A stretch of 40,429 bases of DNA from an uncultured Bdellovibrionales bacterium (GTDB taxonomy: Bacteria > Bdellovibrionota > Bdellovibrionia > Bdellovibrionales > Bdellovibrionaceae). A program made the translations under genes and the position numbers. Under the pieces are notes generated by a model that was given only the letters and a program-made list of their open reading frames with translations, had not been told where the DNA came from and did not search any database. The stretch's first letter is position 1, and every line of letters begins with the position of its first letter. Location: the NCBI GenBank assembly GCA_903926205.1, contig CAIYID010000029.1, forward strand, positions 1 through 40,429, read 5' to 3'. Of the stretch, positions 1-40,429 are shown in pieces.

Positions 1-78
1 TCGGATTTTGAATGGGTTAACATTCAAGTTTACATCCACTCCCGAGAGGGTCTGACACGCCTTAGGTTTAATTTTAGC

Positions 79-372
79 CTAGGACGAGGTCCATTTGTGG
101 ATATTCCCCTGAGGGGATGCACGCTTTCTTACATTGTCTTCGGTCCTTAGAGCCTTCGTGGGCGTGACTTGCCCTAAATAGCGTCCCACAGCTTCGGGCA
201 CGCTTACCTGCTTGAACTCTTGGTAGTTAGTTATTTGATCTATCGGTCGAAGCAGGAGCGTTCGTTTGAACGCCTCTGCCTCGGCCCGAGTATCAAATGA
301 AGGAACTTTGCGAACACCGGCGATCCGGTAGTCCACGACCCATTTACCTCTTCTCTTTTTTACGCAAGCCAT
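79..372 (-). pseudogene. N-terminal fragment of a phage-type tyrosine integrase
   Basis: The 97-residue product opens with MACVKKRRGKWVVDYR, the usual start of an arm-type DNA-binding domain of phage and island integrases, followed by a segment like the beginning of the core-binding domain (VSVPEAVGRYLGQV, about residues 57-70). The reading frame then ends after some 27 more residues, so the whole catalytic domain (R, K, HxxR, Y) is missing and no continuation is visible in the other frames of bases 1-78. A CCCCTGAGGGG palindrome at 107-117 sits where the similarity stops, so the gene was probably broken by a rearrangement or insertion there. It lies 12 bp after the HTH gene at 385-684 and belongs to the same leftward group. 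The intact form would have integrated and excised the island. The family call rests on the N-terminal pattern only. Confidence 0.6.
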
Positions 373-384
373 AGAAACTCCTTT

Positions 385-684
385 CTACGACCCACATTTC
401 GCGTTCATTTTAAATTTCAAAGAACAGTTGGATTTAACCCAGTCGTCGATATCCGCCTCATCAAAGCGAAGATACTTCCCGAGTTTTCGAACTGGAATAG
501 CACTATGCCGAGTTCGTTCATAAATCCAAGATTTCGGAACTTGCAGTTTTTTTGCAAGTTGGTCAACTGTAAGCAACCGTGTTTTTGGAGTGCCCCCCGC
601 CGCTCCATGCGTGGCCATAACTTCCGATTGGCCATCAGGCCAAACTTTGCGATCTAAGTCTCTAGCCTCATTACTTTTTCGCAT
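385..684 (-). CDS. Excisionase/AlpA-like helix-turn-helix protein
   Basis: The conserved part is a MerR-like HTH_17 domain: LLTVDQLAKKLQVPKSWIYE, then a basic wing (IPVRKLGKYLRF) and the closing acidic helix DEADIDDWVKS. Proteins of this family act as excisionases or as small regulators that bend DNA at attachment sites. About 36 residues precede the HTH if translation begins at the ATG at 684. That ATG overlaps the end of the upstream Cys-rich gene by 14 bases, which favours coupled translation. A longer form starting at 717 and a shorter one at 618 are also possible, and none has a strong ribosome binding site. It lies just upstream of the broken integrase, the normal place for an excision factor. 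Which DNA it binds is inference. Confidence 0.65.
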   Translation of the reverse strand: MRKSNEARDLDRKVWPDGQSEVMATHGAAGGTPKTRLLTVDQLAKKLQVPKSWIYERTRHSAIPVRKLGKYLRFDEADIDDWVKSNCSLKFKMNAKCGS

Positions 685-976
685 GGTGCACCCGACACTT
701 TTCACATTCGCAACCATTTCGAAGCGCCGCGAAAATGCTGTTATCCATCAGGGCAACACAATGACAGCACAGTTTACGTTCAGTGCCTTCGACAAAAAAA
801 CCAGGGCCCCATTGTTGATCGGTTATCTCATAACCGCATCGAGCGCAAATTTCCTGACTTGGACCAAACTTAATAACTATTTCAGGAATAGGTGTATCGG
901 GACATTTCATTTCCCACTCCCTATTCCAGTCTTTAATGGCGGCATTTGAAAAACTTGGAGAGGATGAGTTTCTCAT
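671..976 (-). CDS. Cys-rich small protein, probable zinc binder
   Basis: The 101-residue product is unrecognised. It has a CxxC pair in CARCGYEITD, a second pair in CCHC and a third group CECEKC near the C-terminus, so one or two zinc-ribbon-like folds are likely. The start ATG overlaps the stop of the upstream HTH gene in an ATGA arrangement, and the end overlaps the next HTH gene, so three genes are translationally coupled. Such Cys-rich proteins are frequent in the integrase-excisionase parts of islands, where they may bind DNA or partner proteins; that role is inference. Confidence 0.5.
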   Translation of the reverse strand: MRNSSSPSFSNAAIKDWNREWEMKCPDTPIPEIVIKFGPSQEICARCGYEITDQQWGPGFFVEGTERKLCCHCVALMDNSIFAALRNGCECEKCRVHHAKK

Positions 977-1148
977 TTCCCACCTCGATCTTCAACGATC
1001 CAAGCCTGGATATCTTGGAGACGAAAGCGCCGAGCACCGCCAACTTTAACTGACGGAATCCGATGCTGAGAAACGAGGTTGTAAATCGTCTTTTTTGAAA
1101 TCTTCAAAAAAGTCGAGACCTCTTCTACCGTTAAAAGATTTTCCATGA
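973..1148 (-). pseudogene. Small HTH_17 (excisionase-family) gene with a frameshifted start
   Basis: The frame from 1137 to 973 reads LLTVEEVSTFLKISKKTIYN, followed by IPSVKVGGARRFR and QDIQAWIVED: a complete HTH_17 domain of the excisionase type. The only sensible start is the ATG at 1146-1148, but the run of six A between it and the domain puts that ATG out of frame and leads to a stop after five codons. Seven A would give a normal start (MEKNLLTVEEV). Either one base was lost in the homopolymer, or the base is a sequencing error, or slippage in the A run restores the frame. The end overlaps the Cys-rich gene (ATGA). It is the first gene after the 21-bp repeat at 1192-1212. Confidence 0.55.
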
Positions 1149-1191
1149 AACCCTTCCCGGCCCCAAGAAATTTGGGAGCCTTTAGGAAGTC

Positions 1192-1212
1192 CGGTGATGG
1201 ACGGGAGGGTGT
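1192..1212 (-). promoter_or_regulatory. 21-bp repeat, copy 1: putative promoter or operator
   Basis: Read leftward, this copy contains CCCTCCCGTCCATCACCGG with one further matching A at each end, and is identical over 21 bases to the copy at 2654-2674 read rightward. It ends 43 bases before the ATG of the HTH gene at 1148. The two copies point away from the sigma-like gene between them. Nothing beyond the 21 bases is conserved in the flanks. Confidence 0.6.
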
Positions 1213-1226
1213 TTTTATGAACTATT

Positions 1227-2630
1227 TCATTTTTTCGAAATTTTTATTAGCTTTTTTATCGAGCCATCTATGCGCTCCCGAACGCTGGGTACACTGATAC
1301 CCAAAAAAGCGGAAATAGCGTGTGTTGACTGGCCTTCATTAAAATACAAGTTGAAAACCTCTTGCTGCTTAGACGTGAGTCTTAAAATCGCATCTCTAAA
1401 AGTCGCCTCGTCACCAAACGCGAGGGCCGCATCCCCAAGTTTATTCTTCCGATGCTCAATACCCTTTTGCTCCAAAGCGTTAGATACCTCCAGCATAGGA
1501 CCGGGAATGTCTGAAGCATCAGACGAAATCTCCTCTTTCAAAAACGCATGATCCAGGGAAATCAAAGATGCCGAGGTTTTGATATTCGGCTTCGCTGACC
1601 AACGAAAATCTGAATCAATCTTCGCTAGAGAGCCTAACTTAGGCTCGGATCCTTTATTTCTAAAACCTGGGCGAGTTGCCCTTCTAGTTAAATTACCGTC
1701 ATTCTGACGAGCTTCAATGAGGTAGTCGACCCTATACCATCTCAAAAGCCCGACAATTTTACGAATGAACTTAGGCAACCGAACGATACGACCCTTCTTG
1801 TCTTCCAAAATATCAGCAAGTTCAACCAATGGGTTATTACCAAAATGTTGTGCGTAAATAAATCTAAGATCATTGAACTGAGGAAGAGAGCTCACCGGTG
1901 GAATTTTTTGTATTGCACCTCCGAACCCTTTCGAAACTTTATGTGACTGATGTAATAGCCTATAAACTCTCAGTCTATTTCGAAGCAATCTTTTTCCAAC
2001 GGCCGATCTAAAACGCCTAGCAATCCGGTCGTAAAAAACTCCGTAGTAGGTCGCGCTCTGAAGACGCAAGTTTTTTCGCTGTTCATCTGTCAACCTCAGG
2101 TCACAAAATTTATCATTTAGCCGTCTACGAAAACGAATTTGCCTGTTCCGATCCTCAATCTGATCGCTGCCAAAACTATTTAGATAAGCACTTACAATGA
2201 TGCTTGGAAGTTCTTCTGGCAGAATAGATAAATCGGACGACCTCTGCTTCCCATCCGTTAGCAACATATTTATTTCTTCGGCAAGCAACAGCTCAGGATT
2301 TCCGCACTCCACTTGCTCAATGAAGGCATCGATATTCTTCATCGAAGAGGAAAGTAATTTTTTACTTATCTTCCGGCTTGTATAGCTTTTAGGTTCATCC
2401 AATAGATCCGTAAGAACGTATGCCAACGTAACTGCTCCATCTACCGAACCTTTGTTGTAACAATCAACTAAACCATTCAAAGCGCGATCGATCAAATATC
2501 TATAGTCCGAAAAGGAAGTTGGGATTTTCGCTTCCCCGGATAGTGGATCAATAAGTTCCCTGCAACTTAGTTCTTCAGTCGCATTACTGTACGGATTTCG
2601 CCAAATAACTTGTTCAAAATTCTTCTGCAT
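1227..2630 (-). CDS. Sigma-factor-like regulator with C-terminal region-4-type HTH
   Basis: The 467-residue product is mostly basic, helical and unrecognised, but its last ~50 residues (LTSKQQEVFNLYFNEGQSTH, then AISAFLGISVPSVRERIDGS) form a typical sigma-70 region 4 / LuxR-type helix-turn-helix that reads a -35-like element. About residues 195-240 hold a very basic patch (RIARRFRSAVGKRLLRNRLR) that may contact nucleic acid. I see no clear region 2, so it could be a divergent alternative sigma factor or a sigma-like activator. It lies between two outward-facing units, each preceded by the same 21-bp sequence, which suggests it controls both; the right copy also lies 24 bases upstream of its own start, so self-regulation is possible. 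The start ATG at 2630 has only a weak GAGAAA binding site. The promoter link is inference. Confidence 0.55.
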   Translation of the reverse strand: MQKNFEQVIWRNPYSNATEELSCRELIDPLSGEAKIPTSFSDYRYLIDRALNGLVDCYNKGSVDGAVTLAYVLTDLLDEPKSYTSRKISKKLLSSSMKNIDAFIEQVECGNPELLLAEEINMLLTDGKQRSSDLSILPEELPSIIVSAYLNSFGSDQIEDRNRQIRFRRRLNDKFCDLRLTDEQRKNLRLQSATYYGVFYDRIARRFRSAVGKRLLRNRLRVYRLLHQSHKVSKGFGGAIQKIPPVSSLPQFNDLRFIYAQHFGNNPLVELADILEDKKGRIVRLPKFIRKIVGLLRWYRVDYLIEARQNDGNLTRRATRPGFRNKGSEPKLGSLAKIDSDFRWSAKPNIKTSASLISLDHAFLKEEISSDASDIPGPMLEVSNALEQKGIEHRKNKLGDAALAFGDEATFRDAILRLTSKQQEVFNLYFNEGQSTHAISAFLGISVPSVRERIDGSIKKLIKISKK

Positions 2631-2653
2631 CTTTCATATTTTCTCACGATTTT

Positions 2654-2674
2654 ACCCTCCCGTCCATCACCGGA
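2654..2674 (+). promoter_or_regulatory. 21-bp repeat, copy 2: putative promoter or operator
   Basis: This is an exact 21-base copy of the element at 1192-1212 in opposite orientation (core CCCTCCCGTCCATCACCGG). It ends 23 bases before the ATG of the primase-helicase gene at 2698 and is followed by its AAGGAG binding site. It also lies between that gene and the divergent sigma-like gene, so one site could control both. Confidence 0.6.
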
Positions 2675-2697
2675 ACAAAAAAAGGAGAAAATGTTTT

Positions 2698-5694
2698 ATG
2701 AAAACAAAAAACAGTGCCGACTTGATTTGTTCAATAAAAAATCATCCAAACAACAAGGTGTTAACGCTCCTTGCTGCCTTAGGATGGACCGAAACTCGCG
2801 GTGGTTCAAACCCGCAGGGAAATTGTATCACTGGGCATGGAAGCGAATCACAAACTTGCATGAGGGTATTCGAGGACTCAAATAATTGCTTTTGCTTCAG
2901 CTGCCAAAATTCTTTCGATGCTTTTGATATCGCTATGAAAATAAAGTCGATGGACTTCAAACAAGCCTTGTCATGGTTAGCAAACAGAGCTGGTATTGCA
3001 ATTCGAGATGAACTTTCAAATGAGCAGCGAATCGCAATCGCTTCCGCCGAGCGAACCCAAGAAATACTTAGGCAGGCAACTTCTTTCTGGAACAGTGCTC
3101 TCATTGCAAATTCAGAAATGATGGAAATCCTGACAAAGCGATATGGTCTTTCCAACGAAACAGTCATAAAAAATAAAATTGGTCTCTGCAGCATTGATAC
3201 TGCAACCTTTGCGTATTTAAAAGACTTGGGATTCTCTGATATCGAAATTCAGAGATCCGGAATAGTGTTTCCCGAAGGGAAAGGTTTTCCAAAGGAATTT
3301 TTCGAAGGTAGATTGATTTTCCCCTACCTGCAATCAGACCAACCTGTTTATCTGGTTGGCAGAAAAACCCACTTGCCAACTAGACCTGGTCAACACGGCG
3401 ATGATGACTCGGGAAAATACGTAAAACAGCCTACTGCAAATGGAAACTTCAAAGACGTGATAGATCCATTTATCTCGGGCACAGCCATCTTTGGCGAAGA
3501 TACAATACTCGACTCTGATAAAGTTGTTATTGCAGAGGGCGTGACAGACTGCCTGGCGGCGCAACAACTAGGGCTTGCATCAATTTCACCTGTGACAACC
3601 GGCTTTTCAGGGCACCAACTGCATCGACTGATTGACTTATTAAAAGACAAAACCGTCCTTGTCACCGGAGATTCTGAGCCTAATTTGGCCGGCGAAAAGG
3701 GTGCATGGAAGACTACTGAAAAGTTAATTGAACATGGCATCGACGTTTGGTTTGCCAAAATCCCCGATTTGGATACATCACACCGGCCAAGAATTGATGT
3801 GCCCGATATTTTCAAGTACCCAGTCGGAAAAACTGATTTAAATGACATCATCAACGCTCTTGGTGCTGAAGGTTTTACGGCCGTCAAGAGAGAGTCTGTG
3901 CCTGGCTATAAGGCACTTGTAAAGAGGACGTTTCCTAATATTGAAAATGCGAGACAACAAACAAAAGTTGTCACAGGGGTATTTTGGAAGCTAACAAATT
4001 ATGACAGTGACCGTTACATAGAAATGACAAACTGGTTTATTGACCAAGCATTTGGAACAAAAGAAACCCAGGCTTCAAAGGCAATGCGGGAGGCGATCGA
4101 AAAGGTCTTTAAAATGGCAGCCGCCAAAAAACGACGAGAAAAGCAGCATGAACAAATTGCTGAACAAAGGACTAAAATGGTTGTGCTCAACAACGAAATC
4201 CCCAGAAAATCAGTGGTGGAAGATTTCTCGAATTTTATCTCCCAAGCGCCTGATGTTTATCGATTTGGTAATCAGCTCACTTTCGCGACAATGACTAATC
4301 TTCAGCCCATTCAAAAAATATCTGTTTTGCCGTCATACTTTGCCAAGAACATCGCCGAAGCAGGAATTGTTTCATTTGACGACTACGATAATATGCACAT
4401 CGACCACAAGCAATTACCCGATTGGTTGGCGGCTTCTGCGGTTGAAAGCCCTTGGCAACATCCAACTATTAGGGAAATTGAGCATTATACAAATGGTCCA
4501 ACATTTGATGAACTTATGGTTCTATCCTCCCCAGGATACAACTCCTCCAGTAAAATATTTTATGCCGGCACAAAATTAAAGCCACATGCTGACTTTTCGA
4601 TTTTTGACTCATTTATAGATGACTGGCCTTGGAAGGAAACTGCAAGCCGGACCAACTTTATTTCTCTATTGCTTTTGGGAACTCTTAAGCATCAATTTCC
4701 TGGAAATTCTCCAGCTGGGTTAGCTATTGGAAATCAAAGTGGAGTGGGCAAAACGTTTTTGGCTTTTTTCTATTCACTTCTTTTTGAACAGAAATTTGCT
4801 AAGCCAGTCCCATTCATTGCGAATGAAGAGGAGCTTCAAAAACAAATTGTTACGGAACTTATGTCAGGATCAAACACGATTCTCATTGACAACATTCGCG
4901 TTAAAAATATCTCGAGTGGTACTCTCGAGTCGATGTTAACAGCACCTCGATTGAACTTTCGCTTACTTGGAAAAAATGTCGGCATCAACCGCCTAAATAC
5001 CATTCAAACATTCCTTACGTTAAACGAAGGTGAAGTGAGCGCGGATCTTTTAAATCGCTCGGTACCGATGCACTTAGAGTTTATTGGAGATCCGAATAAA
5101 CGCCAATGGAAGCGTATCGACTTCAGGAAAGATGTCCTAGCCTCACGCGAAAAGCTGTTAGGAACACTGATCCAAATGGTAGAAAACTGGAAGGAAGCAA
5201 AAATGCAAAGGTCCACAGTAAAACATCGATTCTCCGATTGCGTTTCACTTGTCGGCGGCATTCTTGAAGTGAACGGATACAAGGATTTTCTCGCCAATGC
5301 AGATTCCGTCAAAGCGGAGCGGGATCCGATGAGAGCTGGCTTTTTGGAAATGACTGAGTATTTGGAACTCGGGAAAAAATATTCTGCGAAGAACCTTTTG
5401 GATATTGCTGATAGAAATGGCGTCTTTCGCACAGAAACCCAGTACGGAGATGGAGTCGCTCCAAAATCCAGAACAACAAAACTGGCCGGAATCCTGATGC
5501 GCTTTTGTGGGGTGAATCAAAGATTCACCTCTGAAAGACATAAAAGACAAATTGTGATGAAACGGGAACATGACAGTTCCCTCAACCAACAAGTGTATCG
5601 CCTTTTAACGGTGGAAGCTGATGGCTCCCCGGACCTAAAAAATGATTCCGGTGAGGTCCGGCAGGATGATTTTGATTTCGAATCAGGTACTTAG
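2698..5694 (+). CDS. Primase-helicase of a mobile element
   Basis: This 998-residue protein joins a bacterial-type primase to a helicase-like ATPase. The N-terminus is a CHC2-type zinc finger (C43, H47, C66, C69). A Toprim domain follows, with its catalytic glutamate in VVIAEGVTDCLA (E280) and the metal-binding aspartate in VTGDSEPN (D325). The C-terminal half carries a Walker A motif, GNQSGVGKT, at about residues 678-686, and a Walker-B-like segment, TILIDN, some 60 residues later, as in replicative helicases of phages and satellite elements. It would synthesise primers and unwind DNA for replication of the element. The start has AAGGAG 11 bases upstream, and the 21-bp repeat lies just before it. 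No downstream gene follows on this strand until the RepA-like gene at 7093, which probably belongs to the same replication module. Confidence 0.85.
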   Translation: MKTKNSADLICSIKNHPNNKVLTLLAALGWTETRGGSNPQGNCITGHGSESQTCMRVFEDSNNCFCFSCQNSFDAFDIAMKIKSMDFKQALSWLANRAGIAIRDELSNEQRIAIASAERTQEILRQATSFWNSALIANSEMMEILTKRYGLSNETVIKNKIGLCSIDTATFAYLKDLGFSDIEIQRSGIVFPEGKGFPKEFFEGRLIFPYLQSDQPVYLVGRKTHLPTRPGQHGDDDSGKYVKQPTANGNFKDVIDPFISGTAIFGEDTILDSDKVVIAEGVTDCLAAQQLGLASISPVTTGFSGHQLHRLIDLLKDKTVLVTGDSEPNLAGEKGAWKTTEKLIEHGIDVWFAKIPDLDTSHRPRIDVPDIFKYPVGKTDLNDIINALGAEGFTAVKRESVPGYKALVKRTFPNIENARQQTKVVTGVFWKLTNYDSDRYIEMTNWFIDQAFGTKETQASKAMREAIEKVFKMAAAKKRREKQHEQIAEQRTKMVVLNNEIPRKSVVEDFSNFISQAPDVYRFGNQLTFATMTNLQPIQKISVLPSYFAKNIAEAGIVSFDDYDNMHIDHKQLPDWLAASAVESPWQHPTIREIEHYTNGPTFDELMVLSSPGYNSSSKIFYAGTKLKPHADFSIFDSFIDDWPWKETASRTNFISLLLLGTLKHQFPGNSPAGLAIGNQSGVGKTFLAFFYSLLFEQKFAKPVPFIANEEELQKQIVTELMSGSNTILIDNIRVKNISSGTLESMLTAPRLNFRLLGKNVGINRLNTIQTFLTLNEGEVSADLLNRSVPMHLEFIGDPNKRQWKRIDFRKDVLASREKLLGTLIQMVENWKEAKMQRSTVKHRFSDCVSLVGGILEVNGYKDFLANADSVKAERDPMRAGFLEMTEYLELGKKYSAKNLLDIADRNGVFRTETQYGDGVAPKSRTTKLAGILMRFCGVNQRFTSERHKRQIVMKREHDSSLNQQVYRLLTVEADGSPDLKNDSGEVRQDDFDFESGT

Positions 5695-5806
5695 AGATTT
5701 TACGGACCTCCGGACCTGTATACTAGGTTTTCAAATCTATTATCCATCGAATATGCACAGGATGGCAGATGGCTCTATGTAGGAGAAAATCACTCCGGAG
5801 GTCCGG
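5629..5806. repeat. Cluster of CCGGACC/GGTCCGG repeats, possible origin or regulatory site
   Basis: The motif occurs at 5629-5635 and inverted at 5655-5661 (an 8-bp stem inside the end of the primase-helicase gene), then as CGGACCTCCGGACCT at 5703-5717 and inverted as CCGGAGGTCCGG at 5795-5806. The last two form an 11-bp inverted repeat with about 81 bases between. The intergenic stretch 5695-5876 otherwise holds no gene. Dense repeats beside replication genes can be an origin recognised by the Rep protein, but a terminator for the convergent genes is also possible. Confidence 0.4.
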
Positions 5807-5876
5807 GGTTCCGGGAATCAGATTGAGCGTGGTATCGATGATTCTCCTAGGGATCCTTGATACCGATACTGGTTTT

Positions 5877-7052
5877 CTAGCTAAGCGGCGCTGTATCAAA
5901 CCAAATCATTCTATCAAATGTAGACTTTTTCTCATTATTAGCCAGCTCGGCACTTACTGCGAGTGCCCATACCTGTTCCCAATGTTGCGAGCCAACTTCA
6001 GGTTTAACAACAGAGTACCAATTGAAAACTCCTACTTTATGTATTCCATTTCGCATCACGTCCCTCAAAATAGGACCTAGCAACCAACGGTATTCAACCA
6101 AAGGTCGAGAGAAATTTCTTGGTACAAATTTTTTACCAATCTTGCCCAGATTGAAAAAAATCTCCTCCAATGGTTCTGGCGAGCACCACGCAATTTGAAT
6201 ATTATCGCGGCAGATTTTCCTTATGATGTTGCGAATTTTTCGCTCTGAATCTTCAGCAAATCCAATTTCGCCGATAGCATGCGCGTCAATGTCCTCGTTA
6301 ATCCAATCAACGAAACACAAGTTTATCATACTCTGATAGGTCGGTGAGATCGTCATAAACTGATATAAATTCTCAGCAATGAGCATCTTCATCTTAAAGA
6401 GGGACAAGTGCCGTTGCTCCAAATTTATTTTTTTACTTTTTTTTCGTAGCGTGGCTATACAGCCGTCGCGGAGATTGCAAGTACCAATCAATTTTTCGCC
6501 AGATTTAGTAATATATGGACCAACCAGGTGACCAGCAATGTCAGAGCATAAAGCCAGCTGCCGCCCAGGATGATTATCATTCAATTCAATAAAATTTTTT
6601 GCAGCGGTGCGAATCCTACCCACTGCTTTCCCGCTATTGAGAAACTCAGATTTCTGAATGACTGTGAGGTCGGTATAAGGGACATTACTTCCCTCAAAAC
6701 GATCAAAACAGAGGTACCCATCAACACGTCCCTGTAGCTCACTTACGATTACATCAATTTCTGGTTGCCCCTTTTTTGTTCTTCTAGAAGGGATGATTTC
6801 TTCATCCCCATAAAGAATGCCCGATAAAAAACTCAGTCCACCATGAGAGGCCAAATATTTTTTAGCTTGAATTTTCGGATCCTTTGATAAATATAGATGT
6901 TCAGGATCCCTGCTCGTGCGGAACTCACCACCAGTTTTCTCGATCCTTTCCAAGAAAAGACCGATCAGGTTTTTTAATTCAGCCTCTGCTAAATAACGCA
7001 CAACATCCCCACTTTTTGTCGGTTTCATACCGCCACTTTTAGTTTTTTTCAA
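5877..7052 (-). CDS. Unrecognised ~390-residue protein of the replication module
   Basis: I do not recognise this protein. It is soluble and mixed-charge, without signal peptide or membrane segment, and has scattered Cys residues but no clear metal motif. The best start is the TTG at 7052, which has GGAGGG seven bases upstream; the in-frame ATG at 7028 (MKPTKSGD) is the alternative, and a longer frame to 7112 would overlap the divergent gene. It is divergent from the RepA-like gene with only about 40 bases between starts and converges on the primase-helicase gene across the CCGGACC repeats. A role in replication control or element-host interaction would be a guess. The length and uninterrupted frame make it a real gene. 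Confidence 0.6.
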   Translation of the reverse strand: MKKTKSGGMKPTKSGDVVRYLAEAELKNLIGLFLERIEKTGGEFRTSRDPEHLYLSKDPKIQAKKYLASHGGLSFLSGILYGDEEIIPSRRTKKGQPEIDVIVSELQGRVDGYLCFDRFEGSNVPYTDLTVIQKSEFLNSGKAVGRIRTAAKNFIELNDNHPGRQLALCSDIAGHLVGPYITKSGEKLIGTCNLRDGCIATLRKKSKKINLEQRHLSLFKMKMLIAENLYQFMTISPTYQSMINLCFVDWINEDIDAHAIGEIGFAEDSERKIRNIIRKICRDNIQIAWCSPEPLEEIFFNLGKIGKKFVPRNFSRPLVEYRWLLGPILRDVMRNGIHKVGVFNWYSVVKPEVGSQHWEQVWALAVSAELANNEKKSTFDRMIWFDTAPLS

Positions 7053-7092
7053 TGCAAAACCCTCCTTCAACCAAATCCAATAAGGAGGATTA

Positions 7093-8115
7093 ATGAACCA
7101 AATCGAACCCAACGTAGAACCCTTTCCAGTAAAGAATCTCCTGGAAGTTCCAGATCAGGATACAGAGCAGCGGTATCTAGTAGATGGCATCATTCCCGAA
7201 CAAGGCTGTGGAATCGTGGCCGCCAAACCGAAGGTAGGTAAGACCTGGCTTATCATTGATTTCTTAGTTTCGCTGCTCACGGGCACCCTGTTTCTACAAA
7301 AGTTCAAGGTGCTTCCACAAAATAGCGTCTTGGTATTTTGCGCAGAGGACAGTCCAGGCTCTATCAAACGACGAGTCTCTGCAGTCGCCAAGTCTCGCGG
7401 ACTCGACGAAAAAATCCTTGGAATCTTCAAGTACATCGATGCCGCGCGAATTGATCTAAGCGATCCTGTGGACTTGGCAAGATTCAAAGCCACCATTGTG
7501 GAGCACAATCCCAAAGCGGTAGTCCTGGATCCCCTGCGAAGGGTTATTAGTGTCGATGAGAACTCATCCAAGTCTGTCGGTGAGGTCCTTTCAAAGTTAC
7601 GAGAGCTCCAGCGGTTACATAAAGTTGCGATTATCCTAACTCATCACATGGGCAAAAAAGTTTCAAATAGTGGCCAAATGGGTGATCTCTTCCGAGGATC
7701 ATCTGACTTTCATAGTTTTGGTGACTTCAATATCTACCTGACTCCGGAGAAGTCATCACCTGGCGTAATCAAGATGACGTTTGAACTCAGAGATGGAAAA
7801 CCACACAACCCGATTTTCATAAAAATGACTGAACAGAACAGTGGCCATTCATTCAGCGAAATTTCTGATTACCGTACAAAATCAGAACTGATCGGCGGAC
7901 GTGATCTTGAACAAGAAATACTTATTTCTCTCTCCAAAACGGAAATGAGTGGAAACCAGGTCGTTGATGAACTCGGAGGAAATCGAAATGAGATCCTAAA
8001 AACTATCAAAAACCTAACAGCGACTGGGCAACTAATTCGGAGAGGTAAAAAATATTTTACAGCCCCGCTGTCCGAGACTGCTGACGAAGATTATGAAACT
8101 AACGGACTACAATGA
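7093..8115 (+). CDS. RepA-like hexameric helicase/ATPase (AAA_25 type)
   Basis: The 340-residue product has the RecA-fold ATPase layout of plasmid RepA helicases: Walker A AAKPKVGKT at residues 43-51, a FCAEDS segment about 40 residues later, Walker B AVVLDPL near residue 146, and IILTHHMGK near residue 180, which corresponds to the sensor/H motif. A C-terminal winged-helix-like tail follows (EQEILISLSK, then NEILKTIKNLTATGQLIRRG). It probably unwinds DNA at the element's origin together with the primase-helicase. A strong AAGGAGG site lies just upstream of the ATG. The methyltransferase gene follows after 35 bases, so the two are likely cotranscribed. Confidence 0.8.
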   Translation: MNQIEPNVEPFPVKNLLEVPDQDTEQRYLVDGIIPEQGCGIVAAKPKVGKTWLIIDFLVSLLTGTLFLQKFKVLPQNSVLVFCAEDSPGSIKRRVSAVAKSRGLDEKILGIFKYIDAARIDLSDPVDLARFKATIVEHNPKAVVLDPLRRVISVDENSSKSVGEVLSKLRELQRLHKVAIILTHHMGKKVSNSGQMGDLFRGSSDFHSFGDFNIYLTPEKSSPGVIKMTFELRDGKPHNPIFIKMTEQNSGHSFSEISDYRTKSELIGGRDLEQEILISLSKTEMSGNQVVDELGGNRNEILKTIKNLTATGQLIRRGKKYFTAPLSETADEDYETNGLQ

Positions 8116-8150
8116 ACGCAATCGAAAGAGCCAAATAAGGAGACAAAAAT

Positions 8151-9101
8151 ATGGAAAAAACTAATATCGAATGGACCGACGAAACTGGAGTTCCTTCCAT
8201 GGAGCCAGTTTTTAAGGGTAACCAACTTATTATCATGCCAGGCGATGCTCTGGAAAAACTAAAAACCCTGCAACCAGACAGTATCGACTGTTGCATTACC
8301 TCACCACCGTATTTTGGCCTTAGGGACTACGGCGTTAAAGGTCAAATCGGCCTTGAGGCAAACCCAGAACTTTACATTTCAAAGCTGGTACTCGTTTTCA
8401 ATGAGGTTCTCAGGGTGCTGAAAGCCCAAGGAACACTTTGGCTGAGCCTGGGTGATTCGTATGAAGACAAAAGCCTCGTCGGCATTCCCTGGAAAGTTGC
8501 TGAGGCACTCAAAAAAATTGGGTGGATTTTACGTTCGGAAATTATTTGGGACAAACCGAACGCTATGCCTGAAAGCGTTAAGGACCGTCCTACAAAATCT
8601 CACGAAACTATTTTTTTATTCTCAAAATCAAAAAAATATTATTTCAACGCAGACGCAATCAGGGAACCACTAAAGACCAAATCAAATGTGAGAGAAAAAT
8701 GTAAGGAAAAGCACAATCACGCCGTCCTGTCACCGATTGGAAAAGGCATTCGTGAATGGAACAATCCTTTGGGGCGCAACAAACGTACAGTTTGGTCGAT
8801 TTCGACTAAACCTTTCAGTGGTTCTCATTTCGCAACTTTCCCGCCTGAGGTTGTGAAAACTTGTATTTCTGCGGGCTGTCAGCCTCGCGGAACAGTACTG
8901 GATCCATTTCTTGGGAGCGGCACCACTCTTATGGTTGCTGATCAAAATGACCGATCCGGAATCGGCATCGAACTTAATCCCGAATACGTTCAAATCGCTA
9001 AAACTCGAATTAAGGAAGGAGCAAAAATGCGAAATGAGAATGACAAAAAAGAAGTTACTAATTTGCGGATTTTAATGGAGGCAAAACATGGCGAAAACTA
9101 G
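8151..9101 (+). CDS. Site-specific DNA methyltransferase (beta-type, N4-C or N6-A) with DUF5131-like N-terminal tag
   Basis: Residues 50-54 are TSPPY, the catalytic motif IV, and the AdoMet-binding motif DPFLGSGTT follows near residue 250, so the order is that of the beta group of N4-cytosine/N6-adenine methyltransferases. No restriction enzyme lies beside it, so it may protect the element or act epigenetically. The first ~11 residues, MEKTNIEWTDET, are not part of the methyltransferase fold; they copy the start of the next gene's product (MAKTSIEWTDET), and the bases agree as well. This looks like a 5' end exchange or gene conversion. The stop overlaps the DUF5131 gene by 14 bases, which places GGAGG of that gene inside this one. 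Confidence 0.85.
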   Translation: MEKTNIEWTDETGVPSMEPVFKGNQLIIMPGDALEKLKTLQPDSIDCCITSPPYFGLRDYGVKGQIGLEANPELYISKLVLVFNEVLRVLKAQGTLWLSLGDSYEDKSLVGIPWKVAEALKKIGWILRSEIIWDKPNAMPESVKDRPTKSHETIFLFSKSKKYYFNADAIREPLKTKSNVREKCKEKHNHAVLSPIGKGIREWNNPLGRNKRTVWSISTKPFSGSHFATFPPEVVKTCISAGCQPRGTVLDPFLGSGTTLMVADQNDRSGIGIELNPEYVQIAKTRIKEGAKMRNENDKKEVTNLRILMEAKHGEN

Positions 9102-9819
9102 CATCGAATGGACTGACGAAACATGGAACCCACTTACCGGCTGTACAAAAATTTCTGCAGGCTGCACCAACTGCTACGCGGAAGTCATGGCGAAGCGTCT
9201 ACTAGCAATGAAGAATCGTCGATACCTCAATGGTTTCGAACCGACGCTTCATGAGGACCTATTACTGAAGCCCTATCGCTGGAAAAAGCCACGCAAGGTA
9301 TTCGTGAATTCCATGAGCGATTTATTTCACAAAGATTTTCCATTTGAGTTTCTTCAGAAGACATTCAAAACCATGAACGATTGCTCGCAGCACCAGTTCC
9401 AGGTCCTCACCAAGCGTGCTGAGATTCTTGAGTTCTATTCTCACGATCTTGTTTGGACAAAAAATATCTGGATGGGCGTCACTGTTGAATCTGCGCACTA
9501 CAAATCGCGCATCGACCTTCTCCGCGACACGCCGGCACATGTTAAATTCCTGTCACTAGAGCCCCTACTGGGGCCAATCGATGACCTCAACCTTACGGGC
9601 ATCGATTGGGTGATCGTAGGTGGAGAATCTGGCCCAAAATCTCGACCTGTGCATATCAATTGGATTCGTGACATCCGAGATCAGTGCACCGCCGCCAAAG
9701 TGCCCTTTTTCTTCAAACAATGGGGCGGAAAAAATAAGAAAAAGTCTGGACGTATTCTTGACGGTCGAACTTGGGATGAGTTCCCTCCAATTTATCATTT
9801 TGAAGCCGACAAGGAGTGA
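9088..9819 (+). CDS. DUF5131 (phage Gp37/Gp68-like) radical-SAM-type protein
   Basis: The 243-residue product begins IEWTDETWNPLTGCTKIS and has three cysteines, C19, C26 and C29 (CTKISAGCTNCYAE), the family's likely iron-sulphur ligands. Its further conserved pieces, FVNSMSDLFH, QVLTKRAE and VIVGGESGP, are diagnostic of the DUF5131 family found in phages and islands. Members resemble radical SAM enzymes and are often placed near DNA-modifying enzymes, but the reaction is not known to me. The gene lies between a methyltransferase and the 189-codon gene and overlaps both (14 bases; GTGA), so the three are made together. A chemical role in DNA or RNA modification is inference. Confidence 0.85.
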   Translation: MAKTSIEWTDETWNPLTGCTKISAGCTNCYAEVMAKRLLAMKNRRYLNGFEPTLHEDLLLKPYRWKKPRKVFVNSMSDLFHKDFPFEFLQKTFKTMNDCSQHQFQVLTKRAEILEFYSHDLVWTKNIWMGVTVESAHYKSRIDLLRDTPAHVKFLSLEPLLGPIDDLNLTGIDWVIVGGESGPKSRPVHINWIRDIRDQCTAAKVPFFFKQWGGKNKKKSGRILDGRTWDEFPPIYHFEADKE

Positions 9820-10385
9820 TTGTGGAACATTTTTCCGAGCTTTATTCAGAATTTAATCCCGCTCGACTTCAAGTAGAAGCACATCGTTACCGCATGTGGC
9901 ATGACTACAATCTTTGGATCGAAAGGCACACAAGTAAAATCCCGATTCAATCAATTTTTAACCTGCCGGAAAAATATAAAGGGAAGTTACATTCGGGCTT
10001 CCATGAACAGCAATTAAAAATGTCCGATCGTTTTTACACCGCAGTTTTCTGTACAATGATTTTAAGAAAGAACTGTTTGTATGTGGAAGGTTTTGTTAAA
10101 TTAAATGATCGCATTTTTAGACATGCCTGGAACAATTTCGGTGGAGTTCATTTTGATGTAATGAGGGAGTTTAATAGTGAACTGAAAGGTAAAAAAATGG
10201 AATATCACCGAACGCTAATTTTAAGACCCAATAACCTTTATGATCTTTATAAAACTGCGACTGAATCAATGGAAACACCAATGGATCACTTTTGGCGCAA
10301 TCAAATTATTGGAAAGGACGCATTTGATAGTGACTGCTTTTTGTATGCGCCACATTATGGTAACTGGTCTTTTCAGAGCCATTAG
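9816..10385 (+). CDS. Unrecognised protein coupled to DUF5131
   Basis: This 189-residue protein is unrecognised. It is rich in aromatic residues and His, has no signal peptide, and contains a segment LRKNCLYVEGFVKLNDRIFR in its middle. The GTG start overlaps the DUF5131 stop (GTGA); a second GTG lies two codons further in. A strong hairpin terminator follows 22 bases after the stop. The second DUF5131-like open frame at 17652 is also followed by an overlapping unrecognised gene and then a hairpin, but the two coupled proteins do not look related. Confidence 0.6.
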   Translation: MIVEHFSELYSEFNPARLQVEAHRYRMWHDYNLWIERHTSKIPIQSIFNLPEKYKGKLHSGFHEQQLKMSDRFYTAVFCTMILRKNCLYVEGFVKLNDRIFRHAWNNFGGVHFDVMREFNSELKGKKMEYHRTLILRPNNLYDLYKTATESMETPMDHFWRNQIIGKDAFDSDCFLYAPHYGNWSFQSH

Positions 10386-10407
10386 GGTTAGCTGGTATAC
10401 TGCATCA

Positions 10408-10442
10408 AGCTGCGGCCGTATTGCAGGCCGCAGCTATTTTTT
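10408..10442 (+). terminator. Rho-independent terminator
   Basis: A perfect 10-bp stem (AGCTGCGGCC / GGCCGCAGCT, 10408-10417 and 10426-10435) with an 8-base loop is followed by a T-rich run. It closes the methyltransferase-DUF5131 operon and separates it from the convergent recombinase gene. Confidence 0.8.
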
Positions 10443-10443
10443 A

Positions 10444-11388
10444 CTAAATTTTTTCAATAGCACTATCAATTTCACTGTCGCTCGCGGTCGCATATCTGCT
10501 GACATATTTAATGCCGTTTCCAAGACGACGAGCCACCAACACAGGATCTTTTGTTGAGTCGTAAAGTTTTTTTGCATGACTATGCCTAAAACGGTGAGGA
10601 CTCACTTTGATCATTTCCCCGCCAGCAAACGCAGAGCTTGCAAGAGCCGCTATTTTATTAAGGGCCTGTGCGACTCCGTTTCTTGAGAGGCGAGTCCCAT
10701 AGCGATTCGTAAAAATTGCGTTTGATCCACGTGTCCGGTACGACCGAATGTAACATCGAATTAAGTCGGCAACCTCTTTTTTTATGGAAACAGCCGAGCG
10801 CACTTTTCCGCCCTTTGCCTTCACATTAAGAAAGCGATTTCCAACAAACTGTTCCAGCGTCAATGACAAGACCTCTTCAATGCGAAGACCAGAGGCTTCC
10901 AGCGTTTGTGCCAGCACGGCATTTCGAAAGCCCTGCGACTTTGCATGTGTTGGTTGTGCCGCAAGCCTATCTGCGATTTTATAAAACCGGTGAAGCTGCC
11001 GTTCGTCGATGACTTTAGGTTGAAGCTCAATTTGAATTTCCCGCAAGCCTTTGACTGGATCGTGATCAACATAACGATACTCCCACAGCCATCGCCCGAA
11101 GCTCTTGATCGAGGCAAGATTCCTGTTCCTGTAAGACGGCGCATAGCCTTGTCGACCAAGCTCGTCCAAAAACAGGCGACTATCCCTTGGGTACCAATTC
11201 TTGGCATTGAGATTTCCGTACATTGAATTATAAAACTGCACAAACTTTGTTAGATCGGTGCGCCGAACCTTTAGTGTCAGCGGCGACAAGCCCGACAATT
11301 CTTCCGCGAAATATTTCGGTAGCAAAACTTGCATATCCGCGCCCATCTCCGAAGGAAAACTGGGCACTATTTGTAATGATTTGTTCAT
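10444..11388 (-). CDS. Tyrosine recombinase, module copy A
   Basis: Site-specific recombinase of the Xer/integrase family, 314 residues from the ATG at 11388 (AGAGG seven bases upstream). The N-terminal SAM-like domain covers roughly residues 20-110 and the catalytic domain the rest. Visible active-site residues are R169 in ASGLRIEEVL, K195 in KGGKVR, H265 and R268 in SPHRFRH, and Y299 in KYVSRYA. At the position where most family members have His or Trp (LGHS) this one has N291 (LGNG), so activity may be altered. It shares the same layout with the copy at 20823-21773 (PRDxxLF, KGLREI/KGIRDL, DPV boxes). Its likely sites are nearby repeats, but I could not identify them. A terminator upstream (11470-11490) separates it from the 'EAHGL' gene, so it may have its own promoter. 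Confidence 0.85.
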   Translation of the reverse strand: MNKSLQIVPSFPSEMGADMQVLLPKYFAEELSGLSPLTLKVRRTDLTKFVQFYNSMYGNLNAKNWYPRDSRLFLDELGRQGYAPSYRNRNLASIKSFGRWLWEYRYVDHDPVKGLREIQIELQPKVIDERQLHRFYKIADRLAAQPTHAKSQGFRNAVLAQTLEASGLRIEEVLSLTLEQFVGNRFLNVKAKGGKVRSAVSIKKEVADLIRCYIRSYRTRGSNAIFTNRYGTRLSRNGVAQALNKIAALASSAFAGGEMIKVSPHRFRHSHAKKLYDSTKDPVLVARRLGNGIKYVSRYATASDSEIDSAIEKI

Positions 11389-11463
11389 TTGAAATCCTCT
11401 CTGTTTGATTTGATATTGCTGTAACTGCTGAGTCTGAACCATCTCCCAACATCGGTTGGGATT

Positions 11464-11490
11464 AAAAAAGGCGGAGCTTTGTGCTCCGCC
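11464..11490 (-). terminator. Terminator between the EAHGL gene and recombinase A
   Basis: Read leftward, an 8-bp perfect stem (GGCGGAGC / GCTCCGCC, 11470-11477 and 11483-11490) with a 5-base loop is followed by six T. It follows the stop at 11499 by a few bases and should end transcription of the two upstream small genes before the recombinase. Confidence 0.75.
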
Positions 11491-11498
11491 AAACTGAA

Positions 11499-11834
11499 TT
11501 AGCAATTTGAACGCATCGGCACAACGATTCCAATCCGTCCGCGCCTGCGATCAGCCTCTTCTCTACTTGAGATTTCCTGAGATAAATACTCAATGCAATC
11601 CCGCTCGAAGATCGTGAGTTCTGAACCCTCAGCCAAAACCTTCCCCTCGTCGGCTGCGCACTCATCGATTGGCTGCAAGCCGTGAGCTTCGAAAAACCTT
11701 TCGATTCCCATACTCAATAGCTCATTCAAATAAAACCAGTGAATGATTTCTGGCGGGGCATAATTTGCAAACTTGTCTTGAAGAAGAGAAAGCCGCTCCA
11801 AAGCCCTCTTTCTTATGAGGTCGCGCTGATCCAT
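11499..11834 (-). CDS. 'EAHGL' small protein, module copy A
   Basis: A 111-residue protein of unknown function. It matches the 107-residue product at 21892-22215 along its whole length: PE with aromatic residues near residue 30, EAHGLQPID against EAHGLYPLD in the middle, then FERDCIEYL against FEKDCVSFL, and a final VP-R motif. It has no signal peptide and no membrane helix. AAAGGATCA lies before the ATG. It sits between the recombinase and the small membrane protein gene in both copies, so it may assist or regulate the recombinase; that is inference from position only. Confidence 0.6.
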   Translation of the reverse strand: MDQRDLIRKRALERLSLLQDKFANYAPPEIIHWFYLNELLSMGIERFFEAHGLQPIDECAADEGKVLAEGSELTIFERDCIEYLSQEISSREEADRRRGRIGIVVPMRSNC

Positions 11835-11851
11835 ATAAAGTGATCCTTTCG

Positions 11852-12046
11852 TTAGCGAAAATAATCCCTCGCTCTAGGTGTTTCCTGAGCGGGGGTGTTT
11901 GTTATGGGTTTAAAGTCTGCTCGGAGCGTTCCAGACTCCGTGGCTGCGAGAACCGTACTAAGTGAGGCCAGGGTAACGGCCACCAAGTTCAGAAGCGATG
12001 CCAGTAGCAGGAGCTTTTTTTCCGTATCAAGTTGTCTAAAATTCAT
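11852..12046 (-). CDS. Small single-helix membrane protein, module copy A
   Basis: The 64-residue product begins MNFRQLDTEKKLLLLASLLN and has one hydrophobic helix (about residues 11-35), followed by a polar tail ending ARDYFR. The copy at 22229-22414 has the same beginning (MNFHELPTSKK), helix, TE-G motif and end (ARNYFT), so this is a conserved gene and not a chance frame. A GGAGG site lies four bases before the ATG. It is likely inserted in the inner membrane. Small one-helix proteins can be toxins, holin-like proteins or subunits of a larger complex; no choice can be made here. Confidence 0.65.
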   Translation of the reverse strand: MNFRQLDTEKKLLLLASLLNLVAVTLASLSTVLAATESGTLRADFKPITNTPAQETPRARDYFR

Positions 12047-12232
12047 GTGTCCTCCGTGATGTTTTTGACGACATTAGCGCCATCTAAAGAGCTCATAACT
12101 CGGAATCTTAATAATTTGCCAAATATAGGTAAATACTCGGTTTTTTCGGATATAAGGACTTTATAGATGCACTGCATTTATGCTTCAAAATGGCAGCAAT
12201 TTCGCTGACCAAAACTATAGGGGAGAACCAGA

Positions 12233-12478
12233 ATGGAAACTGTGGAATCAAACAAAAAAGCACCGCGAGGAAAGACTGATGGCAAGGGCATAAATTGGGA
12301 CAAAGTCACCGAGGTTGCACTTCAACTAACAATGCTGACGGTGACTGCTTTAATAAGTGGAGCGGCCTCAGCTGCCGGAAGTCACGCATACCGTTCTTTC
12401 GCTGAGTCGACTGGCGAAGAGTCAGTTGGCGAGAACAAGAGTGTCGTCTCATTAGTAAAGAAATCAGCCAGCGCATAA
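12233..12478 (+). CDS. Small hydrophobic protein, module copy A
   Basis: The 81-residue product has a lysine-rich start, a hydrophobic stretch around residues 29-48 (VALQLTMLTVTALISGAASA) and a polar tail (SVVSLVKKSASA). The copy at 20450-20686 shares the start MET, the central hydrophobic helix and the end NVVPLTKR, so the gene is conserved. It is divergent from the other small membrane gene across 186 bases that must hold the promoters of both halves of this copy. AGGGGAGA lies before the ATG. Possibly a membrane-bound partner of the exported protein or the lipoprotein further along; function unknown. Confidence 0.6.
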   Translation: METVESNKKAPRGKTDGKGINWDKVTEVALQLTMLTVTALISGAASAAGSHAYRSFAESTGEESVGENKSVVSLVKKSASA

Positions 12479-12483
12479 ATTTC

Positions 12484-12585
12484 AAATACGGTTTGTCGTA
12501 GTTAAAACGGCCAAGTCTGCATAAAAACCATTCTAGCTGAACCAAGTACGACACTCCGTATTCAATACGACAAAATAGTTTTAAC
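12484..12585. promoter_or_regulatory. Inverted repeats before the Xre gene, copy A: likely operator
   Basis: AATACGGTTTGTCGTA (ending 12500) reappears inverted, with three mismatches over 17 bases, as TACGACACTCCGTATT from 12547. A further TACGACAAA follows at 12566-12574 and GTTTTAAC at 12578-12585, mirrored by GTTAAAAC at 12501-12508. These lie directly upstream of the Xre gene, where a self-binding repressor would sit. Confidence 0.5.
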
Positions 12586-12620
12586 TCAGACAAAATTAAA
12601 ACCCAGCCGAAAGGAGATTC

Positions 12621-12947
12621 ATGAAGAAGCGCATTGTAATCGCTGAAGTCTTGCCACGCCTTCTTAAGGATCGCGGTTGGACAGCAAAAAAATTGAGTGA
12701 GTTGGCGCAGGTCAAACCCACGACAATCTCGACGTGGCTCCTGACCGGCAGTCGCCCTCGAAATATTGAAGATGTTGCGGCAGTGGCATCAGTTCTTGAG
12801 GTAAGCCTGAATCACCTTTTATTTGGTGAGGCAGATGAACCTAACGACTTGAATACCCTGCAGACGACCACCGTTTTGGAGGGGCTGTATAAGCTAAAAC
12901 TCGAACGTGTGGTCATTCCTGAAACGAAGAAAAAACCAAATCGCTGA
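12621..12947 (+). CDS. Xre-family transcriptional regulator, module copy A
   Basis: The 108-residue product has a Cro/CI-type helix-turn-helix at about residues 13-66 (KKLSELAQVKPTTISTWL, then DVAAVASVLEVSLNHLLFGE), followed by a C-terminal arm ending in YKLKLERV. The copy at 19986-20297 has the same plan, including EVLPxLLxxRG at the start and FKIRLERL at the end. It probably binds the inverted repeats just upstream and controls the genes after it (exported protein, lipoprotein, ~115-residue protein). GAAAGGAGA lies before the ATG, and 10 bases separate its stop from the next gene. Confidence 0.8.
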   Translation: MKKRIVIAEVLPRLLKDRGWTAKKLSELAQVKPTTISTWLLTGSRPRNIEDVAAVASVLEVSLNHLLFGEADEPNDLNTLQTTTVLEGLYKLKLERVVIPETKKKPNR

Positions 12948-12957
12948 AAGGACCTTT

Positions 12958-13695
12958 ATGAAAAAAATAAACCTAATTTCTATTTTGCTGATGGTAAGTA
13001 GCTTTTCAAACGCAAAAATGGCGGATGAAGTTCCAGCCGGTAAATGTATAACTGCAGCTGGAACAATTGTGAGAAGGGTCGATGCCAATCACTATATTCT
13101 TAATGTTTCCGTATCAAGCAAAAGGGTACCTGGCGCCTATACAATGGAAGATGTCATCGCTGACATTACTGATGTACCGCCAGAGCTAAAAAAAGTTGGT
13201 CTTAAGGTCACCGGGTATGAAACGCAAGGATGGGTCACATTCGAATATGCCGACGGAAATGGCGACGTGAAAAAGAAGCGCCTTTCTGGCCTGAAGTACA
13301 CCGCGAACTGCGAAGAAGAATTTAAAAAGGTCGCCGCCGCTGGCGCCAAGAAACAAAAAGCTGTTGCTCAAAAGGCAGCAAAGGCCGAACAATCAGAACA
13401 ATCAAAGCGCGATGCCTACATCAAGGAACACTATGCTTACATCTCCACAGTGATGAAAGCACTCCCGTGCCCTTCTACGTCCTATTGGGGGAATAACCCT
13501 GAAGGAGATTATTTCGTATGTGTGGATGAAAAGTCCAATCAGCCCAACGGGCCATTTTTCCACTTGGATCCGGATCTGACGATGGTAACTGCTTATGGCA
13601 AAGCCGAGATGGGCAAGCAAATTGGTGAGCCCACAGTTTGCAATGAAAAAAATCAGCCCGTTCCGATGCGGGGAGTAGCTTCACAGGGAAAATAA
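12958..13695 (+). CDS. Exported protein, cargo slot of module copy A
   Basis: The ATG at 12958 follows AAAGGA and gives a signal peptide, MKKINLISILLMVSSFSNA, with a likely cut before KMADE. The mature ~226-residue protein has a compact N-terminal domain, a lysine/alanine-rich coiled segment (residues about 125-155, KKQKAVAQKAAKAEQSEQSK) and a C-terminal domain with four Cys that could pair in the periplasm. I do not recognise the family. The gene occupies the same place as the Cys-rich exported protein of copy B (19175-19984), yet the two proteins show no resemblance, so this slot appears variable. It probably works outside the cytoplasm together with the lipoprotein encoded next. Confidence 0.7.
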   Translation: MKKINLISILLMVSSFSNAKMADEVPAGKCITAAGTIVRRVDANHYILNVSVSSKRVPGAYTMEDVIADITDVPPELKKVGLKVTGYETQGWVTFEYADGNGDVKKKRLSGLKYTANCEEEFKKVAAAGAKKQKAVAQKAAKAEQSEQSKRDAYIKEHYAYISTVMKALPCPSTSYWGNNPEGDYFVCVDEKSNQPNGPFFHLDPDLTMVTAYGKAEMGKQIGEPTVCNEKNQPVPMRGVASQGK

Positions 13696-13727
13696 CATCA
13701 ACTTAAATTTAGAAAAGGGGGTCCATC

Positions 13728-13985
13728 GTGAGAAGTGCTTTTGTTCTCGCCTGGGCTCTCATTGTGCTTTCAGGCTGTAGTGCAGATCCAAAAAAAGAGA
13801 CTACATTAAATGAAAAGTTTCAACGTGCTCAAATGTGCGCATTGGATGCCATGACGTTAGTTATGAGCGCAGGAGATCCGCGTGCAATGGAAACCTTCTG
13901 TGAGCGCACGCCAGCCAAGTTAAAGCTCATCGAGAGCAATCCTCAGCTAGGCATCGATTCCAACGATCAGGGAAAGTCTAAATAG
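13728..13985 (+). CDS. Small lipoprotein, module copy A
   Basis: The GTG at 13728 gives an 85-residue product with signal peptide MRSAFVLAWALIVLSGCSAD; LSGC is a lipobox, so cysteine 17 would be lipidated. The mature part begins SADPKKETT and includes MSAGDPR and the tail NPQLGIDSNDQ; the copy B product (18888-19133) has SEPKKETT, MSLGDPR and NPQIGAESKD in the same order. The residue after the lipidated Cys is Ser, which usually permits outer-membrane transfer. Function unknown; small lipoproteins often anchor or protect against partner proteins, here perhaps the exported product of the gene before it. Confidence 0.75.
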   Translation: MRSAFVLAWALIVLSGCSADPKKETTLNEKFQRAQMCALDAMTLVMSAGDPRAMETFCERTPAKLKLIESNPQLGIDSNDQGKSK

Positions 13986-14017
13986 TCTTAAACAACATTT
14001 TAAAACTGGAGGCTCCG

Positions 14018-14362
14018 ATGACTGCCGTGGATTTAATTTCCGAACGGTTGATGGCTCTTGTTGCTGCCCATACGACGAATGAGATGGTCCTGAATATCGC
14101 ACACGATGTTGCAACAACATATTACGAAGTCAGTCGTATCAAAGATCAGAACTTTGACCCTAATTCTTTGGATATAGATGCAAGTGCGCGAGAAGTTCTT
14201 TGGGCGGCGATGATTGCGATGAAAGAGACTGGCAAGAAGGATACTGACGATGCCTATGGATTGATTTGCCACCTGGTATATTTCTGGGAATTTAGAAAAA
14301 TTTATGCCGCCATTAATGAGTTTGTTAGAATTGCGACTACAGTATATCTAAAAAGCAATTAG
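14018..14362 (+). CDS. Conserved ~114-residue protein, module copy A
   Basis: A soluble, mostly helical protein of unknown family. It is the most similar pair of the two module copies: DLISERLMALVAAH against ELISERIVGLVAEH, LDIDASAREVL identical, and FVRI near the end in both. Such retention suggests an essential role in the module. An AACTGGAGG site lies before the ATG. It is the last gene of the rightward half of copy A and is followed by a hairpin. Confidence 0.65.
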   Translation: MTAVDLISERLMALVAAHTTNEMVLNIAHDVATTYYEVSRIKDQNFDPNSLDIDASAREVLWAAMIAMKETGKKDTDDAYGLICHLVYFWEFRKIYAAINEFVRIATTVYLKSN

Positions 14363-14368
14363 CGATCT

Positions 14369-14391
14369 GCGGAGCCCGATGGGGGCTCCGC
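14369..14391. terminator. Hairpin terminator between convergent genes
   Basis: A 9-bp perfect stem (GCGGAGCCC / GGGCTCCGC) with a short loop begins 7 bases after the stop of the 114-residue gene. It lacks a long T run on the + strand, so termination may be weak, but it separates this gene from the convergent ASCH gene. Confidence 0.55.
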
Positions 14392-14410
14392 TAAAATGAC
14401 GAACCTGACC

Positions 14411-14677
14411 TCAGCGTAAATGTTTTGTATCCAAAATTTTACCAATATGAAGCTCGTAGACACCTCTTCGAGAATTTTTGCGGATTTTTTTAATAACCAT
14501 AGTGGCCTCAGGCGCCTTTTTTTTCATGCCGTTAATCAGCCTCAGCTCAAACGGTACGCTCACTTTTGCCAATCGCTTTGTCCAATATGGCTTAATATCC
14601 CGATATTCAATCTTCTTAGTTCCTTCAACAATTTGAGAAAGGTACGGCTGCTTAATTGTCGTTGTGATTTTGTCCAT
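14411..14677 (-). CDS. ASCH-domain small protein
   Basis: The 88-residue product has the start typical of compact ASCH proteins, IKQPYLSQIVEGTKKIEYRD, with the -EG-K--E-R signature of the nucleotide- or RNA-binding pocket, and ends IGKILDTKHLR. ASCH domains belong to the PUA-like fold and bind RNA or modified nucleotides; some members hydrolyse modified nucleosides such as N4-acetylcytidine. Which applies here is unknown. GAGGAG precedes the ATG. It stands alone between module copy A and the IS66 relic. It is the smallest of three ASCH genes in this window. Confidence 0.75.
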   Translation of the reverse strand: MDKITTTIKQPYLSQIVEGTKKIEYRDIKPYWTKRLAKVSVPFELRLINGMKKKAPEATMVIKKIRKNSRRGVYELHIGKILDTKHLR

Positions 14678-14851
14678 TTGTCTCCTCGCCGGAAATAGTG
14701 ATGGTTCGGTTATCGGTTTTTTAAAATAATGCTACCGAAGCTGCCGCATGAACTTTAAACGTCTTGGGATTTTTCTACTTTGCGAACGAATTGGGCAACT
14801 TCACTCATTTCAATCTCATCGAATGAATACCCCTTAAGATGGCAGTATTTA

Positions 14852-16211
14852 GTAAGCGCTGGTGGAAGTCGAGTCAGCCAAGGCGTCCGACGAACCTGAA
14901 TCTGAAATCGAGGTAACATCGCATAAGCGCAAAGCCCGCGGCCACCGAAAGCCTTTGCCGGAGCATTTGGCTCGTGAAGTGGTAAAAATTGTACTTCCGC
15001 CGGAGGAACTAAAAACTGAAACTGGTGATTTGAAAGTGATCGGCTGGGAGGTCTCTGAAAAGCTCAAGTATGAGCCTGCAAAAATGAGCGTGATTGAGTA
15101 CCACCGGGCGAAGTACGGTTTAGACAGTGGTGATTACGTCAAGACCGCTCCGCCAGTGCCTTCGGTTATTCCAAAGGGCATATCCACACCAGAGCTTCTT
15201 GCGGCAATTATTACGAGTAAGTTTGCCGATGGTTTAACGTTGTACCGACTGGAGTAGATTTTTTCCCGACTTGAGGTGGAACTTGGCCGAGGTACGATGG
15301 CACGTTGGATGGTGCAAGTGGCACAGGAGATGATGCCAATCCGAAACGTCTTATCGGATCGACTTTTTTCAGGCTATGCGGTGGCTTGTGATGAGACTTG
15401 GATGCAGGTTTTAAAGGAAACGGCACGAGACCCTGAGATGAAGTCCTGGATGATTGTTCGCATGAATCCGGTCGAGGACAAAAAAGTTGTTTTATTTGAT
15501 TACGCGATCTCTCGCAGCGGTGCTGTGATGAAAGATCTTTTTGAAGGCTACGCCGGTCGTCTATTGTGTGACGGCCTTGAAAGCTACAGTCCACTGGAGT
15601 CGAACTTATTGAGATTTGGTTGCAATATGCACAGTCGTCGTAAGTTTGAGCAAGCCGCAAAGGACGGTGCAAAAGCAGGAAAGACCATTGCAGGTGAAGT
15701 CATGAATATTTACAAACAAATTTATGATTTTGAAGAGGGGCTTGCGAATGCTCCGCCAGAAGAAAAAGTAAAATCTCGAAATGAAGACCAAAAACCACTT
15801 TTCGAGAAAATCAGATCCATTGTGGCCGACAACCAGATTAAAGTTCCAAACAAAAGTAAACTTGGTCAGGCCTTCACGTACTTCAATAACGAGTATGAAT
15901 ATTTGACGAGGTATTTGGACGATGGAAACATCGGCCCTGACAATGGCATGGTAGAACGCACGATCAGGAAGTTTGCCATTGGTCGAAACAATTGGATGTT
16001 TGCTGATACTCCGGAAGGCGCTGATGCCAGTGCGCTTCTTTACAGCATCGTGATCACGGCAAAGGTCAATGGAGTGAATCCCTACACGGCTCTCACCAAA
16101 ATCCTGACCGAACTACCAAACGCCAAAACTATCGAAGACTACGAACGGCTCGCCGAGTTCATCTTAACACCTTAACTTCGGCTGAACAAAAAGGCTCAAT
16201 GGAGCGCTTAC
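14852..16211 (+). mobile_element. Internally deleted IS66-like element
   Basis: The segment begins with GTAAGCGCT (14852-14860) and ends with its exact complement AGCGCTTAC (16203-16211); GTAAGCG is the usual end of IS66-family elements. Only part of the DDE transposase is left, its open frame beginning just inside the left end, while tnpA, tnpB and the 5' part of tnpC are gone. The similarity of the two ends stops after nine bases. The 8 bases outside each end differ, so no target duplication is seen. The element therefore cannot move alone. Confidence 0.65.
14862..16175 (+). pseudogene. IS66-family transposase (TnpC), 5'-truncated and with an amber codon
   Basis: The frame opens at 14862, without the N-terminal leucine-zipper region, with a segment KARGHRKPLPEHLAREVVK and continues through EVSEKLKYEPAKMSVIEYHR to LYRLE, where a TAG at 15255-15257 interrupts it. 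The same frame then resumes IFSRLEVELGRGTMARWM, the normal continuation (usually ...EQIF...), so CAG became TAG. The catalytic part carries CDETWMQVL, the Asp motif CDGLESY and the Glu region GMVERTIRKFAIGRNNW, with the C-terminal IS66_C tail IEDYERL. The stop could be a recent mutation because the rest of the frame is open. Inactive in this form. Confidence 0.85.
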
Positions 16212-16290
16212 GTAACAACATTGAGGCTTGGACTCAGGATTTCATTTCATTTTTCACCCAGCTACCTACATTTTCGGGAGATGGATTTGA

Positions 16291-17418
16291 TTAGTTCGTA
16301 GGTTCACCGATTTTTTGAGGATGAATAGCAACTTCCACAACAGGCGCGAATATGTAGGTGCCTTTTTTCTCCGTAGACAGCTGGAGTAACACCTCCGCCA
16401 AATCACCCAAATCCTCTCGACACCTGGTCAACGAAACGCTAAATCCCTCCTCACTGGAAATAATCTTCTTATTATGTGCGGACCTTGCAGTAATTGAACC
16501 ATCTAATGCTATAGCTTCCAAGATTTGAACGACTTGTTTTCTGAGCCCTATAACCTTGTCATCTCCCACACACACAAGTTTTTTATCTTCAACATAAAGT
16601 ACGAACCTACGAACACTTTGGCTAAATTGTTTTAAGGATTCATCCAATTTCTCAAACCAATCAATTTGGAATGTAGAGTGGACTGTTGGGGTTGATAACA
16701 TCGCAGGCTTTAAGACTTCCAATAGCGCCAGAAGGTCATAAATCTTGGCGTTCATGCAAAACTTTGAAAGCTCATAAGAATCTAAATTCAGACAACTGTC
16801 GTGATCTAAATTGCCAATACAATACGAGGAGTACATCTGTCCGGCTGCATTGAGTTTTTCAATATTGCCCAAAAACCCCAATCGCCAGTTACAATCAAAA
16901 GCCGATAACGGCAAATCGGTGAAATTTAAAAATGAATCTACATACATTCGATAGACCAACACTTTTTCGTGGACCGAGGTGTATTCCGCTTCATCTGGCA
17001 CCAAAAGATCCGCAATATCGGGAGCCCCATGTGAAAAATATTTATTCCCGGTCAAGGCTGACATCAAATCAACATATTGACCGACGAATTTTTTCCAGTC
17101 AGTCAGGTTTGATTTATCCAAATATTTCCTATTGTTAATAAGCCCTAAAAGAATGTGCCGCAAAAACATTCGACTTGATCTAATTGGCCCAGAGCCTGCA
17201 TCACTAAATGCTAGCTTAGCGTTTATAAATCCTGTGCCCCAAAGATTCATTGCGCGTTCATAGGAATCCGAACTCTCGGCCAAAACAGAAAATGCCTTGT
17301 CCTCCAGATCTCCAGTGGCATTTTCTAATTCTACATATACGCCCGACGTAGCCCTCCGAAAGACTGAAATATCCTTATTAAAGGAGCCAAATAATCTTAC
17401 CTCTGATTCACTGATCAC
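16291..17418 (-). CDS. Unrecognised 375-residue protein
   Basis: I do not recognise this protein. It is soluble and acidic, with no signal peptide. The last ~110 residues (from GLRKQVVQILEAIALDGSIT) look like a winged-helix DNA-binding domain with a basic helix and a closing beta hairpin (KKGTYIFAPVVEV), so a regulator is possible. It starts at a GTG, 17418. It is flanked by a 13-bp inverted repeat (16264-16276 and 17537-17549), and AAAATGTAGG occurs a further time upstream at about 17518. It may bind these sites; that is inference. Confidence 0.5.
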   Translation of the reverse strand: MISESEVRLFGSFNKDISVFRRATSGVYVELENATGDLEDKAFSVLAESSDSYERAMNLWGTGFINAKLAFSDAGSGPIRSSRMFLRHILLGLINNRKYLDKSNLTDWKKFVGQYVDLMSALTGNKYFSHGAPDIADLLVPDEAEYTSVHEKVLVYRMYVDSFLNFTDLPLSAFDCNWRLGFLGNIEKLNAAGQMYSSYCIGNLDHDSCLNLDSYELSKFCMNAKIYDLLALLEVLKPAMLSTPTVHSTFQIDWFEKLDESLKQFSQSVRRFVLYVEDKKLVCVGDDKVIGLRKQVVQILEAIALDGSITARSAHNKKIISSEEGFSVSLTRCREDLGDLAEVLLQLSTEKKGTYIFAPVVEVAIHPQKIGEPTN

Positions 17419-17516
17419 TCTTCATTACCACCATTTAGATTTCCAAATTAGGGGCTAGGACATCCCACGTATTTTAATCATTTTCAACAGATTTACAGGC
17501 ACCATTGAGGTCCTTA

Positions 17517-17549
17517 AAAAATGTAGGCTATTTTATCGAAAATGTAGGT
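17517..17549. repeat. AAAATGTAGG repeats upstream of the 375-residue gene
   Basis: AAAATGTAGG occurs at about 17518-17527 and again within CGAAAATGTAGGT at 17537-17549. The latter is the exact complement of ACCTACATTTTCG at 16264-16276, 15 bases beyond the gene's stop. The spacing of the two upstream copies is about two helical turns, as expected for an operator. The remaining part of 17419-17651 shows no gene. Confidence 0.45.
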
Positions 17550-17651
17550 TGTCCGAACGGAAGATCAGTCTTCTTGTAAGTACCCAATTTTTCTTACCTG
17601 ACTTAGCTTTCCGGGCACAACGCTGGAATTAACTGGCGCAAAGGAGACAAA

Positions 17652-17816
17652 ATGGCACAAACAAAAATTGAATGGACTGATGGCAACAGTGGAATTTCCG
17701 AATGCACTGTGACGATACCACAGCCGGTGGTAACCCCCGAACAGCCACTAACGATGACTCTTGATGGTCGTACCTGGGACCAGTTTCCAATCGGAGGTAA
17801 AAATGAATCCTTTTAA
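17652..17816 (+). CDS. 54-residue remnant or miniature of DUF5131
   Basis: This short open frame starts MAQTKIEWTDG and ends with DGRTWDQFP, followed by a short tail. These are the first and the last segments of the DUF5131 family (compare IEWTDET and LDGRTWDEFP of the protein at 9088-9819), but the whole iron-sulphur core of about 190 residues is missing and replaced by about 25 unrelated residues. An AAGGAG site lies six bases before the ATG, and the stop lies inside the start region of the next gene (ATG at 17803, in another frame), so it is still translated and coupled. Either it is a decayed gene or a leader kept for translation of the next gene. Confidence 0.55.
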   Translation: MAQTKIEWTDGNSGISECTVTIPQPVVTPEQPLTMTLDGRTWDQFPIGGKNESF

Positions 17817-18372
17817 TCGCGGCAATAGCTTTGAATCGGAATTTTATGAAGCCATCTGTAAAGAAATGTATATCCAGCAGTTCAAAAATGGGACTGGGAA
17901 CCAAAGTACCGCTGAAGAAACTGAGGCTAGAATTGAAGCGGTCGATGCTTTGCGAAAGGCGATCAATGATGTCGCCACTGTATTTTATGGAGAAGAGAAC
18001 TTTCCTCCAACATATGAATCAATGTGTAATAAATTTAAAGCGAATTCCGAATCTGTTTTTCGAACAAACAAAAATCATATCATTTTAGATATTGAGAGAA
18101 CATTGGATTTGCTTGACTTGGATTACTGTGAGGACATTATTTTATCAAGGTACCACGGTATGGGTTCTGAGCTCTGGCAAAAACCAATGGTCCTGCAGGC
18201 ATTGTTGGATGCCTTGGATCATGCTTACAATTTTTTCCCAATGTTGACTACAGGCTGGTCCTCAAGGCCACCCGCGGTGGTGGCTCAACAAAATGAGTCG
18301 AAGATAGGACCGGAAGAAGTCTGCGAGGTAAGAGCGGAAGAATTCCAAGATGATGAAAATTTTCCTTTTTAA
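17803..18372 (+). CDS. Unrecognised acidic protein behind the DUF5131 relic
   Basis: The ATG at 17803 has GGAGG five bases upstream, inside the 54-codon frame, giving a 189-residue product. It is acidic, with two likely helical bundles (residues about 40-75 and 80-120: DIERTLDLLDLDYCEDIILS) and a low-complexity acidic tail ending FQDDENFPF. It has no recognised domain, signal peptide or membrane segment. It occupies the place that the 189-residue protein at 9816 has behind the complete DUF5131 gene, but the two are not related by eye. It is followed by a hairpin terminator. Confidence 0.55.
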   Translation: MNPFNRGNSFESEFYEAICKEMYIQQFKNGTGNQSTAEETEARIEAVDALRKAINDVATVFYGEENFPPTYESMCNKFKANSESVFRTNKNHIILDIERTLDLLDLDYCEDIILSRYHGMGSELWQKPMVLQALLDALDHAYNFFPMLTTGWSSRPPAVVAQQNESKIGPEEVCEVRAEEFQDDENFPF

Positions 18373-18436
18373 ATTAAGGGTGAAAATTAGAATACGTGAA
18401 GTATAATCCAACCGAGGTCATTACCTCGCGTAGCTA

Positions 18437-18468
18437 AATGCGGCGGCCAATATTACGGCCGCCGCATT
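18437..18468. terminator. Bidirectional hairpin terminator
   Basis: A perfect 12-bp stem (AATGCGGCGGCC / GGCCGCCGCATT) with an 8-base loop lies between the convergent genes ending at 18372 and 18498. It shares the GCGGCC core with the terminator at 10408-10435. Confidence 0.75.
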
Positions 18469-18497
18469 CTCAACACTAATTTTCTCAATAGTCTCAC

Positions 18498-18845
18498 TTA
18501 ATTTGACCGCTCATAGATGATTTTTCCGATACGAACAAATTTATCAATGCCGGCATAAATTCTCTGAAATTCTCGATAGAAAATTAGATGCGACAGAAAG
18601 CCATATGCTTCGTGTGTCTCCCTTCGACCATGGTGCTTTATTTCAACTGCCGCAGCGTGAAGCACCTCCCGTGCGCTGGCATCGATATCCAGTGTATCAG
18701 GGTCAAGTTTCTGATCCCTGACGCAACTTACTTCAACATAGGTTTTTGCCACATCACGAGCAATTCCCATGACAATTTCATCTTGTGAATGTTCTGCGAC
18801 GAGACCGACAATCCGCTCGCTGATTAGCTCTACGACTGACCTCAT
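18498..18845 (-). CDS. Conserved ~115-residue protein, module copy B
   Basis: Soluble helical protein of unknown family, closely matching the product at 14018-14362 (ELISERIVGLVAEH, LDIDASAREVL, EAYGFLSHLIFYREF, FVRI). The ATG at 18845 follows AGGAGACTCCA; a longer frame to 18869 is less likely because it would include the binding site. It is the last gene of the leftward copy B module and, as in copy A, follows the lipoprotein gene. Confidence 0.65.
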   Translation of the reverse strand: MRSVVELISERIVGLVAEHSQDEIVMGIARDVAKTYVEVSCVRDQKLDPDTLDIDASAREVLHAAAVEIKHHGRRETHEAYGFLSHLIFYREFQRIYAGIDKFVRIGKIIYERSN

Positions 18846-18887
18846 TGGAGTCTCCTTTTTTAATTTCAATTTTAGATATGACTGATG

Positions 18888-19133
18888 CTAGTTACCAGTA
18901 TCTTTGGACTCGGCACCTATTTGAGGATTGCCCTCGAATAGTTTCTTTTTTTCTGGAGTCAAAATCCCGTAACTTTCGGAGCAACGCGGATCACCCAGGC
19001 TCATAATACAAACCGCCGTGTCGAATACATAGGTTCGAACTTGAAGAACCTTATCGTCAAATGTCGTTTCCTTTTTTGGTTCGGAAGCGCAGCCCACCAA
19101 AAGACAGGTGGCAAGTGCCACAATGATCTTCAT
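18888..19133 (-). CDS. Small lipoprotein, module copy B
   Basis: An 81-residue product with signal peptide MKIIVALATCLLVGCASEP; LVGC is the lipobox and Cys15 the lipidation site. The mature part begins SEPKKETTFDDK and ends NPQIGAESKDTGN, matching the lipoprotein of copy A. AGGGAGGTG lies before the ATG. It probably sits on a membrane facing the periplasm. Confidence 0.75.
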   Translation of the reverse strand: MKIIVALATCLLVGCASEPKKETTFDDKVLQVRTYVFDTAVCIMSLGDPRCSESYGILTPEKKKLFEGNPQIGAESKDTGN

Positions 19134-19174
19134 CTGACACCTCCCATGTGAAAATGGATGTTAATAAATTATAA

Positions 19175-19984
19175 CTATTGGCCGCCGCTCATTTCAGAAA
19201 TGTTTGACTGTGCAGCCCAATTACCACACTCTGCCGCAACATCAGCCCTAAATTTTGTCGGACAAACGGGTTCGCTTGCGGGAGACCTATTAGCCTCCAG
19301 CTTTGAGCGAAATTTACGGACCATGACCAAAATGCTACCCAAACTGTGCAATCTCGATTTGTCCACAAATCCACTTGCAGCGCCAACTTCGTTTTCGTGG
19401 TCGATTTGACCCTGAATAAACTTTTCGTGTTGCAGACATTTGCACAAAGCAACGTCCTTTTGAGCAGATTGTTTTGCTCCGAGCTTAACTTGTTTCTCTG
19501 CCCATTTTAAGATTCCGGTTTTATTGCACTGAGCACTGTTGCCAGGCTTGCCACAATACTCAATAACTTCACTTGCGGTTTCCGTAGCCTTCCCGTCATT
19601 TTTTGATTTACCGGTTGAGTAAATCGTCGCTTTGGCCGCGATTAGGTCGTAACAATATTTCGAATTACCCTGACATGCTTTGTCCAAAAATCCGATGGCT
19701 TTTTCTCCCTGCCCTTTTTGGCTCGTCAAAAGACCTCCGGCTCGCTGGCACCAGTCCGCTGCTTTTGAATTATCTTTTGAAAAGCCGTTGAATTTGTCGT
19801 CACATAGATAGCCGTAGTATTGAGCAGCATCCGCGCCCCACGCACGCACAGCATCCCCCACGCAAGTCTCCTCCGATTTTTCACAGCACTCTTTAATACT
19901 TGAAAAACTTTTACAATCACCGGCCCAAACGACGAAACTGCTACCCGCAATTAAAATCAGTGAAAGTATTTTAAGTAGATTCAT
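19175..19984 (-). CDS. Cys-rich exported protein, cargo slot of module copy B
   Basis: The ATG at 19984 starts one base after the stop of the Xre gene and gives a signal peptide MNLLKILSLILIAGSSFVVW, cut near AGD. The mature ~247-residue protein has about 15 cysteines, many in pairs (ECCEKSEETC, CDDKF, WCQRAGG, CQGNSKYCYD, CKCLQHEK), and short helical repeats that recall Sel1/TPR-like units, so a disulphide-bonded repeat protein of the periplasm or cell surface is likely. It shares no visible similarity with the exported protein of copy A, although the genes on either side match. Confidence 0.7.
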   Translation of the reverse strand: MNLLKILSLILIAGSSFVVWAGDCKSFSSIKECCEKSEETCVGDAVRAWGADAAQYYGYLCDDKFNGFSKDNSKAADWCQRAGGLLTSQKGQGEKAIGFLDKACQGNSKYCYDLIAAKATIYSTGKSKNDGKATETASEVIEYCGKPGNSAQCNKTGILKWAEKQVKLGAKQSAQKDVALCKCLQHEKFIQGQIDHENEVGAASGFVDKSRLHSLGSILVMVRKFRSKLEANRSPASEPVCPTKFRADVAAECGNWAAQSNISEMSGGQ

Positions 19985-19985
19985 A

Positions 19986-20297
19986 TTATTTCCCTTCTTT
20001 GAGACGTTCCAGCCTGATTTTAAAAACTCCCGCCAAAAGTAAATCTGATGGAAGTTTTTCCAAATCCACGGTTGGCTTTTCGCCAAAAATTAAATAATCG
20101 AGTGGTATATTTCCAAGAGCTTCTGCGATTCGCTTCAGCGCATGTAAATCTGACGGATTTGAATTCTTCTTCGTATAAGAGTTAACGGTGCTTTGCGCGA
20201 TTCCACTTCTACGTGACAGCTCGCGGACTGACATACCCCGTTCTCGTAATAGCAAAGGAAGAACTTCGTGAATTTTAAAATCTTTTTTTTCTTTCAT
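19986..20297 (-). CDS. Xre-family transcriptional regulator, module copy B
   Basis: The 103-residue product has a Cro/CI-type HTH (RELSRRSGIAQSTVNSYTKK, then LKRIAEALGNIPLDYLIFGE) and the C-terminal arm FKIRLERL. It corresponds to the regulator at 12621-12947. Its stop is one base from the exported protein's ATG, so the two are coupled. A palindrome at 20350-20366 lies about 50 bases upstream and is a likely operator. Confidence 0.8.
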   Translation of the reverse strand: MKEKKDFKIHEVLPLLLRERGMSVRELSRRSGIAQSTVNSYTKKNSNPSDLHALKRIAEALGNIPLDYLIFGEKPTVDLEKLPSDLLLAGVFKIRLERLKEGK

Positions 20298-20349
20298 ACA
20301 GTCTGTCTCTCGGATCTTTTTCCTCAGTTAAATAGACCGGAGTATTGAA

Positions 20350-20366
20350 CTGCTCATGCTGAGCAG
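20350..20366. promoter_or_regulatory. Palindrome before the Xre gene, copy B: likely operator
   Basis: CTGCTCA-TGC-TGAGCAG is a perfect 7-bp inverted repeat, with further GAAC and GTTC outside it. It lies between the small hydrophobic gene and the Xre gene, the place where copy A has different inverted repeats, so operator and regulator may have diverged together. Confidence 0.45.
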
Positions 20367-20449
20367 CAAGTGGTTCCAGACGCGAACAATATCAATAACG
20401 ACTCGTTGCAACTGACCGTCTTGCCACTCCGGATCTTTAGCTAGAAGAA

Positions 20450-20686
20450 TTATCCGTTGGAAGTTCGTTTGGTGAGCGGGACTACATTGTTGCCTTCGGC
20501 TACTTCGTTTCCGCCTGATCTACCAATCATACCAATTCCACCGTGAACAATCGCCGTTCCCAGAGCTAAGGCAGCTCCTGCTAACACGTTGCTTGCGACG
20601 TGAAGGGCCATTCCTTTAAGCCAAACATATTCCTCTTTTTTACCCTTGCTCTGTGATTTTTTTGATGACTCCTGTGAAGTTTCCAT
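20450..20686 (-). CDS. Small hydrophobic protein, module copy B
   Basis: A 78-residue product with a Lys/Ser-rich start, a hydrophobic Gly/Ala-rich centre (about residues 27-53) and the end NVVPLTKRTSNG. It matches the protein at 12233-12478. AGGGGATATC lies before the ATG. Here it is cotranscribed with the regulator genes, while the recombinase lies upstream in the same direction. Confidence 0.6.
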   Translation of the reverse strand: METSQESSKKSQSKGKKEEYVWLKGMALHVASNVLAGAALALGTAIVHGGIGMIGRSGGNEVAEGNNVVPLTKRTSNG

Positions 20687-20701
20687 TGATATCCCCTTTT
20701 C

Positions 20702-20721
20702 CTAAAAAGGCATTGCGCCTT
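20702..20721 (-). terminator. Terminator after recombinase B
   Basis: Read leftward, AAGGC-GCAAT-GCCTT is followed by a short T run. A second imperfect hairpin (AGGACGGC / GCCGTTCCT) lies at 20735-20755. Together they should end the recombinase transcript before the small hydrophobic gene. Confidence 0.5.
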
Positions 20722-20822
20722 GGTTATTTTGTTTAGGACGGCAAAACGCCGTTCCTTTCAGCCCTTATACCCGCGCCAGCCCATTATTTGCCTATATTTT
20801 AAGCACCTGAAAACAGATGAAT

Positions 20823-21773
20823 TCATTCGATGCTTTCAATCAAATCCCGCACCTCTTGGTGACTTTCCTGGCTGTAGCGATGGATATACGAAAGAGAACT
20901 GTGTCCAAGTCTGGCTGCTGCGAAGACAGGGTCCTTAATCGCACGGCACTGATAGGCATGACGATGCCGTAATCGATGTGGAGTGAGTTCAATAGCCTCC
21001 TCTTTTGGGAAATTCGCGGAGGTTATCCTTGCGATCCTCTTCAAAGCTTTCCAAGCCGACACTCTATCCAACGCACGACCGGATTTAGACGTGAATAGGT
21101 AATCGCTTCCCCCCGTCCTGTGGTTCGAAATATAATCATCGATCAACTCACAGACCCGACTCTTGATGCTAACTCCCCGAACTTTACCGCCCTTGCAATA
21201 AACGTTATGAAATTTACGTTCGTGAAATTGATTCAACCGCAAAGACAATACCTCAGTGATTCTCAAGCCGGTGGCATTTAAAGTTTCGATTATAACCAGG
21301 TCTCTGAAATTCTGACTCAAGCTTGTTCGTTCAGAATCAGCCAACGCTTGTGCCGTTTTTAGCAATCTGTGATATTCACGGTCTCTCGGTGCCTTTGGCG
21401 GCCCCAGATCCACTTTTAAATCCCGAATGCCTTTGCACGGATGTACTCTGACAAAGCCATTTTCCAAAAGCCAAGTACCAAACGCACGCACGGATCCAAT
21501 GATTCTGTTAATCGTATTCGGCGCATAACTTTTACTATGAAGATAGCCCGCGAAGAGCTTTGTGTCTCGTGGCATGAGATCCTTGGCCATGAGATGACCG
21601 TTAAGCTGTTCATAAAAGCCGAAAAACTTTTCTAGATCACTTTTTCTTGCTGCCAGAGTAAGGTGAGAACGACCAGCCAAGTCCTCGGTAAAATAGCGGT
21701 TTGCAAGAGACAGAAGACTATCTTCCGCCATCTGTTGCATAAAATAATCAATTCTTGCAGGTAGAGTCTGCAT
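20823..21773 (-). CDS. Tyrosine recombinase, module copy B
   Basis: A complete recombinase of 316 residues with all catalytic residues: R171 in ATGLRITEVL, K197 in KGGKVR, H266 and R269 in TPHRLRH, H291 in LGHSS and Y300 in IHRYS. The N-terminal core-binding domain covers about residues 20-110. It has the same length and boxes as the recombinase at 10444-11388, but keeps the His that is Asn there. Strong AGGAGG precedes the ATG at 21773. It could move, invert or resolve the module; its recombination sites are not evident. Confidence 0.9.
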   Translation of the reverse strand: MQTLPARIDYFMQQMAEDSLLSLANRYFTEDLAGRSHLTLAARKSDLEKFFGFYEQLNGHLMAKDLMPRDTKLFAGYLHSKSYAPNTINRIIGSVRAFGTWLLENGFVRVHPCKGIRDLKVDLGPPKAPRDREYHRLLKTAQALADSERTSLSQNFRDLVIIETLNATGLRITEVLSLRLNQFHERKFHNVYCKGGKVRGVSIKSRVCELIDDYISNHRTGGSDYLFTSKSGRALDRVSAWKALKRIARITSANFPKEEAIELTPHRLRHRHAYQCRAIKDPVFAAARLGHSSLSYIHRYSQESHQEVRDLIESIE

Positions 21774-21891
21774 TGAAATCCTCCTAGTTTTGAATTGGTG
21801 AATGTGTTGAGAAACTTATTATCTGATATGTTGCATGGGCGTAGTTTTTAAAAAGGCTCGCCGTGGACCATCAAGGACCACGACGACAGTT

Positions 21892-22215
21892 TCAACGATA
21901 GTTTGGAACCAGACTGATTGATCTGCGGTGCTGATTCTTTGACTCCTGCTCGTCGATTATTTGATTCAAAAAAGATACGCAGTCCTTTTCGAAAAAGCTC
22001 AGACCGCCAAAACCACAAATCTCTTTGCCCTGAATACAGGCTTCGAGATCCAAAGGGTATAGGCCATGCGCCTCCGTGTAGCCACGAACTGAATTCACTA
22101 TCAGGAATTGTAAAAGGTAATAGCTCTGGGCTTCGGGGCAAATATAATCTGAGAACTGATCTTCGATCTGTGCCATTCTTTGAATTGCTAATTGTCTTAC
22201 TTTTTCTTTTGTCAT
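21892..22215 (-). CDS. 'EAHGL' small protein, module copy B
   Basis: The 107-residue product from the ATG at 22215 (AGGAGGAG upstream) matches the product at 11499-11834: EAHGLYPLD, FEKDCVSFL, and the end SLVPNYR. It lacks signal and membrane segments. It follows the small membrane gene by 13 bases and precedes recombinase B by 118 bases. Confidence 0.6.
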   Translation of the reverse strand: MTKEKVRQLAIQRMAQIEDQFSDYICPEAQSYYLLQFLIVNSVRGYTEAHGLYPLDLEACIQGKEICGFGGLSFFEKDCVSFLNQIIDEQESKNQHRRSISLVPNYR

Positions 22216-22228
22216 TTTAAAACTCCTC

Positions 22229-22414
22229 CTATGTAAAATAATTTCTTGCCGTAAATTCTTTTTGCCCAAGTGGTCTTGATGGCTCGTTTGGTATATTGCC
22301 ATTTTCGGTCATCTCTAGCAGGCTAGCGAAGGCAAATAGGCAATTCGCGATGAGCAAAATTCCATTCGCAAAAATGAGAGCTTTTTTGCTGGTTGGTAAT
22401 TCGTGAAAATTCAA
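22229..22414 (-). CDS. Small single-helix membrane protein, module copy B
   Basis: The TTG at 22414 has GGAGG a few bases upstream and gives MNFHELPTSKKALIFANGIL, then a membrane helix to about residue 33, TENGN and the end ARNYFT. It matches the protein at 11852-12046 from end to end. It is the first gene of the leftward copy B module. Confidence 0.65.
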   Translation of the reverse strand: MNFHELPTSKKALIFANGILLIANCLFAFASLLEMTENGNIPNEPSRPLGQKEFTARNYFT

Positions 22415-22486
22415 AGATCCTCCTTGAGCTCAAGATGTGAACTCTAATGATGGCTTCATTGCCAAGTTTCTTATGACTGGAATTAA

Positions 22487-22666
22487 TTGAAATTTGGTCG
22501 TATAAGAAAAAGATTTCGCCCCAGGCCTAGCGTCGAGGTTGGACTCGCATTCCCTGACGACAAATATTACCGAGAGAATTTGATGAGTGAAGTCCAAAAC
22601 CTCTGCAGGAAGAATCGAATCAGAGTATTTTGGATTTCAGAGAGTGGCGGCGTTCAGGAATGGTAA
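22487..22666 (+). CDS. Possible 59-residue gene at the island-defence junction
   Basis: A TTG at 22487, directly after a stop, opens a 59-codon frame with a protein-like composition (RFRPRPSVEVGLAFPDDKYY, later VFWISESGGVQEW). No good ribosome binding site is seen, and an internal ATG at 22583 would give a 27-residue product. It ends 11 bases before the stop of the convergent helicase gene. It may be the end of a larger lost gene. It is the only coding candidate between 22415 and 22676. Confidence 0.25.
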   Translation: MKFGRIRKRFRPRPSVEVGLAFPDDKYYRENLMSEVQNLCRKNRIRVFWISESGGVQEW

Positions 22667-22676
22667 CCGCCTTAAT

Positions 22677-25424
22677 TTACCCACTTTTCTTTTCCTTACT
22701 TTTCAAAGTAAGGGTAGCCCTAGATTCCGTAACCAGTCCAATCAATTTCTCGACCGTAACAGCCGGCAAATGTGTAAAATAGGGCACAAAGGGAAGCGCA
22801 GCTCGAAGACGATCCGACTGAGCCACTTCTGTGGAATACGGTGTAACGAAAATTGAGTGTCGAGTCACCATTTCGTCAACATTGGGCAAATCAAACTCAG
22901 GAACCATCCCACTCTTAGAATGACCGGCATCAGCGAGTAGTTCAACTTGACGGGCCAGGCTTTGGGCCTCGTCCCAGATAAACCCTGATTTAAAACGCCT
23001 ACCAAGATTTTTCGATAAGAATACTCTTTGCGCGTATCCACGTAGTCGGAAAACTCGACCCGCACGCTGCAGGTAATCGGTCGCACTATTTGGTGGTTCA
23101 TAATGGACCGTCGTCCTACAGTAACTGTGAAAATCTAGTCCCTCCTGCCCAGAACTGTTTATGATCAAAACAAATGGAGCAAATGGTGAATTAAAGGCAT
23201 CACGCAACAGGTGTGGTCGATTCATCTTTTGCACAGAAGACGCATCACCATATTTTTCGGCCATGTGACTTTGATACCAAATCTTCTTCTTACCCCGACC
23301 CACACGCCGATTCTTGGCAGATGTAACATGCGCAGGACGCAAATCACGTAGTGCTACCGTGCCGCGCTCTAACATGGCCTGTATTGATTCAACAGTGACT
23401 GTGAACTGATCACGGCCAAGCAACTGATCCCAATACTCAACCCACATATCGGCCCAACCAAAATCTACACAATAATCCGTCAGCACGCGCATATATGCCT
23501 TGGGCTTCAGTCTCGAATTCTTAGCTCTCTTATTTTTGCGACTATTCCATCGCTCCACGATTGTTTTTGCGTATTGCGAGCCAAAATAATTTTCTAGACC
23601 TAATTGTATTCCAAGACGTACAGACGTCGGAGAAATAGCCTCCAACATGACTTCGCGTAGCGTGGTTTCATCTAATGAAGAAGTGCGTCTCAATAAGGCT
23701 TCTGCGAGTGCTTGAACTACTGCCACCCCTGGAGATTGTGAACGCATTCCAAATCGCAAGGAAAGTCCATCCCATTTTGTGCGAGATGGCACAATAAATG
23801 GATTTGCAGGATTTCTACGATGCAGTTTCGTGAAAGGCTTTTTCCACGCCTTTTCAATTCTAATCTTTAAAAGTTTTTGATCTGAGAAAACCTCGAGAAC
23901 TTCCGGAGCAACGGCCGCAACCGATGAAAATATTAGCATCTTTTCAAGTCTGTTTTTTGAATTCACTGGAGGAACCCACAATGCTTGTGCACAACCCCGA
24001 TCATCAACTAATCCATTTTCTTGAGCCTCGAGGAGCACCGCTTTCTTTTTCCACACAGTACCATCAACTCCATTGGCTCCCTCTTTAAGCTGGCTGTTCC
24101 ATTTTGCTTGCAATCCTTTAGAGTGAACATAGTCACCTAAAACATAATGAAATTTTCGTGATTGCCGCCGTCTGCCTGACACTCGCTTCTTCGGATTCAC
24201 TTTGTGAGTTTTTTTTCCATTGCTTTTACCACGCAACGAAACAAAGGAGTCAGAAGATAGAATTTGTGTACGGTTCATAATAGCCTCTCGCGACCCCTGA
24301 ACCACACTGTGCAATTTTGCTATCCGCGTGAAGACCTCATCGACTGTTAAATTAAAGTCACCTACGCTTCTCGCCGACACCTCTCCTTTCGATTCTCTAG
24401 TCTGCTCAATCAGAACGTCCTTGAGACGCCTTTTAAAGACATGACCATCAATCAGAGAATTCAACTCATCTCTGTCGTTTTTGCCGGCCCTGAAAAACTC
24501 TTTAATCTTAGCTTCGTGATCTAGCCGATCCTTAAGCCAACTCTTATATTCTTCCTCGTCCAGTCGGCTGATCAAATATAGAAATCGGTCAAAGTCCCGG
24601 CCATGCCTATGAGTTCTGGGAACTTTTTCGCCTGACAAAATTGTTGGAATCGCCTCGTAGGGAGTTGCCGAAACTAGAATCAATGGCGATGTTTGGTTTC
24701 CATACCCTTTAAGCAAATCTGAAAATAAATTAAAATTAGCTTTAATTTGCCTTTTTTTATTTGTACCGACTTTATTTTCAAGAAACGAGGGAAGTGCCGC
24801 CGCATATCGGTGAAATTCATCTAAAATAATCAAATCAGGAGCACATTCTTTCAGAATTTCTGCGGCGACATCACGGCGAAATGTCTGGGCACGCGCCTTT
24901 GCTCTTCGATTCCATTTCGACCCCCAACGCCCCATAGTCCCAAGAAGACCTCGATACCTATCGACCCGATACTGCGCGATTCTTGATCCACGAAATTGCT
25001 TCAGACAATCCCGTAAAAAAACCTTCTCTTCCCGATTACCAGCTCCACGCAAACTCATGGACGTGTCTGGCGTAAGGCCGACGATAATAGTTTGCGAAGA
25101 GCCATATTCCCTTTCAAAGTCGCGCAAAACATTAGGGAGTAAAGTGATTCGTGTAAGAGTGTGATGCACGTTTGGCAAGCCCAACTTTTTAAGTGTATCC
25201 GCCAACTTGTTAGCATTGGCCTCTGCTAAATTTAGATTACTTGCAAAATATAAAATAATTTTCTGATTCCTCTTAAATCGCACGAGGTTCTTAGCAACCT
25301 GAGCCACAACATGAGTCTTGCCTAACCCTGTTTCAAAACAAAGTGCGCAGACTTTGTTTTTACTGGATAATGCTTTAATTACCTTTTCCGCACCCTGCAG
25401 TTGAAATACTGGTTGGTTTGTCAC
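22677..25424 (-). CDS. SF2 helicase of the defence-like locus
   Basis: A 915-residue superfamily 2 helicase. Walker A is ETGLGKT (31-37), motif II is LIILDEFH (DEFH at 202-205), motif III is LVSATP (about 250-255), and the C-terminal motor domain has SSGQEGLDFHSYC (motif V) and YLQRAGRVFRLRG (motif VI) at about 755-800. The ~300 residues in between are basic and probably bind nucleic acid. The GTG start overlaps the stop of the phospholipase-D-type gene (GTGA), so the two proteins are made together. Helicases of this type beside a PLD nuclease and a DUF6361 protein act in phage defence or DNA processing; the precise role is inference. Confidence 0.85.
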   Translation of the reverse strand: MTNQPVFQLQGAEKVIKALSSKNKVCALCFETGLGKTHVVAQVAKNLVRFKRNQKIILYFASNLNLAEANANKLADTLKKLGLPNVHHTLTRITLLPNVLRDFEREYGSSQTIIVGLTPDTSMSLRGAGNREEKVFLRDCLKQFRGSRIAQYRVDRYRGLLGTMGRWGSKWNRRAKARAQTFRRDVAAEILKECAPDLIILDEFHRYAAALPSFLENKVGTNKKRQIKANFNLFSDLLKGYGNQTSPLILVSATPYEAIPTILSGEKVPRTHRHGRDFDRFLYLISRLDEEEYKSWLKDRLDHEAKIKEFFRAGKNDRDELNSLIDGHVFKRRLKDVLIEQTRESKGEVSARSVGDFNLTVDEVFTRIAKLHSVVQGSREAIMNRTQILSSDSFVSLRGKSNGKKTHKVNPKKRVSGRRRQSRKFHYVLGDYVHSKGLQAKWNSQLKEGANGVDGTVWKKKAVLLEAQENGLVDDRGCAQALWVPPVNSKNRLEKMLIFSSVAAVAPEVLEVFSDQKLLKIRIEKAWKKPFTKLHRRNPANPFIVPSRTKWDGLSLRFGMRSQSPGVAVVQALAEALLRRTSSLDETTLREVMLEAISPTSVRLGIQLGLENYFGSQYAKTIVERWNSRKNKRAKNSRLKPKAYMRVLTDYCVDFGWADMWVEYWDQLLGRDQFTVTVESIQAMLERGTVALRDLRPAHVTSAKNRRVGRGKKKIWYQSHMAEKYGDASSVQKMNRPHLLRDAFNSPFAPFVLIINSSGQEGLDFHSYCRTTVHYEPPNSATDYLQRAGRVFRLRGYAQRVFLSKNLGRRFKSGFIWDEAQSLARQVELLADAGHSKSGMVPEFDLPNVDEMVTRHSIFVTPYSTEVAQSDRLRAALPFVPYFTHLPAVTVEKLIGLVTESRATLTLKSKEKKSG

Positions 25425-27190
25425 CGCATACCCCCCAGAAAGGCTTTTGCGGCTGCTATTTGATTTTGTTCTTCGCTAATTACTTTTCGCTTTGACCGAC
25501 GATTTAAATGAAGTAAAACACGCTCGATTTTCAAACGGGCCTCTTTTAGATTCCGACTTTGATGAAGCGCCTTAACTAGAATAGATTCCAAACCTGTTCT
25601 AGGCACACTTCTACTTGTCGATTGATGTGACTCTTCACCGCCGCCTGCTATGGGCACCGCAATCATTTTTCCAGTCAAAAAGAAATTCAATAATTGAAAC
25701 AAATCACCACGATACGCTTGACCAGGCAAAGACTTAAATTGTTGATGTGGATCTTCTGGTAAAATTGTAAAACCAGCCTTGGCAGATTTCTGTCCCTTGA
25801 TCCAAACGGAAACAACCAGCGTCTGTTGCACCTCATTCTCTGCAAATGATTCGCACACGATCGTTTCATCCAAACCTTTTTTTGATTTAAATGTAATTAA
25901 TTTGATAAGGTGACCGGTAACACTCTTTATTTCCAACAAAATCTGATCTGGTGACGGCTTGCCAACCCATGGCTCTATGCAAATTTTTAACGCCCTTTTT
26001 TGTTTCCAGACAAAAATACCAGAACTGACATACTCACGTAGCAGCCCTGCCCAATCCAAGGGAGGAACAATGTCATGCTCATCAAATTCCTTGGAGACCC
26101 TTATCATTTCAAGATCATCCCAAAAGCCTGATGGTATACTACCAGGCTTGGTTTTTAGAAGTACACCTAGCTCCCGATTTTTTTCCCACCCTCCCCTGGT
26201 GAAGTTAGCCGACCCGATATAACTCGAAATCGACCCATCTACGGCCTTAGAAAGGATCATCTTAGCGTGAATGTCAGACGTGTCTTTGATTCGCTGCAAA
26301 TCCAAAAACTTTTCTAGGTCCAGACACTGCCGTTGTTGTGCCTTTGAAAGAGTTCTTAATGTTGATGACAGCGTAACTAAATGGCGCTTTTCCGTCGAAA
26401 GGTAGGTTTGGATCATCTTTGCATTCGCCCAGGGACTCACCACCACTAAGTTTGTCGCTTCTTTTAACATTAAATCCAATTTTTCATTGGTTCCATCTCC
26501 AGTTGTGTTTCCCAGTAGCAGGATTTCTGGAGGACGATTGATCCATGTCATTCCCTGTGTGCCAGCTTCCAAATTGGAAATTAATTTCGCGAGTCCTCTT
26601 TTGTTAGGGTCCTTTAAAGTGATTCGAGCCCAATCCGCAAGCTGTTTGACAAAAGGATCTTTAGCTTTTTTTTTCGACTGCCCAGACTTTTCGGTAAATT
26701 CAAATTTTACCCCACATTCAACACTTTGCGTTTCAGTAGCGTTTTTTGATCCGATCACTATACGAGCTAATCGTGGGCCCTTCCCTAAGGGCGTAAATAA
26801 GGCCCAATATAACTTAGGATGAAATCGAGACCGAAATGTCTTTTTAATAATTATTTTTTGCGGGTACAGAAATACCCTCAACGCCTCGGTTAACCGAGCA
26901 CTTCTTTCTAATTTATCGATCTGTCCATTTTGAAAGCAAATTCCAGCATTCCCGGCCTTTAACTCCCCTATCAATGAGAAAAAACTCTTGTGCTCGTCAG
27001 TGCGTGCCTCCAAATGCCTCCGATTCTCAGTTCGACCTTCCGGAAAGAAATTGAGAAGTAATTCACCGATTGCCGTTGGCGATAATCCAAAACTACACAA
27101 TAGAACCTTTTCTAAAACATAACCTTCGGGAGGAATAAAGACATTTGAAGCATCTTCTTTCCGGAATGCTTTCATTTTATCTTTGACCAC
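25421..27190 (-). CDS. Phospholipase-D-family nuclease-like protein
   Basis: The 589-residue product has two PLD half-sites: FHPKLYWALF with GSKNATE at residues about 123-153, and HAKMILSKAVD with GSANFTRGG at about 308-334. The two HxK motifs with downstream GSxN form one active site in PLD nucleases and phosphodiesterases. Several DNA-processing members of this family work with helicases. The GTG at 27190 has AAGAGG six bases upstream and overlaps the DUF6361 gene by 14 bases; an ATG at 27175 just after the DUF6361 stop is possible. It overlaps the helicase gene at its end. Confidence 0.85.
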   Translation of the reverse strand: MVKDKMKAFRKEDASNVFIPPEGYVLEKVLLCSFGLSPTAIGELLLNFFPEGRTENRRHLEARTDEHKSFFSLIGELKAGNAGICFQNGQIDKLERSARLTEALRVFLYPQKIIIKKTFRSRFHPKLYWALFTPLGKGPRLARIVIGSKNATETQSVECGVKFEFTEKSGQSKKKAKDPFVKQLADWARITLKDPNKRGLAKLISNLEAGTQGMTWINRPPEILLLGNTTGDGTNEKLDLMLKEATNLVVVSPWANAKMIQTYLSTEKRHLVTLSSTLRTLSKAQQRQCLDLEKFLDLQRIKDTSDIHAKMILSKAVDGSISSYIGSANFTRGGWEKNRELGVLLKTKPGSIPSGFWDDLEMIRVSKEFDEHDIVPPLDWAGLLREYVSSGIFVWKQKRALKICIEPWVGKPSPDQILLEIKSVTGHLIKLITFKSKKGLDETIVCESFAENEVQQTLVVSVWIKGQKSAKAGFTILPEDPHQQFKSLPGQAYRGDLFQLLNFFLTGKMIAVPIAGGGEESHQSTSRSVPRTGLESILVKALHQSRNLKEARLKIERVLLHLNRRSKRKVISEEQNQIAAAKAFLGGMR

Positions 27191-28706
27191 GATAGACCTC
27201 TTTTAGAATAGCCAAAGCCGCGCCCAAACGAATATGTCCTTCAAGCTCGACATCTTTATTATCTTGAAACAATGCCTTCAGGATGCTTTTCCAACTTTCA
27301 CTTTTATATTTTGAAAATTTTGTAAGATATAGAACAGATTTAGATGTTTTTGTATTATATTTCCGCCAACCAATTCGAGCTCTTCCAGCTTTAACAATGT
27401 TCTCGCGGTCAACTATTCTTTCGCGCAAAATATTTTTCCGCTGATTAATTTTCGAGCCCCACCAGAAATCATAAATCTCATGCAAAAAATCGACACTTCG
27501 AAGTGAACTCTCCGTGCTAGATTCTGCACACCAAGCCTCTATCTGAACCCAATCAGCATCCGATAATTTGACCGCCAACTCAGAAACATCTGATGAATCA
27601 ATGTTCTTCGCCAGCGCGACGTCTTGCGCTTCTAATAGAAATAAGTAATAGTGCCACCTTATCAGGCGCACCCATGACAACACTCTACCAATTAGCGCAA
27701 CCTGTTTAGAAAATTCCTGCTCGCCGGCTGCGGTCATATTCATGGCAAGCGCATTCATATAAGAGATGGAATCATTACCGGTGAAATTAAGGAGAAGTCG
27801 GCTATTTCGCACCACACTTTTGGGAAATTTATCCATCCTAACATCATTAAAGGCGCCCTTAAATTCTTTTATCTCAATGCTAGTCAGGTCATAGGTAATT
27901 TTTCGATGTACCTTATCAGGGGATCGCAGCATTGAACGAAGACTTTGAATATGCCCCTCAACAATGTCAAAAAACTTAGAATTGGCTCCAAATAGGTCCT
28001 CAAGGAAATCCAGAGGATCCAATCGCGCACCAATCTCAAGGGTCTCATTAGGAGCAAACTTGGCTGCAAATTCCACGGAACCAAGTTCTTGCTCAGCATT
28101 AAAAAGCCTAAGTGCATATTTAAAAAAACGTGCGGTCGCATGCATGCCAAAACTTGCCTGAATTCCTAGTTTCAATGATCTTTCTAAATCTCGCTGAGAA
28201 AGTGAATCGTTGCGTGGATAGACTTCGTTAGATTTCCCGTACTCCTCTTTGTCTTTAAAAAAGCTAATACCGATAATTCGATCAGGTTTTTCGCGGTTTG
28301 AATTCTTAAGCCAGTTCCAAGTCATTATTGTTTCAATTTTTCGAACTTCACATTGGAACTTCTTTAAAAACTCATTTTCGGAAATGCCACGCTTTGAGTC
28401 TTCCAAAGTATTTTCTACAGCCAATATCGCGATCGCTGGTGCCATAAAAAAATACTTCGCTCGTCTAGTCAAAACTGTACAGTATGGAAACACTCGATTA
28501 GCCAACATCTCGAGAAGTGGATCAAGTTGAAGCTCGTCGACAACACCAGTCTCACCATCTACGTCATCGCTATTGGCTAGCTCTTGACGCAAAAGATGGC
28601 TTTCAATAAAGGGACCATAGAGCCAAACTTGGGCCAGATTTTTCAACAGAACTCTCCCATTCATTTTACCAGATCGAACAAAATCATCATGCCTTTTGGA
28701 AAGCAC
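27177..28706 (-). CDS. DUF6361-family protein
   Basis: The part VVDELQLDPLLEMLANRVFP, then TVLTRRAKYFFMAPAIAIL, at about residues 55-100, is the hallmark of DUF6361, in which a predicted DNA- or partner-binding N-terminal domain precedes a long helical part. The biochemical role is unknown to me. The GTG at 28706 directly follows AGGAG, which is too close; an internal ATG at 28664 may be used. The stretch 28707-28945 upstream has no gene and must hold a promoter for the DUF6361-PLD-helicase operon, unless transcription continues from the DUF2779 gene. These three families are, to my knowledge, recurrent neighbours in defence islands. Confidence 0.7.
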   Translation of the reverse strand: MLSKRHDDFVRSGKMNGRVLLKNLAQVWLYGPFIESHLLRQELANSDDVDGETGVVDELQLDPLLEMLANRVFPYCTVLTRRAKYFFMAPAIAILAVENTLEDSKRGISENEFLKKFQCEVRKIETIMTWNWLKNSNREKPDRIIGISFFKDKEEYGKSNEVYPRNDSLSQRDLERSLKLGIQASFGMHATARFFKYALRLFNAEQELGSVEFAAKFAPNETLEIGARLDPLDFLEDLFGANSKFFDIVEGHIQSLRSMLRSPDKVHRKITYDLTSIEIKEFKGAFNDVRMDKFPKSVVRNSRLLLNFTGNDSISYMNALAMNMTAAGEQEFSKQVALIGRVLSWVRLIRWHYYLFLLEAQDVALAKNIDSSDVSELAVKLSDADWVQIEAWCAESSTESSLRSVDFLHEIYDFWWGSKINQRKNILRERIVDRENIVKAGRARIGWRKYNTKTSKSVLYLTKFSKYKSESWKSILKALFQDNKDVELEGHIRLGAALAILKEVYRGQR

Positions 28707-28945
28707 TCCTAGTAACTTTTAATGACCGATTCCCAGTTCTTCTTAGATAGCTTCACCAAGGATCCCTTCGGCTTTTTGACCAATTTTTTCGAGCCCAACA
28801 ACTATATTCTTTGGACTTTACCTAGACCAACCAAAGGTCGTATTTTTATTCCAGGCTAGATAATTCATCTTTAAGATAACCTTCACAATTTGAACATAAC
28901 TAGCCTTAAATATTGCACACTGGTATCAGCGTCCCTGCCGCATTC

Positions 28946-30388
28946 TCATTTCAGTTTTCCTCTGCCCATCCCACGACTGTTAGACATCGAAATGACTGCA
29001 AACTTTGGCAGTTTAGAAAAATCCAGGCCGGCATTATCAAACAGCCACTTTGCCAACAGAACCAATGCCATCGTGTCCTGGCGACAATATTCGAGAAGAT
29101 CGTTGATGACCTTCTTCCTGCTCTGCTTATCTAGTTGCCCTTTAAGAATTTTTTCTGCGAATGCCTGCGCAGCATCTCCGCCCTGAATTCCAAGGTTTTC
29201 GTAATTGTACTCTTTCCCTATAAGAGCCGGCGCAACAACTTTTAAACTGTAACCCTCGACAAAGTCGGGATGCTTCACTGTTTTTTTAATAACGGGCCAA
29301 GGATCAACAAAACGTGGGATCAGTGCCAATAATTTTTTTGAACTTTTAGAATCAAATGCAGCAAGTTTTTTTATCACGCCTATTTCAAATCCTTTATTGT
29401 AAGACACAATACTTCCATTGGAGCCAAGACCCCTTAGCATCCCCTCAATTATTCCAGGTCTGGGATCGCTAGCTTCCTGGTGCAAATATTCAAAGTGGTC
29501 AAACTTTGTGGAGTCAGGATTACTAAGAACATGACAACTAAACTGAAACGGTACACCCGCATACGGACTGCAACCTTTATATCTTGGTATCGCTGGCCCA
29601 ATGGTTTCAAAGTCAAAAAGATAAAGTGGAAAAACCCAATCCTTCAGTGCAATCCTTAAAGCGGCTACGTCCACCTTAGCCTTGGACTTGGTTCCCACTG
29701 GTTTGTATTGCTTGATGCCCTTCCAACAATAATCTTTGAAAGCACACTCATATGGATCATCACATTGGTCGCCGACGGCAATTTTAGGTTCGGTTTTCTG
29801 CTTCGCAACTTTCCTTAACTCCTCTATCTTCTTAGCAATGCGTGGCTGAATCTCCTTAAATTCATCTGACACATCCTGGGTTAAAAAAAGGTTCGATAAA
29901 TCTGGGTGTACACATTCTCGATTCAAGTGCATCAACGAAACTGATTCCAATTTTATTCCTGCCTCGGTCAAAATCTGTGCCTGGATAGCTACGTCCTCCA
30001 CATATTCAGGCTTGGCGGAGACACCCATTTTTACCTCGACAAGATTCCAGCCTTTTTTCCCTTTCTTCAAGATATCGGCACGTGCGTACAAATCGTCAGT
30101 GCCAACTGACGCTTCCATTATAATTTTTTCGCCTTTTTTGATTGCGATATTGGTGTCCTCAATCGCTTCTGTGATCTCGTAATATTCCCGGTCTATCAAA
30201 ATTCCTTTTGGAAATAACTTTCTAGCGGCCTCACCAACTTCTTTACCCTCATCAAACCGTTTTTGTGTGCCGGGATCTGCCTCCCCCTCTAGTTCTGGTT
30301 TATTAAGTTTAAGCCAGAGCGCCTTGGGGCACTGAAAGCCTTTAACAAGTGTGCTCTTTGAAAGAAGACTGTTTTTATTTTTTTTCAT
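28946..30388 (-). CDS. DUF2779 protein: Cas4/RecB-like nuclease plus DnaQ-like exonuclease
   Basis: The 480-residue protein combines two nucleases. The N-terminal PD-(D/E)XK nuclease has D105 in ARADIL and EVK at 118-120, and four cysteines (C20; C209, C215, C221) at the positions of the iron-sulphur cluster of Cas4/AddB-like enzymes. The C-terminal RNase-H-fold domain begins LYLFDFETIGP (D259, E261) and ends with CRQDTMALV, the exonuclease pattern of DnaQ. Known proteins of this kind are found in many bacteria without an assigned function. The ATG overlaps the ASCH gene's stop (ATGA). Confidence 0.8.
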   Translation of the reverse strand: MKKNKNSLLSKSTLVKGFQCPKALWLKLNKPELEGEADPGTQKRFDEGKEVGEAARKLFPKGILIDREYYEITEAIEDTNIAIKKGEKIIMEASVGTDDLYARADILKKGKKGWNLVEVKMGVSAKPEYVEDVAIQAQILTEAGIKLESVSLMHLNRECVHPDLSNLFLTQDVSDEFKEIQPRIAKKIEELRKVAKQKTEPKIAVGDQCDDPYECAFKDYCWKGIKQYKPVGTKSKAKVDVAALRIALKDWVFPLYLFDFETIGPAIPRYKGCSPYAGVPFQFSCHVLSNPDSTKFDHFEYLHQEASDPRPGIIEGMLRGLGSNGSIVSYNKGFEIGVIKKLAAFDSKSSKKLLALIPRFVDPWPVIKKTVKHPDFVEGYSLKVVAPALIGKEYNYENLGIQGGDAAQAFAEKILKGQLDKQSRKKVINDLLEYCRQDTMALVLLAKWLFDNAGLDFSKLPKFAVISMSNSRGMGRGKLK

Positions 30389-30801
30389 ATTTTCGCCTTA
30401 AAGAAACCAAGTTGGCCCTTTTGTTTTTTTGGTTTTATCGTTTTAGGTCTGGAGAGAACCCAATGATAATCTCCTGAAATTGCCCAGACCGATTTTGATC
30501 GCTCTTCAATGCCACTTAAAACCACTGTTCCAACCAGTGCGCCATATTGAAATTCCTCTGGCGACTTTGGAATTTTTTTGATCTTTCGCTCTTTGCAGAT
30601 CGCCACAAATAGCGCATATTCAGCCGCATCCAATTTTCTTTGGCCAGCATGAATATAAATGCGATTCCCAATCTTCTTCTTGTTGAATTTCCAGCTTCTA
30701 TTCTCGATATCCTTGTAGCCATTCACGATGAGCCACGCCCAAGGTTGTCTCACAGAAAGTGCTATGTTTTCTGTCCCAGTCTTTGATTTTTTAGATACCA
30801 T
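30385..30801 (-). CDS. ASCH-domain protein (second in the defence-like locus)
   Basis: The 138-residue product begins with ALSVRQPWAWLIVNGYKDIE and NRSWKF, the classical ASCH start, then IYIHAGQRK and GALVGTVVLSG, and ends with a basic tail (KPKKQKGQLGFFKAK). The pocket residues E and R are present. PUA-like proteins of this kind bind RNA or modified nucleotides. GAGAGGTGAT lies before the ATG; the gene follows the AAA+ gene by 11 bases and overlaps DUF2779 by 4. Its place between an ATPase and two nucleases suggests it recognises the substrate; that is inference. Confidence 0.8.
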   Translation of the reverse strand: MVSKKSKTGTENIALSVRQPWAWLIVNGYKDIENRSWKFNKKKIGNRIYIHAGQRKLDAAEYALFVAICKERKIKKIPKSPEEFQYGALVGTVVLSGIEERSKSVWAISGDYHWVLSRPKTIKPKKQKGQLGFFKAKI

Positions 30802-30812
30802 AAATCACCTCT

Positions 30813-33071
30813 CTATAAAAAACCTATGCGACGAGTTGAGATCCCTGTGCGTTCACTCATTTGCTGCTCGCAAAGATTGAAGACCTCGTCCTGACTTGCG
30901 ACCTCAAATGCACGAATTTTAATTACGATATTTCTTATTTCGCCTCCGGAAAGCTCATATCTATTAGCAAGTAACTCCACATCGCAAAAAGCCGGCACCA
31001 TTTCTCGATAGTTTTTCCATATCTGAAAACGCACCTCAGCTTTGGGTAAATCAAATTTTAAATGAAAAATGAAACGTCTGGCAAAGGCGGGATCCATCAT
31101 CGAGGTCCAGTTTGTTGCGGCAATAATAATCCCGGTGAAATTTTCAAGTTGTTGAAGAAATTCGTCGGCCTGTGTCCGTTCCCAAGAGGCATTAGCAGCT
31201 TCCCTATTTGTTAGTAAGCCCTCAGCTTCATCGATAAAAAGAATATGGCCTTCTTTCTTTGCTTCACCAAAAAGCTCCTTGATCATTTTTTCGGTTTCGC
31301 CGACGTACTTGCTCAAAATCGAACTTGGCGTGATTTTCAGGATTTTCTTTCCAAGCTCTCGTGCTATAGCCTCGGCCGCCATAGTCTTGCCAGTCCCCGG
31401 AGGTCCAAAGAGCAGCATGGATTTAGGTGCAGCCAATAAGGCCGAGCTAGATCCGACTTCAAGTTTACAGTGACGAATGAATCGATATATCTTCTTTGAA
31501 CTGTCCGCGTCCACCTGAAGGTCTTTGATTTGATACTTGCCTTCTTTGGGGCCGGCCGGAGCTGCGGCAACAAGCTGCAGCTCCACGGTTTCAAATGCTT
31601 CATTCAAATGAATTTCATCTATTTCTGAGCCGGAGGATAGTGCCGATGCCAATTGCAAAACCTGCTGAAAATAACCTCCTGGTACGTTGTACTTGGATGT
31701 AAGCTCACAGATTGCATCATGCGTGACCCTGGCATCAATGTTCGCACTTGTCTTTAGCTTTCCTAATTCATTTTTGAAAATCTCTGTCCTTGCCGACGTA
31801 CTCGGAAGTTTCAGGTTCGTGCTGTAGGTCACTCGCCTTAAGAAATCATCCGGTGCCCTGTAGTTTGTAGTGAAACAAGCCACTCCATTGAAATTCTCAA
31901 ATAGAATCTTCATCCACGGAGAAGCCATCTCAAGCCAAACGCTCTTCCAAAGAATGTTTTCACATTCCTCAAACAGCAGCATACTCGATTTATTTTTGGC
32001 CCTAGCGATTGCATAAGAGATGATGTTTGGAATATTTTTCTGCTCAATTTCGCCAGTTTGAATTCTTATGATACTCATGCCTAGCGCATGAGCTATTGCT
32101 TCCGAGGTCATTGTTTTTCCGGTGCCTGGCGGCCCCTGAAACAAAAAAGTAAGTCGACAATTTTTTCCAAGCTCTCTATTTTTATTGTATTCACCAATCA
32201 GCGTCTGAATAAACTTTTTGTCTTTCTCTGGCAAAATGACTTGTGAAAGCGTTTTTGATGGCTCATAGACCTTCTTCCACTCGAACCAAATGGGCTCACG
32301 CTCAGTCTTATGTCCCTCGTGGGATTCCAAAATTCGCGTTTCAATATAAACGTTTCCCCATGTCGAAGCCTCTGCGACATTTGAATCCGTAATGTCGACT
32401 AAACCTGAATCATAAAGCGAACTAGAGGGATTCAAATTCTGATGTATTTCTCTCATCGAATATTTATCCTTAAGTCGTGCTGATATCTTTTCGACAGAGG
32501 TTCCTTCGTCTAAACTCCCCCAACCGGAGATGATCTCATGTAAGGAGTCATCACGAGTGAGTAAATAGTAAATAATATCTTGCTGAATTTCAGAATGTTT
32601 GGAGGCAATCAAATTTAACAGACTCATGTTGTAGCCTTTTTTCTTGAGCTCCGACTTGATCCGCTTAATTTCACCTTTTAAAATTGCCTCGACTTCCCTC
32701 ACCACCCGACGTTTTATCGAACCAAATTGTTTAGAAAGCATTGCATCGAATTCACCAAAAACATCTACAGCCTCTGGCTTAGCATTAAGCCTGTCTTCAA
32801 ATAGATCTTTCAGGTCATTCGCGGACAGATATCTGATTTTCCCCTCAGAAATTTCCATTTGAAATAGTAAACATCGAATCACCAAGGCTGAAACTGGATT
32901 TTTCTTATCGAGAACTGGGATATCTATTATGAATTTAGATTTAAAAAATCTCTTAATTTTGGCCAGCTCTTGCTTGCTTAAATCAGAAAGGTCCTTTTCT
33001 TTTTTATCTGGGTCCACGCGGAGAGCCCGTCTTCTTTTTTCAAGAATTCCTCTAACCACTTTACTCGACAT
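30813..33071 (-). CDS. Two-domain AAA+ ATPase
   Basis: The 752-residue product has an N-terminal helical part (1-280) and two AAA+ modules. D1 has Walker A GPPGTGKT at 313-320 but Walker B MLLFEECE, with Glu where Asp is usual, so D1 may bind but hardly hydrolyse ATP. D2 has GPPGTGKT at 556-563, ILFIDEAEG at 610-618 and sensor IIAATN, as in Cdc48/FtsH-like unfoldases. It lacks a protease or nuclease domain, so it probably remodels or unfolds a partner. AAAGGAGA lies before the ATG. It is the second gene of the operon starting with DUF2130. Confidence 0.85.
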   Translation of the reverse strand: MSSKVVRGILEKRRRALRVDPDKKEKDLSDLSKQELAKIKRFFKSKFIIDIPVLDKKNPVSALVIRCLLFQMEISEGKIRYLSANDLKDLFEDRLNAKPEAVDVFGEFDAMLSKQFGSIKRRVVREVEAILKGEIKRIKSELKKKGYNMSLLNLIASKHSEIQQDIIYYLLTRDDSLHEIISGWGSLDEGTSVEKISARLKDKYSMREIHQNLNPSSSLYDSGLVDITDSNVAEASTWGNVYIETRILESHEGHKTEREPIWFEWKKVYEPSKTLSQVILPEKDKKFIQTLIGEYNKNRELGKNCRLTFLFQGPPGTGKTMTSEAIAHALGMSIIRIQTGEIEQKNIPNIISYAIARAKNKSSMLLFEECENILWKSVWLEMASPWMKILFENFNGVACFTTNYRAPDDFLRRVTYSTNLKLPSTSARTEIFKNELGKLKTSANIDARVTHDAICELTSKYNVPGGYFQQVLQLASALSSGSEIDEIHLNEAFETVELQLVAAAPAGPKEGKYQIKDLQVDADSSKKIYRFIRHCKLEVGSSSALLAAPKSMLLFGPPGTGKTMAAEAIARELGKKILKITPSSILSKYVGETEKMIKELFGEAKKEGHILFIDEAEGLLTNREAANASWERTQADEFLQQLENFTGIIIAATNWTSMMDPAFARRFIFHLKFDLPKAEVRFQIWKNYREMVPAFCDVELLANRYELSGGEIRNIVIKIRAFEVASQDEVFNLCEQQMSERTGISTRRIGFL

Positions 33072-33135
33072 ATGCTCTCCTTTCCCACGTCCAAAAAAAC
33101 AATTCTTATCTCACTCTACTCAAGTAAAAAATCGC

Positions 33136-34365
33136 TTACTCGCCATCGATCTTCGGCGCAGTTAGTTCAAGTCGCTCTATTGTTGGCAGACTTCGCCCAA
33201 GAATGCCCTGGAGGTCACCATAGAGTGCGGCTTTTGAGGCCAAAAGTTTATTGAGCTTAACCCCTCTAGCTTTCCAGATCCGCGTAAATGCAGATTGTTC
33301 AGTCGTAAGCTCATCGATCATATCCGTAACTGTTTCAACATCAGTCTCCATCGACTGTTTGAATTTTGTACCTGTTAAAAATCTAAAAATTTCTTCTTTT
33401 TGGTCTGCAGGAATAGTGTTGGCCATTCTAATTTGATGGACCTTTAAAAGCTGTTCCCGCAAAGCTCCAATAAATGCAACGGCAAGCCCTGGTACGACTA
33501 TCCACACGCCATCCCTAAACTCGATTCCAGAAGTCATACCTTCAGGTTTTGCCTTAGTAATGAGGACCGCCAAATCGGAACCCTCAGCGCGTTGATCTTC
33601 TTTTAATTTATCAATCCATTTTTCTGAAAAATTGATCGTGTCCTTAGCCTCAAGACTCATTTGCCCTGCGATATTTCCCGACTTGGATTTCACAATGTGG
33701 ATAATATCGCTGCCATTTTTTCCTTTTGGCACGGGCCTAAACTCATCGGTTGAAAACGCTTCTGGCAATAGCTCCTCAAGTTTCTTCTCAAAGGATTCGC
33801 CCTGCGCTTGCTGAGATCCTTGACTGGCTTTGCGATTAGCCTCTTCTAAGAGTTTGGCCATTTGCTCGTTTTTATAGGTAAGGTCTGAAATCTTTTTATC
33901 AGATAGTTCATGGAGGCGTTTTTCAGTTTCTTCCGTGATCACTTTAGCTCGTTCATCAAGTTTTCGCTCAAGCTCCAAATCCATTTGCAGCTTTTGCGCC
34001 TGCAGCTCGCGTTCCCGTTTTCGAAGTTCGAGCTCTCGGGACTGCGCCTCATCAGCACGCTTTTTTTCTTCTTCAAGTTGATTTTTTAGATCCTCTGTTT
34101 CTACAGCAGATTTCTTCTTGAGTTTTTCCTCAATGATTTTCTCTTGCTTCTTCTGATTAACGATAGCTTCGGCTTCATACGTTTTTTTAAGCTCGATATT
34201 GTGTTTTTCCATATCGGCCAATTGCTTTTTGTAGATGGACTCTTGCTCAGCAATCTTGGCGGCAAATTTTGCAGAAACTTGTGCCTCAATATTTCCACTC
34301 AGGGCAGCCGTAAGCGGAAAGGATTTATGGCAATGTGGACATTCAATTTGTTCAGAAATTTTCAT
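33136..34365 (-). CDS. DUF2130 coiled-coil protein with predicted nuclease domain
   Basis: The ATG at 34365 has GAGGGAG upstream; an in-frame ATG at 34392 would include that site. The 409-residue product has a short zinc-knuckle-like start (CPHC at 9-12), a long charged coiled coil (about 30-195, EEEKKRADEAQSRELELRKR) and a C-terminal PD-(D/E)XK-like domain with GSDIIHIV and MSLEAKDTINFSEKW (E-x-K). DUF2130 proteins occur in defence and phage-inhibition contexts. The gene begins the second leftward operon, divergent from the Xre gene. Confidence 0.8.
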   Translation of the reverse strand: MKISEQIECPHCHKSFPLTAALSGNIEAQVSAKFAAKIAEQESIYKKQLADMEKHNIELKKTYEAEAIVNQKKQEKIIEEKLKKKSAVETEDLKNQLEEEKKRADEAQSRELELRKRERELQAQKLQMDLELERKLDERAKVITEETEKRLHELSDKKISDLTYKNEQMAKLLEEANRKASQGSQQAQGESFEKKLEELLPEAFSTDEFRPVPKGKNGSDIIHIVKSKSGNIAGQMSLEAKDTINFSEKWIDKLKEDQRAEGSDLAVLITKAKPEGMTSGIEFRDGVWIVVPGLAVAFIGALREQLLKVHQIRMANTIPADQKEEIFRFLTGTKFKQSMETDVETVTDMIDELTTEQSAFTRIWKARGVKLNKLLASKAALYGDLQGILGRSLPTIERLELTAPKIDGE

Positions 34366-34421
34366 ATCGCGACTCCCTCTTAAATTGTTCAACCCAGATA
34401 TTAGTCTAGCTCATATAACGC

Positions 34422-34434
34422 GTATTGTCAATAC
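34422..34434. promoter_or_regulatory. Palindrome between DUF2130 and Xre genes: likely operator
   Basis: GTATTG-T-CAATAC is a perfect 6-1-6 palindrome in the divergent intergenic region, about 57 bases from the DUF2130 start. It is a natural site for the Xre regulator encoded next to it and could control both directions. Confidence 0.5.
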
Positions 34435-34435
34435 T

Positions 34436-34537
34436 ATGGGTAATAATTTATGTCTACAGGTGAGACGGTTGGCCCATAAAGAGCTTAAAAGCCTAAAGAA
34501 GGCCATTATTTATGCCGATGGGTGCTTTGAGAGGTAA
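34436..34537 (+). CDS. Possible 33-residue leader peptide before the Xre gene
   Basis: ATG at 34436 opens a basic 33-residue frame (QVRRLAHKELKSLKKAIIYA in its middle) that ends four bases before the Xre ATG. It begins one base after the palindrome and has no ribosome binding site, so it may be leaderless or not translated. It may also be just the 5' leader of the Xre transcript. Confidence 0.25.
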   Translation: MGNNLCLQVRRLAHKELKSLKKAIIYADGCFER

Positions 34538-34541
34538 CTAT

Positions 34542-34910
34542 ATGAATGGCACTTCTAACAGTAATAAGGGCTCAGGAATCGATCAGTTTTCCCTACCAGA
34601 ACGCATTGGTTATATGCGGGTACGGCGCAATCTTACCCAAGGCGAGCTTGCAGCGAAAGCTGGTGTTAGCCAAAGCACCATTGCTCACATTGAAAATGGG
34701 AAGAAAGATCCATCCCTTTCTACCCTAAAAAAAATTGCCACAGCACTTGATGTCCACATGGCCGTTTTATTCTCCAGCGACCAGGTACACGTGTTTGATA
34801 TGGAACGTCTCAAGAAAAAATATGACAATGTCGAAAAACTGAATCCAACTCTGTATTATGCGATTGGCAAAGTAGTTGCCTACGCAAAGGACATTGGATT
34901 TTTAAAGTAG
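34542..34910 (+). CDS. Xre-family regulator of the defence-like locus
   Basis: From the ATG at 34542 (GAGAGG upstream) the 122-residue product has a standard Cro/CI HTH: RIGYMRVRRNLTQGELAAKA, GVSQSTIAHIENGKK, then LKKIATALDVHMAVLF. A short helical C-terminal part (KKYDNVEKLNPTLYYAIGKV) may mediate dimerisation. It is the only rightward gene in the locus, between two leftward operons, and ends 8 bases from the stop of the convergent methyltransferase gene. It is probably the repressor of the DUF2130 operon. Confidence 0.85.
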   Translation: MNGTSNSNKGSGIDQFSLPERIGYMRVRRNLTQGELAAKAGVSQSTIAHIENGKKDPSLSTLKKIATALDVHMAVLFSSDQVHVFDMERLKKKYDNVEKLNPTLYYAIGKVVAYAKDIGFLK

Positions 34911-34918
34911 CAGTATTT

Positions 34919-37900
34919 TTAAGCTGCTTTTTTCTTAATATTTTCCCTTTTGAAAGTAATTCCCACGAGCCGCGAGGCTTCTCCGCTTTCACATATCTGA
35001 GTCCTGGACTCACCTTTCAACGCACGCACAACCAGCACATCAATTCTATTGAGTGCCTCCGTGGTAACTATAGCTTTCCCTATAATTTTTTTAACAGCCC
35101 TATATAACTCGTCGGAGGCCAAAACTGAAATAGGAACCGCGATATGCTCGCTATAAGCCGGATTTAGTTCGTATCCTCCCAGCTCCTGTCCGCCACTTGA
35201 TCTCCCGCCGCTCAATCGCTTTATCGTCTGCATTGAACACAAAACCTCAAGCGATTGAGAAAAGACCTTCGATGACAACCAAGCTGCGGTGTTAAAAACA
35301 ATTTGTTCATCGATTAACGGATTGGCAGTAAAAGCAACGTGACAATCCCTTATTACCACTGACTCTTTGGTACAGCTCATTGGCAACCTAGACGCACCTA
35401 TTTCAACACCAGTCCACTGAAATGGAAATATTAACTTCCAGTTATCTTTTTCCAGCAAAGATTCCTTGATTGGCCGTCTCCAACTAAAAGGAAAATCATT
35501 TTTTGTCTTTGTTTTCTTTTTTCCCTTTTTTGATTCCGCACCGGTGGTCACACTGAGTAACTTCTTCCTTTGATCTTCGGACAAATTTTTTGCAATTAAG
35601 TCATGCGCGACCGCATAAGACTCTAGCTGACGATTAACCTGATTCGGAGGAGCAAGATACACCATTTTGCCCGCCGATGGCTTAGTCATGGGCTGACAAG
35701 TTCCGTTTCGGGGAAGACACCCAACAACAAGGTCTTTCAACGCCCGTTTTTCTGCCAATGATTGCCAAATTTCATTTTCTCCAGTGTCCGGACCTTTTCC
35801 GACTTCAAATCCTAAATCCGTCACCCTTATCATCTGTCCGAACTGAAGTTTGGGAAGACTAAACTTACAAGTATCTTTTCCCTTTTTATTCGTATTAAGA
35901 AACGCCACGGCAGTAAGGGAGGGCGTATGCTGAAACAGTTGTCTATGACCGTAATCATAATAATAACAATTTACAGTTCTAGGATCTGTAAGAAAGTCAT
36001 CCTTCCCTTTCACTAAAATCTGCTGCTTAACCAAAATTCCAAAACGAAATTTTTTTGATCCCGAAAATTCATCTATACATTTCAAAACGACGGTACCGGA
36101 AATCTCGTGAGTATCTTCTTTATTAGGACCCCTAATTTTTTCTACTTGTGCCCATACCTTGTCTGGGCCAACCAGTTTTTCTCGATTTTTGGATTTCGAT
36201 GAAACGATTCCCCAAGGAGCATTACCGATGATTGCTGTTGGCTTTTTTAAATTTGATGGCCAATCAAATAGAAAGAAATCTTGGTTAAAAAAGTTCTCTT
36301 TAATAAAAGGCATCTCCAATCCCGATTCAGCCATAGGGTCAACGCCAAGTCGCTCAACGAACAGACTCAAGAGGGATGCTTTCGCTATACAGATAGCGTA
36401 AAAATCACGGTCATTGCCAAATACATTTTTAGAAATAAACTTAGAAAGTCTTTTTATTTCAGCCCGTTCGGAAATTCCAGGCGGAAATAATTTTTTGACA
36501 GCTGCCACCAAAAAACTTCCACACCCACAAGTCGGGTCAAATACTATATCATCTGACTGAACCTGAAGCTCATTCAGAACGTCTTCAACTAATTCAGTCG
36601 GCGTATAAAATTCTGTCAATTTTAACTCATTGACTCGATTTATGAAAGTTTCATAGGCGTAACCAAGTTCTTCTTGAGGCATAGCATCTACTCTAACATC
36701 ATAAGGTCGACTAATATTGTATGCCTCGATAAAAACGTTCAGATGAGCTTTTGACACAGGAAGGAAGTTTTTACTAATCCATTTCTGAAGGACAGTATGC
36801 ACCCAAGATACGTTCTTTGCCTCGAACAATGCGTGATCAATTTCCGAAACAGAAACAAAACCACAATTCCTAAGAACCGCCAACAGAAAAACTTGCATTG
36901 TATAATCAATTGCAGTTTTTCCATCTTTAACCTTCGCGTTTATAAGATTATATGACTTAAAAAGATTTTCAGCCAACGCCCGATCACATGTCCCATTGGG
37001 TTTTGCTCTAACACTTGTAATTGCAATCGGAAAATTAAGTCCCACTTTTCCATCACCAAGGAACTCACTGATATCCTCAACCAATTTGTTCTTTAGGTAA
37101 GAAAACTTCTCGTTTACGATCTCGTACTGCCATTTCATAACGTTGAGTTTTCCGTTAGCCGTTATTCTCTGAATATTTTGCTCTACGGAAAGGTCTGGAT
37201 TTAATAAAGCAAAGTACTGCCCATCAGCTAAAATGCACACGGGTCTGACTTCAATATTGTGTCGTACGTAATGGTTTGCCCTCGCATAGCTCATTGCTTG
37301 GCGCACACTCATTTCAAACATTTTTGAGGCTCTACCACCTAGCGCCTCAGACAAACCCGATGTCTCAGGCTTTTTCACTTCGATACAAACAACTGGACGA
37401 GTCTCATTTGGGAAATTTCTATAGATAGTTTCCACTACTATGTCCTGAAACTTATCACCGACCCGTTTTCCAAAGCGTAACGATTTTTTTCCACAAATTC
37501 GGACCATCAAGTCACGAACTTCATCGATCATCACATCAAACTCGCTATGAGCCCTTTTTTTCCTCGTTGGCTGCCAATAATCTGAATTTAAAATTTTACT
37601 CAGATGCTCTTCAAACAAATCTTGTGATTGAAATGGCCGATCAGTTGTCGCTTTGACTATTCCGTGAGAAAAACAAAGAATTTCTTTAAAATTCGTCAAC
37701 ACCAGTTTTTCTGAGTTTTCCTTGTCCACTAGACAACGATCATAAAAAAATTGTAAGTCGTCCTGAGAGGTAAAATAAAAACAAAGGTCCTTTGATTGAA
37801 TCAAAACTCTATGAGATCCTTCGGGCCCTAAACCATCCATAGTGTCCTCGCCAGGAACCCCAAGTTTATAGAGCACCTCTTTGGTGAGGATTGACTGGTC

Positions 37901-37948
37901 TTTTGACTTTAACTGCTTTGAATCATTGAAATTATATTTTTGTGCCAT
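34919..37948 (-). CDS. Fused nuclease and N6-adenine DNA methyltransferase
   Basis: The ATG at 37948 gives a 1009-residue protein; a longer frame to 38044 is less likely. The N-terminal part (about 140-250) looks like a type I restriction-type PD-(D/E)XK domain, with RPVVCIEVKKP at about 187-194. The methyltransferase has TEFYTPTELVEDVL, motif I FDPTCGCGSF (about 470-479) and motif IV IIGNAPWG (about 575-579). In motif IV the usual NPPW/Y reads NAPW. A long C-terminal region may recognise the target. This layout resembles type IIG or BREX-like enzymes that cut and modify with one polypeptide. It is the fourth gene of the leftward operon after the radical SAM and ASCH genes. Confidence 0.85.
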   Translation of the reverse strand: MAQKYNFNDSKQLKSKDQSILTKEVLYKLGVPGEDTMDGLGPEGSHRVLIQSKDLCFYFTSQDDLQFFYDRCLVDKENSEKLVLTNFKEILCFSHGIVKATTDRPFQSQDLFEEHLSKILNSDYWQPTRKKRAHSEFDVMIDEVRDLMVRICGKKSLRFGKRVGDKFQDIVVETIYRNFPNETRPVVCIEVKKPETSGLSEALGGRASKMFEMSVRQAMSYARANHYVRHNIEVRPVCILADGQYFALLNPDLSVEQNIQRITANGKLNVMKWQYEIVNEKFSYLKNKLVEDISEFLGDGKVGLNFPIAITSVRAKPNGTCDRALAENLFKSYNLINAKVKDGKTAIDYTMQVFLLAVLRNCGFVSVSEIDHALFEAKNVSWVHTVLQKWISKNFLPVSKAHLNVFIEAYNISRPYDVRVDAMPQEELGYAYETFINRVNELKLTEFYTPTELVEDVLNELQVQSDDIVFDPTCGCGSFLVAAVKKLFPPGISERAEIKRLSKFISKNVFGNDRDFYAICIAKASLLSLFVERLGVDPMAESGLEMPFIKENFFNQDFFLFDWPSNLKKPTAIIGNAPWGIVSSKSKNREKLVGPDKVWAQVEKIRGPNKEDTHEISGTVVLKCIDEFSGSKKFRFGILVKQQILVKGKDDFLTDPRTVNCYYYDYGHRQLFQHTPSLTAVAFLNTNKKGKDTCKFSLPKLQFGQMIRVTDLGFEVGKGPDTGENEIWQSLAEKRALKDLVVGCLPRNGTCQPMTKPSAGKMVYLAPPNQVNRQLESYAVAHDLIAKNLSEDQRKKLLSVTTGAESKKGKKKTKTKNDFPFSWRRPIKESLLEKDNWKLIFPFQWTGVEIGASRLPMSCTKESVVIRDCHVAFTANPLIDEQIVFNTAAWLSSKVFSQSLEVLCSMQTIKRLSGGRSSGGQELGGYELNPAYSEHIAVPISVLASDELYRAVKKIIGKAIVTTEALNRIDVLVVRALKGESRTQICESGEASRLVGITFKRENIKKKAA

Positions 37949-38102
37949 AAATAATTTCTCGGCAAAAAATGAAGACCTCTTAACGATTGATTTTTGCCTT
38001 GGCCGACAATGGCAGAACTTCTGGTCTAAAGTTTTTTGTGACAAATTAAAGATTGGGAAATACCCGGGCTAAAGTACTGATTTTTGGAAATGGAAGTGCT
38101 TC

Positions 38103-38504
38103 CTACCCTGGAATCCGAAGGCCGGTGGTGTATTGAATTCCAGTTCTTTTCTTTGGAGAAATCGGCGTTTTAAAAACTTTAACTACGGTCACGGGCCACC
38201 CCCACTTTCCTTTGGAATCAGTCCATGCCCATACCGACTCAGGGGTAACGCAATGACGGCCAGAGTCCGCATAGAACTGTTTCCTGTTTTCATATCTGAA
38301 ACTCTCGCCAAATTTTACAATCGCAATCATCCTAGCTTTGAACTTCCCCTTTTTGCCCGGCGTTTCCACAAGGACCATTTCCTGATTTATGTATTTGGCG
38401 GGTATCGGATATGTTCGAGTCTCAACAACCTTACGACCTTCAACTATTAGCTGAGAGATTGGGAATTGAATGTTGATTCCGCTCAATTTTTTTTGCTGGG
38501 CCAT
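38103..38504 (-). CDS. ASCH-like protein (first in the defence-like locus)
   Basis: The 133-residue product begins MAQQKKLSGINIQFPISQLI, then VEGRKVVETRTYPIP, the ASCH-type pocket with -EGRK--E-R, and KARMIAIVKFGES. It is followed by YADSGRHCVTPESVWAW and a basic C-terminal tail. Its start lies one base beyond the radical SAM gene's stop (the two are separated by a single base), so both are likely coupled. ASCH proteins bind RNA or modified nucleotides; a link to the product of the radical SAM enzyme is inference. Confidence 0.65.
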   Translation of the reverse strand: MAQQKKLSGINIQFPISQLIVEGRKVVETRTYPIPAKYINQEMVLVETPGKKGKFKARMIAIVKFGESFRYENRKQFYADSGRHCVTPESVWAWTDSKGKWGWPVTVVKVFKTPISPKKRTGIQYTTGLRIPG

Positions 38505-38505
38505 A

Positions 38506-39912
38506 TTATCTAACCAGCCCGTCAGGACTCTGCGGATCTGACACTTCTATTGCCGATTCAAGACCCAATGGAATGTATAACAAGTCAGGATTTATTGGTT
38601 TATAGCAATCTTTGCCTCCAACATTGACTCGCTCCTGGAATGGTACCATTCGGGAGTTTGTTTTGAAGGCGTCAACCTTTCCAACAATATTACAGCAATC
38701 TTTCTTGTTAGACCAAAGATCCTGCGTATCCCAAAACTGATTTTCGCCATTTCCAATGTAACAGACCGTAAATTCCATTGCTCTTCTAATTGTGCGTTTT
38801 TTTACTTCTTCATAATAATATCGTATTTCTCGATCGCTGTAATGCCAGTCTCGTGAAGACTTATTAGTTAGTTCTCTATTAAAAAATGGCCGCAAGTCAA
38901 ATCCGGTAGCCCTTTGAATATTATTAAGTGCGTACGAGCTAAATCTTCCAAATCCACAGATTATTGCTGGAACACCAGCATCCGCAATTTCATCGACCAT
39001 TTCAAAGGAGCTGTAATCAAACTTAGGAGCTGGACTATCAGAACTAAATTTTGGATCTGTAAAATAACCATCAGGATAAATCGGGAACATTGGATTCATG
39101 CGAACAGCTGTCCAAATTTTATTTTTGTTGAGTTTCTCTAGGGCGACAAGTCTCCTCTTTGCCGATGGCGCCCCTGGCTCAATGAGCTTATTCATGCTGT
39201 CATTAGTCGAAGCAATACTGAATTGAACCGAGCACAAATCCTTTTTTAACAATGCCAAATAGTCATCGTGAGCCACAAGGTCCGAACGAGTGATTATTGT
39301 GTACGGGTAATCATAAAAATTTAATATTTTTAAAAATTCCAATGTGATTTTATATTTTCCGTCTGACCACATGAAAGAGTCACTCATGCAGCCAATGCGC
39401 AATGGAACTTTTTGCTCCATTACATTTCGCCACTTAGATTTTTTGTCGGTTTCAAAAACAGTGTAAAAAACTTTTCTGATTTCGTTTAAATCTACCGGCA
39501 CAGGAATCGGATTATTCCAATATCCGTGAACTGTAAGCTCTGCCTTTGCATAACAATAGAGACAGTTGTGTGAACAGCCGCGCCCGTATGTATCGACTTC
39601 GAAAGCATAAAGACACTGCTGGCATGTTGAATGTGAATTTACCAATTTAAACGGGTTACTTTTGACTATCCCACCACGAACTGGCCGATCCTTGTATCTT
39701 AGTTCTAAGTCCCTATAGATTCTGTAATCAAATGAGGATTTGTAGGCTGACAGCAGATCCAATCTCTGCGCATCTTTTATTAGCTTGTTATAGGTCGGCG
39801 TAAGAAGCGACGGAGCCCCATCGTCAACTGATGGCCCTATTTTAAAATCGGTCGGTAGAGGTACAATTTTTGAAAGACTGTGATTTGCATCAACGCTAGT
39901 TTGGTCTGGCAT
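38506..39912 (-). CDS. SPL-like radical SAM protein
   Basis: The 468-residue product has the radical SAM cluster GRGCSHNCLYCYAKAE (C113, C117, C120; CxxxCxxC) and the features of the spore photoproduct lyase-like family: RIGCMSDSFMW, TIITRSDL, QFSIAST and VRMNPMFP. Two extra cysteines (C97 and C100) may bind another metal centre. True spore photoproduct lyases repair a thymine dimer in dormant spores; members outside spore formers occur in phages and islands and may modify DNA or RNA. The start overlaps the RHH gene by 17 bases. The true substrate is unknown. Confidence 0.8.
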   Translation of the reverse strand: MPDQTSVDANHSLSKIVPLPTDFKIGPSVDDGAPSLLTPTYNKLIKDAQRLDLLSAYKSSFDYRIYRDLELRYKDRPVRGGIVKSNPFKLVNSHSTCQQCLYAFEVDTYGRGCSHNCLYCYAKAELTVHGYWNNPIPVPVDLNEIRKVFYTVFETDKKSKWRNVMEQKVPLRIGCMSDSFMWSDGKYKITLEFLKILNFYDYPYTIITRSDLVAHDDYLALLKKDLCSVQFSIASTNDSMNKLIEPGAPSAKRRLVALEKLNKNKIWTAVRMNPMFPIYPDGYFTDPKFSSDSPAPKFDYSSFEMVDEIADAGVPAIICGFGRFSSYALNNIQRATGFDLRPFFNRELTNKSSRDWHYSDREIRYYYEEVKKRTIRRAMEFTVCYIGNGENQFWDTQDLWSNKKDCCNIVGKVDAFKTNSRMVPFQERVNVGGKDCYKPINPDLLYIPLGLESAIEVSDPQSPDGLVR

Positions 39913-40138
39913 CTTTGACCTCTTTTTTACTTTTCTTGCTAACGGCGGTGAAATTAAGTTCAGGCTTCTTGACGAACTCTAAAATGGCGACCTTCGCCAA
40001 AGTACTAAAATCAAAAAATGGATTTTTGTGAAGAAACTCTTCAATAAGTGCTTCCTCTTGCTCAGTAAAACGGACACCACGAACTTTGGCCACAATACCC
40101 CCGATTGAATGAATGGTAGATACATTTGTGTTAAACAC
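39896..40138 (-). CDS. Ribbon-helix-helix-type regulator
   Basis: A product of up to 80 residues with VRGVRFTEQEEALIEEFLHK and FDFSTLAKVAILEFVK, a beta strand followed by two helices as in RHH (CopG-like) DNA-binding proteins, and a lysine-rich tail. The ATG at 40138 has no good binding site; the GTG at 40093 with GGGGG just upstream is a likely alternative and gives a 65-residue protein. It heads the operon with the radical SAM, ASCH and methyltransferase genes and probably represses it. Confidence 0.65.
   Translation of the reverse strand: MFNTNVSTIHSIGGIVAKVRGVRFTEQEEALIEEFLHKNPFFDFSTLAKVAILEFVKKPELNFTAVSKKSKKEVKDARPN
40128..40138. promoter_or_regulatory. Small palindrome before the RHH gene
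   Basis: GTGTT-A-AACAC is a perfect 5-1-5 palindrome, 35 bases upstream of the GTG start at 40093. It is a candidate RHH operator. If so, the longer RHH frame starting at 40138 would not be translated. Confidence 0.35.
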
Positions 40139-40293
40139 TGTTCAACGATGTTTTATAGGATTTGTATTTGTTTCATGGCCAATCCCAGGCGGATACTCTC
40201 TGGACACAGTCCCAGACCTTAGTCCATCGCCTCAATTCTTGGGCCGAAATGCCGATATAAGTGCTGAGGTGTCGGATGGAAACGGCTTTGTGG

Positions 40294-40386
40294 CCGATTT
40301 CGTCTGAAATCCACCGCCCAATTTCATCGAGATGTACCAGTCAATTTCATGCAAGTGCACCACCCGATTTCATCGTAATGCACCAC
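40294..40386. repeat. Four tandem ~23-bp repeats, possible end of an IS21-family element
   Basis: The repeat units start at 40294, 40318, 40341 and 40364 and share the pattern ATTTCATCG--ATGCACCAC. Such tandem TTTC-ATGCACC units are typical of the ends of IS21-family elements, where the transposase binds several times. The transposase genes would lie outside the window. No gene is seen from 40139 to the right end. Confidence 0.55.
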
Positions 40387-40429
40387 TTGTATTGAATTTG
40401 AGGAATATTTCCCAGAGCGTCAGAGACAA

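What the first reader, a model, noticed from the sequence alone, without database searches (positions are those of the whole stretch)
22677..40138. An eleven-gene modification-linked defence-like locus that I cannot assign to a named system
Seen: a leftward series of RHH, SPL-like radical SAM, ASCH, nuclease-methyltransferase, DUF2130 nuclease, double AAA+, ASCH, DUF2779 double nuclease, DUF6361, PLD and SF2 helicase, with many stop-start overlaps and a divergent Xre gene in the middle. Known: methyltransferases, PLD, helicases, AAA+ proteins and DUF2130/DUF2779 nucleases gather in defence islands; ASCH domains read modified nucleotides. Inferred: the host marks its DNA or RNA by the methyltransferase and perhaps the radical SAM enzyme, and the nuclease modules destroy unmarked or wrongly marked nucleic acid. 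It may instead be two or three separate systems side by side.
Basis: partly seen in the sequence, partly recalled or inferred. Interest (0 to 1): 0.85.

Follow-up and report, generated by a model that had tools for sequence, protein, structure and literature searches.

The report
Radical-SAM add-on for restriction systems
The locus is not one eleven-gene machine: it joins a known phage-defence system, a second rare nuclease module, and a compact three-gene cassette (regulator, radical-SAM enzyme, ASCH-fold protein) that, in a phylum that includes predatory bacteria, sits beside one or another DNA-methylating restriction system in nearly every copy, which points to an undescribed helper or extra marking step in bacterial DNA immunity.

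Summary
(1) 22677-28706 is ZacC-ZacB-ZacA, the known Azaca defence system. (2) 28946-34392 (DUF2779 nuclease, ASCH, double AAA+, DUF2130) is a separate operon; its AAA+/DUF2779 pair recurs, distantly, in four proteobacterial plasmids without the rest. (3) 38103-40138, RHH - radical SAM - ASCH, is a conserved cassette found almost only in Bdellovibrionota. Of 38 loci with rSAM and ASCH, 34 have an amino-methyltransferase (N6A/N4C) restriction module adjoining the ASCH gene; three of the other four run out of contig. The partner is interchangeable (Eco57I/IIG, methyltransferase+McrBC, type III-like, DruE+IIG), with at least 12 changes on the rSAM tree; 28 of 34 are on the opposite strand, often with stop codons overlapping by 4 nt. 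The rSAM has the spore photoproduct lyase fold (Z 19) plus five extra conserved cysteines; the ASCH fold is confirmed by prediction. No paper found in the searched library describes it. Best reading: a portable accessory that acts on nucleic acid together with whichever amino-methylating restriction system it adjoins; the chemistry is inferred, not shown. The window's own methyltransferase carries NAPW instead of NPPW.

The parts
39896..40138 (-). RHH-like small regulator, first gene of the cassette
   Evidence: Overlaps rSAM by 17 nt; found by iterated profile upstream of rSAM in 25 of 34 loci with enough upstream sequence; no Pfam hit
38506..39912 (-). SPL-fold radical SAM enzyme of the cassette
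   Evidence: Pfam Radical_SAM; relatives at about 45-82% identity in the phylum; model pLDDT 81.5, best match spore photoproduct lyase Z 19.1, 282 residues, 3.5 A; conserved Cys 97, 100, 113, 117, 120, 384, 406, 407
38103..38504 (-). ASCH-fold protein of the cassette (ASCH2)
   Evidence: No Pfam hit; model pLDDT 93.5, matches EOLA1/CXorf40A Z 13.3, TTHA0113 11.5, ZmASCH 11.4, TRIP4 9.5; directly follows rSAM in 38 loci
34919..38044 (-). N6 adenine methyltransferase with N-terminal PD-(D/E)XK-like motif; the cassette's restriction partner in this genome
   Evidence: N6_Mtase 40.2 bits; type IIG-like hits; motif IV reads NAPW; 58 nt downstream of ASCH2, same strand
34512..34910 (+). Xre/HTH_3 regulator, divergent to the DUF2130 operon and tail-to-tail with the methyltransferase
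   Evidence: HTH_3 E 4e-19; 8 nt between its stop and the methyltransferase stop
33136..34392 (-). DUF2130 nuclease-like protein (separate module)
   Evidence: PF09903 166.6 bits
30813..33071 (-). Double AAA+ ATPase with two Walker A motifs (separate module)
   Evidence: AAA; IetA-like; distant relatives next to DUF2779 in four plasmids
30385..30801 (-). ASCH protein 1 (separate module)
   Evidence: PF04266 24.3 bits, cut-off 21.2
28946..30388 (-). DUF2779: Cas4-like nuclease fused to RNase H-like domain (separate module)
   Evidence: PF11074 109 bits, Cas_Cas4, RNase_H_2
27177..28706 (-). ZacA of Azaca
   Evidence: PADLOC ZacA E 2e-10, partial
25421..27190 (-). ZacB (PLD) of Azaca
   Evidence: PADLOC ZacB E 1e-35 over almost the whole protein; PLDc_2
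22677..25424 (-). ZacC (SF2 helicase) of Azaca
   Evidence: PADLOC ZacC E 2e-76; ResIII, Helicase_C

Best explanation
The window end holds three neighbours: Azaca, a DUF2779/double-AAA+ module, and an RHH-rSAM-ASCH cassette joined to a methyltransferase module. The cassette is the new thing: a portable accessory of restriction-modification systems in Bdellovibrionota. SHOWN by comparison: the genes stay together; they lie next to a restriction module holding an exocyclic-amino methyltransferase (N6A/N4C); the module type changes often while the cassette stays the same; restriction modules exist without the cassette. INFERRED: RHH controls the cassette; the SPL-fold radical SAM enzyme acts on nucleic acid, most simply on DNA at or near the methylated base or as an extra mark independent of the target sequence, since partners with unrelated target recognition share it; the ASCH protein binds or edits that product, so that the neighbouring nuclease spares the host more safely, or attacks invaders that carry only the ordinary methyl mark.
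For: 34 of 38 loci with rSAM+ASCH have an amino-methyltransferase in the adjoining module; 3 of the 4 others have 0, 0.7 and 2.2 kb of contig left. Background is low: 60 related genomes hold about 21 strong Eco57I and about 30 strong N6_N4 domains, i.e. well under 1% expected per 6 kb. Partner types verified by Pfam/PADLOC on representatives: Eco57I/IIG with TaqI_C, methyltransferase+McrB+McrC, N6_N4+ResIII+endonuclease, DruE+IIG, N6_N4+Mrr. At least 12 changes among 7 module types on the rSAM tree. rSAM is SPL-fold, ASCH2 is in the nucleic-acid-binding PUA/ASCH fold. ASCH/EVE readers near restriction systems are proposed in PMC7641849. Paralogous rSAMs at 35-41% identity lack ASCH and methyltransferases, so the link is specific to this subfamily.
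Against: No substrate or activity is shown. ASCH-fold proteins can also be an RNase (ZmASCH, from memory) or an ac4C amidohydrolase (YqfB entry), so RNA or a nucleotide could be the target. The paralogues sit beside aminotransferase, PP-loop and carbamoyltransferase genes, which look like small-molecule or thio chemistry. The window's own methyltransferase has NAPW instead of NPPW, so its activity is uncertain. The position matching the SPL catalytic Cys (register from recalled SPL sequence) is Ser in most members, so the reaction is probably not SPL's. One locus (L109) has no methyltransferase in 5.9 kb downstream.
Confidence: 0.6

Rival explanations
1. Guard or abortive-infection module, like PrrC beside the EcoprrI type I system: the rSAM-ASCH pair damages or alters RNA when a phage blocks the neighbouring restriction enzyme.
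For: Dependence of the cassette on a restriction neighbour of any type is what a guard would show; one ASCH structural match is ZmASCH, an RNase from memory; RHH proteins are common antitoxin-type regulators.
Against: No nuclease or toxin signature was found in rSAM; partners are structurally unrelated, so one guard would have to sense many different complexes; toxicity was not testable.
Confidence: 0.2
2. Hitch-hiker: an RNA or metabolite modification operon that merely travels in defence islands.
For: Loci are rich in defence genes and some carry integrase-like genes; paralogues sit in metabolic-looking operons.
Against: The restriction module is the immediate neighbour, usually within 0-130 nt of the ASCH stop, across unrelated module types; general co-travelling would not give this fixed adjacency.
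Confidence: 0.12
3. Nucleotide sanitation: predators digest prey DNA, and the cassette removes methylated nucleotides that would otherwise confuse the host's restriction system.
For: Near-restriction to Bdellovibrionota; partners are amino-methylating; one ASCH structural match, YqfB, acts on an N4-modified nucleoside.
Against: Not all members of the phylum are predators; no nucleotide-pool enzyme seen beside the cassette; the chemistry is speculation.
Confidence: 0.05
4. One joint eleven-gene defence system.
For: Co-direction and tight spacing in this one contig; double AAA+/DUF2779 next to an A-PLD-helicase trio (PADLOC PDC-M27) also in Rhodoferax, which could tie blocks 1 and 2.
Against: None of the other cassette loci examined has AAA2, DUF2130, ASCH1 or Zac; 17 other DUF2779 loci of the phylum lack AAA2, DUF2130 and ASCH1.
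Confidence: 0.03

Closest known systems
Azaca (ZacABC; Millman et al. 2022, cited in PMC10952713 and PMC12278908)
   Same: Three contiguous genes with PLD protein and SF2 helicase, matching ZacA, ZacB, ZacC profiles in order
   Different: ZacA matches only in part; nothing else in the locus belongs to Azaca as defined
Spore photoproduct lyase (SplB)
   Same: Fold over 282 residues, CxxxCxxC radical SAM motif
   Different: About 17% identity; fails the NCBIfam lyase_spl_fam cut-off (16 of 437.6 bits); five extra conserved cysteines; genetic context is restriction, not spores
PA0069 / Rv2578c family radical SAM proteins
   Same: Best sequence-profile match of the radical SAM core
   Different: 80 bits against a cut-off of 360; no ASCH or methyltransferase link found described
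EVE/ASCH proteins beside type I restriction systems (PMC7641849)
   Same: A PUA-like modified-base reader candidate coded next to restriction-modification genes
   Different: No radical SAM enzyme in those systems, mostly archaea, type I systems only
PrrC/RloC nucleases linked to type I restriction systems (from memory)
   Same: Accessory gene that depends on a restriction neighbour
   Different: Anticodon nucleases tied to type I systems; here radical SAM+ASCH with many module types
IetAS
   Same: The double AAA+ protein at 30813-33071 is IetA-like
   Different: 149.5 bits against a curated cut-off of 510; a second AAA+ domain; DUF2779 and not a protease as partner

Membership tests
Azaca (ZacABC) | ZacC helicase | tested here: met
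   PADLOC ZacC E 1.7e-76, 256.7 bits
Azaca (ZacABC) | ZacB PLD protein adjacent | tested here: met
   PADLOC ZacB E 1.2e-35, residues 16-558 of 589; overlaps ZacC by 4 nt
Azaca (ZacABC) | ZacA adjacent | tested here: met
   PADLOC ZacA E 2.2e-10, but only residues 52-150 of 509 matched; Pfam finds no domain
Spore photoproduct lyase | SPL fold with radical SAM CxxxCxxC | tested here: met
   VIA Z 19.1, 3.5 A, 282 residues, next fold 15.3; C113-C117-C120 invariant
Spore photoproduct lyase | Sequence-family membership | tested here: not met
   lyase_spl_fam 16.2 bits, cut-off 437.6
Spore photoproduct lyase | Catalytic hydrogen-donor Cys | tested here: inconclusive
   Residue 175 is Cys here and in near relatives, Ser in most members; register with SPL is from recalled sequence
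PA0069 family radical SAM | NCBIfam cut-off | tested here: not met
   80.4 of 360 bits
ASCH superfamily (ASCH2) | ASCH fold | tested here: met
   EOLA1 Z 13.3, TTHA0113 11.5, ZmASCH 11.4, TRIP4 9.5
Type IIG restriction-modification (34919-38044) | Methyltransferase with standard motif IV [DNS]PP[YFW] | tested here: not met
   N6_Mtase domain present but motif IV reads GNAPWG
Type IIG restriction-modification (34919-38044) | Nuclease domain in the same chain | tested here: inconclusive
   PD-(D/E)XK-like motif (EFDVMID...CIEVKKPE) by eye, no profile hit
MADS | MAD2 methyltransferase | tested here: not met
   29.5 of 720 bits
IetAS | IetA ATPase | tested here: not met
   149.5 of 510 bits
IetAS | IetS protease partner | tested here: not met
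   No protease domain in the neighbouring genes scanned

The most novel reading that the evidence does not exclude
A new class of restriction-modification in which a radical SAM enzyme turns an ordinary N6-methyladenine or N4-methylcytosine (or a base beside it) into a hypermodified mark that an ASCH protein reads, giving many unrelated restriction modules a second, shared self-signal.
Probability: 0.25. Interest if true: 0.9.

Novelty: new variant of a known kind. Interest (0 to 1): 0.7.

Why it matters
If the link is functional, restriction systems can carry a generic, exchangeable radical-chemistry add-on, something I found described nowhere in the library searched. It would point to a new DNA or RNA modification made by a spore-photoproduct-lyase-like enzyme, and it is directly testable by mass spectrometry in Bdellovibrio-like strains that carry or lack the cassette. 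It may also bear on how predators that digest foreign DNA tell their own from their prey's.

Tried and rejected
Eleven genes as one system: rejected on co-occurrence. Generality of 'SPL-like rSAM next to methyltransferase': the window also has DUF5131 after an N6_N4 methyltransferase (8151-9819), but in the plasmid and phage neighbourhoods read, DUF5131 goes with TcmP or stands alone, so the parallel was dropped. Relatives of the double AAA+ protein in 60 related genomes and in the genome collection: only generic FtsH-type AAA hits, or none. Relatives of the methyltransferase: one moderate hit (29%) in 291 genomes of the phylum. rSAM in viral contigs: none. Plasmid tblastn with rSAM: only 24-30% hits over at most 56%. 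PDB sequence search with the rSAM profile gave armadillo-repeat artefacts above SPL. Terminal overlap or long repeats to show a circular or bounded element: none. Literature searches for the combination gave no description; the first Azaca search by short prefix terms was useless and was redone.

Full report
WHAT IS IN THE WINDOW. All twelve genes between 22677 and 40138 are present as described. Pfam confirms SF2 helicase, PLD, DUF2779 with Cas4-like and RNase H-like parts, ASCH1, two AAA domains, DUF2130, HTH_3, N6_Mtase and Radical_SAM. The second ASCH gene (38103-38504), the RHH-like gene and the gene called DUF6361 have no Pfam hit. The window is the whole of one contig (40429 bases) of a 3.34 Mb draft genome. 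Named relatives belong to Bdellovibrionota.

BLOCK 1, AZACA. The last three genes match ZacC (257 bits), ZacB (121 bits, nearly full length) and ZacA (39 bits, partial) of PADLOC, in order and with overlaps. Azaca is a published system; ZacC is its helicase (PMC12278908) and it holds a PLD-like domain (PMC10952713). This part is known.

BLOCK 2, DUF2779-ASCH1-AAA2-DUF2130. This operon-like group (with a divergent Xre gene, 34512-34910) does not recur as a set in the phylum: 17 other DUF2779 loci lack AAA2, DUF2130 and ASCH1. But distant double AAA+ proteins with two Walker A motifs lie beside DUF2779 genes in Azospirillum, Rhodoferax, Diaphorobacter and Sphingobium plasmids (about 25-27% identity), often with a WYL regulator. 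In Rhodoferax this pair is followed by an A-PLD-helicase trio that PADLOC calls PDC-M27, which resembles the Azaca neighbourhood here. So blocks 1 and 2 may at times go together; that rests on two cases and is weak.

BLOCK 3, THE CASSETTE. The radical SAM protein has close relatives (about 45-82% identity) in patches across the phylum; 35 of 291 genomes have a match at E<=1e-20, some of them only to a more distant paralogue. A scan of 84,980 species found 33 loci, nearly all in Bdellovibrionota or in MAGs with older Deltaproteobacteria/Proteobacteria names, one in a Cyclobacteriaceae MAG; viral contigs gave none. In 38 loci the ASCH gene directly follows rSAM, mostly with a 4 nt overlap; an RHH-like gene precedes rSAM in 25 of 34 loci with enough upstream sequence.

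WHAT FOLLOWS THE CASSETTE. In 34 of 38 loci the adjoining module contains an amino-methyltransferase. Of the four others, L103, L100 and L092 end 0, 0.7 and 2.2 kb after ASCH; L109 has none in 5.9 kb, but the other end of what is probably the same split cassette (L105, same MAG) has a DruE-like helicase upstream. Partner architectures checked by profile on representatives are Eco57I/IIG with TaqI_C, methyltransferase with McrB and McrC, N6_N4 methyltransferase with ResIII and an endonuclease, DruE-like helicase with a large IIG enzyme, and N6_N4 methyltransferase with Mrr. In 60 related genomes about 21 strong Eco57I domains, 30 strong N6_N4 domains and 17 C5 methyltransferases occur, so a chance neighbour within a few kilobases is expected in well under 1% of loci; type I N6_Mtase genes were not counted, which does not change the conclusion. 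Most strong Eco57I genes in those genomes have no cassette, so the dependence runs one way. Every partner found is an amino-methyltransferase, but large restriction modules favour these anyway, so this hint at chemistry is modest.

MODULE EXCHANGE. On a maximum-likelihood tree of 33 rSAMs the seven module types need at least 12 changes. The window's nearest relatives (L058, L079) have a type III-like module, the window a different N6 enzyme. In 28 of 34 loci the partner methyltransferase is on the opposite strand, and in more than half of these the facing stop codons overlap by 4 nt or lie within 2 nt, with unrelated partner genes. I cannot explain this junction.

PROTEINS. AlphaFold gives rSAM pLDDT 81.5; spore photoproduct lyase is the clear best match (Z 19.1, 282 residues, 3.5 A; next fold 15.3). 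Besides C113/C117/C120, cysteines 97, 100, 384, 406 and 407 are invariant, which suggests an auxiliary Fe-S cluster (inference). ASCH2 (pLDDT 93.5) is an ASCH fold nearest EOLA1, TTHA0113, ZmASCH and TRIP4, with EVE, YTH and McrB N-terminal domains lower in the list. A paralogous rSAM (35-41% identity; the same cysteines in the copies read) lies in chromosomal operons with class V aminotransferase, PP-loop, carbamoyltransferase or GDSL genes, without ASCH or methyltransferase.

HOW IT PROBABLY WORKS. Shown: conserved cassette, near-fixed adjacency to an exchangeable amino-methylating restriction module, predicted folds. Inferred: the rSAM modifies nucleic acid in a way independent of the partner's target sequence, and ASCH binds or edits the product; the result tunes or strengthens self/non-self discrimination by the partner. 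Guard-type abortive infection is the main rival. The window's methyltransferase has GNAPWG at motif IV, so whether this particular copy is active is open.

LIMITS. Many loci are MAG contigs and related to each other; module labels rest on BLAST to a small reference set and a motif, with Pfam on representatives. The partner in L080 is a fragment. L096 and L107 come from one MAG, and L087 and L089 from another. The literature library lacks most subscription papers, so novelty reaches only as far as that search.

Noticed in passing
L139, L141, L142, L144, L145: Chromosomal paralogues of the cassette rSAM in operons with class V aminotransferase, PP-loop (QueC/DUF7411-like), carbamoyltransferase or GDSL lipase genes; an uncharacterised pathway of its own.
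   Followed up: partly
window 8151-9819: An N6_N4 methyltransferase overlaps a DUF5131 (SPL-like radical SAM) gene by 14 nt; elsewhere DUF5131 pairs with TcmP, once convergent.
   Followed up: partly
ASCH/partner junctions in L068, L077, L081, L085, L094, L096, L097, L099, L102 and others: Unrelated partner genes end tail-to-tail with ASCH with a 4 nt stop-codon overlap or within 2 nt; a repeated, unexplained junction.
   Followed up: partly
cassette loci L078, L080-L083, L090, L091, L101, L102, L104 and the window: DUF2779 nuclease genes occur near 11 cassette loci although only 20 copies occur in 80 related genomes; a large enrichment.
   Followed up: partly
window 2698-22302: DnaG/Toprim/helicase-type replication gene, RepA-like AAA, two tyrosine recombinases (10444-11505 and 20823-21773) and transposase-like remains: the rest of the contig looks like a plasmid or integrative element.
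   Followed up: no
L151, L152, L155, L035: Double AAA+ plus DUF2779 (often plus WYL) genes together in proteobacterial plasmids; a candidate defence module of its own.
   Followed up: partly
L100: One cassette lies on a contig binned to a Cyclobacteriaceae MAG: transfer out of Bdellovibrionota or mis-binning.
   Followed up: no
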